A stretch of DNA of 64,000 nt from a virus (IMGVR_UViG_3300025168_013179:33787-97786); one strand, 5' to 3'. Shown: positions 1 through 64,000, counted from the stretch's first letter. A program made the numbers and translations. Notes: generated from the letters alone by a model not told the origin.

Positions 1-486
1 CATCTCAATAAATGGCTTATCAGTAAACTCCGGATGTTCTAAAGCTTTCCAACTATCATCCCACATCTTACAAATTGCAAAAGTAGCTAAGTACTTTGGA
101 GTTTTAACATTCTGATGTAAGTGATTAAGTGCTACAAATGCTTGCTTAGGAACTAACATATCTGTTTCACCCCAAACTAGTACATCTGCTTTTGTACAGT
201 ATGTACTATTAAACTCTCTTCTATAATCAGCTATGCTATAGAGAGATTCTTTTACACCCAATCTATTTGGAATACTGTTACAAATTTTTCTAATTTTTGT
301 TATAGCTTTATTAAAATCTGAATCTGAGGTAGGTTTCTCTAGTGTAGTATCGCTGATGATACAGATATCTATTAGTACTTCGCCATCGTAACTCTCAATA
401 GCATCTTTTAGAGAGTCTATGTAGTACTCTATGATGCTCGATTCATACCATTGTATTAATACCCCTATTGCAAATTTTGTTTTCAT
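1..486 (-). CDS. GT-A-like glycosyltransferase, partial (3' end outside window)
   Basis: The ATG lies at 486-484 and overlaps the TGA of the preceding gene (ATGA). The frame is open to the window edge, so only the first 162 residues are visible. They begin MKTKFAIGVLIQWYE, with a hydrophobic strand followed by a helix. A GETDM segment at about residues 106-110, after a VLVW strand, resembles the DxD-type metal and sugar-nucleotide site of GT-A enzymes. Position at the end of a run of glycosyltransferase genes supports this. The acceptor and donor cannot be read, and the fold call is inference. Confidence 0.5.
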   Translation of the reverse strand, partial: MKTKFAIGVLIQWYESSIIEYYIDSLKDAIESYDGEVLIDICIISDTTLEKPTSDSDFNKAITKIRKICNSIPNRLGVKESLYSIADYRREFNSTYCTKADVLVWGETDMLVPKQAFVALNHLHQNVKTPKYLATFAICKMWDDSWKALEHPEFTDKPFIEM

Positions 487-2195
487 ACTTTACTAGCTAT
501 TTCCTCTGCTGCTGCTACACAGTTACCTATTTTACCGCTAAATAAAACTATAGTATCGTCTTTAAATTCAACTATTGTTGGTCTAGCATCTGTATCATCT
601 TTATTAGGTAGAACAGTTCTGACTGTGTACATAGATCCAACATGTATAGCTTTATCTATATCTGGGAAGAACCTCTTGGCAGACTCTATAAATCTTGGTA
701 CATTGGTTAGTTTAGGATCTTTTATAATACCTTTATTAATATAGTCTCTGTATGCAGGAGGAACAATGGCCTCTTCGCCTATGTTAGAACTATGGATAGC
801 GTGGACTACATTACCGCCTACATGAAACTTTGTAAAGCCATATGGATCAAAGCACATGAATGGTCCATCCATAACAACTATACTTTTATTTTTATACCTA
901 TTAGGGAGAATAAATAAAGGCTTTTCGCATAACTCATACTGATAGTTCTTCTTTACTTTATCAAAATCATTTAAAGAACTATAAGTAGATATAACTTTAT
1001 ATTTGTAATCTGAAAGTTCTTCTAACGTATTTACTTTAGAGTTAAGAAGTAAGTTAATATTACAAGCTTTAATTCTATCCATACATATCTTTCTTAAAGG
1101 ATCAGGAGCATATAAACTCTCACTGACTTTAACTGTAAGGTCACAGTTTGGCATAGGGTCCACTATTTCCCAATTTAAATTACATTCATCAAGAGTATGT
1201 AAATAATCTCTAGGAGTAGTCAAACTATCTTCTGACGCTATAGAGTAGTAATGTTCTACGTCATTTATTATAGCAGCGTTATAGTACTTTATAAAACTAC
1301 TTTCATTATCCTTACAGGACATAATAGTATCTTTACTTCTAGGGTAATGGTAACCTCTATGTACTCTGTATTGATTTATACCAGAAGTAGCTGAAAGAAT
1401 ATTATCTTGTTTCTCAAACAGATCAACATGGTATCCTTTATCAGCTAATTTAATTGCTGCTGTTGTTCCATATATTCCTGCTCCTATTACTGCAACTTTA
1501 CCGTACAGTAATGGTTTAAGCTTCTGTACTATTTTTGTAGCAAAGATAGTCCTATAGTAATTACCTGTAAAATCAGCTTCACTGGTAAGTACAGCTGTTA
1601 GCATAGTCTCTAAAGCATCTGTATTTGTTGTAGGTTCTATGTTATGAGTCTTCTTTTTATACCAATCGAAATTGTAATCAAAATGATATAATTCTTTTCC
1701 GAATTTCAAAGTAAATTCTTTTTCTAACTTTTCATTCTTGATTATATTAAGCTTAAACTTAGTACCTATACCAGCAGTATATATAAGATAAAAATGATGG
1801 TATGCTATCCTATCTAATATATTAGAGTAAGCATAGCCCCATTTTTTATAAGTAAATTTATTAGTATGTGTAATATGTTCATAATTAAGAACATCATCAA
1901 CATAGAATAAACAGCTATTATCATTAGCCAACTTATAAAGTTCTTCTACAGCCTCATAATTAAATGCAGCAGGCTTCTCACAAAAAACATTAGTACCTTT
2001 TGTAAGGAAATGCTTTGCTTGTTCATAATGAAACTCACTAGGGCTTGCTATAACTACCCATTCAGATTCATAGTTCCACCATTGGTCTTTTGAACCAAGT
2101 ACCCATTCTATTTCTACTCCTTCGATTAACTTTAACTTAGAAAGTATCTTAGAGCCGAATTTACCTTTACCTATCTGACCTACTCTAATGCTCAT
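483..2195 (-). CDS. Gfo/Idh/MocA oxidoreductase fused to FAD-dependent (DAO-type) oxidoreductase
   Basis: One 570-residue frame carries two dinucleotide-binding modules. Residues 1-225 look like a Gfo/Idh/MocA NAD(P)-dependent sugar dehydrogenase: GKGKFG at 9-14, and the family EKPAA motif at 73-77. From about 233 a DAO-type FAD protein begins: KVAVIGAGIYG at 233-243, an acidic end to the second strand (LFEKQ), and a C-terminal SGKIGNCVAAA segment typical of the FAD pyrophosphate contact. The first module normally oxidises or epimerises a nucleotide sugar; the second oxidises a C-N or C-O bond. Both probably act on the same glycan precursor. The gene sits in the sugar island and overlaps both neighbours. 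The fusion is unusual and the substrate unknown. Confidence 0.75.
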   Translation of the reverse strand: MSIRVGQIGKGKFGSKILSKLKLIEGVEIEWVLGSKDQWWNYESEWVVIASPSEFHYEQAKHFLTKGTNVFCEKPAAFNYEAVEELYKLANDNSCLFYVDDVLNYEHITHTNKFTYKKWGYAYSNILDRIAYHHFYLIYTAGIGTKFKLNIIKNEKLEKEFTLKFGKELYHFDYNFDWYKKKTHNIEPTTNTDALETMLTAVLTSEADFTGNYYRTIFATKIVQKLKPLLYGKVAVIGAGIYGTTAAIKLADKGYHVDLFEKQDNILSATSGINQYRVHRGYHYPRSKDTIMSCKDNESSFIKYYNAAIINDVEHYYSIASEDSLTTPRDYLHTLDECNLNWEIVDPMPNCDLTVKVSESLYAPDPLRKICMDRIKACNINLLLNSKVNTLEELSDYKYKVISTYSSLNDFDKVKKNYQYELCEKPLFILPNRYKNKSIVVMDGPFMCFDPYGFTKFHVGGNVVHAIHSSNIGEEAIVPPAYRDYINKGIIKDPKLTNVPRFIESAKRFFPDIDKAIHVGSMYTVRTVLPNKDDTDARPTIVEFKDDTIVLFSGKIGNCVAAAEEIASKV

Positions 2196-2931
2196 ATAAA
2201 TATTTGTATGTTTTTTCCATCCAATAAGGAACCGTTTCGTCTTTATTAGGAAGACCGTTAAAGTGCATCACATACCCTGCTTTAGTATGTTGCATCTCTT
2301 CGTTTAAACATTCTTTAGCAGCCATACAACTCATATTATAACTGTAAGGCAGCGCTTTTATTTCTACATTATGTTTCCTTAAAAGATAGTTAAGGGGAGT
2401 TTGATCTGTTCCTACACCGTATGTCTTTTGACACCAACTAATCATATCTGAATTCTCTGTATAGAACTCTCTCATAATTTTAAAGAAGTCTCTATGTTTA
2501 TTATTAACAACTTGAAAGCCGCTGTTAAAGTACTCGTACCAGTTAAAGATAGGTTGGTCAGTAAATAAATGTTTATTATAATTTTCCATAGACCTAATAA
2601 TCCAATCAAAGTTTCCATCATCATGAACCATAGTATACTTGTTATCTGTAAGGGTAAAGAAATCAGGTGCATCTGGATGAATTATTGTATCGGCATCTAC
2701 TATGCATATCTGATCAAACTTTAATTCATTAGAATCTAATATATCGAATAGATAATACCTCTGCCATATAACTCCCATATAGCTCATATCAGTAACCGGT
2801 TCTTCCATAGTAAGTATCTCATGGTCATACTTTTTACAGAAGTGCTTCCAGCTATCTATTGATATTTGGTATTCTTTTTTTGTCTTACCGTCTTTCTTTA
2901 TGTCTATTATAAAAACTAAATTTTTACTCAT
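2185..2931 (-). CDS. GT8-like glycosyltransferase, copy 1
   Basis: This 248-residue protein has the GT-A pattern FDQICIVDADTIIHPDAP, with the metal-binding DADT at 79-82. It is clearly related to the product of 2924-3673: both start MSKNL, both have xDxDT followed by the DAPxxF pattern, and both have a GVGxxQTxLNxxLxKHN region near the C terminus. It overlaps that gene by 8 bases, which suggests tandem duplication. Predicted role: transfer of a sugar to a phage or host glycan. No transmembrane segment is seen. Confidence 0.7.
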   Translation of the reverse strand: MSKNLVFIIDIKKDGKTKKEYQISIDSWKHFCKKYDHEILTMEEPVTDMSYMGVIWQRYYLFDILDSNELKFDQICIVDADTIIHPDAPDFFTLTDNKYTMVHDDGNFDWIIRSMENYNKHLFTDQPIFNWYEYFNSGFQVVNNKHRDFFKIMREFYTENSDMISWCQKTYGVGTDQTPLNYLLRKHNVEIKALPYSYNMSCMAAKECLNEEMQHTKAGYVMHFNGLPNKDETVPYWMEKTYKYLYEH

Positions 2932-3673
2932 AATGTCCTTTATATTGTTCCCAAACTTGCTTCATTATCTTTATCCTATCTTCAATACCAAATCCAGTAA
3001 AATGCCATATGTTAGCATACTTAATAAAGAACGGGGTCATATCTTCGTTCAATTGCCAGTTATGTTTAAACATATCTTTTTTATGAATTGAAAATAAATT
3101 CCATGTAGGAGGAATATGTTTTACCTTTATATTATGTTTAGTAAGCATAAAGTTTAATACCGTTTGCTCTTTTCCTACTCCTTCCTTAGAATCTAAACTT
3201 GTACTATTTGTTTCATAAAATTTTATTAAATCATCATAAAAGTCTTTATGTTTATAAGAAAAGAAACTTACACCTGCATTAATATAGTTTGAAATATCTA
3301 ATGATGTACCAGGAAAAAATTCTTTATAAACATTTATTGAATTAAGAATCCATCTTAAAGAGCTTCTATCTACTACTCCACAGTATTCATCATCATATAA
3401 ATCGAAAGGATTAGGTGCATCCCATTTGACCATTGTATCAGAATCGACATATATAATCTTATCATACTTATCACCTACTCTTTCAAAGATAGTATGTTTA
3501 TTCCAAACAGGATACTTATACCTAGCTTCATGAGTATCTATAACTAAAAAATCTATATCTTTTTTACCGCACCAAGCTTTCCAACTATTAATACAGTATT
3601 GGCTATAATCATTATTACGAAACTGAGATGTATTATGATCTATCGCTATGGTATAAATTAGATTTTTGCTCAT
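2924..3673 (-). CDS. GT8-like glycosyltransferase, copy 2
   Basis: I start the gene at the ATG at 3673 (249 residues, MSKNLIYTIA) rather than 30 bases earlier. This Met matches the start of the neighbouring paralogue and makes an ATGA overlap with the dehydrogenase stop at 3672-3670. The DSDT metal motif is at about 77-80, followed by VKWDAPNPFDL. The paralogue pair probably adds related sugars, or acts in sequence on one chain. Donor and acceptor are unknown. Confidence 0.7.
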   Translation of the reverse strand: MSKNLIYTIAIDHNTSQFRNNDYSQYCINSWKAWCGKKDIDFLVIDTHEARYKYPVWNKHTIFERVGDKYDKIIYVDSDTMVKWDAPNPFDLYDDEYCGVVDRSSLRWILNSINVYKEFFPGTSLDISNYINAGVSFFSYKHKDFYDDLIKFYETNSTSLDSKEGVGKEQTVLNFMLTKHNIKVKHIPPTWNLFSIHKKDMFKHNWQLNEDMTPFFIKYANIWHFTGFGIEDRIKIMKQVWEQYKGHYE

Positions 3674-4488
3674 ACTATAGCTCTTCCTTTCATTTGTTCC
3701 CAATCTCTTACTTCTCTTACTTCATCGTTTTTATCTCTAGTAGCTTTCATCATTATAGGATCTACTCCTGCTTCTTCTGCTACCTTAATTAAAGCATTGA
3801 GGTCTTTAGGAAGACAGTGCCCACCAAAACCACAGTACCCATCAGGTCCTTTTACTGCCCAATGGGAAGTTCCTAATCTATCATCGTGTAATGAATACTC
3901 TAATACTTTATCATAATCTAATTCTAATGCTTGTGCTAGTTGATACATTTCATTAGCAAAAGATACTTTATTAGCTAAGTAACAGTTAGTAATATACTTA
4001 ACCATTTCAGCATGTTTAGAGCCTGTCTTAACAAAGTGTATCTTTTTAAATGCTACTGAATATATTTCTTTTAATCTAGTAGTTGCAGGTCTAGGTCCCC
4101 CTAGTATAATTCTAGTTTGATTCTCAAAGTCTTCAACTGCATTTCTTTCAGTTAAGAATTCTGGGTTAAAAACTACGCTTAAATTACGAAACTTAACGTT
4201 TAGTTTTTCTGTAGTTCCAGGTGGTACAGTAGATTTTATTACAACAATCTTACACTTGCCATGTTTATTTAGATCTTCTATAGTTTTTTCGACTATACCT
4301 GTATAGCAAGAACCGTCTTTATCCATAGGAGTAGGAAGACAAACGAATACTATTTCAGCATCCATTACTTGTTCTTTTGTACTGTTACATTTACTTTCGT
4401 CTAAGTCGTATGTGTACACTTTAAAATATGTTTTGAACTTCTGGTATATAGCATTACCTACAAAACCTTGTCCTATAATTCCTATCAT
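3670..4488 (-). CDS. UDP-glucose/GDP-mannose dehydrogenase family protein, short form
   Basis: Residues 5-11 form a Rossmann GxGxxG (IGQGFVG). STVPPGTT at 86-93, FNPEFLTERNA at 108-117 and the GGHCLPKD segment with C225 are the conserved NAD, substrate and catalytic-thiol motifs of UDP-glucose 6-dehydrogenase relatives. The family normally has about 400-450 residues; this one stops at 272, soon after the catalytic cysteine, so the C-terminal UDP-binding domain is missing. It may be a minimal enzyme, may need a partner, or may have changed function. Known family role: two-step oxidation of a nucleotide sugar to its uronic acid. Confidence 0.8.
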   Translation of the reverse strand: MIGIIGQGFVGNAIYQKFKTYFKVYTYDLDESKCNSTKEQVMDAEIVFVCLPTPMDKDGSCYTGIVEKTIEDLNKHGKCKIVVIKSTVPPGTTEKLNVKFRNLSVVFNPEFLTERNAVEDFENQTRIILGGPRPATTRLKEIYSVAFKKIHFVKTGSKHAEMVKYITNCYLANKVSFANEMYQLAQALELDYDKVLEYSLHDDRLGTSHWAVKGPDGYCGFGGHCLPKDLNALIKVAEEAGVDPIMMKATRDKNDEVREVRDWEQMKGRAIV

Positions 4489-4503
4489 AACTTTTCTATA
4501 ATT

Positions 4504-5211
4504 TTAATTTGGTTTCTTGTTATTGTTCCTACTTTTTATATTATTCAAAAAAGTATTTAATTTATTAAGATTCATTCTAGTATCAGTAGGTACGTGAGTA
4601 GGAGGCTCTACAACTTTACTATCAGTAACTAGACTTGATAAGTACTTATTACCTGTTCCTACGTTATAGGTTCCTTCTGCACTATGTTTAATTAGTTTAA
4701 TGACCAATTCAGCTATTTTATTTACTCTGTCTCCAGATGTTTTTGTTTTCCATACTTCTGGGTGATTAAAATCATTAGGTTTATGTAGTAATCTACATAT
4801 AAGATACGAATTATTTCTCAATTTTACATACTCATCAGCTAATAATTTAGTTAGAGCATAATAACTATCGTGAGGAATAGCGTTATCTTTTTCAGTAGGA
4901 ATATTTCTATTGTTAGCATATACATACTCTGTAGATATTTGAACTAGTTTTTTATTTAAATCCCTGCAAGCTTCACTTAAATGAGCTACGAATAAATAAT
5001 TTACATCAAAATGCTCATCGTAATCATCAGTATAGGTATCTGTGTTAGCTATACAGTTAACTATAATGTCATAATCCTTTATGTAATGTTTTTTAATAAA
5101 GTCTATCCCCGTTACTGCAAACGTACCAGCTCTTCTTGATATACTATCCCAACCAGTTTGTTTCTTTAATTCAGACCCTAGAATTCCATCACCTAAGATT
5201 AAAACTTTCAT
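4504..5211 (-). CDS. RmlD-like NAD(P)-dependent sugar reductase (SDR)
   Basis: A short-chain dehydrogenase of 235 residues. The GDGILG dinucleotide motif is at 7-12, a VNCIANTDT segment at 51-59, STEYVYA around 93-99, and the catalytic Y118-x3-K122 (YALTK). This order matches dTDP-4-dehydrorhamnose reductase (RmlD) and related 4-ketosugar reductases. With the neighbouring 3-dehydratase-like protein it would complete a deoxysugar route. It overlaps the dehydratase gene by 4 bases. The exact nucleotide sugar cannot be read. Confidence 0.75.
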   Translation of the reverse strand: MKVLILGDGILGSELKKQTGWDSISRRAGTFAVTGIDFIKKHYIKDYDIIVNCIANTDTYTDDYDEHFDVNYLFVAHLSEACRDLNKKLVQISTEYVYANNRNIPTEKDNAIPHDSYYALTKLLADEYVKLRNNSYLICRLLHKPNDFNHPEVWKTKTSGDRVNKIAELVIKLIKHSAEGTYNVGTGNKYLSSLVTDSKVVEPPTHVPTDTRMNLNKLNTFLNNIKSRNNNKKPN

Positions 5212-6356
5212 TTATCGAAAAATTCTTTTACTTTACTACATACATAGTCTACATCGCTTATTGTCATACCGTGATGAGCTCCTAATAAAAATCCATTCTC
5301 CATAATAAGATCAGAATTTTCAAATGGCTGTAAGTACTCTCTATAAACTGGATGTCTAGTTACATTACCGGCAAAAGTTACTCTTGTTTGAATATTATTA
5401 GTTTCTAAAAAATGCAATAATTCAAATCTTTGTTCAGTTTGTAATGGTAAAGCTAACCAATTAGGTTTTATGGTATCATCAGGAAGTATAAGATCTCCTA
5501 CACCTTTCAAGTTACTTAGATATCTTTCTATATTAGCTCTCCTAATATCTTTAAAACCTTCAAATCTTTTTAATTGAACAATACCAAAAGCAGCATTCAT
5601 TTCACAAGCTTTCATATGATAACCTAAAACAGAATACAGAAATTTATGATCATAAGCTATTCCATCTACTTTATGGTTAAATCTATCAGACATAATTTCT
5701 GAATCGTCTCCTAATCTACCCCAGTCTCTGTACTGAAGACATTTAGTAACATGTTTTTTATCGTTAAACATAACCATTCCTCCGACTCCTCCTGCTGTAA
5801 TAACATGAGAAGCGTAAAAACTAGTAGTAGAAACATCAGTTTCTCTTGTTCTTGTAATAGTATCGGCAGAATCTTCTATTAAATAGATATCCTCTCTACC
5901 TATATCTTTTAAATCATTTTTAAGAGATTTCCATTGTGGTTTATTTCCTATAAGATTTGGCAACATAAGTGCTTTAACATCATCTGTAATAGCATCTAAA
6001 ATCTGTCCTCCATCAGCAACGTAATCATTTAATCCTACATCAACAAATACGGGTATAAATCCTAACTGTATAATTGGAGCTAAAGTAGTAGCAAACGTAC
6101 ATGCTGGGGTAATAATTTTACTACCTTTAGGTAGATCTAATGCCGCAATAGCAAGTAAGCATGCTGATGATCCTGAGTTAACAAATACTCCATACTTCTT
6201 TCCAAATTTATTGGCTATTTTTCTTTCAAACTCTTGGCTTTTTTCACCTTGGCCTCCTAGCCATCCGCTTCGTAAAGATTCTTCTACTGCTTTAATTTCT
6301 TCTTCTCCGTAAGATTCGAACTTGTAAGGGGCATACCATATTTTTCTTCTTTTCAT
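5208..6356 (-). CDS. ColD/RfbH-type PLP-dependent nucleotide-sugar 3-dehydratase
   Basis: Overall a DegT/DnrJ/EryC1/StrS fold (382 residues): NSGSSACLLA at 60-69, TPACTF at 83-88, EDSAD at 161-165. The residue that is the PLP Schiff-base lysine in the aminotransferases is H184 (SFYASH), as in ColD and RfbH, which dehydrate position 3 of a 4-keto-6-deoxyhexose. YDHKFLYSVLGYHMK also fits that branch. RfbH has a cysteine cluster after RDWGR for a [2Fe-2S] centre; here RDWGRLGDD has none, which favours the ColD type. Inferred product: a 3,6-dideoxyhexose precursor for phage or surface glycan. The start follows a clear promoter. Confidence 0.8.
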   Translation of the reverse strand: MKRRKIWYAPYKFESYGEEEIKAVEESLRSGWLGGQGEKSQEFERKIANKFGKKYGVFVNSGSSACLLAIAALDLPKGSKIITPACTFATTLAPIIQLGFIPVFVDVGLNDYVADGGQILDAITDDVKALMLPNLIGNKPQWKSLKNDLKDIGREDIYLIEDSADTITRTRETDVSTTSFYASHVITAGGVGGMVMFNDKKHVTKCLQYRDWGRLGDDSEIMSDRFNHKVDGIAYDHKFLYSVLGYHMKACEMNAAFGIVQLKRFEGFKDIRRANIERYLSNLKGVGDLILPDDTIKPNWLALPLQTEQRFELLHFLETNNIQTRVTFAGNVTRHPVYREYLQPFENSDLIMENGFLLGAHHGMTISDVDYVCSKVKEFFDK

Positions 6357-6362
6357 ATTATT

Positions 6363-6391
6363 AATATAAGATTATTTTAGTAATTAGACAA
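6363..6391 (-). promoter_or_regulatory. Promoter for the deoxysugar/glycosyltransferase operon
   Basis: Reading the minus strand: TTG at 6391-6389, 20 bases, then TATATT at 6368-6363, preceded by ATCT. The next start codon is at 6356. One of 14 sites of this design in the window. Confidence 0.65.
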
Positions 6392-7348
6392 CTTTTTTAT
6401 TATACTCTGATTAGGATCAGTCCATAGCTCATGATCTCTAATATGTTTAGGGTGAGGTAATTTACTGAAGAATTTTACCCAGCCATGAGATAAATCTCTT
6501 TTACCTTCTCTTACACATAGTTCATCATACTCATATTGGTCACATTTATCCATTTCTTTCTTAAAAAATTCCCAGTAACCTGGAGGGCGAGCTAATTGAT
6601 CACATCTAAGATCTCTGTACTTTCCTGGTCTAATCCATGCATAGTGGTAAGTAATTAGGTCGGTAGGAAAAAGCATTCCATAGCCTCCATCTGCATTATG
6701 GTAATCTGTAGTCATAAAGTTTTTAAGCATATCTTTATACTTTACTCCTCCTTTATCATATCTAAAACAAATACGTCTGGATTGATAATTACCTTCATGG
6801 TTATATTTTTTATCTTTTAAGTATATCTTTAGTCTACTCTTTTCGGCATACCAGAAATTTTGCATATAATCTATCCAAATAGATCTAAATCCTTGACCAG
6901 GTTCTAACTGATCGCAGTATCCTTGTATTTCTTTAGCTGTATTTTCATGATGAAATATATCTCCTTCGTAAGGAAAGACGAAATCTCCTTCTTTAATATC
7001 AATATTTAATTCTTTGAAGTTATTTGTAGCTTTAATATAGCACTCAGTAGAATTATCACAATCTGAGTAATCCATTTTGTTAAGGATAATATTAGTATTA
7101 GGATAAATTTTTTGATATTTTTCGATAGTCTTTTCTAACTCTAAGTAATCAAATGCTCTTATTCCTTTACCGTCAAGAGTGTACTTATCTCTCCATACTT
7201 GATCTATGTTCTTATTACCCTCTGTGCCATTAGGAAACATACCTTCGTTGTACACAAGATAGTCTGGATTAACAGTATCTATTATGTTAGGTATTTGATG
7301 TTTAATCAAATGATGTTCTCCAAATGTAGGTACAAAAACTACTTTCAT
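6377..7348 (-). CDS. Glycosyltransferase-like protein (GT-A)
   Basis: A 323-residue protein beginning MKVVFVPTFGEHH. The pattern VFPYEGDIFHHEN at about 124-136 looks like a GT2-type DxD metal site (EGD at 128-130) followed by His residues. Charged, aromatic-rich C-terminal half, with no signal peptide or transmembrane helix. It overlaps the 2OG oxygenase gene by 4 bases. I recognise the general GT2-like layout but not a specific subfamily. Confidence 0.55.
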   Translation of the reverse strand: MKVVFVPTFGEHHLIKHQIPNIIDTVNPDYLVYNEGMFPNGTEGNKNIDQVWRDKYTLDGKGIRAFDYLELEKTIEKYQKIYPNTNIILNKMDYSDCDNSTECYIKATNNFKELNIDIKEGDFVFPYEGDIFHHENTAKEIQGYCDQLEPGQGFRSIWIDYMQNFWYAEKSRLKIYLKDKKYNHEGNYQSRRICFRYDKGGVKYKDMLKNFMTTDYHNADGGYGMLFPTDLITYHYAWIRPGKYRDLRCDQLARPPGYWEFFKKEMDKCDQYEYDELCVREGKRDLSHGWVKFFSKLPHPKHIRDHELWTDPNQSIIKKLSNY

Positions 7349-8052
7349 ACTTTCTTATAAATTGTTTTATGCTTATCAGATAATATATTGTTAGGCTTTT
7401 CTTTTGAATAGTAATAAAGTGCTATTGATTTTCTATATACTCCTTCAGGTGTTTCTAAAGGTATCGGGTGACCGTGGTAAGCGATAGTATCTCCATCAGG
7501 TTGAGTATTAAAGATAACTATTCTATTGAAAGATGGATAAACTGATTTAACAGCATGAGTAAGTTCTGTGTCCCATAGTTCTAACTGCCCATTATATTCT
7601 TCTTTCCATTCTTTGCTAAGGTAAATAATTATATTTAATCTTCTATGAAGGTCAGGCATTTGGTCTGATATATTAAAATCAGCATGTACATTTAAAAAAC
7701 CTCCTTTAACTATTTGGTGTAACCCTCCGCCAGCTAATTCATTATCTCCTATAAGATTAGGTATACCAGTTAAGTCAGATACTTGAGATAAAAATTCATC
7801 AGAGTTAAGATACTTTATAAACTTATCTATAGTTGGTAAATTCTTTTTTATAACTTCAGAATCTTGACACATAAGTTTTTTACTATTTTCATCATTAGAT
7901 TTCCAATTAAATAAAGGAGAATCTTGAGAAGGAAATTCTTGATAAACTTTTTCTAACATATCTTCATCAAAGAAGTTATCTAAACTAATATGTTCGAATG
8001 GTTCGTTACTCTTAAACTGAGAGTTAAGTTCTTTTAAGTTATAGTTGATCAT
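7345..8052 (-). CDS. 2-oxoglutarate/Fe(II)-dependent oxygenase (prolyl 4-hydroxylase type)
   Basis: The double-stranded beta-helix iron triad is visible: H123-x-D125 (NVHADF) and H193 (IAYHGHP), with R207 (YRKSIAL) placed to bind the 2OG carboxylate. At 235 residues the length is typical of stand-alone phage enzymes of this class. It hydroxylates an unknown substrate. Placement between glycosyltransferase genes suggests a sugar, a lipid-linked precursor or a protein side chain that is then glycosylated (inference). Confidence 0.75.
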   Translation of the reverse strand: MINYNLKELNSQFKSNEPFEHISLDNFFDEDMLEKVYQEFPSQDSPLFNWKSNDENSKKLMCQDSEVIKKNLPTIDKFIKYLNSDEFLSQVSDLTGIPNLIGDNELAGGGLHQIVKGGFLNVHADFNISDQMPDLHRRLNIIIYLSKEWKEEYNGQLELWDTELTHAVKSVYPSFNRIVIFNTQPDGDTIAYHGHPIPLETPEGVYRKSIALYYYSKEKPNNILSDKHKTIYKKV

Positions 8053-8680
8053 TTTTTAATTGGTTTACTACTTGGTTTACATCAGCAATTAATTTTCCTT
8101 CATCAAATGTTCTTTTTTCCCCTATGTAATTATAACCTCCTTGTAAATTAATTTCATTAAATAATTCTTTTATTTTTTTAAGAACTACTTTTACTACATT
8201 TACTTGATGGTATGCTTCTGTATTCTTATTTTGTTTGAATTTAAAATTATATTCTTTTATTCTTTCTGTAGCCAACCTGTCCATATAGGCACTGAAAGAA
8301 TCTATATTGGTAACTCTTTTATTAGATTCTCCTTCAGGGATACCGGCTATTTGTTCAAGTAACTTATCTATTTCATTTTTCATCTTGCCTCTGCTCTCAT
8401 TAGCCTGTCTTAATCTAGCTTCGTTAATCATAAACTTTTTAAGTGATGGTTCTCCTTCAGTTTTAGTATAGTAAGCATCTCCTACATCTAAGTCGTTTAT
8501 AACTAGAGTTTCTATACATTCAATTAATTTTAATACAGTGTCATGTTTACCGTACATACCGCTGATGGCTTTTATTATTTCTTCTCTGCCAGAAACTTCA
8601 CAGACTCCTTTACCGTTCTTATTATAATTGGCTACTATACTTACTATGTAGGTATCTAAATTATTAGTTAAATTTATCAT
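8039..8680 (-). CDS. Conserved hypothetical, helical
   Basis: A 213-residue protein I do not recognise. It is rich in Lys, Glu, Asn and Ile, with long predicted helices in the second half. It has no signal peptide, membrane segment, Cys pair or nucleotide-binding motif. It overlaps the next gene on each side (14 bases with the oxygenase, 4 with the glycosyltransferase), so it is translated as part of the sugar operon. An accessory or scaffold role is possible but not shown. Confidence 0.6.
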   Translation of the reverse strand: MINLTNNLDTYIVSIVANYNKNGKGVCEVSGREEIIKAISGMYGKHDTVLKLIECIETLVINDLDVGDAYYTKTEGEPSLKKFMINEARLRQANESRGKMKNEIDKLLEQIAGIPEGESNKRVTNIDSFSAYMDRLATERIKEYNFKFKQNKNTEAYHQVNVVKVVLKKIKELFNEINLQGGYNYIGEKRTFDEGKLIADVNQVVNQLKNDQL

Positions 8681-9303
8681 GTTAATGTATCGTAATAGTT
8701 ATTTTGATGCTCTTGTCTTTCTATAGTTTTATGATGATATAAGGAATAATGTTCTTGAGCAGGTAAAGCTGCATAAGTCGAATAACCTTCTAATTTTTCA
8801 TGAACTTTATTAACCCATTTAATTTCTTCTTTATTTTTCCATATACGCCATTGATAATCTGGATAATTAACCCATCCTGTATCGTTAACCGCCCATCTCC
8901 ATTTTGCTATATGTTCTTTAGTCAAGCCTTTTACTGTATTTACTCTGGGAACTAAATATACTTCATTATTAGGGTTACCTTTTAAAATTGTAGGAAGATT
9001 TTTTATAAGAGCCTCGTTAGGGATCTCATCAGCATCTATCTGAAATATATAATCACCAGAGCATAAACTTGTAAGTTTATTTTTCCAATCAGCAAAGTGA
9101 TGAGCAAACTCACCAGCATGCCAAGCATATTCAGAGTTAACTGATTTAGCTCTAAGGTACTCTTCTACTCCTTTGCTACCGTTTTTACTATCAAATAGAA
9201 TAACTATTTCATCGTCCAATCTTTTATTGTCTAAAAGAAAAGTTACTAATGTTTGAATTTCAGTAGCTTCGTTACATACTGTAATAGCATAACTTATTTT
9301 CAT
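8677..9303 (-). CDS. GT2-family glycosyltransferase
   Basis: Starts MKISYAITVCNEA, the usual first strand and NE motif of GT2 enzymes. Then comes EIVILFDSKNGS, and the metal-binding FQIDADEIP at about 87-95. At 208 residues this is a minimal catalytic domain. ATGA overlaps with both neighbours. The donor sugar is unknown. Confidence 0.8.
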   Translation of the reverse strand: MKISYAITVCNEATEIQTLVTFLLDNKRLDDEIVILFDSKNGSKGVEEYLRAKSVNSEYAWHAGEFAHHFADWKNKLTSLCSGDYIFQIDADEIPNEALIKNLPTILKGNPNNEVYLVPRVNTVKGLTKEHIAKWRWAVNDTGWVNYPDYQWRIWKNKEEIKWVNKVHEKLEGYSTYAALPAQEHYSLYHHKTIERQEHQNNYYDTLT

Positions 9304-9761
9304 TGCTTATAGAAATCTATATATTCCAATGCTGTCATAAAATCATTTTGAGGATATTTCTTTAAATTTGCCATATCCATTTTATGAGTTTGATCTTTAG
9401 GAAACTGCTTAATTTTTCTATCATCTTCTGTAATAGGAACTGCTTTAACAGCAGACCAACCCCATTCTTCTTTATTGCTACCATCCAAAAATACCATACC
9501 TTTTTCTGGTATGCTAATTGTAGCTGGTGCCCATACTCTTTTATCTTTATCGGTATGAAGTAGGTCTTTATATAACTCAGGAGAGGTTGCTAATAAATCA
9601 TTTACTACTTTAGAACCTTCTGTCATAAGGGTCGATGTAGTAAACCCACTACCAAAACATAACCATGTTTTTATTTGGTTACCTTCTTGTTCAAATGATT
9701 GTTCATAACAAGCATTACTACCGAAAGGACCTTCTACTAATTGATCTTTATTTAATTTCAT
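9300..9761 (-). CDS. Conserved hypothetical in glycosyltransferase operon
   Basis: A 153-residue soluble protein with no family I can name. Only two cysteines; Trp, Gly and Lys are frequent in the middle (WAPATISIPEKGMVFLDG, EEWGWSAVKAVPI). The pattern of strands suggests a small beta-rich domain. It is locked between two glycosyltransferase genes by 4-base overlaps, so it is expressed with them. Confidence 0.55.
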   Translation of the reverse strand: MKLNKDQLVEGPFGSNACYEQSFEQEGNQIKTWLCFGSGFTTSTLMTEGSKVVNDLLATSPELYKDLLHTDKDKRVWAPATISIPEKGMVFLDGSNKEEWGWSAVKAVPITEDDRKIKQFPKDQTHKMDMANLKKYPQNDFMTALEYIDFYKQ

Positions 9762-11074
9762 ACTTTTTTAAGTTTAGGAAGTTTAATAGCAGGTGGTGTT
9801 GATGCACCTGGTTTATTTAATTTAGGAAGTGAAAGCTTTGGAAGAGTAAGCTCTACTTGTTGAGCAAATTCAGGTATGGTACTTTCAAATATCTTTTTTA
9901 ATTTAAAGACCATGTTATCGAAACTGAAATTTGTTTTATTTTGATGTCTTAGTTTTTTAGCATAAGTAATATATTTCTTATAATGTTTAAATATATTCTT
10001 ATATGCTTTTCCAACTTCAATAGAGTCAGCTTTAAACCAAGCAGCTTGAGATAACAATACATTTTTTTGAACTGATGATGGGTGAAGTTGTTCTAACTTA
10101 CCATTAAGAAGAGTAGCATATTGTTTATCTAAAAAATCTAAATGACCAGACCATCCTGAAGCTATAATTGGTTTACCTATCAAGCTAAATTCAAGCAATG
10201 GTCTACCAAAACCTTCTCCTCTTGTAAGCGATACCATAGCTTTAATCTTAGGGTGATTGTATATATCGTTAATTTCACTATCAGTTAAGTCTCCATGTAT
10301 CACATATACGTTAGGTAATTTACCTTTAACAGTATTCTTAATAGATTGGATTTTATTTAACAGAGTAGACTTATCCATTAATGAAGTATTAGCATGAGAA
10401 GTTTTTAAAACTAAAGCTGGTTGGTTGGTCTTATTTTTAAATGTTTCTAAGAAAGACTTAATAGTAAAGCCTATATCTTTTCTATCATGACCATACTCTC
10501 CTTTTAACCAATGTCCAACAACTAAAAAACAAAACGATTCTTTAATCATAGACAAATCAAAACTTGAATTCTTAGGTAAGTACTTATCTAAGTCTGCTCC
10601 TTCTAATAATACTTCAATTGGTTTATTAACCTGTACCTTAGAAGTAATTTGACCAGTTTTATTATCTTTTACTTCCCAAGCTGTTTTTAAAAATACATCT
10701 TTACTGTGCTCAGAAGATGTCAATGTTAGATTCATTCTATTAACTCCTTGAATCCAACTTTGATCTACTAAAGTTGCTTCTATACCTGCTGTTACTCCTA
10801 TACTATACTCACCTACGGGTTGAAATTCATTAGGAACTGTTATCTGTATCCATATTTCAGGTTTCTTATCTACCTGAGGAACTATTAAAGAGGATAGTTC
10901 ACCCTCGTTATGATCGTTCAAATAGCCGAATCTAGTATTACCCCATCGTTGAGATAGTAATTTTACATTATACTTATCTAATTTTAGAACTGCTTTTATA
11001 AAATCCCTTGATCTTGCTCCGTAGCCTGAATAAGTATCTACTGGAGAGCTTATAAACATTGTTGGTTTATTCAT
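9758..11074 (-). CDS. GT-B (GT4-like) glycosyltransferase with proline/lysine repeat tail
   Basis: 438 residues. The GT-B C-terminal domain is clear: FCFLVVGHW at about 181-189, LKTSHAN, then TRGEGFGRPLLEFSLIGKP at 284-302 with the nucleotide-sugar-binding E-x7-E arrangement. The last 30 residues are a low-complexity tail of LPKL/LNKP repeats that may anchor the enzyme or bind a partner. It lies 1 base after the next GT-B gene, so two GT-B enzymes are co-translated. Retaining chemistry is usual for the family. Confidence 0.8.
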   Translation of the reverse strand: MNKPTMFISSPVDTYSGYGARSRDFIKAVLKLDKYNVKLLSQRWGNTRFGYLNDHNEGELSSLIVPQVDKKPEIWIQITVPNEFQPVGEYSIGVTAGIEATLVDQSWIQGVNRMNLTLTSSEHSKDVFLKTAWEVKDNKTGQITSKVQVNKPIEVLLEGADLDKYLPKNSSFDLSMIKESFCFLVVGHWLKGEYGHDRKDIGFTIKSFLETFKNKTNQPALVLKTSHANTSLMDKSTLLNKIQSIKNTVKGKLPNVYVIHGDLTDSEINDIYNHPKIKAMVSLTRGEGFGRPLLEFSLIGKPIIASGWSGHLDFLDKQYATLLNGKLEQLHPSSVQKNVLLSQAAWFKADSIEVGKAYKNIFKHYKKYITYAKKLRHQNKTNFSFDNMVFKLKKIFESTIPEFAQQVELTLPKLSLPKLNKPGASTPPAIKLPKLKKV

Positions 11075-11075
11075 A

Positions 11076-12512
11076 TTAATATCCTGTTAATTTATGAGTT
11101 ACTTTAAGCGATGGTGCTTTATCAACATGAAAGACTTCGTGTCTAGGTCTAGGTTTAAAAGTTGCTAAAGTTTCATCTATACTATTAATCATATTTTTAC
11201 ACATATGGTCTGCTGTCATTTGAGCTTCGTCAGACTGAGCCCATAAACTACCAGCTATCCCTCTTCTATCTCTTTCTTCTTTTGGAATATCATATACCTT
11301 TTTTATAGCAGCAGCTATATCCTCAGGGTTAGACCTATCGTCGTATATATAAGGAGTCATAGGAGACCCTGCTAGAGAAATATTAGAAGGGAAAACAGGT
11401 ACTGCCCATTCGCCACATTTTTTATAAGTACCTCTATGATTAGAAGGAAAGTCAGCATCGAAGTCTATCCAATCACCATTTTCATCTTCAAATCTTAATT
11501 GATCTTGCATTCCTCCTGTTGCTGCTCCTATTATCATCGTACCAGACATCATTGATTCTGTTAAAGATAATCCCCATCCCTCATTAGATGAGATTAAAGT
11601 AGTAACATCACACATATTATACATAAAGTTCATTTGAGCAGATGATATTTTTGCAGTAGAAAAATAAACATTACCTTCTGGGTACACAGCTTCTTTTACT
11701 GCTTTTAAATCTGTACCGTGATTATTAGAAACTTCTGTATGCATTATTAATCCACATCTCTTTGCTTTTTCTTCTCCTATCATATCACAGAAGAATTTAA
11801 ATGATAAGATAATGTCACCTGGTCTCTTTCTGTGAATATTTCTTGAGTTAAAATAAACTAAGAAATCTACATCTGGATTATTAATAGTCTTTTGTTTAAA
11901 CTTTACAAGTTCTGGGTATAGGGGATTTTCTTTTACTATTGGAAAGAAATGCTTATTATTAATTCCATGAGGAACATAATTAATAATTTTATCTATAGCT
12001 TCATCACCTAGTACTAATTTATTTATATTAACAGTCTGTTTAGATATACCCATTAAACAGTCTACAGAGTTATAATAATCTCTATTATATACTGGAGCAG
12101 GATAGTCATCCCAAATATTTAACCATACGATTGGAATTTTATTTCTTATTTCTCTTTCAATTTCAAATAACCAAATCCAGTATCTAGGGTCAGTAAAAAT
12201 AAAAATAGCATCTGGTTTTTCTTTTTCTAGTAAGCTTCTAATTAAGGTACTATTTCCATAACCTTCAAAAGGCATAATATGCACTTTTGCATCAGTTATA
12301 CCTGCATTTTTATTTACGTCATCAGAAATGTCTACAAGTTTTCCATTCTCTGGATGTTTAAGAGCAGCTCCAACTTGGAACCAATTGTATTTATGCGCTG
12401 ATCCGACCACTAATTCCCTAGACATTGTTGCTATCCCAGAGTGCATTCTTAAATCATCACTAAGTAAAAGTATTTTCTTTCTTTTACTCTTTTCAATATA
12501 ACCTTCTACCAT
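11076..12512 (-). CDS. GT-B (GT4-like) glycosyltransferase
   Basis: 478 residues. The N-terminal domain has DDLRMHSGIATMSREL, the usual glycine-rich turn of GT4 proteins. FLVYFNSRNIHRKRP (217-231) starts the second domain, and SSNEGWGLSLTESMMSG at 308-324 is the E-x7-E donor-binding motif. The start overlaps the stop of the upstream ribbon-helix-helix gene by one base (TAATG). Confidence 0.8.
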   Translation of the reverse strand: MVEGYIEKSKRKKILLLSDDLRMHSGIATMSRELVVGSAHKYNWFQVGAALKHPENGKLVDISDDVNKNAGITDAKVHIMPFEGYGNSTLIRSLLEKEKPDAIFIFTDPRYWIWLFEIEREIRNKIPIVWLNIWDDYPAPVYNRDYYNSVDCLMGISKQTVNINKLVLGDEAIDKIINYVPHGINNKHFFPIVKENPLYPELVKFKQKTINNPDVDFLVYFNSRNIHRKRPGDIILSFKFFCDMIGEEKAKRCGLIMHTEVSNNHGTDLKAVKEAVYPEGNVYFSTAKISSAQMNFMYNMCDVTTLISSNEGWGLSLTESMMSGTMIIGAATGGMQDQLRFEDENGDWIDFDADFPSNHRGTYKKCGEWAVPVFPSNISLAGSPMTPYIYDDRSNPEDIAAAIKKVYDIPKEERDRRGIAGSLWAQSDEAQMTADHMCKNMINSIDETLATFKPRPRHEVFHVDKAPSLKVTHKLTGY

Positions 12513-12700
12513 TATTTACTGTATTTAATATTATTTTGTTTATGTATCTTATCCTTAAAGGTCTTATCAGTAAGGTATAAATAAATTGCACGATCTGCAA
12601 GCTTTTTAAAAGAAAAATTTTCTTGAAGGCAAGCCATTTTAAAATGATCGAAAAGGGGTTGAGTAATTTTAACCGAAGTTAATTTTTCATTTCTTATCAT
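12512..12700 (-). CDS. Ribbon-helix-helix DNA-binding protein (putative regulator)
   Basis: A 62-residue protein with a short strand (TSVKIT), a first helix (PLFDHFKMACLQENFS) and a second helix (FKKLADRAIYLYLTD). This is the Arc/MetJ-type arrangement, in which dimers insert a two-stranded ribbon into the DNA major groove. It heads the sugar operon at its 5' end, and an AT-only palindrome lies 20 bases upstream, so autoregulation is plausible. The fold is inferred from the pattern only. Confidence 0.65.
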   Translation of the reverse strand: MIRNEKLTSVKITQPLFDHFKMACLQENFSFKKLADRAIYLYLTDKTFKDKIHKQNNIKYSK

Positions 12701-12719
12701 AACTATATATCTTTATATA

Positions 12720-12731
12720 TTTATATATAAA
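12720..12731. promoter_or_regulatory. Palindromic operator candidate upstream of the RHH gene
   Basis: The 12-base perfect palindrome TTTATATATAAA sits inside a longer alternating TA tract, 20 bases upstream of the start codon at 12700. Ribbon-helix-helix proteins usually bind short inverted repeats near their own start. In an AT-rich genome such a palindrome can also arise by chance. Confidence 0.3.
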
Positions 12732-12735
12732 TAGG

Positions 12736-13653
12736 CTAAAATCCCGAAAATGGTAAACAGTGATCACACTTACCAAGAGGAGACTTACAGCTATGGTCTA
12801 TATCTAAATACTTACCTTTATCATCTAATACATTAGTTAAAAAATTATTCATAGACTCTATAACTTGTTTAGTTTTTCTAGGGCCTGAGTTAGGTTTAAA
12901 CTCTTGAACTCTTCTTTGCATAGATGCAAATTCAGCATCTTTAGGTACTCTTCTTTTAACTATAAAGAACTCTACATTAATCTTACTAGGGTCTATGTTA
13001 AATTGCTTAGCAAAGAACTCTCTATATAAGATAACCTGAGCAGTTAGGTTAGGATTCTTTTTGTAAGTATCATTCCATCCTCTAGTAGAAGTCTTTATAT
13101 CCATAACTGTCCAAGTATCAGTATTAGGGTGATAGAAGACTAAGTCAACTAATCCTTTAAATACCACACCTGGTTTAATCTGCTGATATAATAATGTCTC
13201 TACTCCTGCAAGCTTCATAGTCTTAGTACCGAAGTATATAGACCTCTTCTTTTTAATAAAGTCTAATATATGTTTACCGTCTAACCAAAAGCTATTAAGT
13301 TCATCTGCATTAGAGTAGTGCTCATGACCGTTAACTGCCTTACCTGATCTATATGCTTTAATCATATTGTCATATAAAAGGTTATTAATATCTATTTCAT
13401 TAGCATCTTTAACAGAGTTATGATACATTACCTCTAAGTAATGCTGTAACGTTTCATGAAATGCTGTACCAAAAGTAGTATAGATATTTTGAGTAAACGG
13501 TACTGCTCTCTTTCTATATTGCATATCCCATAACTTAGGACATTTGTTATAAGTGCTAATAGAACTATACGAAATGTGAGTTAACTTAGAAGGTGTTTGT
13601 TTGATTTTACTCTCCCAAACGACCTTCACAGGTCCTTTTAGTTTTCTTTTCAA
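12736..13653 (-). CDS. PD-(D/E)XK nuclease, RecB/Cas4-like with candidate Fe-S cluster
   Basis: 305 residues. Motifs in order: C38 in a TYNKCPK segment, H66 (GTAFHE), D170 (GLVDLVF), D185-x-K187 (MDIKTS), then Q206-x3-Y210 (QVILY). This is the PF12705-type RecB nuclease core. Three more cysteines close the protein (C289, C296, C299). One N-terminal plus three C-terminal cysteines is the iron-sulphur staple layout of Cas4 and AddB. Expected role: 5'-3' or end-processing exonuclease in phage recombination or replication. No CRISPR genes are nearby, so a Cas role is not suggested. Confidence 0.8.
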   Translation of the reverse strand: MKRKLKGPVKVVWESKIKQTPSKLTHISYSSISTYNKCPKLWDMQYRKRAVPFTQNIYTTFGTAFHETLQHYLEVMYHNSVKDANEIDINNLLYDNMIKAYRSGKAVNGHEHYSNADELNSFWLDGKHILDFIKKKRSIYFGTKTMKLAGVETLLYQQIKPGVVFKGLVDLVFYHPNTDTWTVMDIKTSTRGWNDTYKKNPNLTAQVILYREFFAKQFNIDPSKINVEFFIVKRRVPKDAEFASMQRRVQEFKPNSGPRKTKQVIESMNNFLTNVLDDKGKYLDIDHSCKSPLGKCDHCLPFSGF

Positions 13654-13659
13654 TATATT

Positions 13660-14010
13660 TTATTTAGATTTCTTCCATAAACCCTTTTGTACTATCTGAG
13701 ATATAATACCATAGTTACTTAAGTCTTGAAAAGTATCTATTAAAGATTCGTTGTGAGCTTTTCTATTTGATAGAATCATATTCTTCCATCTATTTACTTT
13801 ATCTGATATTCTATACCAGAGTCCAACTAAAGCGAAGTCAACTTCTTCTTGATTTACTAATTGAGTACCAGCGGCTACATTACCCATACCGTAGTCTAAA
13901 TGCTTCTTAGCAAATAGTTCAAACTGTTCGTCTGATATATCTTTATAGGCTTTGTAAATAAGTGGGTACTCTTTTTTTAGTACCGGGAGGGCTTTTATAG
14001 GTTCTTTCAT
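13660..14010 (-). CDS. DUF1599 (Nmad1-like) family protein
   Basis: A 116-residue all-helical protein. The conserved run FELFAKKHLDYG, a GLWYRISDKVNRWKN block at about 62-76, and ESLIDTFQDLSNYG at 88-101 match the DUF1599 family as I remember it. Phage members are often found with nucleotide or base modification genes, and the family has been called a nucleotide-modification-associated domain. No biochemical role is established that I can state. It follows a promoter and is read into the nuclease gene 6 bases downstream. Confidence 0.65.
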   Translation of the reverse strand: MKEPIKALPVLKKEYPLIYKAYKDISDEQFELFAKKHLDYGMGNVAAGTQLVNQEEVDFALVGLWYRISDKVNRWKNMILSNRKAHNESLIDTFQDLSNYGIISQIVQKGLWKKSK

Positions 14011-14016
14011 ATAATT

Positions 14017-14045
14017 AAGATAAGAAAAATATCTATAAGAACCAA
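14017..14045 (-). promoter_or_regulatory. Promoter for DUF1599/nuclease genes
   Basis: Minus strand: TTG at 14045-14043, 20 bases, TATCTT at 14022-14017, preceded by TTTTTCT. The start codon follows at 14010, leaving a very short leader. Confidence 0.6.
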
Positions 14046-15203
14046 CTACATATAGATAATTCTGCTGTCGTCTCCTCTATTAATTTTACCTCTTCGTCCA
14101 TCAGCAAGAGTAACAACAATGCTGTTAGGTTTAGTTTCAAATCTTGGTTTCTTATCTAAAAAAGTTCTAGTACCGTCTTTTTCTATAATCATGTACTTAG
14201 CATAATTTTTTGTAAAGTCTTTAAAATCTCCAGTAGACTCTTCTTCTATTACTTTACTATCTTTATCGTAATGATCTCCATCATTACCATTCTGACCTAT
14301 AATATTCATTCTGTTTTCATCATAATCTTCAGGAAAGATTCTGCTCTCTTCTTTAGATACTTCTTTTTCACCGTATATGTTTTTTAATTTCCTAGGGTAA
14401 GCTATATCAAAAGCAAAATTAGCAGCTACAACTAATGAAATTGCTAAAGGATCGAATACAAAAATAATTACTAATAAAAGAATATTAATAATAACATCCA
14501 TTGGAGTATCTGTTAAACCGGATAAATATTTTAATGGTCCTAATTCTCCAGCTATCTCTGAATTATTATTTAGGTTAAGTATTTGTAATTTAAATTTTTG
14601 TAAGCTATCAGCAGCTATCTGTCTTTTTTCTTGAACAGCTTTTCTATTCTCTTCTTCAACTTCAATACGTTTCTGCGAAAGCCTAAGTTCGGCAGTAGAG
14701 ATGGTTGATCTAACGCCCCCAGAAACCGTGGTGTCTCGTACCTGGATCGACTGAGCCTTGGCATTAGAAAGAATAGCAATATTACTGCTAATTTGTGTAA
14801 GCTCTTTTTCGTAGCGTTGTATATCGTCTTCATAAAATTGTGCTTTATTATCTAAAAATTCTATTTTATTTTCATTAATTAGTAAGTTAGCATAAGTATC
14901 TTGATATGCTGCACTTAAAAATCCATAAATACCCATACTAGTAATAACTACTAATACTATAGCAGCCACAATAAGATACGCTCTAAGAGCTTTATTTATA
15001 GTATCCCAGTACTGGTATAAAAGCGATGCTATAACTAACTTAGCTACTTCTAAAGAACCAGCCATTATAATTACTTCAAATTGTGCTCCTGCAAATAGCT
15101 TACTTAATCCATATACTGAATAAAATGCTGCTGATGCAGATACTGATAGAGCAGAAAAGGCAATAATAAAAGGAAATAAACCTTTTTTCACATTTTTCCA
15201 CAT
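14046..15203 (-). CDS. Membrane protein with periplasmic or cytoplasmic coiled coil
   Basis: 385 residues. Hydrophobic segments lie at about 10-30, 40-60, 75-100 and, after a long gap, 235-265. Residues 105-220 are a charged, heptad-like coiled coil (ENKIEFLDNKAQFYEDD and onwards). The C-terminal 110 residues are acidic and soluble, ending in a small beta-like stretch. I do not recognise a family. Position next to the lysis genes suggests an envelope role such as superinfection exclusion, a lysis timer or membrane anchoring. This is inference from place and topology. Confidence 0.65.
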   Translation of the reverse strand: MWKNVKKGLFPFIIAFSALSVSASAAFYSVYGLSKLFAGAQFEVIIMAGSLEVAKLVIASLLYQYWDTINKALRAYLIVAAIVLVVITSMGIYGFLSAAYQDTYANLLINENKIEFLDNKAQFYEDDIQRYEKELTQISSNIAILSNAKAQSIQVRDTTVSGGVRSTISTAELRLSQKRIEVEEENRKAVQEKRQIAADSLQKFKLQILNLNNNSEIAGELGPLKYLSGLTDTPMDVIINILLLVIIFVFDPLAISLVVAANFAFDIAYPRKLKNIYGEKEVSKEESRIFPEDYDENRMNIIGQNGNDGDHYDKDSKVIEEESTGDFKDFTKNYAKYMIIEKDGTRTFLDKKPRFETKPNSIVVTLADGRRGKINRGDDSRIIYM

Positions 15204-15229
15204 AATATTGTTTATTATAAATAGTTAAG

Positions 15230-15670
15230 TTAGTTGCCAATCACTTGAAGGAGTACGGCAGCTAATCCTATTGCAGATCCTATTTGGTAGAGTTTCTTTT
15301 GCCTATTAGCTTTTTTTAAAGCTGATTGTAGATCTTTAGATAAGTCAGCTTGAGTGTCTATTTGACTATCTTTCTGTAGTATAATGCTGTTTAAAGTAGA
15401 AGTTTGAGTCTTAAGATTATTAACTAAATCCGACTGTGTGACTAACTTTTCGTTAGTAACTGATATCAGCTTAAACATAGCATCTAATTCTTTTGAACTA
15501 GCATCTCCTTGTATTAAATCCTTTATAACTAATTTAGCTATAGGGTTACTTAACTGTATCGTTTTCGTAGAGTCTGCCTTTATATCGTTCTGCGAAAAAC
15601 TGCTCAAGCATATCATCACCGAAATAATCGATAGCATCAAGCTTTTGTTTAGTTTCTTTTTTAATAACAT
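15230..15670 (-). CDS. Putative outer spanin subunit or exported lysis protein, nested in upstream gene
   Basis: 146 residues. N-terminal signal peptide with Lys-rich n-region, hydrophobic core and SSFSQ end (residues 1-27), a Bacteroidota-style export signal. The middle (50-125) is polar with heptads. A hydrophobic stretch (about 130-144) closes the protein. The start lies 125 bases inside the 3' end of the preceding coiled-coil gene, in another frame: the Rz/Rz1 layout. A classical lipobox is not clear (VMIC is a poor match), so it may be a cleaved exported protein or a unimolecular variant. A later Met at 15637 could also start it. Confidence 0.55.
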   Translation of the reverse strand: MLLKKKLNKSLMLSIISVMICLSSFSQNDIKADSTKTIQLSNPIAKLVIKDLIQGDASSKELDAMFKLISVTNEKLVTQSDLVNNLKTQTSTLNSIILQKDSQIDTQADLSKDLQSALKKANRQKKLYQIGSAIGLAAVLLQVIGN

Positions 15671-15902
15671 TTATGTTTCTATTTAAATTATCTATTTTAA
15701 TATCGTAAGCTGCTACTGCTTTCTCTAGTTCTTTAGATTCTACCTGTAAGCTATCATTAACTGTTTCTAATGATAAAATTTTTTGTTGAAGAATATTAAT
15801 TTGAAGTTCATACTTAGCAATATCTATAGTAGGTTTTTTATCTATTATATAGAAAATAGCTAAAGTAGTAAGACACAGTAATATAACACTTGTTCTGTTC
15901 AT
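15546..15902 (-). CDS. Putative inner spanin (Rz-like)
   Basis: 118 residues: an N-terminal membrane anchor (about 5-20, SVILLCLTTLAIFYII) followed by coiled coil to about residue 88 and a short polar tail. This is the topology of an i-spanin that spans the periplasm from the inner membrane. It directly follows the amidase gene (27-base gap) and overlaps the next reading frame. The amidase, i-spanin, o-spanin order is that of many phage lysis cassettes. Sequence identity to a known spanin was not checked. Confidence 0.6.
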   Translation of the reverse strand: MNRTSVILLCLTTLAIFYIIDKKPTIDIAKYELQINILQQKILSLETVNDSLQVESKELEKAVAAYDIKIDNLNRNINVIKKETKQKLDAIDYFGDDMLEQFFAERYKGRLYENDTVK

Positions 15903-15908
15903 TATTAT

Positions 15909-15937
15909 AATATAAGAAAACTAATTCGATTAAGCAA
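15909..15937 (-). promoter_or_regulatory. Promoter inside the end of the amidase gene, for the spanin pair
   Basis: Minus strand: TTG at 15937-15935, 20 bases, TATATT at 15914-15909, preceded by TTTTCT. It overlaps the last codons of the amidase gene and would let the spanin-like genes be expressed on their own. Confidence 0.6.
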
Positions 15938-16421
15938 CTAGTGCTGCTTGAAATCTTTCCCATTCAAAGGCTGATCCTGGATCTACCTTACCTTTTCTAT
16001 CTCCTCTAACGTGATCTCCAGAACAATCTGAATGTCTTACAATGTTAGAAGCTGGAATATTATATTGTTTCATCCACCATTTACAAGTAGATAGTGCTGA
16101 TTCAAATTGAGCTTCCGAGTAAGTACCTGGTTGTTTAATTGCCTGTGTAAAAGAGTAGTACGACTGTTTGCCTGGCACTAGTAACTCAAAGCCTAAGTAA
16201 TGAGAGTTTAGGTTAGATAACCCATCCCATTTTGATTTACCGGCATGAAAAGCTTTACCAGGAGAAGAGATCATTTTCTCATAAGTTCCATCAGGGTGAA
16301 TAAATCCATGTACGGATAATTTTAACTCCTTTAAGAAATCGTGGGCTGTTATCCACTCGTCCTTCCATTGAAGGTATTCGCCCATACTATGTATTACTAT
16401 TCCTTTTGGTATAATTGCCAT
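15930..16421 (-). CDS. Endolysin: N-acetylmuramoyl-L-alanine amidase (Amidase_2)
   Basis: 163 residues with no signal peptide. Zinc ligands of the T7-lysozyme-like fold are seen as H11 (IVIHSM), H130 (VRHSDC) and D147 (VDPGSAFEWERF). YLGFELLVPG at 75-84 fits the central strand. It cleaves the amide bond between MurNAc and L-Ala of peptidoglycan. With no export signal it needs the holin to reach the cell wall. A holin-like gene lies about 2.5 kb upstream in the same direction. Confidence 0.88.
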   Translation of the reverse strand: MAIIPKGIVIHSMGEYLQWKDEWITAHDFLKELKLSVHGFIHPDGTYEKMISSPGKAFHAGKSKWDGLSNLNSHYLGFELLVPGKQSYYSFTQAIKQPGTYSEAQFESALSTCKWWMKQYNIPASNIVRHSDCSGDHVRGDRKGKVDPGSAFEWERFQAALVA

Positions 16422-16435
16422 CTTAACTACATTAT

Positions 16436-16837
16436 TTAAAATTTACTTTCGTTTAATAGTTCATCTATAACTTCTTGAATGTCTTCCCATGAATCCTTTA
16501 TAGCAAAATCTAAACCTGCTTTAAAATGTTTTTCATCGTACCCGTCAAAAAATATAATAATATGTGGAATTGTTCTAACTTTATGGTCTTTTTTAGCTTT
16601 AGGTGATTTAGAAATATCTACTTTATAGTATTTAATACCTTTTAATTTACCCCAATCACTAAATGAATTAGAATCATTAAATGAGGCCCAAAACTCTACA
16701 ACTACTATTGAAATGTCATCATCTTGAAAAGCTGATCGACCATTTATAGCTTCTTCAAAATTATCATCAGTTAAGATTTGCTGGCTGAAATTGCTCAGTG
16801 AAAATAATAATAATAATGCAACTATTAAATTTTTCAT
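16436..16837 (-). CDS. Exported thioredoxin-fold protein lacking the CxxC
   Basis: I start at the ATG at 16837 (133 residues, MKNLIVALLLLFSLSNFSQQ). This places the signal peptide at the N terminus and just clears the upstream stop at 16842; a start 36 bases earlier would run 12 residues further upstream and overlap that gene. After the signal, VVVEFWASFNDSNSF takes the place of the thioredoxin WCGPC loop and has no cysteine. The cis-proline region (VRTIPHIIIFFDG) is kept. A redox role is therefore unlikely; binding or chaperone function in the periplasm is possible. Confidence 0.65.
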   Translation of the reverse strand: MKNLIVALLLLFSLSNFSQQILTDDNFEEAINGRSAFQDDDISIVVVEFWASFNDSNSFSDWGKLKGIKYYKVDISKSPKAKKDHKVRTIPHIIIFFDGYDEKHFKAGLDFAIKDSWEDIQEVIDELLNESKF

Positions 16838-16841
16838 GTTA

Positions 16842-17123
16842 TTATCTTTTTTGAAGATCAAACAACCTCTCATCTATCTTCTTAAGTTGTTCTTTTATTT
16901 CTTCTACATCATCCTGAGTATTGATAATTGCATCTCTAATAGCTTCATCTTTCATTTGAAATTCTATTCTTTGAATCTCTGGTGCTGGAAGTTCTTTAGC
17001 TTCTTCAATGTCAGCTTGGAGTGCGAACCACATTCCTATTAAAGATGATAGCCCTACTACTATTAATCCAATTGTTTTAAGGTCTAAGGTAATCTTAGTC
17101 TCCTCTCCTATTTGTTTTGCCAT
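16842..17123 (-). CDS. Small single-pass membrane protein with coiled coil
   Basis: 93 residues: a short cytoplasmic start, one hydrophobic span (about 18-40, GLIVVGLSSLIGMWFAL), then an acidic linker and heptad-rich helix to the end. The topology resembles a second i-spanin or a membrane-bound clamp. It lies between a surface lipoprotein gene and an exported thioredoxin-fold gene. Function unknown. Confidence 0.6.
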   Translation of the reverse strand: MAKQIGEETKITLDLKTIGLIVVGLSSLIGMWFALQADIEEAKELPAPEIQRIEFQMKDEAIRDAIINTQDDVEEIKEQLKKIDERLFDLQKR

Positions 17124-17126
17124 TTC

Positions 17127-17702
17127 TTAGTCTAATAAAAACCCATATGGAGTAGATGTTATATCTTGTCCTATTGGAAAGTTTTCTAATCTCATTGATA
17201 CTGTCATTGTTCTCTGAATATATGGATTGTAGAACTCTCCTTCAACAGTTAAACAAATTAATGAAGGGTCATAAAAATTATCTTCATCTGGTTTAACAAT
17301 TTCTCCTACTATTACTTCGTTCCAAACTATATACTCATCGTTACCAGGTATTTCTACACCAGCATATTTGTTATCTGGGCTTTCCCAAGTGTAAGTACCT
17401 ACATCCAATAATGAACCATCATCTACTGCATCTGAATCTAATAAGTACATTGCAAAGTGTTGTCTATCTAACCTTGCTTCACCATCATCTATTTGAAGAT
17501 ATAGAATAAATATTTTTCTTAGTTTACCATTAGCTCCTAATTGTTCTCCTCCAAAAGAAGTTACTATAGAGTATCTTTCATAGGGGTCAAATGAATCTCC
17601 ATCTAAACTTATTTCAAATAATAGTTCTCTTTCTTCTGCTACATCATCTTTGGAACATCCAAGGAAAAGTATAAGCGTTAAAAATAGTATTAATTTTTTC
17701 AT
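17127..17702 (-). CDS. Surface-targeted lipoprotein
   Basis: 191 residues starting MKKLILFLTLILFLGCSKDD. Lipobox LFLGC with C16, followed by SKDD. In Bacteroidota, acidic residues right after the lipidated cysteine act as the signal for export to the cell surface. The mature part is beta-rich and acidic, with no cysteine needed for disulphides. A phage-encoded surface lipoprotein next to an outer-membrane barrel suggests receptor masking or superinfection exclusion, as known for the Llp protein of phage T5. That role is inference. Confidence 0.75.
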   Translation of the reverse strand: MKKLILFLTLILFLGCSKDDVAEERELLFEISLDGDSFDPYERYSIVTSFGGEQLGANGKLRKIFILYLQIDDGEARLDRQHFAMYLLDSDAVDDGSLLDVGTYTWESPDNKYAGVEIPGNDEYIVWNEVIVGEIVKPDEDNFYDPSLICLTVEGEFYNPYIQRTMTVSMRLENFPIGQDITSTPYGFLLD

Positions 17703-17710
17703 TATCTTTC

Positions 17711-18928
17711 TTATTTAAAGGTATAATTTAAACCGAATGTAGATTGATATAATTCACTATCCCACATCTTTGTATATTCACCTTCAACAAATATACCTAT
17801 ATTTTTTCCTACTTTCCAACCAAATGCTATTCCAGCTGAATAATCATCCCATTGTTCTTGATCGTTATCTAGTACTAATCCACCCTTTCCCCAGTTATTT
17901 CTATTTAGGTAAGAAAACTCTTCTTCTCCTTTAAAGTACTTATGGTAAGGAAGTATGTAGTTTGCATAACCATGTAACCAGAAGTCTCTTTTATAATGAT
18001 AAAAATCAAATCCAACGATAGGAGCTACTTCAACCCATGAGTCTAATTCCTCCCAAGCTTCGTTATTATACCTATTCATCAAATCTCCGAATACATTTTC
18101 TCTAAAATCAATGTCAGAATATGCTACTATTTCTCCGTTTTCATTTTTCCAAATCCAATCTTGAGTTGTAGCTCCAGTATTAACATCTGTATAAGTTGTA
18201 AAATGGTCTGAATAACCATATTCAAATCCTAAAGTGTACCAAGGATTTGCTGGGTATTCAAATTCTTCATCAGTGTTAGGATCTGTGTACATTTTAGTTT
18301 CATTTAACCATATTTCAATTGGATTGTATCCATATGCTCTTTCATGTCCTCTTGCTATTGCTCCAGCTGATATAGAAAACTTCTTACCTATTGGTAGTCT
18401 AGCTCTTACTTCTGCTGAGAAGTACTCTAGGTTTATCTTATCTTCTTCTCTGCTTTCAAGTTTAACAATATGATACTTACCTGTATGTTTTAAAAACAAG
18501 TGATGGTTCTGAAATTCTTCACCTCTCCATCTTTCTTTTTCAAAATGAATCTGATACTCTAACCCTTTAACTGCTGATGTTGGAGCTGCAAATGTTAGTT
18601 GGTTCTCTGTTCCGTCGTAAAAGTTTTTAGGTTTTCTTTCGTAATCATATCTTGCTAGTTTTCTAATACCAAATCCAAGTCTATAATCGAATGGATATAC
18701 TGGTGTAACATCTATTACATCTGGTATAGAATATAAACTACCATCTTGGTTAGTTCTTACAAAGTAAGATGGTGCTGCTGCTTCAATAGAGTTAGATATA
18801 TCTCCAGCAACATAAACTGTACCGTATTTTAAGAAATCGTCGTATATGGATTTAAAAAGGTTAGGTTTATCCTGAGCGTTAGCTGCGGTGCTAAGGCATA
18901 ACAGGGTGATTAGTATTAATTTTTTCAT
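17711..18928 (-). CDS. Outer-membrane beta-barrel protein
   Basis: 405 residues. Signal peptide MKKLILITLLCLSTAANAQ with an ANAQ cleavage site. The mature protein has many alternating hydrophobic/polar, Tyr- and Trp-rich strands (for example YSAGIAFGWKVGKNIGIFV and FWLHGYANYILPYHKYF) and ends in YQSTFGLNYTFK, a final aromatic strand typical of barrels inserted by BamA. It is not a known phage structural protein. It may change the host surface or be an acquired host porin-like gene. The lipoprotein gene follows 8 bases downstream. Confidence 0.75.
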   Translation of the reverse strand: MKKLILITLLCLSTAANAQDKPNLFKSIYDDFLKYGTVYVAGDISNSIEAAAPSYFVRTNQDGSLYSIPDVIDVTPVYPFDYRLGFGIRKLARYDYERKPKNFYDGTENQLTFAAPTSAVKGLEYQIHFEKERWRGEEFQNHHLFLKHTGKYHIVKLESREEDKINLEYFSAEVRARLPIGKKFSISAGAIARGHERAYGYNPIEIWLNETKMYTDPNTDEEFEYPANPWYTLGFEYGYSDHFTTYTDVNTGATTQDWIWKNENGEIVAYSDIDFRENVFGDLMNRYNNEAWEELDSWVEVAPIVGFDFYHYKRDFWLHGYANYILPYHKYFKGEEEFSYLNRNNWGKGGLVLDNDQEQWDDYSAGIAFGWKVGKNIGIFVEGEYTKMWDSELYQSTFGLNYTFK

Positions 18929-18939
18929 AATAAATATTT

Positions 18940-19194
18940 TTATTTTTTACTGCCAAATATTTTTCCTGCTTCTGCTATACCGAATGAACCAAGAACAATA
19001 TATACAAAAGAATCGTATATAAATTCATTGATTACTAAATCTTCACCTACATAACCTGTAACCAGGTCTGCAACTGCAAAAAGTACCATAATAGCGAATG
19101 CCATGAAACCAACTACTGATTTTTCGTTGATATCATTTTTTTCTTTGAATATGTCTGTAAAAGCCATCCATTTAAGTTTTAAGTTATTAAACAT
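18940..19194 (-). CDS. Holin-like two-span membrane protein
   Basis: 84 residues: charged N-terminal helix, a first span at about 28-47 (VVGFMAFAIMVLFAVADLVTGYV) and a second at about 58-77 (YDSFVYIVLGSFGIAEAGKIF), ending GSKK. Small size, two spans and a basic tail suit a class II-like holin. It is the first gene after a terminator and lies upstream of the envelope and lysis block, so it could release the amidase. No sequence signature proves it. Confidence 0.5.
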   Translation of the reverse strand: MFNNLKLKWMAFTDIFKEKNDINEKSVVGFMAFAIMVLFAVADLVTGYVGEDLVINEFIYDSFVYIVLGSFGIAEAGKIFGSKK

Positions 19195-19245
19195 ACGAAA
19201 ACAAGTTTAGGTGTAACGGTTTAATAATAAATAGCTAATATGACT

Positions 19246-19269
19246 AATAAAAAAGAGGCCGAAGCCTCT
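19246..19269 (-). terminator. Rho-independent terminator after the zinc-ribbon gene
   Basis: On the minus strand AGAGGC-TTCG-GCCTCT (19269-19254) forms a 6-bp stem with a stable TTCG tetraloop. A run of T to about 19249, then ATT, follows. It separates the small-protein genes above from the holin/envelope block below. Confidence 0.85.
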
Positions 19270-19314
19270 AATTATTTATCTGAATAAATTTCATCTTGTA
19301 ATCCGGAGAATAAT

Positions 19315-19539
19315 CTACGAACTGAGATCCTTGATCTCTTTGGGTCTGAACTCTTCATTGACGTGTCCACAGTCTCGGCAGTTAAAGACCGGGATGGGGA
19401 TGTAGGATGTTTTGCCTGTTCCTGTAAGGATTCCTGAGGCTTTTCTGAGAATGAGTCCTTGTTCAAAGTAGACTCCTCCGCATTTTTCGCAGGTGACTGA
19501 TTGGGTTTGGGTGATATCGACATTTAACTGGTTGTGCAT
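19315..19539 (-). CDS. Zinc-ribbon protein
   Basis: 74 residues with two CxxC knuckles: C17-x2-C20 (VTCEKCGG) and C54-x2-C57 (NCRDCGHV). A Gly/Thr/Ile strand region (ILTGTGKTSYIPIPVF) lies between them, so one zinc ribbon fills the protein. Another frame over the same DNA is a shadow. Such ribbons bind nucleic acid or act as small assembly or transcription factors. A terminator follows. Confidence 0.75.
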   Translation of the reverse strand: MHNQLNVDITQTQSVTCEKCGGVYFEQGLILRKASGILTGTGKTSYIPIPVFNCRDCGHVNEEFRPKEIKDLSS

Positions 19540-19561
19540 AACTTGTTTTTTTATACTAAGA

Positions 19562-19819
19562 TTATTTCTTAGCTTTAGGCTTGCGACCTCTTCTTTTTCT
19601 GCCTTTTACAGCTTTTACTACGTCTTTAACTTCCGCTTTTACAACCTTTGCTCTAGCTTTAACTTCAGCAACTGTTTCTTTGACGTCTTCTACAGCATCT
19701 TCTACTGCATCAGGGATTAGATCTCCATCGGAGTCTTTAATTTTTCCGGCTTTAACGAAATAGATAGTCACTCCTCCTGAAACGAGCAATATACCTAGAA
19801 TAATAAAAATAGTGTTCAT
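19562..19819 (-). CDS. Membrane-anchored protein with acidic Ca-type motif and Lys/Arg-rich tail
   Basis: 85 residues in three parts: an N-terminal membrane span (3-24), DSDGDLIPD at 30-38 like a thrombospondin type 3 calcium motif, and an Ala/Val/Lys helix that ends in a strongly basic GRKRRGRKPKAKK. The basic tail resembles histone or AT-hook tails and could bind DNA or anionic membranes on the cytoplasmic side. Function unknown. Confidence 0.6.
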   Translation of the reverse strand: MNTIFIILGILLVSGGVTIYFVKAGKIKDSDGDLIPDAVEDAVEDVKETVAEVKARAKVVKAEVKDVVKAVKGRKRRGRKPKAKK

Positions 19820-19830
19820 AGTAATTGTTT

Positions 19831-20364
19831 TTAATAAATAGATTGTTTAGACATTTTAGTCGGCTGCCAGTAAGTTCCGTATTTTTTTTCCATTCTAAAA
19901 TAGAAATCAGCTAAATCTTTAGCACTAGTATTAAGTACTTCTTTATCGTATTGCTCGCTAGTAATTTTAAACTTAACTAAAAACAGACGTTTAATATCAT
20001 CTAGTTTTCTATCTTCTTCTTTTTCGTGATCTTCTAATAGTCTTTTCATTCTAGCTCTATCTATGGAAGTCTCTTGATGATACTTACTATGATCTACTTC
20101 CCCTCCTGTAGTAATAGCAGATAAGTATTTATCATTCATATTATGCTGTACTAACTCCATCTCCATTAGATAGGGACCTACTTCGAAGTCACCATTGAGA
20201 ATTCTATCTATAAGAGGTTTACGTTTATCGAGAGGTTTATTCTTAGGGGTATAGCTTCTCCACCACATAAATCTATCGTAAGGCTTTTTAAAGTAACGTT
20301 TAGATAAAGTACGTTCTATAAAAGACCTAGTAAATTTAGGCTTCATTGGTAAGATATGTTCCAT
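19831..20364 (-). CDS. Conserved hypothetical
   Basis: 177 residues, basic N-terminal third (FIERTLSKRYFKKPYDRFMWWRSYTPK is rich in Arg, Lys and aromatic residues), then mixed-charge helices. No membrane segment, signal, Cys pair or nucleotide motif. It follows a clear promoter and reads into the membrane-anchored basic-tail protein. The aromatic and basic start could bind nucleic acid, but I do not recognise the family. Confidence 0.55.
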   Translation of the reverse strand: MEHILPMKPKFTRSFIERTLSKRYFKKPYDRFMWWRSYTPKNKPLDKRKPLIDRILNGDFEVGPYLMEMELVQHNMNDKYLSAITTGGEVDHSKYHQETSIDRARMKRLLEDHEKEEDRKLDDIKRLFLVKFKITSEQYDKEVLNTSAKDLADFYFRMEKKYGTYWQPTKMSKQSIY

Positions 20365-20369
20365 AAGTA

Positions 20370-20398
20370 AATATAAGAAAATTTACTCAAATAAACAA
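20370..20398 (-). promoter_or_regulatory. Promoter upstream of the 177-residue protein gene
   Basis: Minus strand: TTG at 20398-20396, 20 bases, TATATT at 20375-20370, preceded by TTTTCT. The start codon is at 20364, 5 bases on. Confidence 0.65.
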
Positions 20399-20908
20399 CT
20401 ATAAAAATTTATATTCAGTAAAGCCGCATTGTCTACTTAATATAGAAGAAGCTCGATTCCAATCATCGTTATATAGGTACTGAATATCTTTATTATAATA
20501 GTCAAAATTATATCTAATTCCTTGACGATAAAATTTAATAGCTGAAGAAGCTTCAGGTTTTTCTTTCGATAAAAATGCTCCACCTGCGTAAATCGTATTA
20601 TCTTCTAAAATACAATTAGAGGATTTCCAGTCTGTAGTTATATGTTTATCGTTAGTCCAGTGCCACCCTAAAGGTTTTTCTTCAAACATCCATAAATGAC
20701 ATACAGAGCCGAATTCAAGTCTTTTTTTAAATTCATCTATATCAGGACAGTCTTTCCATTCCAATTCGTTATTAATTTTCTTTATAACATCAGTAGCATT
20801 AAAATACCATTCTCTATAATGATTTTTAGAAAGAGGTTGAAACCAGTACCTATCGTCGTATTCATAACCACGTTGATCAGATTTATGTAACCTTAATTGT
20901 GTTTTCAT
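20399..20908 (-). CDS. GNAT-like acetyltransferase (tentative)
   Basis: 169 residues. An internal FEEKPLGWHWT strand-turn-strand and the C-terminal pattern RASSILSRQCGFTEYKFL recall the last helix and GF..Y strand of GCN5-related N-acetyltransferases. The usual acetyl-CoA pyrophosphate loop (Q/RxxGxG/A) is not clear. If real, it would acetylate an amino group on a sugar or protein. It abuts the 2OG oxygenase gene (stop and start overlap by one base). Confidence 0.4.
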   Translation of the reverse strand: MKTQLRLHKSDQRGYEYDDRYWFQPLSKNHYREWYFNATDVIKKINNELEWKDCPDIDEFKKRLEFGSVCHLWMFEEKPLGWHWTNDKHITTDWKSSNCILEDNTIYAGGAFLSKEKPEASSAIKFYRQGIRYNFDYYNKDIQYLYNDDWNRASSILSRQCGFTEYKFL

Positions 20909-21444
20909 TAGTAAAGTGTTTTTCGTTCTTTAAATTTTTTAGTATAGAAAACTATAAGTGATTTACGTCTGCCTTTAGTGACTTTACTAACTGAATGTAT
21001 AGTTTTAGCACCATCATAAATAATATAATCACCAGGTTTGTTTAAATCAGCATTCTTATCTCCTATAATAAGGTCTCCTCCTATACTATTTTTTTCTAGG
21101 ACCAATGATAATGTAGTTCTAGAATTAGTATCAAGATGAGGTTCACCAAAGTCTCCTTTTGAAAATTCAACTGTGTAGATAGATTGTATATCTCTTGTGT
21201 TACCCTTAGTGATATCATGTAATAAACTATTTAAGTTTTTATTCTCTATACTGAAGTGAATTAAGTTAACATTTTGAAATCTAAATCCTTTTTCCTCTGT
21301 TCTTTTTTTATGAAATGGATTAAGAGCATTTCTTCTTTCCATTTCTTCTACACTAGCTAGAGGGGTAATTGATAGTTGATATAAAATACTATCTAATTTT
21401 TCTTTAGATAATTCCTTCTTCATCGCATGCAATTTGAAGTCCAA
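20908..21444 (-). CDS. 2-oxoglutarate/Fe(II)-dependent oxygenase, second
   Basis: 178 residues (171 if it starts at the Met at 21423, which reduces the overlap with the upstream gene from 41 to 20 bases). GEPHLDTNSRTTLSLVL holds the iron-binding H-x-D. GDYIIYDGAKTIHSV holds the distal His, and KGRRKSLIVFYTK the 2OG-binding Arg. It belongs to the prolyl-hydroxylase-like branch and is not close to the copy at 7345-8052. Substrate unknown. Confidence 0.75.
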   Translation of the reverse strand: MDFKLHAMKKELSKEKLDSILYQLSITPLASVEEMERRNALNPFHKKRTEEKGFRFQNVNLIHFSIENKNLNSLLHDITKGNTRDIQSIYTVEFSKGDFGEPHLDTNSRTTLSLVLEKNSIGGDLIIGDKNADLNKPGDYIIYDGAKTIHSVSKVTKGRRKSLIVFYTKKFKERKTLY

Positions 21445-21625
21445 CTAAAAGAGAAGCTCCATTATACTCTTTTTGAACTTCTGCTGCTCTTTCAGTTACT
21501 GTAGCTATCTTTCCGGCACCAACTGCTGATGCTATCAATTCTAATATTTCTTTTTCTCTTTTCTCTTCAGGACATAGTAAATTTGATGTAGGATTTTCTA
21601 AGTACTTTTTTACTGAATCACTCAT
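21404..21625 (-). CDS. Small hypothetical
   Basis: 73 residues, mostly helical, Glu- and Ala-rich (KEILELIASAVGAGKIATVTERAAEV). No recognised domain. It starts right at the stop of the sulfotransferase-like gene and overlaps the oxygenase gene at its 3' end, which supports translation in the operon. Confidence 0.5.
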   Translation of the reverse strand: MSDSVKKYLENPTSNLLCPEEKREKEILELIASAVGAGKIATVTERAAEVQKEYNGASLLVGLQIACDEEGII

Positions 21626-22242
21626 TATATAATTGTTTTAGGTTTAATTGGTTTTCTATATTTCTTACTAGGGTGAAGCATATCTCTTAATTTTACTTTA
21701 TCTAAATCTAAATCAATTTGATCTACAATGCTATTAAAAACAGTTATATCTTCTGAGTATAAGTCTTCATATAGAATATACGATTTTTTATTCAAATAAG
21801 CAACTGCCTTAACTTCTTCTACACATTTAGTCATATGTTCAACAACCCATTTATCCATAGTGATATTTAATGGATTAAAAGTATAGCTCATATGCCATTT
21901 AGACACTGTAGGGTATTTCGCATTTTTGAGTTCTTTGTTATTTATAGCCCATTGAAAACTTTCTATAGCAAGCTTAGCATTTTTTCTAGTTAAGTAAATT
22001 ACTTTATCAAATTTACTTATATAGTTCAAATACCATTTACGAGGTCTATGAACACTTAAAACCTTAACAATTTTATTATTCGAAATATTGTTGCCTTTAT
22101 TATTTATCTGGTCTTCGGTTAAGCCTTTTATATTTAACGGATTGAAAGGTTCTAAAGAGAATTTAAATTTAAGTAACTTAGCTAAAGCATAAGTAAGTTC
22201 GGTAGAACCTGATCTAGGCGATGCAAAAATTAAGATTTTCAT
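21625..22242 (-). CDS. Sulfotransferase-like protein
   Basis: 205 residues. The N-terminal ILIFASPRSGSTELTYALA has the P-loop-like PSB motif (SPRSGST at 9-15) that binds the 5'-phosphosulphate of PAPS. KVIYLTRKNAKLAIESFQWA gives the second strand and the 3'-phosphate region. Known role of the family: transfer of sulphate from PAPS to a sugar, lipid or protein. A CysC-like APS kinase encoded at 44354-44800 could supply PAPS. The target is unknown; surface glycan is the best guess. Confidence 0.7.
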   Translation of the reverse strand: MKILIFASPRSGSTELTYALAKLLKFKFSLEPFNPLNIKGLTEDQINNKGNNISNNKIVKVLSVHRPRKWYLNYISKFDKVIYLTRKNAKLAIESFQWAINNKELKNAKYPTVSKWHMSYTFNPLNITMDKWVVEHMTKCVEEVKAVAYLNKKSYILYEDLYSEDITVFNSIVDQIDLDLDKVKLRDMLHPSKKYRKPIKPKTII

Positions 22243-22775
22243 AAAAAAGTATCTTTAAATATGCTCTTAAATTCTTCGTAACCATTAGCAGCATTTTCTT
22301 TCCATTTATCAATGTCACCATCATCACTAACCCATTTGTAACTGTGACAAAAAACTCTAGCTGTTTGACATGCTTTAGCAATACCGTACAACTCCATATC
22401 AACAATATCTATATCGTCTCTATAATGAAAAGTATTAGATTGTGCTTTTTTACTTTTATCATAGAAATGATCAGTAGTACAGCAAATTATATCTCCTTTG
22501 CCTTGTAAAGTTATATCTACATCGTTAGTTAAATTCATTACGTCTAAATCATTAATGACTTTACCTATCTTAAACACCTCTCCTATAGGAATATCTTTAA
22601 CAGCCCCGCAAGAGCCAAAGTTTACTACTAATTCTGGTTTATGAATATTAATTAGTCTTGCTGTTTCTACAGCTGCATTGACTTTACCGATACCGGTAAT
22701 ATGTATTTCGTTATCAAACAAATAAGAATCGCCATGTTCTAGATCTGTAGCTGATAGTAGTAAAATTCTACTCAT
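22239..22775 (-). CDS. Nucleosidase/nucleoside phosphorylase family protein (MTAN-like)
   Basis: 178 residues. GIGKVNAAVETARLI and VVNFGSCGAVKD at the N terminus, and VDMELYGIAKAC with the base- and ribose-binding ME pair, match the PNP/UDP family and most closely the MTA/SAH nucleosidase group. The family splits the N-glycosidic bond of purine nucleosides. The gene overlaps the adenine phosphoribosyltransferase gene by 8 bases, so released adenine could be turned at once to AMP. It is shorter than the usual 230 residues. Confidence 0.7.
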   Translation of the reverse strand: MSRILLLSATDLEHGDSYLFDNEIHITGIGKVNAAVETARLINIHKPELVVNFGSCGAVKDIPIGEVFKIGKVINDLDVMNLTNDVDITLQGKGDIICCTTDHFYDKSKKAQSNTFHYRDDIDIVDMELYGIAKACQTARVFCHSYKWVSDDGDIDKWKENAANGYEEFKSIFKDTFL

Positions 22776-23247
22776 ACTTAATTAAAGACTTTACGTTAGA
22801 ATCTGCTATTCCTATATCAATTAAACAGACCTTGCCGATCACATCATAGCCACACGTATACGCAAGCTCTTCCGCTGCCTCCATTGTACCTCCAGTAGCA
22901 AATACATCATCGACTAGCACTATAGAACCAGAACCAGGGGCCATCTCTAATGAACCAGAAGCATATTCATATTGATAGTCTAAAGTAAATAGATTTTTAT
23001 CTGGCAGTTTACCAGGTTTTCTTATTAACTTAACTCCTCCTTGTCTCATAGCAGCTATACCGGCTGCAAATAAAAATCCTCTTGATTCGATTCCTACCCA
23101 GTAATCAGGGGATTCATCCATCGAGCTCATTTGCATGCAAGCATGTGTAAAAGCATCTGAGTTAGCTAATAAAGGTTGAATGTCTCTATATACTATTCCG
23201 TCTACAGGATAGTCGTATATTTTTTTAATGTATTTTTTTAGGTCCAT
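22768..23247 (-). CDS. apt: Adenine phosphoribosyltransferase
   Basis: 159 residues. DYPVDGIVYRDIQPLL matches the purine-binding start of Apt (usual form DFPKPGIxFRDI), VGIESRGFLFAAGIA is the ESRGF motif, and IVLVDDVFATGGTMEA is the PRPP-binding loop. It converts adenine plus PRPP to AMP. Together with the adjacent nucleosidase it forms a two-step adenine salvage unit. It starts after its own promoter. Confidence 0.88.
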   Translation of the reverse strand: MDLKKYIKKIYDYPVDGIVYRDIQPLLANSDAFTHACMQMSSMDESPDYWVGIESRGFLFAAGIAAMRQGGVKLIRKPGKLPDKNLFTLDYQYEYASGSLEMAPGSGSIVLVDDVFATGGTMEAAEELAYTCGYDVIGKVCLIDIGIADSNVKSLIKYE

Positions 23248-23252
23248 ACTAT

Positions 23253-23280
23253 AATATATGAAAATATTAAGTTATATCAA
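23253..23280 (-). promoter_or_regulatory. Promoter for apt and nucleosidase genes
   Basis: Minus strand: TTG at 23280-23278, 19 bases, TATATT at 23258-23253, preceded by TTTTCA. The start codon is at 23247. Confidence 0.55.
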
Positions 23281-23955
23281 ACTGTTATTAATAAGTAAAT
23301 CATAATTATTTTTAACTCCTATCATATTTAAGTTATACTCTTTTGCTAATATTGTAACAGCAGTTCCTTCCCCAAACCCTATACCATTCTTAGCATACCT
23401 ACTTAAATAGGTTCTAGACCAATCAGCTGTTTCAGAGTTAAAAATGCCTTCAATGTGGGCTTGTAACTCTTTACTACGGCACGCGATCTCTATAGTTTTT
23501 GATGAATATGGAAAAGAAAGAAAAGCTTCGGTTATATAATTGAATGGTTTATCTAATCCATGCTCGGTCATAAATGCAAAATACTCTTTATACGCATTAT
23601 TCCGTCCTTTAAGTCTATTTAACTTTGTTAAATGTTTAGGTATAATAACAGATGAGTAAAAAGCAGAGTCGTTCTCTACTATCAGCTTATTAAAATTAAC
23701 TCTCAGAAAATCAGCATCAACATAATTTACTCTCTCTTTATACTCCAGCAATAGCTTAAATAAGAACGTTAACTTTGAATAGTAACTAAATTGAGATCTT
23801 CCTATTACCTCCTCATATTGGTAACTAATACAATTATCGAAATATTGCGGTTGGTCGGTTAGTACGTGAACGGTATCAATTTTACCTACTTTATTAATCT
23901 CTTTACCAAACCTTTTTATAAACTCTGCACCATGACAGACAGTTGCGTATAACAT
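23272..23955 (-). CDS. GT-A-like glycosyltransferase (tentative)
   Basis: 227 residues. VNYVDADFLRVNF at about 76-88 resembles the DxD metal site of GT8-like enzymes, and FKLLLEYKERVNYVDAD has the usual helix-strand before it. GIGFGEGTAVTILAKEYN near the C terminus resembles the late GT8 region. It is isolated from the main sugar island and divergently placed against the only plus-strand gene. Confidence 0.5.
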   Translation of the reverse strand: MLYATVCHGAEFIKRFGKEINKVGKIDTVHVLTDQPQYFDNCISYQYEEVIGRSQFSYYSKLTFLFKLLLEYKERVNYVDADFLRVNFNKLIVENDSAFYSSVIIPKHLTKLNRLKGRNNAYKEYFAFMTEHGLDKPFNYITEAFLSFPYSSKTIEIACRSKELQAHIEGIFNSETADWSRTYLSRYAKNGIGFGEGTAVTILAKEYNLNMIGVKNNYDLLINNSLI

Positions 23956-24023
23956 ATATAATAAATAGAAAATTTATTGAGACTACCAAACTTTTTAACA
24001 CTTTTTTTTATATTTATTAAAAT
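23956..24023. promoter_or_regulatory. Divergent intergenic region with mirrored TATTTATT boxes
   Basis: A 68-base gap between the start codons of the minus-strand glycosyltransferase-like gene and the plus-strand membrane protein gene. Read toward each gene, CTATTTATTATATATG and ATATTTATTAAAATATG precede the two starts, so the same box points outward on both strands. This is the only divergent promoter region in the window. Confidence 0.5.
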
Positions 24024-24254
24024 ATGGGAAGTATTATTGATTTAATAGATTTGTTTAACGAAGATAGAGGTGATTCTATCTTTTACTTCTTTGCTGGTTG
24101 TATGGTTGCTATAATTATTTCTGCTTGGTGGCTTGCAAAACGCTCTTTTGATAACCCTGAAAATACTTTCCATAGATATTTCGATGAAAATGGAGATGAA
24201 TTTGTAAAAAATAAAAAGGGTAAATTAATAAAAAAACCCCACCGATTAGGGTAG
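24024..24254 (+). CDS. Single-pass membrane protein, the only plus-strand gene
   Basis: 76 residues: polar start, one span at about 18-38 (SIFYFFAGCMVAIIISAWWLA), then a soluble basic tail with a FDENGDEFV turn and KNKKGKLIKKP. Composition and the proper membrane profile argue for a real gene although it opposes all others. The last codons coincide with the minus-strand terminator of the H1-like gene. Function unknown. Confidence 0.6.
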   Translation: MGSIIDLIDLFNEDRGDSIFYFFAGCMVAIIISAWWLAKRSFDNPENTFHRYFDENGDEFVKNKKGKLIKKPHRLG

Positions 24255-24258
24255 GGTT
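24230..24258 (-). terminator. Rho-independent terminator after the H1-like gene
   Basis: Minus strand from 24258: AACCCTACC, a 6-base loop, then GGTGGGGTT: nine stem positions with one mismatch. A run of T extends to 24230. It ends the GroESL-H1 transcript and overlaps the 3' end of the convergent plus-strand gene. Confidence 0.7.
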
Positions 24259-24306
24259 AGTTCAAAATGCGCGTGGCGACTTCGTCGAGAGAGAAAAACG
24301 CCCTCC

Positions 24307-24474
24307 CTACGCTTTAGTAGCCTCCATATTAGCCTTTTTGTAAGGCGTAATTAATTTTTTGATCTCTCCTGCTGCTTTTCTAGCTCTTGCTTGAGATGCT
24401 TTAGTAGATCCGGAGTTGTTCTCCTCTAAGATAGCAAACTGAGTTGCTAATTGTTCAAATAATTCGTCTTTCAT
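24307..24474 (-). CDS. Histone H1-like (Hc1-type) short basic protein
   Basis: A 55-residue gene below most length cut-offs. It begins MKDELFEQLATQFAILEENN, then has TKASQARARKAAGEIKKL and ends PYKKANMEATKA. The AxRARKAxxEIKKL core followed by a basic helix matches the N-terminal domain of the histone H1-like Hc1 proteins of Bacteroidota and chlamydiae, as I recall them. It lacks the long Lys/Ala tail. Likely role: DNA binding or compaction, of phage or host DNA. It follows groEL by 22 bases and ends before a terminator. Confidence 0.7.
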   Translation of the reverse strand: MKDELFEQLATQFAILEENNSGSTKASQARARKAAGEIKKLITPYKKANMEATKA

Positions 24475-24496
24475 AATTTAATTTAATTGTGCTAGT

Positions 24497-26140
24497 TTAT
24501 CCTAATAGCATACTAGGATCGATACCAGCTGGTTTATCGTCTTTATCTTCAGGGTTTTTAGTTACTACTGCCTCAGTAATAAGTAAGGTTCCTGCCACAG
24601 ATGCAGCATTTTCTAATGCCAATCTGGTTACTTTAGTTGGGTCTATAATACCTGCTTCAAACATATTAACTATTTCTTTGATTCTAGGATTATATCCTTC
24701 CCATTCGTTACCGTTATCTTTAATCTCTGCTTCTATATCGTGTATGTCTTCTATCTCTATACCTGCGTTTGTAAGTATCTTTTCAAAAGGTTTCTCACAA
24801 GCATTTATAACAATATCATAACCGGTAGAAATATGTTCATTGCTATCCTCTGGAATATTATGTATTATTTGCATTGCTGCGTTTAGTAGAGCAATTCCTC
24901 CCCCGGGTAGAATACCTTCTTCCAATGCTGCTTTTGTAGCATGTAAAGCATCTTCGACTCTATCCTTTTTCTCTTTCATCTCTATCTCTGTATGACCTCC
25001 TACATGAACGATAGCTACTCCTCCAATGAACTTGGCTAATCTATTTTGTAGATTCTCTTTTTCAAATGGTGATGTAGATTCATCTATTTGAGTTTTTATC
25101 TCTTCTACCTTCTGTGTAATTTTATCTTCTTCTCCTTTAGCGTCTATAATAGTAGTAAATTCTTTAGAAATAGTAGCTTTATTAGCTTTACCCAACCATT
25201 TAGTATCAAATTTATCTAACCTCATACCTTTCTCAGAAGAAACAACTTGTCCACCAGTTAAAATAGCTATATCCTCCATGATAGCTTTTTTTCTATCACC
25301 GAATTCTGGTGCTTTAACTGCAGCACATGCTAGGATACCTCTCATTTTATTTACTACTAATGTAGATAGTGCTTCTCCATCTATATCGTCAGCAATAATT
25401 AATAATGACTTATTTTGTTGAGAAACAGCCTCCAAGATAGGAAGTAACTCTTTGACCTGATTTAGTCTTTTATCGACTATAAGAACGAAAGGTTCTTTCA
25501 GTACTGCTGTCATAGAGTTATTATCAGTAACAAAATATGGAGACTTATAACCTCTGTCGAACTGCATTCCTTCAACCGTCTCTAAGTACGTTTCTCCGGT
25601 TTTCGACTCTTCTATCGTAACTACTCCATCTCTTCCTACCTTGTCCATGGCTGTTGAAATTAATTCACCAACTTCTGTGTCATTATTAGCAGATATTGTA
25701 GCAATTTGTTTTAATTGCGCCTCATCTGTAATTTCTTTTGAATACCCTTCAAGGTACTCTACTACTTTTTTAGTAGCTTCATCAATACCTTTTTTGATTT
25801 CTACTGCGTTTGATCCTGCTTCCAGTCTCTCTAAACCTTCTGCTAATATAGATTGTGCTAATAATGTAGAGGTAGTAGTACCATCCCCGGCATAATCAGC
25901 TGTTTTAATAGCAGCTTGTTTTACAATTTGAGCTCCTAAGTTTTGTATTTTATCTTCTAAAACAATTGATTTAGCTACTGTAACTCCATCTTTTGTAGAT
26001 ATAGGATTACCCATATCTTGTTCTATAATAACATTACGTCCAGAAGGACCTAAAGTTGCAGTAACTGCATCAGCTAGTTTATTTACCCCGTTAGATAATT
26101 CTATCCTTGCAGGGTTTGCAAATGTAATTTTTTTACTCAT
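24497..26140 (-). CDS. groL: Chaperonin GroEL (Hsp60)
   Basis: 547 residues, full length. VTATLGPSGRNVIIEQ, the ATP-site DGTTTSTLLAQSI (residues 86 onward), EDALHATKAALEEGILPGGG and the equatorial C-terminal LLITEAVV segment are all present. The C terminus ends PAGIDPSMLLG instead of the host-type Gly/Met tail; that tail lines the cavity floor, so the ring may have altered folding properties. It lies 2 bases after groES. Known phage use: folding of large phage proteins such as capsid or polymerase. Confidence 0.95.
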   Translation of the reverse strand: MSKKITFANPARIELSNGVNKLADAVTATLGPSGRNVIIEQDMGNPISTKDGVTVAKSIVLEDKIQNLGAQIVKQAAIKTADYAGDGTTTSTLLAQSILAEGLERLEAGSNAVEIKKGIDEATKKVVEYLEGYSKEITDEAQLKQIATISANNDTEVGELISTAMDKVGRDGVVTIEESKTGETYLETVEGMQFDRGYKSPYFVTDNNSMTAVLKEPFVLIVDKRLNQVKELLPILEAVSQQNKSLLIIADDIDGEALSTLVVNKMRGILACAAVKAPEFGDRKKAIMEDIAILTGGQVVSSEKGMRLDKFDTKWLGKANKATISKEFTTIIDAKGEEDKITQKVEEIKTQIDESTSPFEKENLQNRLAKFIGGVAIVHVGGHTEIEMKEKKDRVEDALHATKAALEEGILPGGGIALLNAAMQIIHNIPEDSNEHISTGYDIVINACEKPFEKILTNAGIEIEDIHDIEAEIKDNGNEWEGYNPRIKEIVNMFEAGIIDPTKVTRLALENAASVAGTLLITEAVVTKNPEDKDDKPAGIDPSMLLG

Positions 26141-26142
26141 GA

Positions 26143-26463
26143 TTATATGTCGTTATGTTTAGTTTCTTCCCTAATAACAGCTAGTATTTCTCTATCTTGA
26201 GCTACTAAATACTCTTCACCTTCAAAATCTATTCTTAAAGTACCTAATTTAGGAACTAAGACAGTATCTCCTACATGACACGATCTAATAGGAATCATTT
26301 TACCGTATTCAGATAATCTACCAGACCCGATGGCTACTACTGTACCCATTTCTGGTTTTTCTTTTCCTAAATCTGGTATTACTATGGATCCGTAGGTTTG
26401 TTCTCCTTCATCTAAAGGTTTAATCAGTACTCTATCATTAGAGGGTATTAATTTTTTAGTCAT
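26143..26463 (-). CDS. groS: Co-chaperonin GroES
   Basis: 106 residues. Starts with LIPSNDRVLIKPLDEGEQTYGSIVIPD, where EQTYGSIVIP is the mobile loop that contacts GroEL. GTVVAIGSG and GDTVLVPKLG are the usual barrel strands. It is encoded directly before groEL, as in bacterial groESL, so the phage carries a matched pair. The usual phage pattern is a lone gp31-like co-chaperonin; a complete pair is rarer. Confidence 0.93.
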   Translation of the reverse strand: MTKKLIPSNDRVLIKPLDEGEQTYGSIVIPDLGKEKPEMGTVVAIGSGRLSEYGKMIPIRSCHVGDTVLVPKLGTLRIDFEGEEYLVAQDREILAVIREETKHNDI

Positions 26464-26482
26464 AACTTATTTATTTATTATT

Positions 26483-26511
26483 AATATAAGATTAATTTAT
26501 TTAAGAGGCAA
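26483..26511 (-). promoter_or_regulatory. Promoter for groES-groEL-H1
   Basis: Minus strand: TTG at 26511-26509, 20 bases, TATATT at 26488-26483, preceded by AATCT. The groES start is at 26463. No CIRCE-type inverted repeat is seen between them. Confidence 0.65.
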
Positions 26512-26521
26512 CTCGAGAGCG
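26511..26521 (+). repeat. Left arm of 11-base inverted repeat flanking hsp20
   Basis: ACTCGAGAGCG, just 3' of the hsp20 gene. The exact inverse CGCTCTCGAGT lies at 26994-27004, just 5' of the gene. Confidence 0.5.
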
Positions 26522-26528
26522 GGAAAGT

Positions 26529-26942
26529 TTAGCTAATTTTCAAAGTTTTTGGTTCTGATCCTTTAGCAAAAGGAATAATAACTTGTAATAGTCCGTTTTT
26601 AAATTCAGCTGTAGCTTTACTTAAGTTAAACTTACTATCTATCTTCCAACCTAAGTTGAATGATCTTTTAGCGATGCCTTTGTGAATATACTTTCCAGTA
26701 TTATCATCGCCGTCTGGTTTATCGTAATTTACTCTAATTATATTACCTTCTATTTGAATATCGATATCTTCTTTTGAGATCCCGGTACAAGCTATATCTA
26801 AGCCTAAACCTATTTCTTTTTCGTAAATATCTACTGGGTGAGGTAATTTGGATTCTGCCAACGGTCTGTAAGTGTTGGCGTCTTGGAAAAAATTTCTTAC
26901 TAAAATGTCGAACGGATTACGTTCATAAAATAATGTACTCAT
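26529..26942 (-). CDS. Small heat-shock protein Hsp20
   Basis: 137 residues with one alpha-crystallin domain: VDIYEKEIGLGLDIACTGISKEDIDIQ, IIRVNYDKP, then the terminal NGLLQVIIPFAKG strand (canonical GVLTIxxP) and a short C-terminal KTLKIS with an IxI-like element. It holds unfolding proteins. Hsp20 genes are widespread in T4-like marine phages. Here it lies next to GroESL but behind its own leader with a candidate hairpin. Confidence 0.9.
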   Translation of the reverse strand: MSTLFYERNPFDILVRNFFQDANTYRPLAESKLPHPVDIYEKEIGLGLDIACTGISKEDIDIQIEGNIIRVNYDKPDGDDNTGKYIHKGIAKRSFNLGWKIDSKFNLSKATAEFKNGLLQVIIPFAKGSEPKTLKIS

Positions 26943-26957
26943 ATCATTGTGTTTTGT

Positions 26958-26974
26958 GAGTGCCTAAGCTACTC
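26958..26974 (-). promoter_or_regulatory. Leader hairpin upstream of hsp20
   Basis: Minus strand GAGTAGC-TTAG-GCACTC-type hairpin, 6 bp with one bulged A and a 4-base loop, ending 16 bases before the hsp20 start codon. Small heat-shock genes often carry RNA thermometers in this place. Whether this hairpin covers a translation signal cannot be told. Confidence 0.35.
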
Positions 26975-26993
26975 GGTTAATAAAAATTAAAAT

Positions 26994-27004
26994 CGCTCTC
27001 GAGT
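26994..27004 (-). repeat. Right arm of 11-base inverted repeat flanking hsp20
   Basis: CGCTCTCGAGT on the plus strand, exact inverse of 26511-26521. On the minus strand it is part of AATCG-ACTCGAGAG-CGATT followed by T-rich sequence, so it may also serve as a weak terminator for the polymerase gene. Confidence 0.5.
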
Positions 27005-27040
27005 CGATTCTCTTTATAATAAATATCTCTATTTTTAGTT

Positions 27041-29365
27041 TTAATGTCCATCTCTCCAGTTATCTGATATCTCAGGAGGTGCTTTTAACGTAACGCCAGG
27101 TAGTTGAGTAGTAGTCTCCATAATCTCTTGAACTATAGGAGCAAACATAGCAACATCTTTCTTATCGCAGTTAATAATCAATTGATCATGTACTTGAGCT
27201 TGTACAGAAGCATCTATACCAAGTTCTTTAGCTTTACGGTTAATTACTAAAGCAGCTCTATTCACAACAGCAGCTGCTAAACTCTGTAACTGAAAGTTAA
27301 GGCAGTTATTAAGCCCATTTCTAAAGTCTCTATAAGCTTTGATAACCTTATCTTTACCGTAAGTAGGTTCTAACGACTTTCTAAATCTCCAATCCATTAA
27401 TTTATTATCGAATTTTTCATAGTACTGCTTAACTCGAGGCAAATGTCTAATTCTACCGACGTAGTTAGTTATACGTCCATAGGCTTTAACTTCTTCTCTA
27501 GATCTCTCTCTCCATTCAGCTAACTGAGGAAAACCATCTAGGTATCCTTTGATAAGTCTCTCAGCTTCTTTCTGATCTACACCTAATGTCATTTTAAGAG
27601 CATAAGCTTCCATACCGTAGGCAATACCTAAAGAATAAGCTTTAGCTTTATTACGTTTAATAGGGTCTAGCTTTTTAAGGTAGTTATCAGCTTTTTTATC
27701 AGCAGATACTCCTTGTAAGTTCTCAGTTTGTATAGCAACAGTAGAGTAGAAGTCCCATCCTTTTCTAAATATCTCCCTTAGGTTCTCATCTCCTGTTACT
27801 GATGCAAAGCAATGAGGCTCTAGTGATTCGTAATCAGCATCGATAACCTTTCTACCATCACCAGCAGTTAAGAAAGCTCTAACTATATTAACATACTTCA
27901 TAATGATAGGAGCATCTTCTCCTTCTTCTAAAGGTTTAGGCAGCTGTTGAGCATCAGATCCATAACGACCAGACACAGTTCCGTTCTGCTTAAAGTAAAA
28001 GTAGTATCTACCGTCCTCATTCCTATCTCTAAATCTATCTACGTAAGTAGACTTAATCTTAAGCAACTTATTATATATACGTAAGTTCTCAGCCCATGCA
28101 TAAGTCTTAGATAACTCCTCAACCATACTCATGTCAAACTTATCTCTACCGGATTTAGTATTAGCTCCTGATACTTTAGGTTTAATGCCCATATACTTAA
28201 AGACTATCTCTCCTAAATGCTTCTTTGACTGTATATTAATGTAGTCTCCATCGTTAGATTCTTTCCATAGCGACATCGATAAACGTGCTTTCTCAACGTC
28301 CTCTAGTAGGCTTTGATCTCCGGTAAGCAAAAACTGCTTAACACTAGAGTCATCTAACTCTTCGATATACTTTTGAGTAAGAGAGTACTTACCAGTCTTT
28401 TCGGACTTAGGTAATGGTAGAGAGTACCTTTGTACTAGCGTTTGAGCCCAATTACCTTTATGAGAAACTGGATAGTTAGTCATAGAAGTAGCTACTACCC
28501 ATTCTTTAACCTCTGGTATAGCAAGTAAAGACTTCATAACAATCTCTTTATTCTCTTTTTGATCTATTACTATCTCGTCATGTATCTTATTAAGTAAGTT
28601 CATATCAAGATCGACTCCTTGAGCTTCCATAGGTACAGTCACTTCACGGTAGATAGGCATAACCTCTTCTTCAAAGAAAAACTTCTCTAAGCCTTCCTCT
28701 TTAAGCTTTTTAAGGTATAGATTACATATACGAAGAGTAAGATCGGTATCTGCAGAAGCATACTTAGATAATATATCTAAATCAGCTTTATAAATCTCGT
28801 ATAAAGCCTTTGTAGTCTGGCCACCGTTCTTTTTAATACTCTCTTTAAGTTCAACTTGCTCTTCGTTAGCGGCTTTCTCTACATCTAAGCCAAGCTCTTT
28901 CTGATTCATTATTGCAATTGACTTTAACCCAAAAGGATTACCGTAACCAAAAGCACCTTCCTCGTAAACTGTATGAACTAGTAAACCAGTATCAACCCAA
29001 ACGTCAGGAAGTAAATCTACACCTAAATAGTTCTTAATAAACTGAACGTCAAACGAAGCATTATGAAATACAAGTTTCTTACCTTTAAGTAACTTAAGTA
29101 AGTTCCTAGATATAGTTTCAGTAGAAGTACCGTCGATAGTCTGTAATTCTAGTTCGTCTTTATCAAAGTTAAATACTAAAGTAGGTAAGTAGAAACCTAT
29201 TCCTTCGTCACCGGATACAGACCATCCTACAATCTTATCCTTTCTAGGATTAAGACCAGTCGTCTCGGTATCAACAGCAATAACTTCTGATTCAGTAATA
29301 TGTTGATGTAAGAGTTTTAAGGTCTCCTTATCTTGGACCGTATAGTACTTTTTTTCTAACTGCAT
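27041..29365 (-). CDS. polA: Family A DNA polymerase with 3'-5' exonuclease
   Basis: 774 residues. Exonuclease motifs: DTETTGL (D32, E34), FHNASFD, and YASADTDLT. Polymerase motifs: A around D511 (DADYESLEPHCF), B with RNKAKAYSLGIAYG where L579 takes the place of F762 of E. coli Pol I, C with H726-D727 (QVHDQL; Glu to Gln at the third position). There is no 5'-nuclease domain; that activity is encoded separately at 51091-52110. Probable replicase, which is unusual because T4 relatives normally use a family B enzyme. It has its own promoter. Confidence 0.95.
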   Translation of the reverse strand: MQLEKKYYTVQDKETLKLLHQHITESEVIAVDTETTGLNPRKDKIVGWSVSGDEGIGFYLPTLVFNFDKDELELQTIDGTSTETISRNLLKLLKGKKLVFHNASFDVQFIKNYLGVDLLPDVWVDTGLLVHTVYEEGAFGYGNPFGLKSIAIMNQKELGLDVEKAANEEQVELKESIKKNGGQTTKALYEIYKADLDILSKYASADTDLTLRICNLYLKKLKEEGLEKFFFEEEVMPIYREVTVPMEAQGVDLDMNLLNKIHDEIVIDQKENKEIVMKSLLAIPEVKEWVVATSMTNYPVSHKGNWAQTLVQRYSLPLPKSEKTGKYSLTQKYIEELDDSSVKQFLLTGDQSLLEDVEKARLSMSLWKESNDGDYINIQSKKHLGEIVFKYMGIKPKVSGANTKSGRDKFDMSMVEELSKTYAWAENLRIYNKLLKIKSTYVDRFRDRNEDGRYYFYFKQNGTVSGRYGSDAQQLPKPLEEGEDAPIIMKYVNIVRAFLTAGDGRKVIDADYESLEPHCFASVTGDENLREIFRKGWDFYSTVAIQTENLQGVSADKKADNYLKKLDPIKRNKAKAYSLGIAYGMEAYALKMTLGVDQKEAERLIKGYLDGFPQLAEWRERSREEVKAYGRITNYVGRIRHLPRVKQYYEKFDNKLMDWRFRKSLEPTYGKDKVIKAYRDFRNGLNNCLNFQLQSLAAAVVNRAALVINRKAKELGIDASVQAQVHDQLIINCDKKDVAMFAPIVQEIMETTTQLPGVTLKAPPEISDNWRDGH

Positions 29366-29372
29366 ATAATAT

Positions 29373-29400
29373 AATATAAGAATTTTTTTATAATTTACAA
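29373..29400 (-). promoter_or_regulatory. Promoter for the DNA polymerase gene
   Basis: Minus strand: TTG at 29400-29398, 19 bases, TATATT at 29378-29373, preceded by ATTCT. The -33 box lies in the last codons of the gene before. Confidence 0.6.
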
Positions 29401-29888
29401 ACTAAATAATTATTAATTAAGGTATTCCAATTATCATTAGTAGGTCTAATAGAACATTTTTTTCTTTGTCCATTAGTCATCCAGTTTATCATTTTTAATT
29501 CTCTTCTTTCATTAATATAGAAATCCCTATCATTAACAATTTTTTCTCTTGGAACATTAAATACTTCTCCTGTATCACATATAACAGTCAAAAAGTCAAA
29601 ATTAAGATCAGAATGAAGCTGTATAAGATTTCGTTCAGAAGATTTTTTAACATCCATCTTAGGAGTTAAGAATTTTACTGAATAAGTACCTAGATCACCA
29701 GTACCGTCTATATTATCTTGTCTTGGAGGAGCTGGTTTATAACCTTTATCTATTTTTTCAAGAATAATTTTTTTAGCTTGAGCCTCACCGTATAAGCCAG
29801 ACACTTGGTCAGGGTCTAATCCTTCTAGTGGAGCTAACTCTTTAAGTTTATTACAATACTCTAGTATGAGATTTAAATTTTTTGACAT
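29388..29888 (-). CDS. Possible restriction-endonuclease-fold protein
   Basis: 166 residues. GEAQAKKIILEKIDKGY followed by DNIDGTGDLGTYSVKF gives an E, a D and a VK in the order and spacing seen in PD-(D/E)XK enzymes. FDFLTVICDTGEVFNVPREKI adds a strand-rich core. Basic C-terminal half (NGQRKKCSIRP). I do not recognise a family; nuclease is a guess from pattern. It is encoded just before the polymerase gene under its own promoter with a strong AAAAAGG leader. Confidence 0.4.
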   Translation of the reverse strand: MSKNLNLILEYCNKLKELAPLEGLDPDQVSGLYGEAQAKKIILEKIDKGYKPAPPRQDNIDGTGDLGTYSVKFLTPKMDVKKSSERNLIQLHSDLNFDFLTVICDTGEVFNVPREKIVNDRDFYINERRELKMINWMTNGQRKKCSIRPTNDNWNTLINNYLVCKL

Positions 29889-29912
29889 AATATAACCTTT
29901 TTATTTACTATA

Positions 29913-29941
29913 AAGATAAGAAAAATATCTCAGGGAGACAA
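29913..29941 (-). promoter_or_regulatory. Promoter for the nuclease-like gene
   Basis: Minus strand: TTG at 29941-29939, 20 bases, TATCTT at 29918-29913, preceded by TTTTTCT. The leader carries AAAAAGGTTATAT directly before the ATG region at 29888. Confidence 0.65.
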
Positions 29942-30820
29942 GCTTTTTTTATAAAAATCGTAAAGTAAGTCTCCTAGAATCTTATACCCATGTCTATTAG
30001 GGTGATTTCTTTGACCTGGAGGGCTAAACGCTAGTTCAGTATTTTCAAATACATCTCCTCCTATTTTATTCAAATGATCCCAAGCAGTAGAGGCTCCAAA
30101 TTTCCAATACTTAGTCTTGTCTACTAACCCCCATTTTTCATTATTAGAATCAAATGAATTCATCTCTTCAAAACCATCTATAAAGATATATTGACATTTT
30201 TTATATTTGAAAAATTCTTGAAGAAAATAAATATAGTTAAAATTTACTAAATTATAATACGCACTATCATAACATACAGTCATATATTTCTTAAAATAAT
30301 CCTTCATAAAAGGAGATAAAACTTTGTCAATATATTTTATATCTGCTTCATTCTTATGATATCTTTTTAAAAAATTTATGCTTCCATAATCAGAAAGGAC
30401 TTCATTTAAAGACCAACCTAATCCTATTGGTCCGCTATCTGTAAAAGACTTAGGAAAGAAAGGAATTTTATTTCTTATTCCTGAACTCCACATTACTACT
30501 ATAAGATCTTCTTCATTGAAATCTAAAAGAGAATCTTTTTTAAATACATCATTAAAAATATAATCGTTAGACGCTCCACAAGAGCCAGCATTCAGAAATT
30601 TAGTATCATATGTTCGATTTCCAACTTTATAAGATTCTTTAATTTGTAAAAGTTTTGCTAATTGAGTGGGCCAACTATACTTAAAATTAAATTCGCTGAT
30701 TATACTACATCCTTCACTAGGATTATCTTTATATTTTTTTTCTATTTTAACTGTTTTTTCTAACCATGCTCCTTCTCCTTCAGTGAAACTATCCCCAAAT
30801 GTTATTAACCTATTAATCAT
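29930..30820 (-). CDS. SGNH-hydrolase-like protein, copy 1
   Basis: 296 residues. FGDSFTEGEG at 8-17 is SGNH block I with nucleophile S11. GSCGASNDY and VVMWSSG stand in for blocks II and III. RNHPNRHGY near the end gives the block V His. The C-terminal third aligns by eye with the protein at 36838-37638 (FIDxF, DKxKYWKF/Y, HPxxxG). Known family roles are esterase and O-acetyl removal or transfer on glycans. It overlaps the exostosin-like gene by 8 bases, which fits a glycan role. Confidence 0.65.
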   Translation of the reverse strand: MINRLITFGDSFTEGEGAWLEKTVKIEKKYKDNPSEGCSIISEFNFKYSWPTQLAKLLQIKESYKVGNRTYDTKFLNAGSCGASNDYIFNDVFKKDSLLDFNEEDLIVVMWSSGIRNKIPFFPKSFTDSGPIGLGWSLNEVLSDYGSINFLKRYHKNEADIKYIDKVLSPFMKDYFKKYMTVCYDSAYYNLVNFNYIYFLQEFFKYKKCQYIFIDGFEEMNSFDSNNEKWGLVDKTKYWKFGASTAWDHLNKIGGDVFENTELAFSPPGQRNHPNRHGYKILGDLLYDFYKKSLSP

Positions 30821-31661
30821 TTATAAATTTTTTTACGTAATTATCAAAATCCAAAAGATGGCTATTGCTCCAATCAGCATTTTCATATACTCCATGTAGT
30901 TGGTCTAAACTAAAAGTATTCCAATCATCTACCAATACCATAGGAAAATATTGAGAAAAATACTCAGTAACTAAACTTCTATCAACTATCGGAATAGTCT
31001 TTAAATAAAGAGCTTCCCATGTTCTATGACAATCAACTCCATTGCCTTCTGGTGATATAATGAATTTGTGGTTTTTAAGTTTATTTAAGTATTCCTCCTG
31101 TGCTGTAGGTTTACTCCAAACTAATCCTATCTCTTTACATCTATTAAAGCAATCAGGTCTTTTTATATCTCTGCATCCACCTTCTACTGTAAAATTGAAA
31201 AATATTTCTTTCGTTTTACTACAAGGTACGTCTATACTTTCAAAAGTATCTAAGTCTCCATAAGGCCAACAGCTATTACCTAGCCCTATAGGAAGAGGAG
31301 TAACTCTATCATCTCTTACCAATACGTTTTGAGCATATATTTTTTTACAATTAGGAATATTAAAATACCTTAAGTCTTCTTCTTCAACTGGTGAATCATT
31401 ACAGTGGAGAACCAACGAAAAAGGATTTTTCATTTTTTCTAACATACTGTATAAATCTACTGGTCCGCTTTCTATATGATCTTGTTTAATAGTAGATTTA
31501 ATTAAATCATTGTTAACATATATAAGACCCCAGTTGTCATAACTATCAAAAGTATACGCACTATGAGCTCTACTAAGTTTAGATTCATAAGGAAAAAACT
31601 CAGGAACAGAAATTTGAGTAGAACACAGATCTTGAAATTTTTCTCCGGAAATATAATTCAT
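30813..31661 (-). CDS. Exostosin (GT47)-like glycosyltransferase
   Basis: 282 residues. The late region HKFIISPEGNGVDCHRTWEALYLKTIPIV is the signature pattern of exostosin and related GT-B proteins (xFxxSPxG.GxDxxRxxEal..G.iPvi). TPLPIGLGNSCWP in the middle is also typical. It probably transfers a sugar to the product acted on by the neighbouring SGNH protein. No transmembrane anchor. Confidence 0.65.
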   Translation of the reverse strand: MNYISGEKFQDLCSTQISVPEFFPYESKLSRAHSAYTFDSYDNWGLIYVNNDLIKSTIKQDHIESGPVDLYSMLEKMKNPFSLVLHCNDSPVEEEDLRYFNIPNCKKIYAQNVLVRDDRVTPLPIGLGNSCWPYGDLDTFESIDVPCSKTKEIFFNFTVEGGCRDIKRPDCFNRCKEIGLVWSKPTAQEEYLNKLKNHKFIISPEGNGVDCHRTWEALYLKTIPIVDRSLVTEYFSQYFPMVLVDDWNTFSLDQLHGVYENADWSNSHLLDFDNYVKKFIND

Positions 31662-32230
31662 AATAATTCTTCTGGGTAATCTTCTTTTTTTATTTTAATT
31701 CCTGTTTCTTTTTCAACTGAATGTAAAACAGCGAGTTTTTTGTTTTTATCTCCAGTGCAGAAATGCCAGGCTAGAGTATTTTGAAAATTAATAATTGACT
31801 TTTGTAATCTATTTATAGACTTTTCAGCTAATTCTATATCTTCTTCACTTACTTCTATTTCTATATTATTATTACCAGCAATTTTGACTAAACTTAATAA
31901 ATCGTTATAATCATAGGCTTGTTTTAGTTCTGAAAATGTTTCATCGGTACCTCCTTTATCTGGATGTAAGTGCTTAGAAAGCATTTTATATATCTTTTTT
32001 AATTTTTCAGGTTTGTTTCTTTTTTTTATTTTTTCTTGTTCACTAGGAGGTTTATTTCTTACTTCTCCAGTCTCTTCATTAACCCACATTTCAGCATTTT
32101 TATCTATAAAGTATTTTCCAAAATACCTATTAAAGACAGTAGCATACTCTTCAGCTTGCTCTTCAGTATCTTCTAATTCTAACTCTAAAAATTGATACTT
32201 ATGCGATAATTTTTTTATAATTCGAGACAT
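31658..32230 (-). CDS. J-domain (DnaJ-like) protein
   Basis: 190 residues with a central J domain: EKLKKIYKMLSKHLHPDKGGTDETF, the HPD triad at 89-91 in an HPDKGG context and helix III LKQAYDYND. There is no Gly/Phe linker or zinc domain, so it is a class C J protein. The flanking regions are charged helices. It should stimulate host DnaK ATPase and direct it to a phage target. It adds to GroEL, GroES and Hsp20 in this window. Confidence 0.8.
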   Translation of the reverse strand: MSRIIKKLSHKYQFLELELEDTEEQAEEYATVFNRYFGKYFIDKNAEMWVNEETGEVRNKPPSEQEKIKKRNKPEKLKKIYKMLSKHLHPDKGGTDETFSELKQAYDYNDLLSLVKIAGNNNIEIEVSEEDIELAEKSINRLQKSIINFQNTLAWHFCTGDKNKKLAVLHSVEKETGIKIKKEDYPEELL

Positions 32231-32487
32231 TACATTTCCCCATATAGATCAAACTTTTCAGGTTCAGGTTCTTTTATATCTACTTCTGTCTGATTAATAG
32301 CGAATAATTTTCCATTTAAAGGTTCTAATCTATAGTGGCCTTGAAATTTAGTTTTTCTAACATATGTATTTAATGTCTGTACTAACCCATCTATAATATT
32401 TTCTCTATCAATAACTAATTCCCAGTTATCTCCTGGAGGTACTCTTTCAGCTATAAGTTCGATTTCTTCAATTATTTCTTTACTCAT
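32230..32487 (-). CDS. Small hypothetical
   Basis: 85 residues, acidic, with predicted helix-strand-helix order (IIEEIELIAERV, GHYRLEPLNGKLFAIN) and a Pro/Glu-rich end. No known domain. Start and stop overlap the neighbouring genes by 1-8 bases, so it is translated with the J-domain protein. Confidence 0.5.
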   Translation of the reverse strand: MSKEIIEEIELIAERVPPGDNWELVIDRENIIDGLVQTLNTYVRKTKFQGHYRLEPLNGKLFAINQTEVDIKEPEPEKFDLYGEM

Positions 32488-32929
32488 ATTCTTTATTTAA
32501 TACATCAGGATTTTGTTGCATAGTTTGTTTAGTAATTAAATCTTTAAGTTTTGTTGTAGACCAACTATGAGCTCTAGACGTATATACGATCTTAGGAGGC
32601 AAATCATCTCCTGTAAACGTTTTACCTATGTAATCTTCTCCAAGAATCCTGATATCTGGTTTAAAATTTACTATTAAGTTGTAAAGCTCTTCTTCAGTTT
32701 GGTATACAAATACCTCATCTACATAAGATACGGCCATTAAAGCTCTATATCTTTCATATAAAGGTATAACCGGTTTATATTTACTAAACCTAGTTAAAGA
32801 CGGGTCTCTTTGTAAAAAAACTATAAAGTGATCACAGTGTTTTTTTGCATCCTCAAAAGTATAAATATACCCTGGGTGAAGAAGGTCAAAATTACCGGCT
32901 GTAAAGCCTACTATTGGTTTTTTACTCAT
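32480..32929 (-). CDS. Cytidylyltransferase-like nucleotidyltransferase (TagD/RfaE type)
   Basis: 149 residues. GFTAGNFDLLHPGY at 8-21 is the N-terminal nucleotide motif; the usual HxGH reads HPGY here. ERYRALMAVSYVDEV is the RYxxVxxxxxVDEV-like segment, and WSTTKLKDLI replaces the ISTTxxxxRI motif. The family activates phospho-sugars or glycerol phosphate with CTP or ATP. Change of the second His may lower or alter activity. Placed next to QueF by a 4-base overlap, but a link to 7-deazaguanine is not evident. Confidence 0.7.
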   Translation of the reverse strand: MSKKPIVGFTAGNFDLLHPGYIYTFEDAKKHCDHFIVFLQRDPSLTRFSKYKPVIPLYERYRALMAVSYVDEVFVYQTEEELYNLIVNFKPDIRILGEDYIGKTFTGDDLPPKIVYTSRAHSWSTTKLKDLITKQTMQQNPDVLNKEYE

Positions 32930-33864
32930 TGCCTTAATGTTTTTGCTAATCTAAATTCCTTTTCTTCAAACATAGCTGGGATAAGCATATTATGAGATGC
33001 TCTAACAGGGTTAATATCTAAACCTCCTCTTCTAGTATATAAACATGCTACCATAAGCTGCTCTGGTTGAAAAGCATCAGTTAAATGCTTGTAAACCATT
33101 TCACAAATTTCTTCGTGGAAGTGACTTACGGTTCTATGTGAAACTATATACTTTGCCAATGAATCTGCTGTAGGTAAATTTTCACCTTTTATCTTAATGT
33201 ATACATCACCCCAATCTGGTTGATTCGTAACTCTACAGTTAGATCTTAAAAGGTTAGATTTTAACCTTAATTCAGGCCATGCTAAATTCTCTTTTTTAGC
33301 TTTATATGATTTTAACTGAGAGGCATCGGATTGAAATGCTGTAAAGTCTATCTCATCTAGATCTACTATATCTCCTAAGTCTTTATAGTTCATAAAAGAT
33401 AAAGGTTTTCCTTCTTCTTCACTAGCATAAAAAGAAACAGTTGTATTAGTTTCAAGTAACTCATCTAAATCTCTCTTTACTCTTGCTTCAATACCGCTAA
33501 TACAGTCTCTAGCATTATCTGCTATACGAGTCATATTAAATGAATTTAAATAAAGTTTTATTGACTTAGATTCAACGTGATATTCACTATTTGAAGGACA
33601 AACTATTTTAAGCATACCTGCTACCGGTTGACCTTTAGTAGTGATAGCTGATACTTCATAACAGTTCCAAGTATCTACTCCTACAAAACTGTCTGAAGTT
33701 AGTCCGTAACCTTCTCTGTTTAAGTATCTTGGTACTTTAACTAATAATTCTGGTGAGTATGTATCTTTATACCCATCACCGCCTACTTTTCCTAAATGTT
33801 TAGAAGCAATATCTACTACTTCTTGATAATTTTTAACGTCTGCATTTAACCCTTTTTCTTCCAT
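32926..33864 (-). CDS. queF: NADPH-dependent 7-cyano-7-deazaguanine reductase (long-form QueF)
   Basis: 312 residues, the two-lobe (YqcD/E. coli-like) form. VESKSIKLYLNSFN at 97-110 is the NADPH and substrate motif. C210 in RSNCRVTNQPDWGD is the catalytic thiol that attacks the nitrile of preQ0. TRRGGLDINPVRA near the C terminus closes the substrate site. It reduces preQ0 to preQ1. Its presence means the phage route goes past preQ0. Most phage deazaguanine clusters stop earlier. It shares an operon with dpdA-like and formyltransferase genes just upstream. Confidence 0.92.
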   Translation of the reverse strand: MEEKGLNADVKNYQEVVDIASKHLGKVGGDGYKDTYSPELLVKVPRYLNREGYGLTSDSFVGVDTWNCYEVSAITTKGQPVAGMLKIVCPSNSEYHVESKSIKLYLNSFNMTRIADNARDCISGIEARVKRDLDELLETNTTVSFYASEEEGKPLSFMNYKDLGDIVDLDEIDFTAFQSDASQLKSYKAKKENLAWPELRLKSNLLRSNCRVTNQPDWGDVYIKIKGENLPTADSLAKYIVSHRTVSHFHEEICEMVYKHLTDAFQPEQLMVACLYTRRGGLDINPVRASHNMLIPAMFEEKEFRLAKTLRQ

Positions 33865-33868
33865 AATT

Positions 33869-34387
33869 TTAATTTATAAATTCTAATATTTGATTCACAC
33901 GCTGTAATGGTGACCCTGTTACAGTAAGGTAGGGTTTTCTTACTCCTTCTAGAAGTAATTTAAATTCGTTATCAATTGATACTCTCCATTCTTCATTAAT
34001 ACTTCTTACTCCATCGTCTACAGAATCAAACTCTATAGGGAAATAAATATAATGAGTATATTCATTCTTAACTCTATTCCAAGTATCTTCTATATAGTTA
34101 TGAGCTTCTTTACTAAGTTTGTCCATGAAAGTAGAATAAACAACAAGATCCATATAACATCTGTCTAATATCATATTACCAGGATTAAGTAAAGCTTCTA
34201 GATGAAATGAACTAATAGCTAACTGAGTCTCAGAAGTTCCTGCTTCGTTAATAGGAAATCCATAAGAACCTACTGTACGAGTAGATTCATTAATAAATTC
34301 GTACTTAGGTAATTTATTTTTAAGTAGTTCATACACAGTAGTCTTCCCTGTACTACTAGCTCCTACTAATGCTATTCTTTTTACCAT
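33869..34387 (-). CDS. P-loop nucleotide kinase/ATPase (AAA_28, NadR-like)
   Basis: 172 residues. Walker A GASSTGKTT at 9-17, NESTRTVGSYG, ILDRCYMDLVVYS (the DR(C/S) segment following the Walker B strand), and a LID-like SINEEWR. This resembles the C-terminal ribosylnicotinamide kinase half of NadR and the PF13521 group. Possible jobs are NR phosphorylation or a deoxynucleotide kinase step. Encoded between queF and the formyltransferase, so a kinase for a modified nucleotide cannot be excluded. Confidence 0.65.
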   Translation of the reverse strand: MVKRIALVGASSTGKTTVYELLKNKLPKYEFINESTRTVGSYGFPINEAGTSETQLAISSFHLEALLNPGNMILDRCYMDLVVYSTFMDKLSKEAHNYIEDTWNRVKNEYTHYIYFPIEFDSVDDGVRSINEEWRVSIDNEFKLLLEGVRKPYLTVTGSPLQRVNQILEFIN

Positions 34388-34402
34388 ATAACCTTTTTAT
34401 TC

Positions 34403-34431
34403 AATATACGAAAAAATTATCGAAGACTCAA
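34403..34431 (-). promoter_or_regulatory. Promoter for the kinase-queF genes
   Basis: Minus strand: TTG at 34431-34429, 20 bases, TATATT at 34408-34403, preceded by TTTTCG. The leader AAAAAGGTTAT lies directly before the ATG at 34387. Confidence 0.65.
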
Positions 34432-34968
34432 ATAATCATTAAGAAAATTAACCCATAAACCTAAGCTTACTCCTTTTAATTTATCATAAACTTCATCAAG
34501 AGTAAAATCATCATTAGGTATACTAGCTTCAGCAATTACTTTACCTTCATCTACTCCTGCTGTTACTTTATGTATAACTGATCCGATCTCTTCATATTCA
34601 CGTTCATAAGCTTTTATTTGAGGGTCTTTACCTTTAAGGTCAGGGTACTTAGTAATTAAACCAGGATGACCATTATACAACTTAACTCCTTCTGTAACAA
34701 AGCCTGGTATAATTCTTAACCAACCATGAAGAGTAACTAAAGCATCAGGAAAATATTGTAAAACATCTAAATAGTTTTCCTTATCTGGGTAGTTTTTAAA
34801 TGTCCAGTAACTTCTTTTTTCTATTCTAGGATCTATAGTTCTTAAGTGTGTTGGCCTCTCATTAGTTATAATTCTATCAGGCCATCTCCCTATACTTTCA
34901 GCTATATCCGCTATTTCCGCTCCAGTTTGACTAAAGAACGCTATCCACCTTATGCCTTCCGTTTGCAT
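34417..34968 (-). CDS. PurN-like formyltransferase, candidate preQ1 N-formylase
   Basis: 183 residues. LVTLHGWLRIIPGFV then N99-x-H101-P (NGHPGLI) and D140 (TAGVDEGKVI) are the catalytic Asn, His and Asp of 10-formyl-THF-dependent GART and Met-tRNA formyltransferases. It overlaps the dpdA-like gene by 38 bases, a strong sign of shared function. Inference: it formylates the aminomethyl group of preQ1, either free or in DNA. From memory, such a base and a formyltransferase called DpdN have been described in phages; I cannot verify that here. Alternatives: purine synthesis or amino-sugar formylation. Confidence 0.65.
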   Translation of the reverse strand: MQTEGIRWIAFFSQTGAEIADIAESIGRWPDRIITNERPTHLRTIDPRIEKRSYWTFKNYPDKENYLDVLQYFPDALVTLHGWLRIIPGFVTEGVKLYNGHPGLITKYPDLKGKDPQIKAYEREYEEIGSVIHKVTAGVDEGKVIAEASIPNDDFTLDEVYDKLKGVSLGLWVNFLNDYLSLR

Positions 34969-35749
34969 ACCATCTAAATTTTTGAATATTATTTTTAACT
35001 TTATCTATGTCAATCTCTTCTAAGTCCATATTAATTAGCTCATGTAACTTTTGAGATTCTTTACTCCATAAACCTTCATCCCCGTACGTAATACCTTTTA
35101 TTCCGTGTACTATTGGATTAGAAGTATCTAGGGAATAAATCCATTTGTAATCTGCATGCTTATAGAATGCAAACTCTTGAGGTAACCCACATCCTAGTAA
35201 GTGATGAGGTTTATTAGTGTTTATCACACCGTCTTTTAATAGATCTCCTAATAATTTAACTCTTCCTAACATCCAACTTACATATTTGTTAGGATGCGGG
35301 ACAGAAACGCTATAATAAGAATAGTCAAAAGATATAGCAATCATATCAACTTCTTCCATATCCATAAATTGATAACATCTTTTTATCTCTTCATAGTCTT
35401 TTCCTTGGACTACTCCGATACTCTTTCCATGTAACCTTGGATAGTCTCTTTTAAAATCTTGACATTGACCTATAGTAAGAGCCATATTCTCTAAAGCATC
35501 TGGGATTATATACCATGAGGCTTTTAGACGGTTAACCCATTGAGCAAATCTTTCCGCTTCAAATGCTTCTTCTAACTCAAATATAGAATTATCTAATATA
35601 ACTTCTCTTCCTTTTTTTATAGCTCTTTCAAAAGTATCTCTATATCTAGGATTTTCTTCTAATAGGTGAACTAATGCATAATCATAATCTGTAAACCTCT
35701 GGACTTCATCAAAGATATCTAAAGGTGCTTCGTGTGCTATTTTAATCAT
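34931..35749 (-). CDS. dpdA: TGT-superfamily DNA base transglycosylase (DpdA-like)
   Basis: 272 residues. Read against tRNA-guanine transglycosylase: ILDNSIFE with D53 stands for the DSGGFQ region, IIPD with D84 for the second base contact, GVVQG at 112-116 for the Q-G base contact, HLLGCGLPQE at 183-192 for the HYLMGVG segment, and SLDTSNP with D208 for the nucleophilic Asp. No zinc-binding CxCxxC is present, as in phage DpdA. Expected reaction: exchange of guanine in DNA for preQ0 or preQ1. Its setting among all preQ1 genes supports DNA modification rather than tRNA. Confidence 0.8.
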   Translation of the reverse strand: MIKIAHEAPLDIFDEVQRFTDYDYALVHLLEENPRYRDTFERAIKKGREVILDNSIFELEEAFEAERFAQWVNRLKASWYIIPDALENMALTIGQCQDFKRDYPRLHGKSIGVVQGKDYEEIKRCYQFMDMEEVDMIAISFDYSYYSVSVPHPNKYVSWMLGRVKLLGDLLKDGVINTNKPHHLLGCGLPQEFAFYKHADYKWIYSLDTSNPIVHGIKGITYGDEGLWSKESQKLHELINMDLEEIDIDKVKNNIQKFRWYANGRHKVDSVL

Positions 35750-35915
35750 CTAATTTTAGGTCGCTTAAGTTTTTTAAAGATTCTGCTAATTTAACATGTA
35801 AATCATCTATAGTTTTAGTTGATTCAAGTACATTATTTATTGCTTTTACAGCTATATCGAAAGGTACATATTGTTTACCTTCTATTTCCACTACGTGATC
35901 GTTTATATTAATCAT
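35742..35915 (-). CDS. Short hypothetical upstream of dpdA
   Basis: 57 residues, MININDHVVEIEGKQYVPF then a helical region ending NLSDLKLDD. Start overlaps the MazG-like stop (ATGA), and the last 8 bases overlap the dpdA-like start, so translation coupling is near certain. The first part resembles a small beta hairpin. No family recognised. Confidence 0.65.
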   Translation of the reverse strand: MININDHVVEIEGKQYVPFDIAVKAINNVLESTKTIDDLHVKLAESLKNLSDLKLDD

Positions 35916-36454
35916 ATATTATTTATTTCTTGATTAGTAAAGAACTGAGATAAATCAGGTCTATAGTAATTTACGCTTTTCATTACTTTTCTATCTCTCG
36001 TTCTATAGACAATAAACCGTCCTTCATTAAGTTTTTCAAAATGACAGGCCTCACCTTGTTCCTTACTTCGTTTGCTGACGGTAAGTAGGGCCTCTTCTTC
36101 AGTTTTACAAGCTTTAGACATATTGCTTCCTTGTACTTCTTGATATGCTGGCCATATCTTATCCTTAAGGCCATGTAACATAGTACCGTTCCCAAGGGAA
36201 ACATAAGTAATGTCGCACAAAGCATCCAGAACTTCCACAATGTCGCCCCGTTCGCAAGCCTCTCTATACTCTTCAAGTTCTTCGAGTATGAAGTCGTAAA
36301 CAAATTGCCATTCTTTTTTTTCTGGGATTGTTGGTTCATAATTATTAGGTTTACCAAAGGTTGCGTTAAACTCTTCTACCTCGCTAACAAATGGTACATT
36401 GTTAACCCATGTAGGTAGTTCTTCTTCTTCAAATAATTTTAATTGTTTAGTCAT
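35912..36454 (-). CDS. MazG/PRA-PH-like nucleotide pyrophosphohydrolase
   Basis: I prefer the ATG at 36454 (180 residues, MTKQLKLFEE), which leaves an 8-base overlap with the gene before; a Met 24 bases upstream is also possible. YDFILEELEEYREACERGDIVEVLDALCDI has the paired EExxE and ExxD metal motifs of all-alpha NTP pyrophosphohydrolases, followed by IWPAYQEVQGSNMSK. It hydrolyses NTP or dNTP to NMP and pyrophosphate. In a base-modification island it could deplete a competing nucleotide; this is inference. Confidence 0.75.
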   Translation of the reverse strand: MTKQLKLFEEEELPTWVNNVPFVSEVEEFNATFGKPNNYEPTIPEKKEWQFVYDFILEELEEYREACERGDIVEVLDALCDITYVSLGNGTMLHGLKDKIWPAYQEVQGSNMSKACKTEEEALLTVSKRSKEQGEACHFEKLNEGRFIVYRTRDRKVMKSVNYYRPDLSQFFTNQEINNI

Positions 36455-36845
36455 AATCTTCTGTTCTTTCCCAGCCATCTGGAGGTAATGGCATATCTAA
36501 GGGTATTCTATCGTAATCGTCTTCCATTCTAACGATATCGTCTTCTCCAAAATAAGTACCTGTTTGTACTTCTATAAATCTTACTTCTTTCTTAGTTTCA
36601 TTCCAAGCTCTATGCATAGATCCTCTAGGTATTTTTATAGATTCGCCATACTTTCTAAATACTTTTTCGTCATCTAAAATAATAGTAAGTTCTCCTCTGG
36701 TAATAATCCATATTTCTGCTCTATGAATATGGTATTGATAAGATAATCTCTGTCCAGGTTTAACTACTATTTCCTTTACCTTACAGCGTTTACTATCTTT
36801 AAGAACTTCGTATTGACCCCAAGGTCTGATGTCTACGTTACTCAT
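36447..36845 (-). CDS. Cupin, mannose-6-phosphate isomerase type II (ManC C-terminal-like)
   Basis: 132 residues. RPWGQYEVLKDS, VKPGQRLSYQYHIHRAEIWII with the metal-binding Q/H/H/E set, ESIKIPRGSMHR, and IEVQTGTYFGEDDIVRMEDDYDR are the complete PF01050 cupin signature. In bacteria this domain interconverts mannose and fructose 6-phosphates and is usually fused to GDP-mannose pyrophosphorylase; here it stands alone. It would feed mannose-derived sugars to the glycan genes. Confidence 0.85.
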   Translation of the reverse strand: MSNVDIRPWGQYEVLKDSKRCKVKEIVVKPGQRLSYQYHIHRAEIWIITRGELTIILDDEKVFRKYGESIKIPRGSMHRAWNETKKEVRFIEVQTGTYFGEDDIVRMEDDYDRIPLDMPLPPDGWERTEDYD

Positions 36846-37638
36846 ATACTGAATTATATAGTTTATATAGCTCTTCGGCTATTAGTTTATGCCCTATGTC
36901 AGAAGGGTGAAGTTTTCCTTCATGTATAGTTTCATGTAAATCTTCTCTCTCAAATAATTTTTTATCATCAAATTGATTTAAATAACTCCAAATACTCTGT
37001 TCTTTATATTTCCAGTATTTATTTTTATCGATAAATTCTGTTTTATCATATACATCGTTACTAATAAAAGTATCGAAGGCATCTATAAAGATATGATTAA
37101 TTTTATAAAGATCAAACATATACTGTAAAAAATATACTAAGTTCTGGCTATAATAGTCAAAATGTATATTGTAGTCAAAGTAATTAGTGAAGAACTTTTT
37201 CCTATAGTTGAGAACAGATTGCTTTACTGAATCGTTACTCTCAGATAAATGGTGATATTCATTTTTTTCATGGTAAGCCAGTTCGTTTAATCCAAACGAT
37301 AACGCATTCATTCCTATTTTAGATCTACTTTCAAAATAACCAGGAAAGAATTCCGGTGTATTTCTTAAAGGAGAAGTAAAACAACAAATAACTAAGTCAC
37401 CTTTAGAAAACTTACCTTCACTTATATGATTAACAACTAGATCTAAAAGATAATTTGGATTAGACCCTAACTTTCCGAAATTATTAAATTCACAACCAAG
37501 TAACTTAGCTAGTTGACCAGTAAATGATAAACCTTCTCTGTACTTTCTTAATTCCGGTGTGCCATTAAGTTTTCTTTCAACTTCGGTATTTACACCGTTG
37601 CCGGCTACAAAACTACAACCATAACTATGTACCTTCAT
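36838..37638 (-). CDS. SGNH-hydrolase-like protein, copy 2
   Basis: 266 residues. SYGCSFVAGNG at 5-15 replaces the GDS motif (G-C-S), with S9 as the likely nucleophile. GKLGSNPNYLLD is block II-like, LHPSDIGHKL gives the block V His. The stretch FIDAFDTF, DKNKYWKYKEQSIW parallels the copy at 29930-30820. GDS to GCS is an unusual change. Likely hydrolysis or transfer of acyl groups on sugars. Confidence 0.6.
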   Translation of the reverse strand: MKVHSYGCSFVAGNGVNTEVERKLNGTPELRKYREGLSFTGQLAKLLGCEFNNFGKLGSNPNYLLDLVVNHISEGKFSKGDLVICCFTSPLRNTPEFFPGYFESRSKIGMNALSFGLNELAYHEKNEYHHLSESNDSVKQSVLNYRKKFFTNYFDYNIHFDYYSQNLVYFLQYMFDLYKINHIFIDAFDTFISNDVYDKTEFIDKNKYWKYKEQSIWSYLNQFDDKKLFEREDLHETIHEGKLHPSDIGHKLIAEELYKLYNSVYE

Positions 37639-37640
37639 AC

Positions 37641-38354
37641 TTAATGTTTACATATTGAAGCTAATTCGATATTTTTATAAAACTCTGCTTTAGCTGAGTC
37701 TTCATCTAAGAATGCTCCTGTTAATTTAGCTGTTTGCATTGAAGCTCCTTGATGTTTGACTCCTCTACAACTAACACAGTTATGAGTAGCTGAAATCATC
37801 ACAGCGACGCCTAAATTACCTTCACATATCTTGTTTACTGCATTATGTATTGCTACAGTAAGTTGTTCTTGTATAGCACCTCTTCTACCGAATTGCTCTA
37901 CGATTCTATTAAGCTTTGATAACCCAACTACTTTACCCTCAGCTGAAGCAATATATGCTATGCTTACATTACCTCCTATAGTTTGATGATGATGGGAACA
38001 CATTGAATGAACTGGTATGTTACTTTCTTGTACTATTCCATCATATCCATCAGAAGGAAAAGCTGTGATCTTATCTAAAGGTTCATATCTTCCTTTCCAT
38101 AAATCATTAACGTAAGCTTTTGCTACTCTCCTAGGAGTATCAGATGAATTTGGATCTCTTCTCCATTCACAGCCTAATTCATCTAAAAATAATCCAAATT
38201 TATGAGCTGCTTTATTAATAATGTCTTCTTTTTCAAATTCAGTTAGTCTTGCTTCTTCACCTTCTATTCTCTGTTTATTATATAGTTGAGTAGATATACC
38301 ATTTGCATACCCAGGCTCTACTAACTCAGTACCTTCTATAAATTTTTTTGCCAT
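37641..38354 (-). CDS. folE: GTP cyclohydrolase I
   Basis: 237 residues. DTPRRVAKAYVNDLW, SNIPVHSMCSHHHQTIGG with C119 and H122, SKLNRIVEQFGRRGAIQEQLT and ISATHNCVSCRGV with C193 make up the zinc site and active site of FolE. It opens GTP to 7,8-dihydroneopterin triphosphate, the first step toward preQ0 and also toward folate. The phage probably uses it for QueD supply. A promoter lies 44 bases upstream, with a small hairpin in the leader. Confidence 0.95.
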   Translation of the reverse strand: MAKKFIEGTELVEPGYANGISTQLYNKQRIEGEEARLTEFEKEDIINKAAHKFGLFLDELGCEWRRDPNSSDTPRRVAKAYVNDLWKGRYEPLDKITAFPSDGYDGIVQESNIPVHSMCSHHHQTIGGNVSIAYIASAEGKVVGLSKLNRIVEQFGRRGAIQEQLTVAIHNAVNKICEGNLGVAVMISATHNCVSCRGVKHQGASMQTAKLTGAFLDEDSAKAEFYKNIELASICKH

Positions 38355-38397
38355 TTAGTTTGTTTTTTTATGAGGTTCTACGACTCATTATTAATAT

Positions 38398-38426
38398 AAT
38401 ATAAGAATAATATTTTAATTATCCAA
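38398..38426 (-). promoter_or_regulatory. Promoter for folE and following genes
   Basis: Minus strand: TTG at 38426-38424, 20 bases, TATATT at 38403-38398, preceded by ATTCT. Downstream ATGAG and CTCAT (about 38374-38393) could pair as a leader stem before the folE start at 38354. Confidence 0.6.
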
Positions 38427-38837
38427 ATAATCTTGTTTAGTATTACTATCATTTCTCTCCCATGGAAATACTAACCATCTATCATCTTCTATTTTTTCTC
38501 CGTAGTATTCTGGGATAGTTTCTGATATGTATCTCATACATAAAGTAGCTGTAATAAATCTAGGAGCATAGTCTTTCATAGTGACTCCTGAATCACATAT
38601 ATCGTCTACTAGTAATATATCTTCGTTTTTGAATCTAAGATCATGTCGACCATACTTCTTAGCTTCGTCGAATGGAATGTAGGCTACACCTAATTTATGA
38701 CTTAACATGATAGCAGGTATTAGGCCACCTCTAGGAATACCTGAGATATATCTTAATTTTTTATCCTTTAATCTTTCTGCTAATTCTTCTATTTGATCGT
38801 CGACCCATTTCCAGGACATAAAAACCTTTTCTTTCAT
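38415..38837 (-). CDS. Phosphoribosyltransferase (xanthine/hypoxanthine type)
   Basis: 140 residues from 38837, or 134 from the Met at 38819, which is preceded by AAAAGG and looks like the better start. ISGIPRGGLIPAIMLSHKLG is the PRTase N-terminal loop, and ILLVDDICDSGVTMKDY the PRPP motif. The short hood suits Gpt-like enzymes that salvage guanine, xanthine or hypoxanthine. It may recover guanine released when the DpdA-like enzyme swaps bases (inference). Confidence 0.75.
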   Translation of the reverse strand: MKEKVFMSWKWVDDQIEELAERLKDKKLRYISGIPRGGLIPAIMLSHKLGVAYIPFDEAKKYGRHDLRFKNEDILLVDDICDSGVTMKDYAPRFITATLCMRYISETIPEYYGEKIEDDRWLVFPWERNDSNTKQDYLDN

Positions 38838-38840
38838 AAC

Positions 38841-38975
38841 TTATTTAAATTTGTGATCTACCCATTTTTTGTAGTAATATAAACCCATCACTAAACTTAC
38901 GCCTATCGCTCCATCAATCCAATTAGTGAGTTCTTTATATCCTCCTGATTGCCAAAGTTCTGCTAGTGTATCCAT
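38841..38975 (-). CDS. Short single-pass membrane protein
   Basis: 44 residues, MDTLAELWQSGGYKELTNWI then DGAIGVSLVMGLYYY as a membrane span and a basic KKWVDHKFK end. It lies in the gap between the phosphoribosyltransferase and a 38-residue frame, 4 bases after the latter. Basic end suggests N-out or a small amphipathic protein. Function unknown. Confidence 0.5.
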   Translation of the reverse strand: MDTLAELWQSGGYKELTNWIDGAIGVSLVMGLYYYKKWVDHKFK

Positions 38976-38979
38976 ACTA

Positions 38980-39096
38980 TTAGGTTGTAGTCATAGTCCA
39001 CATCGGATGCAGTTGATAAGCAACAGTATTATTACCCGAAGGTACTACTTCTTCCAACTTTTCTTTAATTAGTGTAATAAATAAGTCTTTAGTCAT
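38980..39096 (-). CDS. Short hypothetical
   Basis: 38 residues, MTKDLFITLIKEKLEEVVPS and a polar tail. It starts inside the last codons of the secreted nuclease gene (8-base overlap) and ends 4 bases before the next small gene. The compact spacing is the main support. Confidence 0.4.
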   Translation of the reverse strand: MTKDLFITLIKEKLEEVVPSGNNTVAYQLHPMWTMTTT

Positions 39097-39697
39097 TACA
39101 ATTTACTTCGTATTCTTCCCATTCTTTAATAGGATCTATATTAGGAAAATAAAAACACTTTGTAGTATTATCATCTAAAAATTTGATATGCTTTTCGAAA
39201 CCTGAAGGTAGTGTGGCTCCGTTAGCCATAACTGAATCTGAAAATATAACGTTAATGGTAATTTCTAAATCTTGTTCATCATCCCATTTACGTTCTTCGG
39301 CTTCTAATAATCTCCATGCCCCTCTATTAAGTTTATCTTTCTGCAATGCGCAGTTAAGGAATGAAAATGTCTGTTTTAAGTTTTCGTTTGAATCTGAGAA
39401 TGTAGCAGCAGGTGCTAAATGACCTTTGTCATAAGGGTAACCTTTGTAATCGTTATTATCAGAAGTGTAGTAATCTTTTTCTGTTCTGAAATTCATAGAA
39501 CCCCTATCTACGTTTTTTGGTCTATCAGTAGATAAATATGTTAGGGTAATTGGTTGTTGTTTACTCTCTGAGTAAAAGACAGTGAAAATAGGTGTCTCAA
39601 CGGTAAGGTCTTCACAACATTCTCTTTTTTCTTGGGATAATCCTTCATTGGAGCTGCCCATTAGTGCTAGTATTACTAGTAATCTAAGTGTTTTCAT
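39089..39697 (-). CDS. Exported DNA/RNA non-specific endonuclease (NUC family)
   Basis: 202 residues. Signal peptide MKTLRLLVILALMGSSNEGLSQ. YDKGHLAPAA at 89-98 is the D-R/K-G-H motif with the general base H93. LNCALQKDKLNRGAWRLLE at 114-132 provides the metal-binding Asn and the downstream W-x3-E helix. The family cuts DNA and RNA without sequence preference. An exported nuclease in a phage could digest DNA in the periplasm or outside, for nucleotide supply or against incoming phages. Two cysteines (KRECCED) could form a disulphide. Confidence 0.85.
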   Translation of the reverse strand: MKTLRLLVILALMGSSNEGLSQEKRECCEDLTVETPIFTVFYSESKQQPITLTYLSTDRPKNVDRGSMNFRTEKDYYTSDNNDYKGYPYDKGHLAPAATFSDSNENLKQTFSFLNCALQKDKLNRGAWRLLEAEERKWDDEQDLEITINVIFSDSVMANGATLPSGFEKHIKFLDDNTTKCFYFPNIDPIKEWEEYEVNCND

Positions 39698-39947
39698 AAT
39701 TTAATCCGAAAAATTCGTAATTTTTCTTTACATATTTGTTAGTGCCCTCTTGTTCAATAGCTTCTTCTTCTGAGTCATAGATTGCTTCTACCGGGCATTC
39801 ATAGATGCAAGCTCCGCAGTCAATGCACGTATCAGGATTAATGTACATTGATTCTTCCGCTTCGAGAATACAATCCTCTATTGGACAAACCAGTATACAT
39901 GCACCATCCTTTGTGTCAATGCATTTACTGCCAATGATATGGCTCAT
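39684..39947 (-). CDS. Seven-iron-type ferredoxin
   Basis: 87 residues. Cysteines at 9, 17, 21 and 26, then 41, 44, 47 and 51 with C-P pairs match the [3Fe-4S]/[4Fe-4S] ferredoxins of the Azotobacter FdI type (C8, C16, C20, C24, C39, C42, C45, C49). The C-terminal acidic part is short. It is encoded two genes downstream of the radical-SAM enzyme QueE and may be its electron donor, since host flavodoxin may not be suitable (inference). Confidence 0.88.
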   Translation of the reverse strand: MSHIIGSKCIDTKDGACILVCPIEDCILEAEESMYINPDTCIDCGACIYECPVEAIYDSEEEAIEQEGTNKYVKKNYEFFGLNYENT

Positions 39948-40156
39948 TAGACTTTAATATACTTCTCTAATATTTCTAATCTTTCGTGTGCTGATGATAA
40001 TAATTTTAATGCTTCTTCACAGTTATCCCAATAGTCTTTTGTGGAATGATCTCCTATTCCAGCAGGGTGAGATGTTAAGATAGTGAAACTTGCTAATGCT
40101 TTTGCTTTATCAGCTTCTGCTTGTTTTTTTAAAAATTGGTAGACGTGTTCTTTCAT
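39947..40156 (-). CDS. Small helical hypothetical
   Basis: 69 residues, helix-rich, Lys/Ala/Glu composition with two long helices around a TSHPAGIGDHSTK loop. No recognised domain. Encoded between queE and the ferredoxin gene (1-base overlap with the latter). Confidence 0.55.
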   Translation of the reverse strand: MKEHVYQFLKKQAEADKAKALASFTILTSHPAGIGDHSTKDYWDNCEEALKLLSSAHERLEILEKYIKV

Positions 40157-40171
40157 ACTTAATTGTTTATA

Positions 40172-40963
40172 TTATACTTCTCTTTGATCTTCAAATGCTA
40201 TAATGTGCGGTCTCCAGGTCATTCTATACCCGTTATCCCTAACCCAGTCGAATAGTATTGGGTATGATTTATATAATGCCGCTCTTGAGTCCCCTGCTGG
40301 CATAAACCAGACTTTATCTTTAGGAGCATCAAGAAGGGATATACATTCCATAATTTCCTTTAATGAATTGTTGTCTTTACCGTCCCAAACAGGTTTGAGG
40401 TGGTAATCTGAATGATATTTAATACTTTTCTTAATAGCCTCATAGTTTAATCTAAACCTATTATGCGTTTTAATCATCATCTCTGCTCTCCTGCCCTCTA
40501 ATTTCTGTCCATTAGGTAAAGTAGCTCCATCTTGAGGAACTGAATTACTGAACTTAGGGCTAATACTTAGTAGATTAATAGGGTAATCAGTTTCTAAGTA
40601 ATGAGAACCTTCTGTCTCGATAGTTATAAATATGTCTCTTTCTTTAGCAAAGTGAGTTAATTCGTTAACTAATTTAGGATGCATAGTCGGTGAACCTCCA
40701 GTTAACATCATTTCTGATATTTGAGGATTATCGTCATACATTTTTACTATGTCGTTAAAAGACCATTTGCCTTTTTCCGGATGAATACTTGTATACCAAC
40801 TATCACACCACCCTCCTTCTCCAAAAAAACATCTATGAGTACAGCCAGTAGTTCTAATTACAACTGTAGGGTACCCTGCTCTGGAACCTTCTGACTGTAC
40901 TGCTGTATAAATCTCTACTATCGGTAGATTTTTATTATAATCTTCAATTCGACCCAGGGACAT
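40172..40963 (-). CDS. queE: 7-carboxy-7-deazaguanine synthase (radical SAM)
   Basis: 263 residues. AVQSEGSRAGYPTVVIRTTGC leads to the cluster cysteines C41, C45 and C53: C-x3-C-x7-C instead of the common C-x3-C-x2-C, so five residues are added in the loop. MMLTGGSPTMHP is the SAM GGE-like motif (GGS here). ETEGSHY and SPKFSNS follow the family. It contracts the ring of 6-carboxy-tetrahydropterin to CDG, the precursor of preQ0. It overlaps queD by 20 bases. Confidence 0.9.
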   Translation of the reverse strand: MSLGRIEDYNKNLPIVEIYTAVQSEGSRAGYPTVVIRTTGCTHRCFFGEGGWCDSWYTSIHPEKGKWSFNDIVKMYDDNPQISEMMLTGGSPTMHPKLVNELTHFAKERDIFITIETEGSHYLETDYPINLLSISPKFSNSVPQDGATLPNGQKLEGRRAEMMIKTHNRFRLNYEAIKKSIKYHSDYHLKPVWDGKDNNSLKEIMECISLLDAPKDKVWFMPAGDSRAALYKSYPILFDWVRDNGYRMTWRPHIIAFEDQREV

Positions 40964-41456
40964 ATATGGCTGCGTTTTTTCCGTGTTCTCTAAATTCTAC
41001 TTTTGCAATTTTAACTCTTCCTTTTGTTTCCTTAAGCACAAATTTATTTACCTTATTATAAACAAACTCTGCGAATCTTTCTGCTCCTACAGCATCTATA
41101 ACTCTAACTTGAGCTACTCCTACTTCTCCCATTTTTAAAAAAGAATCTTTAAAAGGATCATCATTAGCTACTATAAAGGTATGATCGAACATATAATCAA
41201 ACCAATCTTTAGGAGACTTACCTCCTATTTTAGTCTTTGCTCTTTTCATTCCGCCAAAATCCCATACCCAGTTTCTTTCGTCTAAATCTCCTTCAAACCA
41301 TAATTTAAAAGATATACCGTACCCATGTAAAAATCTACAATGAGTACCATCTGCTTTCCACTGTCTAAATACTGTAGAAAATCCATCAAAAACCTTAGTA
41401 GACAAAAATTTAGGTTTTTGGATTGCTTTTTTTGATAATTTACTATGATATACCAT
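40944..41456 (-). CDS. queD: 6-carboxy-5,6,7,8-tetrahydropterin synthase
   Basis: 170 residues. ADGTHCRFLHGYGISFKLWFEG holds the catalytic C40 and H44. The first zinc His, normally in an F-x-A-x-H segment, is not clear in FSTVFRQWKADG, so that ligand may differ. The WDFGGMKR and FDHTFIV (D91-H92) segments match the T-fold active site, and VEFREHGKNAAIY is the final strand with the conserved Glu. It converts dihydroneopterin triphosphate to 6-carboxy-tetrahydropterin. 170 residues is longer than the 120-140 usual. Confidence 0.85.
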   Translation of the reverse strand: MVYHSKLSKKAIQKPKFLSTKVFDGFSTVFRQWKADGTHCRFLHGYGISFKLWFEGDLDERNWVWDFGGMKRAKTKIGGKSPKDWFDYMFDHTFIVANDDPFKDSFLKMGEVGVAQVRVIDAVGAERFAEFVYNKVNKFVLKETKGRVKIAKVEFREHGKNAAIYVPGSN

Positions 41457-41773
41457 TATACTAGTTCTTCTCCAATTCCTACTAATTCTGCTAAAAATAA
41501 TCCAATAAACCCTATTTCAATCATACCAAAGAAACCAAAAGCACAAGCTGCTAGTCTAATTGCTGATTTAATAAAGCTAATTCTCTGATGTAAAAAAGCA
41601 TCAGGTAAATCTGTGCTAGTTGAGTTTTTAATTTCTACCAATTCTAACTTCAGATCATTAAGCTGAGTTTGATATGTGATATTCTTTGATTGTCGACCTT
41701 CAAGGTCTTGTAATTCGGCAGTTACATCTTTATCGGTGATGTGTATCTGTTCGCCTTTTCTAAATATAGCCAT
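41456..41773 (-). CDS. Coiled-coil membrane protein
   Basis: 105 residues. A soluble start (MAIFRKGEQIHITDKDV), a coiled coil at about 20-55, and a hydrophobic C-terminal half (ACAFGFFGMIEIGFIGLFLAELVG), one or two spans. Between queD and the carbamoyltransferase gene. Function not recognised. Confidence 0.55.
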   Translation of the reverse strand: MAIFRKGEQIHITDKDVTAELQDLEGRQSKNITYQTQLNDLKLELVEIKNSTSTDLPDAFLHQRISFIKSAIRLAACAFGFFGMIEIGFIGLFLAELVGIGEELV

Positions 41774-41858
41774 TTTCCGTGTTTTTAAAGTGGTGCTGTG
41801 ACACTATTGTCTGTTATGTTTAAGTAAGATACGATAAATATTTATTATATCCAAATAT

Positions 41859-41969
41859 TTAAAAGTTTTTATACGTAAAAGGGTCTCTTTTTTTAAGTTC
41901 TTTTAATTTTTCTTCAAACTCTTTATCTAATTTTTCTTTTAATTTTTTTTCTTTTTCTTCTTCTGTCAT
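41859..41969 (-). CDS. Short highly charged helical protein
   Basis: 36 residues, MTEEEKEKKLKEKLDKEFEE and onwards to RDPFTYKNF, nearly all Lys and Glu. The ATG overlaps the carbamoyltransferase TGA (ATGA). The strict coupling argues for translation; the composition suggests a single long helix. The 85 bases downstream hold a GATATAATAAATATTTATCG tract and no gene. Confidence 0.4.
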   Translation of the reverse strand: MTEEEKEKKLKEKLDKEFEEKLKELKKRDPFTYKNF

Positions 41970-43657
41970 TTTTTTCGTTTTATTAAATAGTTATTTATTA
42001 CTAGAATATCTATTTCAGAGCTTATAAATCTTTCTATAGCCTGTAACGGTGTTCTAGTAATAGTCTGATCTTTAAGGTTAAATGAAGTATTAAGTAAAAC
42101 TTCATGTCCGGTTACTTTACCTACTTCTTTAAGTAGCTTGTAATAGTTCGGATTAGATTGATTTGTAACTGTTTGTACTCTCGATGAACCGTCTATATGA
42201 GTAGCAGCATTAAATAAGTTACTCTTATTTTTAGCTACTATATTCATATAAGGGACTGGTTCTTTAATATCAAAATATTTCTTAGCATTGTCTAAGGTAA
42301 CAGAAGGTGCAAAAGGTCTAAAACCTTCTCTTTTTTTAATAATCTTATTTAACCTTTTCCTCATATTGGCATACTTTGGAGAAGCTATAATTGACCTATT
42401 ACCTAATGCTCTAGCTCCAAATTCCATTCTCTCTCTAAATAATGCAATAATTTTCTCTTCATTAATAGCATTAGCTAAGTGAACTAATAGCTCATCATTA
42501 TGATGTCTTTTAAAATTAATGAAGTTACTAAAATAACTTAATACCGGTATAATTTCGCTATCTTTATAAGAATCACCTAAATAGGGATTATTATTGTTTC
42601 TACGTTTACCTTTCCAGCTGACTACTGAACTATTGTTAATATAGCTATGTAAACAAGCACCTATAGCAGAACCAGCATCAGAAGGAGCGAAAGGTATATG
42701 TACTGATTTAAAGTATTCGTATGCTTTTATATTAGCTACACCGTTATACGCACATCCTCCTCCTAAGCAGATATTATCACTTTTAGTTAATTTTTTTGCA
42801 GTTTTAAGTAACTTACTAAATTGGAATTCATAAACTTTCTGTAATGCTGCCGCTAAGTCTTTATGGTCCTGTAACATAGGCTCCTCAGGAAATTTCGGGG
42901 CAAGTTCTAGTAACTGACATAGTTCTAAATTAAACATTATCTTATCTGAATATTCCCACGTGAAAAAGGTTTGATCAATTTCAAATTTACTATCAGTATT
43001 ATTAAAAATAGAATTTAACTTATCAAAGTACCTATCAGGGTTCCCAAACGGAGCTAATCCCATAATTTTATACTCTCCCTCGTTTGGTTTAAATCCTAAA
43101 AAAGCTGTAATAGCGGAATATAACATTCCTAGTGAATTAGGAAAATCAATCGATAGTTTTTTTGTAATCTTACCGTTAACTGCCTTAGATATAGTAATAG
43201 TTTCCCATTCTCCAACACCGTCAACAGTTAATATAGCTGCATGTTTATAAGGGCTAGTAAAATATGAAAAAGCACCGTGAGATAAGTGATGGTCTATGTA
43301 TTTAATCTTACCGGTATAGTTAAAATAACAGTATAGTAGAATTTTTGGTGATAATAGGTAGTACTTAGTAAGGAATTTTAGTTTATTAAATAAGGTTCTA
43401 AAAGGTTTTTTAGCAAAAGTTTTAACAACCCTATCCTTCTTAGTCTTAGGATTTTCATACCAGCATACTTCGTCTATATCGTTTATATTCTGGATGTTAG
43501 CTTTTTTTAATAACCATTGTATGGAGCAAACAGGAAATGAACTGTCATGTTTAATTTCAGTAAATCTTTCCTCCTCTATTGCACTAATTACTTTACCGTC
43601 TTTTACTAAGCAAGCTGCTGCATCATGATAAAAAGCGGAGATTCCTAATTGTAGCAT
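41966..43657 (-). CDS. Carbamoyltransferase (NodU/CmcH family)
   Basis: 563 residues. N-terminal ASKHA-like domain: LGISAFYHDAAACLV, SAIEEERFT, DHHLSHGAFSYFTSPY, TVDGVGEW and GGGCAYNGVANI. C-terminal YrdC-like part: MEFGARALGNRSIIASP and the LLNTSFNLKDQTI segment. It transfers carbamoyl from carbamoyl phosphate via ATP to a hydroxyl or amino group. In phages these enzymes are seen in glycan or nucleobase modification clusters; either is possible here. Strictly, only the family is shown. Confidence 0.9.
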   Translation of the reverse strand: MLQLGISAFYHDAAACLVKDGKVISAIEEERFTEIKHDSSFPVCSIQWLLKKANIQNINDIDEVCWYENPKTKKDRVVKTFAKKPFRTLFNKLKFLTKYYLLSPKILLYCYFNYTGKIKYIDHHLSHGAFSYFTSPYKHAAILTVDGVGEWETITISKAVNGKITKKLSIDFPNSLGMLYSAITAFLGFKPNEGEYKIMGLAPFGNPDRYFDKLNSIFNNTDSKFEIDQTFFTWEYSDKIMFNLELCQLLELAPKFPEEPMLQDHKDLAAALQKVYEFQFSKLLKTAKKLTKSDNICLGGGCAYNGVANIKAYEYFKSVHIPFAPSDAGSAIGACLHSYINNSSVVSWKGKRRNNNNPYLGDSYKDSEIIPVLSYFSNFINFKRHHNDELLVHLANAINEEKIIALFRERMEFGARALGNRSIIASPKYANMRKRLNKIIKKREGFRPFAPSVTLDNAKKYFDIKEPVPYMNIVAKNKSNLFNAATHIDGSSRVQTVTNQSNPNYYKLLKEVGKVTGHEVLLNTSFNLKDQTITRTPLQAIERFISSEIDILVINNYLIKRKK

Positions 43658-43666
43658 AGTTAACGT

Positions 43667-44020
43667 TTATAACTTACCGTCTTTTCTCATTTTTGCTCTA
43701 ATTTTTGTAGCAGAAACTTCGTCAATTTCAGTAGGCGGTACATGCTCTATAACGTCATAGCCTACTCCTCTTCCATAGTTAACAGATTCTATGTCCGGTA
43801 TTATACTAATAAATATCCTTCCTTCTACAATTAGACCGTGTAGTTCCTTTTGAATATTCATCATTACTTCATGTGCTGTCCAAGGTTGGTTATCACTTGG
43901 TTCTACATCACGAATTGCTATCCATACGTTTTTACCTTGATTTAATCTTTGATCGATTAACCAACGGTGACCGGCATGCCATGGTTGCCATCTTCCAATA
44001 AACATTGAATACTTTTTCAT
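43667..44020 (-). CDS. Nucleotidyltransferase (HxGH family, NadM-like)
   Basis: 117 residues. MFIGRWQPWHAGHRWLI has the first motif with H15-A-G-H18; VSATKIRAKM is the ISTTxxR-like second motif. Size fits a minimal adenylyl- or cytidylyltransferase of the nicotinamide-nucleotide type. Encoded in a tight block with a HAD phosphatase and an APS-kinase-like protein. Confidence 0.75.
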   Translation of the reverse strand: MKKYSMFIGRWQPWHAGHRWLIDQRLNQGKNVWIAIRDVEPSDNQPWTAHEVMMNIQKELHGLIVEGRIFISIIPDIESVNYGRGVGYDVIEHVPPTEIDEVSATKIRAKMRKDGKL

Positions 44021-44361
44021 ATACCTTCATCTCTTATTAAATTATAACAAATTGCTCTATCACCCGGTTCTTTTGGAGATAAATCATTAATTAAGTATCT
44101 TGGACCTCTTTCTATTCCCATAATTAATCTATCGTAAGGTATATTACCTTGAATGAGCTCGAATTGAGTCTGTGCTCTCATAAATTTAGTATCCGGTCGT
44201 GCTGTTGTAAGAATAATCATATGACCTTCATCTCTTGCTTGTTGTAAAAATTGTTTTGTAGACTTTATTACAACTGCCGGATTATCGAGATATGTATCAA
44301 ATTCTCTGTACTTAAAAATAGTACCGTCTATATCTACAAAGTATGTTTTCTTTTTAACCAT
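44017..44361 (-). CDS. HAD-superfamily phosphatase
   Basis: 114 residues. YFVDIDGTIFKY gives the DxDGT nucleophile motif at 9-13; MIILTTARPD is motif II (ST), and INDLSPKEPGD holds the late Asp. It dephosphorylates a small phosphate ester. The ATGA overlaps on both sides suggest work in series with the nucleotidyltransferase and kinase. Confidence 0.75.
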   Translation of the reverse strand: MVKKKTYFVDIDGTIFKYREFDTYLDNPAVVIKSTKQFLQQARDEGHMIILTTARPDTKFMRAQTQFELIQGNIPYDRLIMGIERGPRYLINDLSPKEPGDRAICYNLIRDEGI

Positions 44362-44800
44362 AAATGTAATTTGATATTTTTAATAAAGAATCCTCTGGTG
44401 AATCTAAAGTAGTATCTATATCTAAAAAGTTATCGACAGGTGCTATATAATCATCAGCCCAGTATTTTTCTCGTCCTCTTTTTCCATTTTCAGGGTTATA
44501 ATGTACGTGTATTTCTTTTAATTGCCAGGATAATTTATCTTTAAACTCTTCTCGTTGGTAAATATATGGAGATACTAGAGAAACTATCACGTCCTTTCCT
44601 TTATTATGTAAGTAATGTGCAATTTTTTGTGCTGCATCTATATTTGCTAATCTTCCTTTCTCTGAATAATCCTTATTAGCAAATAACTCTCTCATTTCAT
44701 CTCCATCTATACGGAACGCATGTGGCATCCATTTATCCTTGAGAGAGTCAGCTAATGTAGTTTTTCCAGAATGTGGTTGACCTGTAAACCAGAATATCAT
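44354..44800 (-). CDS. cysC: Adenylylsulfate (APS) kinase-like protein
   Basis: 148 residues. IFWFTGQPHSGKTTLADSL has the P-loop, FRIDGDEMRELFANKDYSEKGRLANID is the CysC-type DGD and SxxxR region, and GKDVIVSLVSPYIYQRE is the strand with the SxxxxY/RE motif. It should phosphorylate APS to PAPS (144-200 residues usual). PAPS is the donor for the sulfotransferase-like protein at 21625-22242. Related kinases with other substrates exist. Confidence 0.7.
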   Translation of the reverse strand: MIFWFTGQPHSGKTTLADSLKDKWMPHAFRIDGDEMRELFANKDYSEKGRLANIDAAQKIAHYLHNKGKDVIVSLVSPYIYQREEFKDKLSWQLKEIHVHYNPENGKRGREKYWADDYIAPVDNFLDIDTTLDSPEDSLLKISNYIYG

Positions 44801-45270
44801 TACCCTATATGTTTTTTAACTTTTGAATTACCAAATAGTAAGTATAAACTCCAAACCAAAGAAGGTATGAATAATACTAAGTAAGTAGTGTAATCTCCAT
44901 TAGGTAATGTTCCAGCTGATTCATTTAATTGTTCCATTCCACTATTAGGATTAAATCCTTCTAATATAAAAGAGTATATAAATGTTACTGCTACTAACCA
45001 TCCTGCTTTTCCAGGAAAAAATGCATTAATTCTTTTATATGTTGATGCTAATGAAAACCAAATCATTGGAATTAAAAATAAACATCCTAGCATTATAAGT
45101 AATCCTGCAATAATTAGATCTGATTCTATTAGAGCAACTCCTATACCTAGGAATATTCCAATTGGGATAAAAAATAATACGGTTGCTAATCCTCTTAAAA
45201 GGTAATCTGTTCCATTAGTGGTATTTTTAAATTGAAAGTACTTACCAAACTTTTCTTTTAAATATTTCAT
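44800..45270 (-). CDS. DUF805-like membrane protein
   Basis: 156 residues with four hydrophobic spans (about 27-50, 51-75, 88-102 and 128-146) and a conserved-looking RGLATVLFFIPIG and ASTYKRINAFFPGKAGW. The KRI..F pattern before a span recalls the DUF805 family. Function unknown. First gene after the tRNA, transcribed away from it. Confidence 0.55.
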   Translation of the reverse strand: MKYLKEKFGKYFQFKNTTNGTDYLLRGLATVLFFIPIGIFLGIGVALIESDLIIAGLLIMLGCLFLIPMIWFSLASTYKRINAFFPGKAGWLVAVTFIYSFILEGFNPNSGMEQLNESAGTLPNGDYTTYLVLFIPSLVWSLYLLFGNSKVKKHIG

Positions 45271-45289
45271 CTTTTGTTTTTAAAATTAG

Positions 45290-45362
45290 AGCCTCTAGTA
45301 GGAGTCGAACCTACAGACTTCTCTTTACAAGTGAGATGCTTTTCCTATTAAGCTTCAGAGGC
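45290..45362 (-). tRNA. tRNA-Thr (anticodon UGU)
   Basis: 73 bases on the minus strand: acceptor stem GCCTCTG/TAGAGGC (last pair G-U), D stem GCTT/AAGC with GG in an 8-base loop, anticodon stem TCTCA/AGAGA (the innermost A-A is unpaired), loop CTTGTAA with anticodon TGT, T stem GTAGG/CCTAC with loop TTCGACT. Discriminator U. CCA is not encoded. Reads ACA and perhaps other ACN codons, which suit an AT-rich genome. The anticodon has no G34, so it is not a queuosine tRNA. Confidence 0.85.
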
Positions 45363-45370
45363 ATTCCGTA

Positions 45371-46162
45371 TTACGCGTATTCAGCTAAAAGCTTTTCAAC
45401 ATGAGTTTTCGCAACTTCATAATTAACTGGTCCACTTTCGTCTTCGTACTGTACAGGATCATCCGCACCCAATTTAATGAACGCTTCGATTCGTTCCACA
45501 GATGAAGCGGACTTGTAATCACTATTACCGCTAGGGTAAGGCTTATAAGAAGTGTTAGTCCTACTATAAACGCTATTAAAATCAAGGCCAAGTTCTCTAC
45601 AGAGCTTTTGACCATCTTGTAAAATTCCATACTTGTCAGTTTCTAAATAAGGTGTAAAATAATCTACTTTATCTGCTTCCCAATTACCTAGTCTAAAGGC
45701 GTTATCGTCAGCATCTCTAAACTCTTGTCTGCAATCAGGATATACTGCATGGTCTCCAGCATGGATTCCTAATGCGATATCTGTATTATTTCCATTAGAC
45801 ATTGCCTCTGAAAGTGCAACTGCCTGGACCAAAGAAGCAAATATTTTGTTTCTATTAGGTACTACAGTAGCTTTCATATTATCCTCTTCGTAATGACCTT
45901 CCGGTACATCGTCTCCACCTTCTGTTAAGGCTGAGTTTAGAAGATTAACTAATCCGTCTAATTTAATTACTTGAAATTTAACGTTCTTATCATTATCTTT
46001 TAAGTAGCTTATTAGTTCTTGTGCTCTCTCAAGCTCTACTCTATGCTTTTGACCGTAATCAAAAGATATTGCAGTTACATTGTCATACTCTGATAAACAT
46101 CTGAGTAGTAAGGTTGAGGAGTCCATCCCTCCGCTTAGACTAATTACAACATTTTTTGCCAT
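45371..46162 (-). CDS. queC: 7-cyano-7-deazaguanine (preQ0) synthase, zinc cysteines lost
   Basis: 263 residues. PP-loop SLSGGMDSSTLLL at 8-20, SFDYGQKHRVELE at 33-45, and VVPNRNKIFASL at 100-111 are clear QueC motifs. In typical QueC a C-terminal WSCY...CGxCxxC cluster binds zinc. Here residues 199-224 read NTSYKPYP...DYKSASSVER: Ser replaces Cys at three of the four positions and Asp or Ser at the other. The rest of that block (SVERIEAFIKLGADDP) is intact. It converts CDG to preQ0 with ATP and ammonia. Zinc-independent folding, or altered activity, is implied. Confidence 0.9.
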   Translation of the reverse strand: MAKNVVISLSGGMDSSTLLLRCLSEYDNVTAISFDYGQKHRVELERAQELISYLKDNDKNVKFQVIKLDGLVNLLNSALTEGGDDVPEGHYEEDNMKATVVPNRNKIFASLVQAVALSEAMSNGNNTDIALGIHAGDHAVYPDCRQEFRDADDNAFRLGNWEADKVDYFTPYLETDKYGILQDGQKLCRELGLDFNSVYSRTNTSYKPYPSGNSDYKSASSVERIEAFIKLGADDPVQYEDESGPVNYEVAKTHVEKLLAEYA

Positions 46163-46178
46163 TTTATATAAATTAAAT

Positions 46179-46211
46179 TTGCCAGGTATTTTGAGCGTAT
46201 AGGCAAACGCT
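46179..46211 (-). promoter_or_regulatory. Candidate H-type pseudoknot in the queC leader
   Basis: Minus strand: AGCGT (46211-46207) pairs with ACGCT (46198-46194); the loop between holds TTGCC (46206-46202), which pairs with GGCAA (46183-46179) across an A-rich CAAAATACCT linker. Both 5-bp helices are Watson-Crick. The 3' helix ends 16 bases before the queC start. The topology is that of preQ1-class riboswitches, but the sequence does not match their consensus. Confidence 0.3.
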
Positions 46212-46515
46212 AAGCTCCCATAATGGAAGTAATCTTTTCTTGATAGCTTTTAAATTTTAATACATAGTCCTTAATAGTAGTAAAACTCTTATTATTAGAA
46301 CTGTTAGTTTTTTCTTCAGCTATAACTTTTAAAGCATACCCAAAGTTACCAGGGTAGCATACTGTTTTAATATACTCTGTATCGTTATCTCCTTTTATTA
46401 CTCTTTCGTATACAGTAAAACCTCCTGTTGAAGATTTACTTATAAAGAAAGGTTCTAAAACTGGATCAGTTATTATAGTATCTGTACTTGGGATTGAATC
46501 TGGTCTTCTTAACAT
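46210..46515 (-). CDS. Conserved hypothetical
   Basis: 101 residues. The N-terminal half (PDSIPSTDTIITDPVLEPFFIS) is Pro/Thr-rich; the middle has alternating strands (GGFTVYERVIKGDND, IKTVCYPGNFGYALKVI) and the end is a Lys-rich helix. The family is not recognised. Encoded after thioredoxin and immediately before the queC leader; its stop codon overlaps the first helix of the candidate pseudoknot. Confidence 0.5.
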   Translation of the reverse strand: MLRRPDSIPSTDTIITDPVLEPFFISKSSTGGFTVYERVIKGDNDTEYIKTVCYPGNFGYALKVIAEEKTNSSNNKSFTTIKDYVLKFKSYQEKITSIMGA

Positions 46516-46518
46516 AAC

Positions 46519-46767
46519 TTATTTTATTAATTGTTTTAATTTATCTTCTGTCAGTAGACCTACTTCTTTTGTAAATGTTCCGTCCTCATTAATGAAGACT
46601 GTAGCAGGTATACTTCTTATTTTATACTTAGCAGCTAAACCATCAGTATCTTTATCTAAGTTTACTTTAACATAGTCTACTTTGATTTCATTTACTACTT
46701 TATCAAATATAGGTGCATAACTTTTACATGGGCCGCACCAGTCAGCATAAAACTTGATTACTTTCAT
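46519..46767 (-). CDS. trxA: Thioredoxin
   Basis: 82 residues, a compact thioredoxin: KFYADWCGPCKSYAPIFDKV with the WCGPC active site, VNLDKDTDGLAAKYKIRSIPATVFI with the cis-Pro. It probably re-reduces ribonucleotide reductase, whose genes are next upstream. Shorter than the host protein (about 105) because the N-terminal strand and helix are missing. Confidence 0.9.
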   Translation of the reverse strand: MKVIKFYADWCGPCKSYAPIFDKVVNEIKVDYVKVNLDKDTDGLAAKYKIRSIPATVFINEDGTFTKEVGLLTEDKLKQLIK

Positions 46768-46886
46768 TTCTTAAATTTCTTTTTAAATTTTCTGTTATTA
46801 CCTTTTTTTGGTTCTTCTTTCATGAAATTATTAACTTTCATCCAGGATACTACTTGTGTGATATTTTGTTTCATAGAATTTGACAT
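46764..46886 (-). CDS. Short basic protein upstream of thioredoxin
   Basis: 40 residues, MSNSMKQNITQVVSWMKVNNF then a Lys/Asn-rich end (KKGNNRKFKKKFKK). ATGA overlap with the thioredoxin start and a promoter just upstream. Basic tail could bind nucleic acid. No family. Confidence 0.5.
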   Translation of the reverse strand: MSNSMKQNITQVVSWMKVNNFMKEEPKKGNNRKFKKKFKK

Positions 46887-46906
46887 AACTTGTTTTTATA
46901 TAATAC

Positions 46907-46935
46907 AATATACGAAAATAATCTCAAATAGACAA
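46907..46935 (-). promoter_or_regulatory. Promoter for thioredoxin operon
   Basis: Minus strand: TTG at 46935-46933, 20 bases, TATATT at 46912-46907, preceded by TTTTCG. The leader reaches AAGTTATG at 46886. Confidence 0.65.
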
Positions 46936-48648
46936 CTATCCGTCACAGGATAAACACTCTAATTCAGTACGAGACCCTATGTCTCCATTTATTACTGAAT
47001 CAGTTCTCAAGTAGTAAAGTGTTTTAATTCCTAACCTCCATGCTGCTTGATGAACTTCATTGATAAACTTAGGAGAATCAGTAGGATCAAAAGCTAAATT
47101 GAGTGACTGAGTTTGGTCTATATATTTCTGTCTAGCAGCAGCTTGTTCTACTAATTGTAATTGATTTATTTCTGCAAATGTTAAAAATATAGGTTTATCT
47201 TCTGCTGGCATGATATCTACTGGTAAATTAGCTATACTCCCCCTATCTTTCATAATTTGATCCCAAACTTCTTCGGTATTTGATCCTTTCTCTTCTAAGT
47301 AGGTCTCTAAAGCAGGATTTTTCCTGATAAAAGTACCTTTAGCTGAATTAAAAGTGTATACATTAGCCGGGACAGGTTCAATACCGGCAGATACTCCACC
47401 TGTAAGGGTAGAATTAGAGACTGTTGGGGCTATAGCAAGTAAATGACTATTTCTCATCCCAGTACCTCTACACCAAATTGGTTCTCCGTACTCATCTGCT
47501 AGTCTTCTTGAAGCTAATTCTGCTTTAGTTTTAATTTCCGAAAAGATCTGATGAGTTAGCGATGTTGCCGCTATTGAAGAAAATGGTATTCTTTCGTTCT
47601 GTAGTAGTGTATGCCATCCTAATACACCTAATCCAATTGCTCTACCTTTTTTAGCAGATCTATGAGACCTTACTAGAGATTCTTTTCCGTTAGTTTTAAC
47701 TAAAAACTCTTCCATTACTCCGTCAAGAAAGTAAATTGCTGTTTCTATAAGGTCAGAATTTTTCCATTCATGCCACTTAGTAAGGTTAACTGAAGATAAA
47801 CAGCAAATAAAGCTATGTTCTTCGTCTGTAAAAAGTGTTATCTCAGAACAGATGTTAGTCATTGTAACCTCTAAGTTATTTTTTTTATATGCAGGTGGAT
47901 TAGCATTGTTTACGTTATCTTTAAACATAACATAAGGTTCTCCCGTTTCCATTCTAGATTTAAGTATTTTAATCCAGGTATCCATAGCCTCTTGATCTCT
48001 ATGTTCGAGTTTCTGCATAAATGTATCATCCACTACAACACATTGATGTAGGTTTAGACACTGTCTATTAGGGTCTCCTTTAGGACGTCTAATTTCTAAG
48101 AATTCTTGTATATCTGGATGATTTATATCTAAATTTACTGAAGCTGCTCCTCTTCGAACTGATCCTTGATTAGTAGCAATTATAGTTGAATCGTAAATTT
48201 TAGCCCAAGGTACTACCCCTTCAGATTGACCTACTCCGTTACCGATTTTTCCTCCTCTACCACGTACTTTAGAAAGACCAATACCTACACCACCACCAAG
48301 TGACGTTAATCTCATTAATTCAGCATTTGTCAAACCTATTCCTCTAATAGAATCTGGTGTATCTATTCCAAAGCAAGATATTGGTAAACCTTTGTCGGTA
48401 CCGGTATTAGATAAGACAGGAGAAGCTAGGTTTAACCATCCTTTCCATATATACCTAAAAAATTTTCCAGCTAAATCAGGTCTATCTAATCTTAAAGCTA
48501 CTCTATCGGCAACTCTTTTATAAGCTTTTTTTGGAGTTTCACCATGCATTAAGTATCCATTAGATATTGTAGCTAATGAAACTTCTGTCATCCATTCAGG
48601 ATAATCCTTTCCTTTCTCCCATTGGGAGTAATCTACTGTTACACTCAT
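46936..48648 (-). CDS. nrdA: Ribonucleotide reductase class I, large subunit
   Basis: 570 residues. NLASPVLSNTGTDKGLPISCFG, GGGVGIGLSKVRGRGG, MTNICSEITL (catalytic region C and E) and the final LECLSCDG with the redox C-x2-C are the NrdA markers. There is no N-terminal ATP-cone, so the enzyme should escape dATP inhibition at that site, a common phage trait. It is shorter than the usual 700-760 residues. Works with NrdB next to it to make dNDPs. Confidence 0.93.
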   Translation of the reverse strand: MSVTVDYSQWEKGKDYPEWMTEVSLATISNGYLMHGETPKKAYKRVADRVALRLDRPDLAGKFFRYIWKGWLNLASPVLSNTGTDKGLPISCFGIDTPDSIRGIGLTNAELMRLTSLGGGVGIGLSKVRGRGGKIGNGVGQSEGVVPWAKIYDSTIIATNQGSVRRGAASVNLDINHPDIQEFLEIRRPKGDPNRQCLNLHQCVVVDDTFMQKLEHRDQEAMDTWIKILKSRMETGEPYVMFKDNVNNANPPAYKKNNLEVTMTNICSEITLFTDEEHSFICCLSSVNLTKWHEWKNSDLIETAIYFLDGVMEEFLVKTNGKESLVRSHRSAKKGRAIGLGVLGWHTLLQNERIPFSSIAATSLTHQIFSEIKTKAELASRRLADEYGEPIWCRGTGMRNSHLLAIAPTVSNSTLTGGVSAGIEPVPANVYTFNSAKGTFIRKNPALETYLEEKGSNTEEVWDQIMKDRGSIANLPVDIMPAEDKPIFLTFAEINQLQLVEQAAARQKYIDQTQSLNLAFDPTDSPKFINEVHQAAWRLGIKTLYYLRTDSVINGDIGSRTELECLSCDG

Positions 48649-48657
48649 ATATTATAA

Positions 48658-49635
48658 TTAAAAAGCTGATCCCCAGTCTACATGACCTTTTGAATAATTC
48701 GTAACTCTACTGGCAAAGAAATCAGTATGTTGTTTTCCTGCTATCACTGCATCAAACCATTTCATAGTTTTTAATGCTCCTTTATCAATCTCAGAAGAAG
48801 GAACTATAGGCTGTAAACCTAAATCCTTCATCTTAGTATTAATTCTATGCCTGATAAAGTTCTTTAACTCGTCTTTAGTTAAGTTCTCTAGGTCTCCCAT
48901 TTCAAATACTTTATCTATAAAATCAAACTCTAATTTCATACTCATTTCTGCTGCTTCTTCTATCTCTTTAACTAGTTTATCAGTATTAAATTCAGGATGT
49001 TCTTCCATCAACGTTCTGAATAACCAACAACCAGCGTTAGAGTGTAATGATTCATCTCTTACTGACCATTCTACTATTTGACCGACTCCTTTAAGTTTAT
49101 TTCTCATTTTAAACGATAAAAGAACTGCAAAAGATGAAAAAAGATTTACACCTTCTGTAAACGCAGAAAAAATTGCTAATGACTTAGCTCTTTCATGCCA
49201 ATTAGCTGTTCCGTCGTCATTATCTCTAACGTTCATTAATGCCTCTATCTTAGCCATAGTTGCTTCATCTTCCATAAATTCAGAAAAGTCATCTAAACCT
49301 AACTGTTCATTTAATAATGAATAAGCTTCTGCATGAATAGTCTCAGAAGAACCTAATGTTGTTCCCATCATTATTACTTCCGGTTTTCTAAACCATTTTG
49401 TAACTAAAGTAGACCAGTAATCATTTACGATTGTTTCAGTTTGAGCGAATCCTTTTAATATTTGACCTACTACATTCTTTTCGTAAGGTTTCATATTAGA
49501 TTTCCAGTCAGAAACATCTTGAGCCATTGGAACTTCTGTATGAAGCCAATGTGCTTGTTGTTGCTTGAGCCAGTAATCGTATGCTTGTGGGTATTCGAAC
49601 GGTTTGTACACTATTCTCTCATCTAATAAACTCAT
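48658..49635 (-). CDS. nrdB: Ribonucleotide reductase class I, small subunit
   Basis: 325 residues. The di-iron ligands are readable in the family order: an early Glu/Asp helix, E-x2-H in SSETIHAEAY with the radical Tyr four residues after the His, EGVNLFSSFAVL, and E-x2-H in RDESLHSNAGC. The tail DWGSAF is the R2 C-terminal docking peptide position. It precedes nrdA in transcription order with 9 bases between. A TAnnTTTG box (TACCTTTG) at 49683-49676 could be its promoter. Confidence 0.92.
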   Translation of the reverse strand: MSLLDERIVYKPFEYPQAYDYWLKQQQAHWLHTEVPMAQDVSDWKSNMKPYEKNVVGQILKGFAQTETIVNDYWSTLVTKWFRKPEVIMMGTTLGSSETIHAEAYSLLNEQLGLDDFSEFMEDEATMAKIEALMNVRDNDDGTANWHERAKSLAIFSAFTEGVNLFSSFAVLLSFKMRNKLKGVGQIVEWSVRDESLHSNAGCWLFRTLMEEHPEFNTDKLVKEIEEAAEMSMKLEFDFIDKVFEMGDLENLTKDELKNFIRHRINTKMKDLGLQPIVPSSEIDKGALKTMKWFDAVIAGKQHTDFFASRVTNYSKGHVDWGSAF

Positions 49636-49675
49636 ATACTTTAAATATTTACTTTGGTTAAAACTAAAATGTCCT

Positions 49676-49683
49676 CAAAGGTA
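49676..49683 (-). promoter_or_regulatory. Possible nrdB -7 box
   Basis: TACCTTTG on the minus strand fits the Bacteroidota -7 consensus TAnnTTTG exactly, but there is no clear TTG 19-21 bases before it (TTTA instead). The start at 49635 is 40 bases on. Confidence 0.35.
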
Positions 49684-49701
49684 ATTTAAGGACGCTATAA
49701 T

Positions 49702-49747
49702 AAATATAATATATATTTAGGTATCAATTAAAATATATATTATATTT
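49702..49747. repeat. 17-base perfect AT-only inverted repeat
   Basis: AAATATAATATATATTT at 49702-49718 and its exact reverse complement at 49731-49747, with a 12-base spacer. The right arm overlaps the helicase stop codon. In RNA this is a long stem of A-U pairs; in DNA a cruciform or unwinding element. It may end helicase transcription or act as a replication element. Confidence 0.6.
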
Positions 49748-51083
49748 TTTCAAATATTTTGTTAACTGTCGCTCTATCTACTCCTGCTGTATTAGAATTG
49801 TCATCTAATAGGTCAGCTGCACTAGTTTCTTCTAAAAATTCTATTTGTCCGTTATTAGTATTCATCTTAATATTATACGTCATACCATCTTGACCGTATC
49901 TATTCTTCATAACGTGTATTCTACCGGTACCCAGTACTTTATCTTCTTTTTGTCTTGATAGAGATAGACATATATCAGCAACCATCATTTTATCGTAACT
50001 TCCAGCTGCTTTATCACCTTCTATAATACTATCTCTAGCACCCATTCTATTTACCTGAGAAGGTGTAAGAATTGGTATCTTTAAATCTTTAGCTAATGCT
50101 TTTGTAGCAATAAATACATCGTCTATTTCATGTTTTCTCTCTGTATTCCTACCTCTAGAAGGAGCTTTTAAGTAATCTACATAATCTATGATTATTAGAT
50201 CAGGTTTATGGTCTATATCAGCACATTTCTGTACATGTGCCTTTATAGTATTGACTGATGCTCCTTTTGGTGGGTATTCTTTTACTATTAACCTCCCTTT
50301 TAGGTTATCTACATGCTTCTGTACTTCTTTTCTATGTTTATTAACATCATCTATGCTGTATCCAGTAAAATAACAGTCAAATCGCTTACCTACATAATCC
50401 TCTCCTAATTCTAATGTATAGAAGTTTACTTTGAATCCCATCTTAACTGCATGCGCAGCAATTGCAACCATAGTCCAAGATTTACCGCCGCCAGGAGACC
50501 CAAAAATAATACCCAGATCACCGGGACCGAATCCGCCTTGTATACCATCATTAAGAATAGGCCAAGGACTAGGGACAGTAGGGCGATAATCAACCCTATA
50601 CCTAGTTTCAACATCTTTGTTGTATTCATGTCCAATATTTTTATCCATTCCAGCTTTTATAGCCTTTTCTACTAGATTTCTAATCCCATCGAAGTCTCCT
50701 TCTTTAAGTAAATCAGCAGAATCTAATATAGCTGATTTCATCTCTTGATTCTTACAGAATTTAGTAAATTCTTCTTGAACGTACTCTAGATCATCTTTAG
50801 TAGCTTGGTATGAGTTTCTAAGTTCTTCTTTTAAAGCAACTTGTAGTACTTCGTTTTCTAATTTTTGGAGTTCGATTTTAAGAACATCCATAGTAACTGT
50901 AGTATGGTACTTATCATAATAATCACAAATTTGATTTATAATCCACTTATGTGAATCTGCGTCGAAATAACTATCAGATAAAACATCTCTGACGTTAAGT
51001 AAAAAAGCTTTGTCTGTGAGTAATGAACCTAGTACTTTTAATTGGAAACCTTTTCCAAACTGATGTAAACTCTTTAATGTCAT
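49740..51083 (-). CDS. Replicative DNA helicase (DnaB/gp41-like)
   Basis: 447 residues. N-terminal helical domain, then GDLGIIFGSPGGGKSWTM with Walker A, NFYTLELGEDYVGKRF, KPDLIIIDYVDYLKAPSR with Walker B, PILTPSQVNRMGA, and RIHVMKNRYGQDGMTYN as the arginine-finger region. It is the hexameric 5'-3' helicase of the phage fork. Primase was not found in the window. Confidence 0.9.
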   Translation of the reverse strand: MTLKSLHQFGKGFQLKVLGSLLTDKAFLLNVRDVLSDSYFDADSHKWIINQICDYYDKYHTTVTMDVLKIELQKLENEVLQVALKEELRNSYQATKDDLEYVQEEFTKFCKNQEMKSAILDSADLLKEGDFDGIRNLVEKAIKAGMDKNIGHEYNKDVETRYRVDYRPTVPSPWPILNDGIQGGFGPGDLGIIFGSPGGGKSWTMVAIAAHAVKMGFKVNFYTLELGEDYVGKRFDCYFTGYSIDDVNKHRKEVQKHVDNLKGRLIVKEYPPKGASVNTIKAHVQKCADIDHKPDLIIIDYVDYLKAPSRGRNTERKHEIDDVFIATKALAKDLKIPILTPSQVNRMGARDSIIEGDKAAGSYDKMMVADICLSLSRQKEDKVLGTGRIHVMKNRYGQDGMTYNIKMNTNNGQIEFLEETSAADLLDDNSNTAGVDRATVNKIFEKI

Positions 51084-51090
51084 CTATAAC

Positions 51091-52110
51091 CTATTTTTTA
51101 AAAACCGTTAAACCCCTAAAATTCTCTAACCACCCTTCTGTATTTTTAGTAACTCCTTCTATTTTATCATTATCTAATAAATGTAGAAAAGCTCCTGCCT
51201 GTAAGTCAGGTATATCTTCTTTTATAATATCCAATATAGTGTTTTTTTCTTTAATATCCAACACACTTTCATGTAAATTCATTAATTTATAATTCGTCTC
51301 TACTTTGTCCCATTCGTGTATTATTTTAGAAAATATTTTTTTACCATCAATGTTGTCTTCGCAGACTTGAAATACATAATCTAAAGAAATATCTGGTTTA
51401 TTAACAAGATCTGGAAATTGAGAAACTATAGTTTTAATCCCTAATCCTTTTACTCCTTTTAAACCATCTGAATTATCACCTAGTAAAGCTTTGACTATAT
51501 TGTAATTTTCTGGAATTACTTTTAATTCTTCCTCTATATTATCAGCTTTGAATACTTTTTTCTTAACAGGAGCATATACTTCTATATTCTTGTTAATCAT
51601 CTGTAAAAAATCTTTATCTGATGATATAATGGTAATTTTTTTATTATTCTTATCTGCTTGTTGAGCTAAATATGCTATAATGTCATCAGCTTCTAACTTT
51701 TCCATCATTATTTGCTGTAACGGTAAGCATTCTAAGTAGTCTTTAGTTCTAAATAACTGACCTATTAATGCTTCAGTCTCTTCTGCTTTTGTATCGTAAA
51801 GCCCCCAATGAGTTATTCTCGATGTTGCTCTATTTGCTTTGTAGTTAGGATCTATGTTCTTCCTATTAGCAGAACCTCCTTTACCGTCCCATACTACAAT
51901 AACTCTAGTAGGATCAAATATCCTAGTCACATACCCTAAAGATCGCAAAAAGCCAACTAGGCCTCCGATATGGTGGCCTGTTGGACTCATTGCTTTGAGC
52001 AGTGAGAAGCTACGAATTAACATATTCATAGCATCTATAACCAGTATATGGTCATTTAGCTCTGGGGGTGGGGTCTGCTTTAAGTTCTTTAGTATTTTAG
52101 AGTAGCTCAC
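51091..52110 (-). CDS. 5'-3' exonuclease (FEN/T4 RNase H type)
   Basis: 339 residues. VIDAMNMLIRSF, VIVVWDGKGGSANRKNIDPNYKANR, KLEADDIIAYLAQ and ISSDKDFLQMI, then the helix-hairpin-helix LLGDNSDGLKGVKGLGIKT are all flap endonuclease motifs with the acidic metal ligands in place. It removes RNA primers and flaps, supplying the 5'-nuclease missing in the polymerase. Reads into the helicase gene 7 bases on. Confidence 0.9.
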   Translation of the reverse strand: MSYSKILKNLKQTPPPELNDHILVIDAMNMLIRSFSLLKAMSPTGHHIGGLVGFLRSLGYVTRIFDPTRVIVVWDGKGGSANRKNIDPNYKANRATSRITHWGLYDTKAEETEALIGQLFRTKDYLECLPLQQIMMEKLEADDIIAYLAQQADKNNKKITIISSDKDFLQMINKNIEVYAPVKKKVFKADNIEEELKVIPENYNIVKALLGDNSDGLKGVKGLGIKTIVSQFPDLVNKPDISLDYVFQVCEDNIDGKKIFSKIIHEWDKVETNYKLMNLHESVLDIKEKNTILDIIKEDIPDLQAGAFLHLLDNDKIEGVTKNTEGWLENFRGLTVFKK

Positions 52111-53180
52111 TAGTCGAGTAAATTAGGTGAAATTGGAGTTTCTTCTAAATCGCCCTCTTCGATAAGGTCAAAGTCTACAGACCCAACTAATTTGAGCCAG
52201 TGTTCTTTATGAGCATCCCTATATTTATCGATTGCTCTTTTATCGTCTTCTATAAAACCATGCTGAGTCATTACAATTCTACCTCTTGATTGTACTCCTC
52301 CAATATGATTCTTTTCTACCTGAACGTTAGTACGTTTTGCAAACTCTACTTGCATACCATTTTTAATCGCTTTGATCTTAGATGTACCTGGGTTAGTAAT
52401 ATTACCAAAAGTAACTACTAACGTAGCATCGTACCACATTGACATACCTCCTTTATTCTGTAATTTAGGTTGTCCCATAGGGTGCTCAGGTTTCATAGTC
52501 CAGACCTTATTGATAGCTACCATAGTATTAGTATAAGGAGAGTTCTCCTTCCTAGATAATAATATTTTCTGGTTTAAATTATTACCAAATTGAGTAGACA
52601 TTGCACCTGCATTCCATTCATTATTATTCTTATTAGAACGTACTGATAGATCACACGGTACAGAGCCTATACTATCCCAAAAGAAACATAGATCATAAGG
52701 TAAGTTACCTTTAGCTTGTTCATCCATTAGGTCAGCTATGTAAACAGCTACATCTTCTATAGTATTTAAGATTCCTCTATCGGCATATAAGAAATGACCT
52801 TCATAATCTGTAACTGTTCCGTTGGCATCTGTTACTTCATTAAACTGTAATCCCATCTCTTTAGCATGTTCCCAAGACCATTTCATCTCAGTCACAATGA
52901 AGACCGGGAGAATGCCCAGTTTTTGAGCATTCACCGCAGCTTCTATCAGGGCAGTTGTTTTGCCCGTATCACTATGTCCTCTTAACAGAGTGATATGTCC
53001 GGTTGGAATACCGGGGAGGGAAGTAATGTCTTGAAAAGCTTTAGATAAAGGAATCCATCCTTGTTCTTTAAACTTTACAGAAGCATTAGAAAATCCTTTC
53101 TTACTCTTAAAATTACTTAAATTAAACGACTTACGAACATTCGCAGTCGCTTTTGCCTGTACATCTTTCTTTTTTGCCAT
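52110..53180 (-). CDS. uvsX: RecA/UvsX-like recombinase
   Basis: 356 residues. Walker A GHSDTGKTTALIEAAV at about 69-84, FFWDSIGSV as Walker B strand, SMWYDATLVVTFG, and VEKNHIGGVQSRGRIVM. The N-terminal Lys-rich part (AKKKDVQAKATANVRKSF) is extended. It forms filaments on single-stranded DNA for recombination-dependent replication, working with gp32. The acidic C-terminus (DFDLIEEGDLEE) is typical. Confidence 0.88.
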   Translation of the reverse strand: MAKKKDVQAKATANVRKSFNLSNFKSKKGFSNASVKFKEQGWIPLSKAFQDITSLPGIPTGHITLLRGHSDTGKTTALIEAAVNAQKLGILPVFIVTEMKWSWEHAKEMGLQFNEVTDANGTVTDYEGHFLYADRGILNTIEDVAVYIADLMDEQAKGNLPYDLCFFWDSIGSVPCDLSVRSNKNNNEWNAGAMSTQFGNNLNQKILLSRKENSPYTNTMVAINKVWTMKPEHPMGQPKLQNKGGMSMWYDATLVVTFGNITNPGTSKIKAIKNGMQVEFAKRTNVQVEKNHIGGVQSRGRIVMTQHGFIEDDKRAIDKYRDAHKEHWLKLVGSVDFDLIEEGDLEETPISPNLLD

Positions 53181-53182
53181 AC

Positions 53183-53956
53183 TTATTCGTTAAAAAGGTC
53201 ATCAAATTTACTTACCGTGTCTTTATTACCAGCTGTTGCAGTTTCTAAAGTAAAGTCTTTCTTTACAGGAGCTTCAGCTTTTGCTGGAGCATCCTCGACT
53301 GCACCTGGGTTAAGATGGTTTTGAAGTTGCTTTTTAATGAAATCGTAATCGTACTGAGTATGTACGTCAGAAGGGTCAGGTTGAGTTTTTAACCATGTTT
53401 CTACTTTACCATTATCGTCTGACAGAGCAGTTTGTTTAGGTTTTATTCTAACTGATGTTTCAGGGTAAGGATTACCTTGTTGTTGTTCCACAACTAAGTC
53501 CCAACCGTTTACAACGTCTGTAATGTCGCCGATATCTTCATCAGCAATTAAAGCTAATAAAGCTTTATATATAGTGATCCCGAATCCCCATAATCTAACA
53601 CCTTTATCTTCTTCTCCTCTTACCACTACTGGTGCAAAGATTCTTGTTTTAGGTGAAATTTTACCGGCCAATGACCAGTTATCTCTGTCAGAAGTTTTTC
53701 TTAGTTCTTTTACAAACTCTTCTACAGGGTCTTGTTTACCAAAATTAGATAAAGCAACCATAGGGTATTTACCTATTCCGTAATGAAACTTTAGCTCTTT
53801 AAAGGGCATAGTAGGGTCATAAAACGAAGGTACTAACCTTAGGGTCTGTTTTCCTAATTGTGGTTTCCAAAAAATTGTTGAGTAGTCAGTCTTTTCTCTC
53901 TGCTGACCGTTGTTGTTCAAGGCATCTAGCTTAGCCTTAATAGCATTTAAATCCAT
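53183..53956 (-). CDS. Single-stranded DNA-binding protein (T4 gp32-like)
   Basis: 257 residues. TIFWKPQLGKQTLRLVPSFYDP with the LAST-like basic segment, KELKFHYGIG, and the OB-fold core SLAGKISPKTRIFAPVVVRGEE. The usual gp32 zinc Cys/His set is absent. The acidic tail DTVSKFDDLFNE binds partners. It protects single-stranded DNA at the fork and is encoded directly before uvsX. Confidence 0.88.
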   Translation of the reverse strand: MDLNAIKAKLDALNNNGQQREKTDYSTIFWKPQLGKQTLRLVPSFYDPTMPFKELKFHYGIGKYPMVALSNFGKQDPVEEFVKELRKTSDRDNWSLAGKISPKTRIFAPVVVRGEEDKGVRLWGFGITIYKALLALIADEDIGDITDVVNGWDLVVEQQQGNPYPETSVRIKPKQTALSDDNGKVETWLKTQPDPSDVHTQYDYDFIKKQLQNHLNPGAVEDAPAKAEAPVKKDFTLETATAGNKDTVSKFDDLFNE

Positions 53957-53993
53957 ATAACTAATTTTTAAATTAATAACTTAATATTAATAC

Positions 53994-54022
53994 AATATAA
54001 GAAAAATAAAATTAACGAGCAA
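53994..54022 (-). promoter_or_regulatory. Promoter for the gp32-uvsX-exonuclease-helicase run
   Basis: Minus strand: TTG at 54022-54020, 20 bases, TATATT at 53999-53994, preceded by TTTTTCT. A CGAG/CTCG hairpin (about 54034-54017) ends the gene before it and may act as a weak terminator. Confidence 0.65.
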
Positions 54023-54472
54023 CTATAACTCGATTATTTTATATAACTTTGTATTAATTCTTTTTAAATCTGGTCCTTTGGTAAGTAGTACACAATTCCT
54101 AAAATCTGGCCAGTTTATTCTGTATGAAGTATCTAGTACTCCGCCGTTTAACTCTTTAATAAGTGTATTAAGAGCATTAATTGTGTAAAGGGTGTTGGAT
54201 TCTTTTTTTCTGTGTACAAGAATAGTATTCTCAAGAAACGTTCCTACATTTCCGAAATCAACATTATAAGTGCATATATATTCATTTAAACTTTTAGAAT
54301 ATAATACAAAAATCTTATTGTAAATAATGTTGTAACGCTCTTGGATGTTTTCTAAAACAGGTTCAAGCGTATCTTCTGCAGCGAATGTGCAGAATAATTT
54401 ATTACTCATATCTTCATTTAAGTTAACTGGATCGATATCATAATCGAACCTACTTTCTGTAACCATTGTCAT
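54023..54472 (-). CDS. Conserved hypothetical near the second polymerase
   Basis: 149 residues, strand/helix mix, no signal or membrane segment. FCTFAAEDTLEPVLENIQERYN and IFVLYSKSLNEYICTYNVDFG suggest a small alpha/beta domain. Lys-rich end. No recognised family. A TATTTATA box is 4 bases upstream of the start. Confidence 0.5.
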   Translation of the reverse strand: MTMVTESRFDYDIDPVNLNEDMSNKLFCTFAAEDTLEPVLENIQERYNIIYNKIFVLYSKSLNEYICTYNVDFGNVGTFLENTILVHRKKESNTLYTINALNTLIKELNGGVLDTSYRINWPDFRNCVLLTKGPDLKRINTKLYKIIEL

Positions 54473-54494
54473 TTGTTATAAATATTAAAGTGTT

Positions 54495-55820
54495 TCACAA
54501 ACATAAATCTTTAGAGTATTTAAATTTAACCGGGTAATTTTTACCTGATTCTAAAATAATCTGTAGCTCTTTTAGCGTATCTTTACCATCTTCTTTATTA
54601 AAATCAAAAAGCAGTGAGTCATAAGTGTATAATACTACTTTTGTCTTTTTATTCTGTAGATATCTTAATACATCTTTTAATATAAGTATATTTCTTGAGG
54701 TTTCCAACGATTGCATAAGATAATTCATAAGCTTTTGTGGATTCATGTCAGAAAGCTCTTCAGTAAAAGGTTTATTTGATACTGGGTTGTTAACTACACC
54801 TAATCCTTCAAATTTAATCCATAGAGAGTTAATAAAGTCTTGTATTTTTACAAATATATCAACATCTTTATATTCTTCTGGTATTCTACCATATAGTGCA
54901 TGAAAGTTAATTTGTTTTGCTTTAGAATACTCCTCGTCTCCTACTACTTCCTTTTTAAAGTATTTTTTAGCTAATTGCATATGTGCAGATTCATCAGTTA
55001 ACTCGTAACCTAACTGTTCACATAGTAATCTTACATGATATCCATCAAAATCAAACTCAACAAAAAAATCGTTTTGAGGTTTAAAGCATTTTCTATGCTT
55101 ATCAGTTTTAGGTATAGCGGCATAATTAACAGAATTAAAAGCATTAGTAGGTCTTGATGTAATATTGTATAAATTATAGTAAGTATAGGTAATATCGTCT
55201 ACAATATTTTGATTAACGTCCCTAGGGGTAAACATTTCTATAAATTGTTCTTTATGTATCCCAATACCTGATTGTTCGAGTAAAAAGAAAACATTTGTAG
55301 CAGTATTATTATAAAAATCAAAACCATCAGGTATCGTTAGGTCTATTGAATCTTTTATTTTACTATAGATATTTTCACTAGCTTCATATAATTTTGAAAT
55401 AGGTATAAGCTTATTTGTTACTGATATATTCTTAAATTTATTATAAAAAGTATTGATATACATAAAATCTCTAGAGTACTCTAACTTTTTAAATTTTACC
55501 ATTGAATATAGTAAAGATAAATCCGTTGCTCCTTGAAGATTAAAGTGATAGAGTAATGTCTTTTTATCTAGAGTATAAAGTGTGTTGAAAGATTTTAAAA
55601 CTTCATAGACACGTTCCCTTTCTACATTAAGGCCTTCTTCGTGATTTATAGGAATAATAAACCCATGCTTAGAATTTATAGGCCTAATATAAACTGCTAC
55701 TGTTTCAGTTAATTTTGGATGATAGTAAAAGTTAGACGGTACAATATCTACGTAACCTCCTAATCTACCTAATGACTGTAATCTATCTAATTGAGTTTCT
55801 GTCTCAATAATGTAAAACAT
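54495..55820 (-). CDS. Divergent second family A DNA polymerase-like protein
   Basis: 441 residues. Polymerase motifs, all weakly kept: TSRPTNAFNSVNYAAIPK (221-238) for TGR..PNLQNIP; motif A FVEFDFDGYHVRLL with D257 (His where Glu710 lies in Pol I); motif B KAKQINFHALYG with K302, F306 and Y310; motif C YTYDSLLF with D401 (HDE became YDS). Residues 1-190 have the size and strands of a 3'-5' exonuclease but not its acidic residues. Both catalytic Asp are kept, so activity is possible. It differs strongly from the 774-residue polymerase and stands alone among tail genes. Confidence 0.75.
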   Translation of the reverse strand: MFYIIETETQLDRLQSLGRLGGYVDIVPSNFYYHPKLTETVAVYIRPINSKHGFIIPINHEEGLNVERERVYEVLKSFNTLYTLDKKTLLYHFNLQGATDLSLLYSMVKFKKLEYSRDFMYINTFYNKFKNISVTNKLIPISKLYEASENIYSKIKDSIDLTIPDGFDFYNNTATNVFFLLEQSGIGIHKEQFIEMFTPRDVNQNIVDDITYTYYNLYNITSRPTNAFNSVNYAAIPKTDKHRKCFKPQNDFFVEFDFDGYHVRLLCEQLGYELTDESAHMQLAKKYFKKEVVGDEEYSKAKQINFHALYGRIPEEYKDVDIFVKIQDFINSLWIKFEGLGVVNNPVSNKPFTEELSDMNPQKLMNYLMQSLETSRNILILKDVLRYLQNKKTKVVLYTYDSLLFDFNKEDGKDTLKELQIILESGKNYPVKFKYSKDLCL

Positions 55821-55836
55821 ATATAACCTTTTATGT

Positions 55837-55864
55837 AATATAAGATAAAAATCTTAAACTACAA
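55837..55864 (-). promoter_or_regulatory. Promoter for the second polymerase-like gene
   Basis: Minus strand: TTG at 55864-55862, 19 bases, TATATT at 55842-55837, preceded by TATCT. The leader carries AAAAGGTTATAT before the ATG at 55820. Confidence 0.6.
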
Positions 55865-56363
55865 ACTCTCCGTAGTTATTTACTATTTGAGATAACCCCT
55901 TTATAGTTTTTTCAGCTTCTACTATACTTTCTTTATTTTGAGAAGATGCTCCGAAATAAATATAAGGTCCTTTATTTATATCTTCAACCGGTCCTTTAAG
56001 AATCCAGCTAATAACTACTGATATTGTATAATTTAGTGTGTTAAATTTTTTATAATTTTCTTTATTTACCTCTACTATATTTTTAGTCCTCCTATCTTGA
56101 ATATAGTACCTATTAAATTTTTCATTTAAATAATCCAGTTTAGTAGGTCGTATAAAGTTATTTTTAAGTACTAATGGATCAGTTGTATCATCAGCAAACC
56201 TAAAGTCTTGTAGTTTTTTAGTACTGCTACTAAATTTTTTACCTGTATAAATTTCCCCGGAAAATGATTCTATGTAGGATCCTATATACTCACTACCGTT
56301 AGGATTAAATAACTCTCCTCCTTTAGTATGTTTAACGTTATATTTAGATTTCGGTAAGTACAT
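55854..56363 (-). CDS. Putative tail/baseplate protein
   Basis: I start at the ATG at 56363 (169 residues, MYLPKSKYNVKHTKGGELF), one base after the hub stop; the first 19 codons of the longer frame would overlap the hub gene by 56 bases. NPNGSEYIGSYIESFSGEIYTG and KGPYIYFGASSQNKES look structural. No enzyme motif. Last gene of the tail block, so a minor baseplate or tail protein is likely. Confidence 0.55.
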   Translation of the reverse strand: MYLPKSKYNVKHTKGGELFNPNGSEYIGSYIESFSGEIYTGKKFSSSTKKLQDFRFADDTTDPLVLKNNFIRPTKLDYLNEKFNRYYIQDRRTKNIVEVNKENYKKFNTLNYTISVVISWILKGPVEDINKGPYIYFGASSQNKESIVEAEKTIKGLSQIVNNYGEFVV

Positions 56364-56364
56364 A

Positions 56365-59016
56365 TTATTTAAAAGTAAAGTGCCAATGTCCTCCGGTTGC
56401 GTGACCTGTTGGCTTTTCATATTCGTTAAGGTAATCTATTAGACCTAGAGTTACCATACCACTCACCGACTTAAATACAATATCAGATGCTTTTTTAATC
56501 TGTTCTGTGGTAGCATCAGTCTGTATTGCTAAATCCAATGCTTTTCCTAGTCTATGGTAAGTAGACTTTGGAGGATTTGGATTAAATATATGAAACAGGT
56601 CATGTCCTCCGGTCCATCTAAATTGTAAGTCTTTTATTCCTTGCTTTTTTAATTCTCCTGATATATTCCTCATTAATCCTATCCCTCTAGTAGCCGTAGG
56701 AGCTGTTATATCATTACCACTAGAGGTTAACTCAAATCCTTTTTCTGAAAAGTTTGGTGTATTTTCTATCTGTTTTCTTAATCTTGTAGCATTAGGGAAT
56801 AAACTTTCGTCTTGTTGGTCTACATCAGGATTAATTATTTCTATACTATCTATTATTCCCGAAAGATTATCAGTTATAGCAACAGTTTCTGTATTTTCTG
56901 AAGTAATCATCATTAAAGCTGAAATTGATGTTATCCATTGATTACTTTCTATCTTATTATCTATACCGGTGATGGTAAAACTAACATTACCTTTATACCT
57001 AGAAGGTAAAAGCCCAGAACCTATATTAAATACATCTGTAATTCTTAATCCAGAAATACCTAAAATATCAAAACTTAAATTAATTGGAATAATTCCAGGA
57101 GGATTAGTCTTCTTTTTAACTATTTCTCTTTTAAGCATTAGATTCATTACTGCCTGGTGAGCTGGTTTTAAGTTACTGATAGATGTGGTAGAAATTACTT
57201 GCTTAGCATTTAATACTCCGAAAAATTGAACTACTGTAGTGAGGTTATCTATTAATTTTTGTCTATCTTCAGCAGCTTTTTTTAAACTTTTAATATCTAA
57301 AGTTGTAGCATCTAAAGTTCGTTCAGGTATTATTCTATCGGTAGCATCTTTATAAAAATCATTAAAGCTAAATACATCTTCAGTAAGACTAGACCCTCCA
57401 GCTGATGCTGCTATTGCAATTAAGTTACTTAAGTTAGAAGGAATTGCACTAGATAATTGTACACTAGTACTTAAACCTTTTAAACCTACTAAATCTAATG
57501 TAAAATCTATATCTTTATTTCCTGGGGTACCTTTTCTATCTATTACATAGTATACTTGGTCTATTTCATGTAGATCAAAATTATTTATATTACCGCAACT
57601 AGAATTAATCGTATTAAGTAGACTTCTTACCATGTCGTATACATTAATATCTTCGTTTTTATTATTTTTTATTAATTCAGAATATACAGTCTTTACATAA
57701 TTTACATTTACAAGAATATTGAGTATATCATCAGTATCACCTTCAATACAGTTATACACTGAAACTGAACTTGCAATATCTAATTTAATATCAGCTTTTA
57801 AATCTAATGGTTTAGGTAGAATACATACATCAGGTTGATAAGAGATATGACTATCAAAGGTTATAAAAGGGTTATTATTTTCATACTTTACTCTTTTTGT
57901 CTTAGTATCGTGATTATTAGTATAAAATTTTACAAAAGGAATATTATTATCTTTAAGTTGATAGTTAACATTTATAAAATTTAATAAGCCTCCTAAAGTA
58001 ATATATTTATAAGGAGTTAGTCCTGAGGTTTTTTCAGAATTAGCTGAGTTTATATTAGCTGCAAATACATTTTTAAATTGTCCAAATATTAAATCTGCTG
58101 TATCATTATCCAACATAACCTTAAATCGTTCAAAGTCAAAAGGAATTCTAGTTTGATTAGCTAATGAAGTTTGAGTAGGGAGCGAATTAAGTATTAATTC
58201 AAAATAACCATGAAATTTATTTATTACTCCTTTATCTCTTTCTTTTTCAGAAACTCCTGGTTGAAATAAAGCTGAAAGAGATTCGGTTAATTCACCGTAT
58301 CCTATAATATCAATTGAGCAGTCATAAATACCTTCATTATTATAACTCCATATAAAGTTACTTACTCTTCCTAATAGAGCATCGTAATTATAAGATTGTT
58401 TTGTTCTTAATTCATCTAAAATTTTTAATATTTCTCTGCTTCTATGAAAATCATTATCAGGATCATGTTTTGGTAGGTCTTCGAACCATTTAGAAAAAGT
58501 TTTTACGTTTGATGATACATCTTTTTTAGTACTATCTAATACTTGTGTATGACCCCACTCCAGTAACATTGAATACCCCGGCAATAGGTAGAGTTTTTCA
58601 AATTTCTCTAAATCGTCTAAACTATTTACTTGAAATTCAACTGTTGCTTTTTTTACTGTACCGAAAGAACCTTGGGTAGCAATTGCAACTCTGGTAATTC
58701 CAGCCATAGGTTTAAATCCATATTGTTCACTGTGTCCGTAAGAACTGTTTTTATCTTGGGTAAACCCTTGTTTGGTTTTTCCATTAAATGTACCGCCAAA
58801 AAGTATGTTTTGATCAGCTTGAAATGTTCTATCTTTATTTGCTACTTCTACACCTGAGGATAGTTTTACCCATCCGGTATTAGAATTAAGAAATAACAGA
58901 TCACTATCGATACGTTTTGATTTGCTTACTATTTCTTTTCTAGTGTTTAATTGTGTTTGTACAGTAGATTGTACATTACTGTATATAGACGACTTTTTTG
59001 ACCAACCTAGTGACAT
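56365..59016 (-). CDS. Baseplate hub protein with C-terminal M15-type peptidase
   Basis: 883 residues. The main body is beta-rich with repeated strands like LYLLPGYSMLLEWGHTQVL and GRVSNFIWSYNNEGIYDCSIDIIGYGEL, which fit gp27/gp44-like hubs. The last 80 residues form an M15 D-Ala-D-Ala carboxypeptidase-like domain: H821-x6-D828 in YHRLGKALD and H877-W-H879 in GGHWHFTF. This takes the place of the T4 gp5 lysozyme and would cut peptide cross-links during injection. Confidence 0.75.
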   Translation of the reverse strand: MSLGWSKKSSIYSNVQSTVQTQLNTRKEIVSKSKRIDSDLLFLNSNTGWVKLSSGVEVANKDRTFQADQNILFGGTFNGKTKQGFTQDKNSSYGHSEQYGFKPMAGITRVAIATQGSFGTVKKATVEFQVNSLDDLEKFEKLYLLPGYSMLLEWGHTQVLDSTKKDVSSNVKTFSKWFEDLPKHDPDNDFHRSREILKILDELRTKQSYNYDALLGRVSNFIWSYNNEGIYDCSIDIIGYGELTESLSALFQPGVSEKERDKGVINKFHGYFELILNSLPTQTSLANQTRIPFDFERFKVMLDNDTADLIFGQFKNVFAANINSANSEKTSGLTPYKYITLGGLLNFINVNYQLKDNNIPFVKFYTNNHDTKTKRVKYENNNPFITFDSHISYQPDVCILPKPLDLKADIKLDIASSVSVYNCIEGDTDDILNILVNVNYVKTVYSELIKNNKNEDINVYDMVRSLLNTINSSCGNINNFDLHEIDQVYYVIDRKGTPGNKDIDFTLDLVGLKGLSTSVQLSSAIPSNLSNLIAIAASAGGSSLTEDVFSFNDFYKDATDRIIPERTLDATTLDIKSLKKAAEDRQKLIDNLTTVVQFFGVLNAKQVISTTSISNLKPAHQAVMNLMLKREIVKKKTNPPGIIPINLSFDILGISGLRITDVFNIGSGLLPSRYKGNVSFTITGIDNKIESNQWITSISALMMITSENTETVAITDNLSGIIDSIEIINPDVDQQDESLFPNATRLRKQIENTPNFSEKGFELTSSGNDITAPTATRGIGLMRNISGELKKQGIKDLQFRWTGGHDLFHIFNPNPPKSTYHRLGKALDLAIQTDATTEQIKKASDIVFKSVSGMVTLGLIDYLNEYEKPTGHATGGHWHFTFK

Positions 59017-59319
59017 TTATCTAGAAGAATTTATATCATCATATAACCTTAAAGCTAATTCTTTCGAAGCAGGTATTCTAATCTGAGCACCTGGTGTAGG
59101 GTTAAGAGAAGCTCTTTGATGATTGTTAGAAGAAGCTATTATCCACCATAAAGTAGAATCGTTATAGTATTGTGAAGCAAGTTTATCGTATCTATCACTT
59201 ACTGAAGCAATAATATATATGTCATCTTCAGTTTCTGGAATGGTTGGGTATATAGGATTAGTTATATACCTTATACCTTCTTTAGTTTTATATTTATCAA
59301 TCTCTTTATAACGTCTCAT
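59017..59319 (-). CDS. LysM-like baseplate protein (gp53-like)
   Basis: 100 residues. IYIIASVSDRYDKLASQYYNDSTLWWIIASSNN and PGAQIRIP form a LysM-type repeat, as in T4 gp53 and XkdP-like tail proteins. The repeat is used in baseplates to bind neighbouring proteins or peptidoglycan. Encoded between the hub and the 444-residue baseplate gene. Confidence 0.65.
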   Translation of the reverse strand: MRRYKEIDKYKTKEGIRYITNPIYPTIPETEDDIYIIASVSDRYDKLASQYYNDSTLWWIIASSNNHQRASLNPTPGAQIRIPASKELALRLYDDINSSR

Positions 59320-60653
59320 TAGTTTTTAAATGGTGCTTTATTAGGGTTAGTTAAAAAAGGCTTATTCCCAGTTTCTGGTAAAAAGTTATGTACTGGTCTA
59401 AAACTAAGACTTATATCTAACACCATAGGTAGTTCTTGAACGTCATCATCAACACCAGGTTTGTCAGGTTCATTCAATGCTATTTCCCATGGATATGTTG
59501 TATTCCACGATAAGTCTAAAGATTCTATAAATCCTGGTAGTTCATAAAAAAAGCTTCCTACTGTTAATTTTACAAAAGTACCTCTCATAAATCCTCCTTT
59601 ACTGTAAGAAGGACTAGTGGTAGATATTAAATTATTTAACTTATTATAGATAGGTTTTAATTCATGTCTAGTCATAGCAGCAACCTTAAAAGATACATTA
59701 ATAGATCTCTGTGAACCTAAGTAATTATAGAAAGGTTCCCCTCTACCAATATAATTTGTAGAACTCCAATCTGCTGAATGACTATCATCTATACTGTCTA
59801 TTAAAGCTCTAAAAACTAGTACTGTATTTTTACCGTTATTATCTGAGTTAATTACTTCAAATCTAAATTTAGCTAAATCTCTGGAATCTTTTACTGCGTT
59901 AAATTGTTCAAAAGTCGTAATTGGTCCACCAGTTTTATATGGTTCTAATAAATTTATTTTATCAAGATCGTCTTTGATTACGAATTTAGAATATGTTGTT
60001 TTAGGATCTTTAGATATTTTTTTACTTATATTACCTAACCCTACTCTATTTTCTATTTTTTTCTGAGGAGTAGGTTGAGGCATTCTTTCAGGTGCTACTT
60101 GACCTTTATAAGTATATTTTGCTTCTTGACCTAAAATATCAATAACAGTTGTTTGAGATTTTAATTTATTAGCTTCGACTTCTACCTCGTATCCAGTATT
60201 AACAAATTTACCTCCTTCTTTTACTACTCCTGCATAGTTTTTACCTAAGTAATGAGAGTTCCTCTGAAAGCCTTTGACAAAGTGTATACCTGTGTTATTA
60301 ACTGGAACTTGTGCAAGTGTAGAACCTAGTACCCGTGCTGCACTGTTACTGCCTCCTATTAGGTTACCTAGCAGGCTAGATCCTTCTTCTGATTGTTCTT
60401 TACCTTTTATTCTTACTCTACCTAACTGTGCTTCATTAGAGAGGTAACTTAATCCTTGTGATCTAGTCATTAACGCAGCTATTCTTGCTAAGTCGTCTGC
60501 TCTTTTGCTTCCTTGGCTAGATTTGTTACCCTGTTCTTCGATAGTAGAAGGAATAGTTTTTTGTATAATAGGTTCATTTCCTACATTAAAAGTCCCGTAC
60601 TTGAGTTTATTAAGTTGAGTTTTACCTTCTATATAATTTTTTAAAATTGACAT
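59319..60653 (-). CDS. Baseplate/tail-tube initiator-like protein
   Basis: 444 residues. N-terminal 200 are Ser/Gly/Lys-rich and probably extended; the C-terminal 220 are beta-rich (PFYNYLGSQRSINVSFKVAAMT, FMRGTFVKLTVGSFFYELPGFIESLDLSW, MVLDISLSFRPVHNF), resembling the tube-like domain of T4 gp48/gp54. It directly follows the tape measure gene by 3 bases. Specific T4 equivalent not fixed. Confidence 0.6.
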   Translation of the reverse strand: MSILKNYIEGKTQLNKLKYGTFNVGNEPIIQKTIPSTIEEQGNKSSQGSKRADDLARIAALMTRSQGLSYLSNEAQLGRVRIKGKEQSEEGSSLLGNLIGGSNSAARVLGSTLAQVPVNNTGIHFVKGFQRNSHYLGKNYAGVVKEGGKFVNTGYEVEVEANKLKSQTTVIDILGQEAKYTYKGQVAPERMPQPTPQKKIENRVGLGNISKKISKDPKTTYSKFVIKDDLDKINLLEPYKTGGPITTFEQFNAVKDSRDLAKFRFEVINSDNNGKNTVLVFRALIDSIDDSHSADWSSTNYIGRGEPFYNYLGSQRSINVSFKVAAMTRHELKPIYNKLNNLISTTSPSYSKGGFMRGTFVKLTVGSFFYELPGFIESLDLSWNTTYPWEIALNEPDKPGVDDDVQELPMVLDISLSFRPVHNFLPETGNKPFLTNPNKAPFKN

Positions 60654-60656
60654 ATA

Positions 60657-62783
60657 TTAGCTTTTATAGCTTGACATTACTAATGTTTCACCTACTTTTC
60701 TTCCTTCTAAATTAATTACCTTACCACCTTCTACTGCTGTTATAAGCTTTTCAAGAAGAGTGTTTGTTTCTTTACCAAATTGAGTACCACCAGCCATTAC
60801 TAAAGTATCTTTTGGGTTTTGTCTTATAGTAAAATCATCAGGTGTAATTTCTGTATTTTCAATTCTTCTTAGTTCTTTACGAGCTTCATCAATTCCTTCA
60901 TTAGTTGCAAATGCATAATCTGAGGTTACTCCAAGCGGACCTTTATTTAAAGATGCTTTATAAGCTATTTCATTAAACTCATCAAAAGATAAACCAGCAG
61001 CTTCATATTGTTCATCTGAGATATTCATAGCTCGTTCTCCTACTGCTTTTGATCTATCAGAACTTTCACCAAAACTATTATTAACCCAAGTAGCAAGGCT
61101 TTTCATTGCTTCAGATAATTCTGTTAAAAATCCACCATCGACAAAATCTGTAAAAGTTGATTTAAGATCATCCATTGCCTCATTAAAATTTTCTTCAGCA
61201 GTTTTTCGTTTTTCTATGTCTTGCATTGCTTGTGCACTTAGATTAGATCTAATCATAAAAGCTTTGATTTCATCTTGAGATCCTTCTTTGAGTAATCTAT
61301 AGTATTCATCGGCTGCTACATTATTATTACCTTGTATAAGGTATGCTCTTTGAAGTTCATCTGCTGATAATCCTGTTGCTTTTGCAATAGCCTCCATTAT
61401 AATAGGACTCCTTCTCTGTTCAGCAGTTAAATTCTGCATTTGAGATAGTACATCTGCTGTCGCTCCTGCTATATCTCCGGTTGCAGCTTTTGCTCTAGCT
61501 CTTTCTAGGTTAAATTGCTGTCCTGTTAATAATTCTGCTTGAAGTTCAGAACCTATAGATTGTTCAAAATCTAATAAATTACTAGCTATATTAGAAGCTT
61601 GCTGTAAATTTATTCCAAATCTTCTAACCTGTAATACCCCTTTCGCTATAGCTTCGTTAGAAAACCCGAATGACGCTGCAACTTGTCCGGTTGCTCCTGC
61701 GACTGCTTTCATAATACCTTTAAAACTCATACCAAATCCGTTGGCAGCTTTAAAGTTATTACCGATATTTAAAATATTTTCTGAGGTTAAATAGGCATTT
61801 TCTTGGGTAGCACCCATTCTAACGCTTAATGTAGATGCTTCTTTAGCACTTAACTTTACTCTACTAGTTAAAAAAGTCTGGTTATTTAAAATATCAGTAC
61901 TAGCTCTAAAAGTAGCTCCGAATTCATCATTTAAGGCTTGCTGTGCTGCAACTAAAGCTGCTGTATTGTTTCTAGTCAGTCCTGTATCTCTTCTTATCTC
62001 AGCAAACTGTTCTCTTAATTGATCTGCTTGACCTACACTAGACCCCATTGACCGAGCAAGTTCTACTGCTTGTTTATTAGCACCTATGAATATATCTACT
62101 ACAAACTTTAATGCAGTAGTAACTGCAGCAATACTTATTAATGACTTACTTATAGTTTTAGTTAGTGCACTAAACCCTTGGCCGAAAGGACTTTTTATAC
62201 CTGCAGCACCTTTTTTAAGCTTAGCGTTATTTAAAATAGTTTCTTTAGATGCTTTTGCTGCTGCATCGAATGGTCCGGAAAGCTTACGTAAACCGGGTAT
62301 ATCGCCTAATACTTTAGATAATCCAGAAAAGAATATTGAAGATTTATCTAACTTAGCTGCATCTTGTTGAGTTTCTTTTATAGCTTCTGCTACAGCTCTA
62401 GCATTATCAGCGGCATTAGCTAAGTTTTCTGCTTGTTTAAGATAAACTTTCTTAACGTCTTCAGCTACAGTAGCAGCTTTACCCATCAAAGTTACTCTTC
62501 TTGCTTCTAACTTTGCTGCTAGAGCTAATTGTTTGGTTTTTTCTTCTTCTAGTTTTCTAACAGCATCAGTTTTAGATACAGCTTCTTTTTGAAGTTGTGC
62601 AATTTTTGCTGTTATATCTCTACCTATAAACTGAGATTTATTAAGTTTATCTTGAGCTGTATCAAGATCCTTTAACTCAGCATTAAGAGCTTTATAGCTT
62701 TCATAAATCTGAGCTGTTCCTTCTTGATACTGATCAATTTTGTTTAATTGATCTTGCGTTAAGCCTTTAAATTCTTCTGCCAT
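60657..62783 (-). CDS. Tape measure protein
   Basis: 708 residues, almost all helical. Coiled coils at 15-150, a hydrophobic region at about 210-235 (SLISIAAVTTALKFVVDIFIG), a second long helical part rich in Ala, Gln and Glu, and a small C-terminal domain. Length, place right after the frameshifted gp26-like gene, and the hydrophobic span are typical of tape measures. At about 0.15 nm per residue it implies a tail tube near 100 nm. Confidence 0.8.
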   Translation of the reverse strand: MAEEFKGLTQDQLNKIDQYQEGTAQIYESYKALNAELKDLDTAQDKLNKSQFIGRDITAKIAQLQKEAVSKTDAVRKLEEEKTKQLALAAKLEARRVTLMGKAATVAEDVKKVYLKQAENLANAADNARAVAEAIKETQQDAAKLDKSSIFFSGLSKVLGDIPGLRKLSGPFDAAAKASKETILNNAKLKKGAAGIKSPFGQGFSALTKTISKSLISIAAVTTALKFVVDIFIGANKQAVELARSMGSSVGQADQLREQFAEIRRDTGLTRNNTAALVAAQQALNDEFGATFRASTDILNNQTFLTSRVKLSAKEASTLSVRMGATQENAYLTSENILNIGNNFKAANGFGMSFKGIMKAVAGATGQVAASFGFSNEAIAKGVLQVRRFGINLQQASNIASNLLDFEQSIGSELQAELLTGQQFNLERARAKAATGDIAGATADVLSQMQNLTAEQRRSPIIMEAIAKATGLSADELQRAYLIQGNNNVAADEYYRLLKEGSQDEIKAFMIRSNLSAQAMQDIEKRKTAEENFNEAMDDLKSTFTDFVDGGFLTELSEAMKSLATWVNNSFGESSDRSKAVGERAMNISDEQYEAAGLSFDEFNEIAYKASLNKGPLGVTSDYAFATNEGIDEARKELRRIENTEITPDDFTIRQNPKDTLVMAGGTQFGKETNTLLEKLITAVEGGKVINLEGRKVGETLVMSSYKS

Positions 62784-62816
62784 ATAGAGTATATATGTTA
62801 TAAATAGGAAAGACGT

Positions 62817-63065
62817 CTATTTTTTAGACGCCTTTGCTGTAAAGGATGGTTTTATATCGGGTCCAAAGGATTTTTTCTTTTTAGGACTTTTAGTTTTATT
62901 TTGTTCTGCTACAGAATTAAAATGTTCTTGGATTTTATGAAAAGTGAAATTTCTCAACCATATTGGCATATTATATACCTCCCCCCATGTGTAACCTCCG
63001 TTACCGTGAAATACTATTTCATGTATTTGAGTAAATATTGAAGTTCTATGACTAGACGTCAGGCC
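62817..63065 (-). CDS. Frame-shifted C-terminal extension of the gp26-like protein (gp51 position)
   Basis: No good start codon opens this frame before the ATG at 62969, yet the 32 codons before it encode a plausible stretch (IFTQIHEIVFHGNGGYTW and GEVYN) that runs into MPIWLRNFTFHKIQEHFN and a Lys-rich tail. The frame joins the gp26-like frame by a +1 or -2 shift at the T7 run at 63072-63066, giving a protein of about 319 residues. A short product from 62969 (50 residues) is also possible. The tape measure gene follows. This is the usual place for a tail assembly chaperone. Confidence 0.65.
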   Translation of the reverse strand, partial: GLTSSHRTSIFTQIHEIVFHGNGGYTWGEVYNMPIWLRNFTFHKIQEHFNSVAEQNKTKSPKKKKSFGPDIKPSFTAKASKK

Positions 63066-63777
63066 AAAAAAACCCTATGCCTATCGGCAAGTCAACGCCC
63101 TCCGATACGCCGTCCGGGTAGTATTTCATATTTACATCCGGAGTCACAGAAATCATATGTAGTCTAAGTGCTCTAGCATCTGCTGCTAGTAAGTATTTTT
63201 CTACAAATTCTCTGATGTCTTTTTTTTCAGTTAAACCATTTACTGATGTTAAAGTGTGTTTAAGTCTTGTTGTTACAGTAGTACTGCTCTCTTTATTTAA
63301 CTTTTGAAGACCTTTCATTTCATTATCTATCTCTCTTTCATTTTTATGAGTTAATAATTTAAAAGTTACTTTATTTTCTGATTTAGGTAAAATAAATTCG
63401 AATTCATTTTTACCTTCTTTTATATTAACTTCTTTATTTTTTAACTCAGTTAAATCAACTGCTACCTCATTTCCTCCATAGTTGAACTTATAGTCTTTAC
63501 CGTAAGATAGTATTCTTGCTGCTATCATTATAGCATTCTTATCTCCTATTAAAAGATCATTAAAATTTACTCCTTCTGTGACGATTAATGCTTGAAGCAG
63601 TTTATCAATAACTGTACCGTTTGAAATATAGTTGTTATTTGTAAGAATATCTTCTTCTTTAGCTGTCATATACTTCATCTCTACTTCGCCTTTACTTAAA
63701 GGAGAGTCTTTAGGGTATAGTAAGCCTTTTGATGGTAATTCTACTGTTTCAGTAGGGATTTTAAATTGTGATTCCAT
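63052..63777 (-). CDS. T4 gp26-like baseplate/tail chaperone protein
   Basis: 241 residues. TVELPSKGLLYP at 11-22 is the PF12322 start motif of T4-type baseplate protein gp26; EVEMKYMTAKEEDILTN and LLIGDKNAIMIAARILSYG follow the family. The last codons hold GGG TTT TTT TGG, the run where the frame can shift into the 82-codon extension. In T4, genes 26 and 51 are neighbours; here they seem joined by recoding. Confidence 0.8.
   Translation of the reverse strand: MESQFKIPTETVELPSKGLLYPKDSPLSKGEVEMKYMTAKEEDILTNNNYISNGTVIDKLLQALIVTEGVNFNDLLIGDKNAIMIAARILSYGKDYKFNYGGNEVAVDLTELKNKEVNIKEGKNEFEFILPKSENKVTFKLLTHKNEREIDNEMKGLQKLNKESSTTVTTRLKHTLTSVNGLTEKKDIREFVEKYLLAADARALRLHMISVTPDVNMKYYPDGVSEGVDLPIGIGFFWPDV
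63066..63072 (-). other. Candidate frameshift site (T7 run)
   Basis: On the minus strand, frame 0 reads GGG TTT TTT TGG CCT GAC GTC TAG. Skipping one T, or slipping back two, puts the ribosome in the frame GGC CTG ACG TCT and on to the 62817 stop. Seven T in a row would allow re-pairing of the Phe tRNA. Confidence 0.6.
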
Positions 63778-63810
63778 AAATTTTATTAATTATAACTATT
63801 CTTTTATATA

Positions 63811-63838
63811 AATATACGAAAATTAAATTATGGGACAA
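63811..63838 (-). promoter_or_regulatory. Promoter for the tail chaperone/tape measure genes
   Basis: Minus strand: TTG at 63838-63836, 19 bases, TATATT at 63816-63811, preceded by TTTTCG. It directly follows a terminator, so the tail block is a separate unit. The start codon is at 63777. Confidence 0.65.
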
Positions 63839-63840
63839 AC

Positions 63841-63865
63841 AAAAAACCCGACTAAATGCCGGGTT
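63841..63865 (-). terminator. Rho-independent terminator after the tail tube gene
   Basis: Minus strand AACCCG (63865-63860), 9-base loop, CGGGTT (63850-63845), then TTTT to 63841. Lies between the tube stop codon and the next promoter. Confidence 0.8.
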
Positions 63866-63889
63866 CTAAGATATATATGTGGTAGTTTA

Positions 63890-64000
63890 TTAGAAGTTCA
63901 ATATACAGTAGTCCATTGAAATAGTCATACTTAAGTCAACTACTTCAGAACTAGTCCAGTCATATTGACCAAAGTCTGCTGTTTGAATAAAGGCACCTTT
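63890..64000 (-). CDS. Tail tube protein (gp19-like), C-terminal fragment
   Basis: Only the last 36 residues are in the window: KGAFIQTADFGQYDW, then VDLSMTISMDYCILNF and stop. The final strand pattern (DLSxTxxxDYCxLxF) is that of the T4-type tail tube family. The start lies beyond the right edge. Confidence 0.65.
   Translation of the reverse strand, partial: KGAFIQTADFGQYDWTSSEVVDLSMTISMDYCILNF

What the first reader, a model, noticed from the sequence alone, without database searches (positions are those of the whole stretch)
32926..46162. Complete GTP-to-preQ1 pathway plus DpdA-like enzyme: probable 7-deazaguanine DNA modification
Seen: FolE, QueD, QueE, QueC and QueF homologues with their main motifs, plus a TGT-superfamily protein with aligned D53, D84, GVVQG, HLLGCG and D208. 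Known: these steps make preQ1 from GTP, and phage DpdA proteins swap guanine in DNA for 7-deazaguanines, protecting from restriction. Inference: this phage carries preQ1 or a derivative in its DNA. A full set including QueF is rarer than sets that stop at preQ0.
Basis: partly seen in the sequence, partly recalled or inferred. Interest (0 to 1): 0.88.

Follow-up and report, generated by a model that had tools for sequence, protein, structure and literature searches.

The report
Phage cassette replacing guanine with formyl-preQ1
This uncultured phage, probably a virus of marine Flavobacteria-like bacteria, carries genes to make an altered guanine (preQ1, probably with a formyl group added) and put it into its own DNA; a kinase gene nearly always found beside the base-swapping enzyme hints that the altered building block may be made before the DNA is copied, not after.

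Summary
FolE, QueD, QueE, QueC and QueF are real by Pfam/PHROG profiles. The 272-residue protein is a TGT-fold enzyme: its AlphaFold model's best PDB matches are TGT and the DNA preQ0 insertase DpdA. It belongs to the small DpdA family of Campylobacter phage CP220, whose dG is reported 100% replaced.

The isolate Flavobacterium phage immuto_2-6A has the same gene order, so the locus is a new member of a known kind. The predicted end product is N-formyl-preQ1 rather than preQ1; I recall a published fdPreQ1 and a formyltransferase DpdN (paper not held).

Two points appear new. The kinase sits by DpdA in 129 of 138 non-redundant loci but in 0 of 15 DpdA1/DpdA2 loci, and unrelated P-loop kinases replace it in Bacillus phages and Cellulophaga phiST. 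This suggests synthesis as a nucleotide before replication, an idea once proposed for Campylobacter phages; reviews treat DpdA as acting on DNA. The formyltransferase slot instead holds acetyltransferases in some phages, predicting undescribed N-acyl-preQ1 bases. No chemistry was measured.

The parts
32926..33864 (-). QueF, preQ0 nitrile reductase (to preQ1), 312 aa, two-domain type
   Evidence: Pfam QueF_N 1e-28 and QueF 2e-17; 3bp1 V. cholerae QueF E 7.5e-45 with SNC..QPDW, FHE, RRGGLDINP kept
33869..34387 (-). P-loop nucleoside/nucleotide kinase (AAA_28; NadR / deoxynucleoside kinase / thymidylate kinase fold), 172 aa; inferred to phosphorylate the modified deoxynucleotide
   Evidence: Pfam AAA_28 2.5e-16; AlphaFold pLDDT 84.6, nearest PDB folds NadR kinase, dNK, TMK, YorR; next to DpdA in 129 of 138 loci
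34417..34968 (-). PurN-like formyltransferase, 183 aa; inferred to N-formylate the aminomethyl group of preQ1 (DpdN-like)
   Evidence: Pfam Formyl_trans_N 5e-10; E. coli GAR transformylase 1e-8 over the catalytic half; N-x-HP and D-x-G kept in 72 of 72 relatives; overlaps dpdA by 38 bases
34931..35749 (-). small DpdA (CP220/DpdA3-type), guanine transglycosylase, 272 aa, TIM barrel
   Evidence: PHROG 19058 9e-50
35742..35915 (-). 57-aa ORF of unknown function between NTP-PPase and dpdA, kept in some relatives
35912..36478 (-). all-alpha NTP pyrophosphohydrolase (PRA-PH / MazG-like superfamily); inferred dGTP to dGMP by analogy with MazZ
   Evidence: Pfam PRA-PH 1.7e-10, PHROG 671 1.7e-29; beside dpdA in 77 of 82 first-set loci
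37641..38354 (-). FolE, GTP cyclohydrolase I
   Evidence: Pfam 4.5e-42
38415..38837 (-). xanthine/guanine phosphoribosyltransferase-like protein; inferred salvage of released guanine
   Evidence: NCBIfam PRK09177 2.9e-15, below cut-off; Pfam Pribosyltran; in 58 of 82 loci
39089..39697 (-). DNA/RNA non-specific endonuclease with a signal-peptide-like start; frequent passenger, membership uncertain
   Evidence: Pfam Endonuclease_NS 2.9e-21; in 34 of 149 loci
39684..39947 (-). ferredoxin (4Fe-4S), possible electron donor for QueE (inference only)
   Evidence: Pfam Fer4_10 7e-11; in 21 of 82 loci
40172..40963 (-). QueE, 7-carboxy-7-deazaguanine synthase
   Evidence: PHROG 2076 3.5e-54, TIGR03365 1.7e-16
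40944..41456 (-). QueD, 6-carboxytetrahydropterin synthase
   Evidence: Pfam PTPS 1e-12, PHROG 2389 1.4e-40
45371..46162 (-). QueC, preQ0 synthase (variant without the zinc cysteines)
   Evidence: Pfam QueC 2e-40, TIGR00364 1.4e-39, just under cut-off
27041..29365 (-). family A DNA polymerase downstream of the cassette; association with the modification is only positional
   Evidence: 69% identical to the annotated DNA polymerase family A of immuto_2-6A; in 64 of 82 loci

Best explanation
The operon makes DNA in which guanine is replaced, perhaps completely, by a 7-deazaguanine. FolE, QueD, QueE and QueC make preQ0 from GTP and QueF reduces it to preQ1 (steps inferred from homology). The small DpdA (TGT fold) exchanges guanine for the 7-deaza base on a 2'-deoxyribose. 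A PurN-like formyltransferase adds a formyl group to the amine, so the end base is most likely 7-(formylamino)methyl-7-deazaguanine. Because a nucleoside/nucleotide kinase is nearly always encoded beside this type of DpdA, I think it slightly more likely than not that the exchange is on a free nucleotide: an NTP pyrophosphohydrolase gives dGMP, DpdA swaps the base, the kinase and host enzymes make the triphosphate, the polymerase uses it, and a phosphoribosyltransferase recycles the freed guanine. The modified base would block restriction enzymes. Shown here: gene identities, fold, conserved residues, gene neighbourhoods. Inferred: every reaction, the formyl product, the nucleotide-level step, the extent of replacement.
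For: Enzyme identities. DpdA fold and invariant Asp residues. Same order QueD-QueE-PRT-FolE-NTPPase-DpdA-formyltransferase-kinase-QueF-PolA in immuto_2-6A and dozens of environmental contigs. CP220 DpdA is the same family (40% identity, PHROG 19058), and 100% of dG is reported replaced in CP220 and CPt10 (PMC8306585), against about 1.7 to 32% in DpdA1 phages (PMC6884629). Nucleotide-level part: AAA_28 kinase within 4 genes downstream in 129/138 non-redundant loci versus 0/15 DpdA1/2 loci; a different P-loop kinase touches dpdA in Bacillus BSP7 and Weizmannia Youna2 and a third (AAA_18, 9e-7) in Cellulophaga phiST, which I looked up only after the structure search named it; kinase fused to a GNAT acetyltransferase in L008/L012; the nearest folds act on free nucleosides or nucleotides; an NTP pyrophosphohydrolase beside it, as MazZ gives dGMP in the Z-genome pathway (PMC8342488).
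Against: No chemistry. All known TGT/DpdA substrates are polynucleotides, and the literature treats DpdA as acting on DNA. Some contigs with this DpdA show no kinase nearby (L303, L304, L315). Profile-profile comparison of this DpdA with DpdA1 is not significant by sequence alone. Tests meant to show loss of DNA binding (net charge, zinc motif) did not separate the DpdA types. Kinase type does not strictly follow the acyl gene. The loci are related by descent, so the 129/138 figure is not 138 independent events.
Confidence: 0.5

Rival explanations
1. Same pathway and same end base, but DpdA swaps guanine in finished DNA, the formyltransferase acts on DNA-bound dPreQ1 or on free preQ1, and the kinase is an accessory (for example a dNMP kinase supplying replication).
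For: This is the accepted mode for DpdA and TGT (PMC12783734, PMC12707154); deleting dpdA in CAjan abolishes modification, and expressing 9g DpdA with Gat-QueC modifies plasmid DNA in E. coli (PMC6884629). As I recall it, Cui et al. 2023 concluded post-replication insertion also for DpdA3.
Against: Gives no reason why a nucleoside/nucleotide kinase sits beside this DpdA type in nearly all loci and beside no sampled DpdA1/2, nor why three unrelated P-loop kinases do so; complete replacement is harder to reach by exchange on DNA.
Confidence: 0.4
2. The DNA carries plain dPreQ1; the formyltransferase does something else (for example purine synthesis).
For: QueF is intact and many relatives have DpdA-kinase-QueF without a formyltransferase (46 loci of pattern 'kin QueF').
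Against: The formyltransferase lies inside the DpdA-QueF block here and in about half of the loci, is only distantly like PurN (39.5 bits against a 150-bit cut-off), and its slot holds other amine acyltransferases in sister phages.
Confidence: 0.12
3. The kinase recycles the guanine released by the exchange (guanine to GMP by the phosphoribosyltransferase, then GMP/dGMP kinase), whatever the level of the exchange.
For: A xanthine/guanine phosphoribosyltransferase-like gene is in 58 of 82 loci.
Against: In the second clade the kinase stays beside DpdA with no phosphoribosyltransferase among the neighbours shown; a kinase-acetyltransferase fusion exists.
Confidence: 0.12
4. The kinase phosphorylates the base in DNA, as the 5-hydroxymethyl-dU DNA kinases of hypermodified-thymine phages do.
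For: P-loop kinases of that kind are known (my own knowledge).
Against: preQ1, preQ0 and 7-amido-7-deazaguanine have no hydroxyl to phosphorylate; the fold is nearest to small-molecule nucleoside and nucleotide kinases.
Confidence: 0.04
5. The genes boost queuosine in host tRNA, and DNA is not modified.
For: FolE, QueD, QueE, QueC and QueF are the tRNA queuosine route as well.
Against: No canonical TGT (PF01702) in the record; a CP220-family DpdA is present and the CP220 genome is fully modified.
Confidence: 0.03

Closest known systems
Flavobacterium phage vB_FspM_immuto_2-6A 7-deazaguanine cassette (MW353175, genus Immutovirus)
   Same: Same gene order from QueD to PolA including DpdA, formyltransferase, kinase and QueF; DpdA 69%, QueF 62%, formyltransferase 49%, kinase 73% identical.
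   Different: Window has extra genes inserted (cupin, SGNH hydrolase, endonuclease, ferredoxin) and QueC on the other side of a carbamoyltransferase cassette; different phage genome.
DpdA3 / DpdN / fdPreQ1 system (Cui et al. 2023, NAR gkad657; recalled from its abstract, not held here)
   Same: Small DpdA plus a predicted dPreQ1 formyltransferase.
   Different: I recall no kinase and no acetyltransferase variants in that description; insertion was taken as post-replicative.
Campylobacter phage CP220 (Firehammervirus) dADG system
   Same: Same DpdA family (40% identity) with an AAA_28 kinase directly downstream.
   Different: Reported base is dADG; no formyltransferase or QueF beside it; an HD-domain/AAA protein upstream.
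Enterobacteria phage 9g / CAjan DpdA1 systems
   Same: FolE, QueD, QueE, QueC and a TGT-fold DpdA.
   Different: Longer DpdA (306-317 aa), no kinase neighbour, partial replacement (about 32% of G in CAjan).
Z-genome cluster datZ-mazZ-purZ of cyanophage S-2L
   Same: Logic of a base replaced through the nucleotide pool, with a MazG-like dGTP diphosphohydrolase (PMC8342488).
   Different: Different base and different key enzyme; only an analogy.

Membership tests
TGT/DpdA superfamily | TIM-barrel TGT fold | tested here: met
   AlphaFold pLDDT 86.6; best PDB matches TGT 6rkt and DpdA 7ui4
TGT/DpdA superfamily | Catalytic and base-binding Asp residues | tested here: met
   D53, D84, D208 invariant in 25 relatives down to 23% identity; that these align with the catalytic Asp of TGT is inferred from order and fold
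TGT/DpdA superfamily | Significant sequence-profile match to TGT or DpdA1 | tested here: not met
   No Pfam TGT match; hhalign against DpdA1 not significant
TGT/DpdA superfamily | Exchanges guanine for a 7-deazaguanine in DNA | not testable with these tools
   needs an enzyme assay or LC-MS/MS
DpdA3 (small DpdA of CP220 type) | Same sequence family as the CP220 protein | tested here: met
   PHROG 19058 9e-50 for the window, 1.5e-181 for CP220; 40% identity over 94%. That this family equals published DpdA3 is recalled, not tested
DpdA3 (small DpdA of CP220 type) | Complete replacement of dG | not testable with these tools
   reported for CP220 and CPt10 (PMC8306585); unknown for this phage
dPreQ1 formyltransferase (DpdN) | Formyl_trans_N domain with the N-x-H...D triad, beside DpdA and QueF | tested here: met
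dPreQ1 formyltransferase (DpdN) | Formylates preQ1/dPreQ1; 7-(formylamino)methyl base in DNA | not testable with these tools
QueF nitrile reductase (not QueF-L amidotransferase) | Two-domain QueF with catalytic Cys and Asp and the Glu of FHE | tested here: met
QueC preQ0 synthase | SGGxDS loop and C(x)8CxxCxxC zinc motif (PMC13329287) | tested here: not met
   SGGMDS kept, zinc cysteines absent in the whole lineage; the profile match is still strong, so function is likely but the classical definition is not fully met
MazZ-like dGTP diphosphohydrolase | dGTP specificity | not testable with these tools
   only the superfamily (PRA-PH/MazG-like) is shown; no PDB sequence match

The most novel reading that the evidence does not exclude
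Small DpdA enzymes act on free guanine deoxynucleotide instead of DNA: with an NTP pyrophosphohydrolase, a dedicated kinase and an exchangeable acyltransferase they build an N-acyl-preQ1 deoxynucleotide (formyl here; acetyl or other acyl groups in sister phages) that the polymerase incorporates, giving complete G replacement before replication. This would be the first transglycosylase of the TGT family known to work at the nucleotide level and would add several unreported DNA bases.
Probability: 0.45. Interest if true: 0.85.

Novelty: new member of a known kind. Interest (0 to 1): 0.6.

Why it matters
The window adds an environmental member to the 7-deazaguanine DNA-modifying phages and narrows its base to N-formyl-preQ1. 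More important is what the comparison brought out: a kinase gene tied to the small DpdA family in many phages, with unrelated kinases taking its place in two other lineages. That makes a question that had been closed (is 7-deazaguanine always put in after replication?) testable again in isolates such as immuto_2-6A and phiST. The exchangeable slot (formyltransferase, GNAT acetyltransferases, FkbH-type HAD-GNAT) predicts N-acyl-preQ1 DNA bases nobody has reported, as far as I could find, and gives the contigs in which to look.

Tried and rejected
Net charge and CxCxxC zinc motif as signs that the small DpdA lost nucleic-acid binding: no difference from DpdA1/2. Kinase type following the acyl gene: in the first clade four fully placed loci without the formyltransferase (L008, L012, L077, L198; three independent swaps) also have a foreign kinase (28-34% against 65-84% identity), but both genes could have been exchanged as one block, a label count on trees shows no preference for the kinase tree (5, 5 and 6 changes on the DpdA, kinase and QueF trees), and the L008 kinase is nearest to kinases of formyltransferase loci L274/L317; so this is weak. 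DNA polymerase adjacency as a special sign: DpdA1 phages have it too. Sequence-only homology to TGT: not detected. BSP7 DpdA as a query in viral contigs found nothing. PADLOC: only a weak QueC match. The 336-aa protein in the slot of L198 looked like an amidoligase to the eye, but Pfam and PHROGs gave nothing. The decisive paper (Cui et al. 2023) and the 2024 review were not held.
Full report
Setting. The window is the last 64 kb of a 97.8 kb IMG/VR virus record. Genes of the finding are all on the minus strand. The source and host are not stated; relatives are mainly environmental contigs and the closest isolate infects Flavobacterium.

Profiles identify FolE, QueD, QueE, QueC and QueF. QueF is the two-domain type with all catalytic residues of the V. 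cholerae enzyme. Some details differ from textbook enzymes: the QueC lineage has lost the zinc cysteines, QueD has HGY instead of HGH, and QueE has an unusual cysteine spacing; all are shared by its relatives, so they are features of the lineage and not damage.

The TGT-like protein. Sequence libraries do not recognise it, but it is 69% identical to a protein annotated DpdA in Flavobacterium phage immuto_2-6A and 40% to a protein of Campylobacter phage CP220. In an alignment down to 23% identity D53, D84, H183-G186 and D208 never change. The AlphaFold model is a good TIM barrel (pLDDT 86.6, pTM 0.86) whose two best matches in the PDB are TGT and the DNA preQ0 insertase DpdA; viral matches include Cellulophaga phage phiST (TM 0.82) and annotated queuine transglycosylases. 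It is therefore a member of the TGT/DpdA fold family by structure, although profile-profile comparison by sequence alone is not significant.

Overlapping the end of dpdA by 38 bases is a formyltransferase gene (Formyl_trans_N, 5e-10), and between it and queF a P-loop kinase gene (AAA_28, 2.5e-16). The formyltransferase aligns to GAR transformylase over its catalytic half, and the N-x-H and D residues are kept in all 72 relatives checked. With QueF making a free amine on preQ1, the simplest reading is N-formylation. From memory, Cui et al. 2023 reported 7-(formylamino)methyl-7-deazaguanine in phage DNA and predicted a formyltransferase, DpdN; that paper was not held, so this is a lead and not a test.

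Neighbourhoods. In 82 loci found from the window DpdA or its phage hits (80 contigs plus two isolates) the order QueD-QueE-phosphoribosyltransferase-FolE-NTPPase-DpdA-formyltransferase-kinase-QueF-PolA recurs, and immuto_2-6A has it too. A wider set, reached with an alignment led by CP220, shows a second clade in which DpdA-kinase-QueF often forms a three-gene island between genes on the other strand. Among 138 non-redundant loci with enough flank, the kinase is within four genes downstream of DpdA in 129 and QueF in 117. In 15 non-redundant DpdA1 and DpdA2 loci (9g, CAjan, NP1, VpKK5, MS1, phiSM, nt-1 relatives and others) the kinase is never within four genes, nor is any small protein with a Walker A motif. 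Fisher's test gives 6e-15, but the loci are related and the figure should not be read as a probability.

Independent kinases. Bacillus phage BSP7 and Weizmannia phage Youna2 have distant small DpdAs with a different P-loop kinase (PHROG 761 thymidylate kinase, 1e-15 for BSP7) overlapping the start of dpdA. Cellulophaga phage phiST, examined only after the structure search named it, has QueD-QueE-FolE-MazG-115 aa-P-loop protein (AAA_18, 9e-7)-DpdA. Three kinase families beside one DpdA type argue for a functional need. The kinase model resembles NadR nicotinamide riboside kinase, deoxynucleoside kinases and thymidylate kinases, that is, enzymes of free nucleosides and nucleotides.

The acyl slot. 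Between DpdA and QueF, where the window has the formyltransferase, sister phages carry a GNAT domain fused to the kinase (L008, L012), a free GNAT protein (L262, L297, L309), an FkbH-type HAD-GNAT protein plus a glyoxalase-family protein (L077, L068), an unknown protein with a weak GNAT match beside the kinase (L198), or nothing. GNAT and formyltransferase enzymes commonly acylate amines, which fits preQ1 as substrate. I predict N-acetyl-preQ1 and perhaps other N-acyl-preQ1 bases in those phages; I know of no report of them.

Mechanism. The accepted view is that DpdA works on finished DNA. For Campylobacter phages a modified dGTP used by the polymerase had been proposed in 2019, before a DpdA was recognised in them (PMC6884629). 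CP220 and CPt10, which carry this DpdA and the kinase, are reported with 100% of dG replaced (PMC8306585), while DpdA1 phages reach about 1.7% (Dp-1) to 32% (CAjan). The combination of an NTP pyrophosphohydrolase, DpdA, acyltransferase, kinase and guanine phosphoribosyltransferase resembles in logic the Z-genome route, where MazZ makes dGMP from dGTP for PurZ. I judge the nucleotide-level route and exchange on DNA at about even odds, leaning to the former, and the general conclusion (7-deazaguanine in DNA, probably formylated) likely, at about 0.8.

What did not work is listed separately; most notably, tests for loss of DNA binding and for kinase specificity following the acyl group were inconclusive.

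Verdict. The finding is real and belongs to a known kind of system; the window itself is a new member close to the immuto_2-6A cassette. The specialist interest lies in the kinase association and the exchangeable acyl slot.

Noticed in passing
L008 10331-11284; L012 6123-7076: The AAA_28 kinase is fused to a C-terminal GNAT acetyltransferase domain where other phages have the formyltransferase; predicts acetylated preQ1 in DNA.
   Followed up: partly
L262 7804-8343; L297 7801-8340; L309 7801-8379: Free-standing GNAT acetyltransferase between DpdA and the kinase.
   Followed up: partly
L077 6918-8812; L068 5528-7419: FkbH-type HAD-GNAT protein and a glyoxalase-family protein in the formyltransferase slot, with a divergent kinase; in L077 also a divergent QueF (36%).
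   Followed up: partly
L198 8045-10012: 336-aa protein without Pfam or PHROG match, a kinase and a weak GNAT match between DpdA and QueF; another acyl variant is possible.
   Followed up: partly
window 39089-39697; L011 11848-12417; L027 11878-12240: Non-specific endonucleases (Endonuclease_NS in 34 of 149, SNase in 18 of 149 DpdA loci, none in the control loci) sit in the cassette, in some phages between kinase and QueF; they may spare fully modified phage DNA.
   Followed up: partly
window 45371-46162: QueC and its relatives lack the zinc cysteine motif (TSYKP...SDYKSASSVER) yet are conserved; the role of the zinc site in QueC could be tested with them.
   Followed up: partly
window 41966-44800: NodU-type carbamoyltransferase with a cytidylyltransferase-like protein, a HAD phosphatase and an APS-kinase-like protein inserted between QueD and QueC; seen in part in some relatives, function unknown.
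   Followed up: no
window 24497-26463 and 26529-26942: Phage-encoded GroEL/GroES-like genes (GroEL/GroES also in immuto_2-6A) and what looks like a small heat-shock protein near the cassette.
   Followed up: no
L002 7862-8893: In CP220 the gene before dpdA joins an HD phosphohydrolase domain to a P-loop kinase domain; it could supply dGMP or dG like DatZ-type enzymes.
   Followed up: no
L025 1638-2285; L080 9553-10266; L306 7842-8645: GIY-YIG or NUMOD3 homing-endonuclease-like genes are inserted right after dpdA in several phages.
   Followed up: no
L305 2612-4648: DpdA, kinase and QueC directly adjacent with no QueF; probably a preQ0-DNA phage that still keeps the kinase.
   Followed up: no
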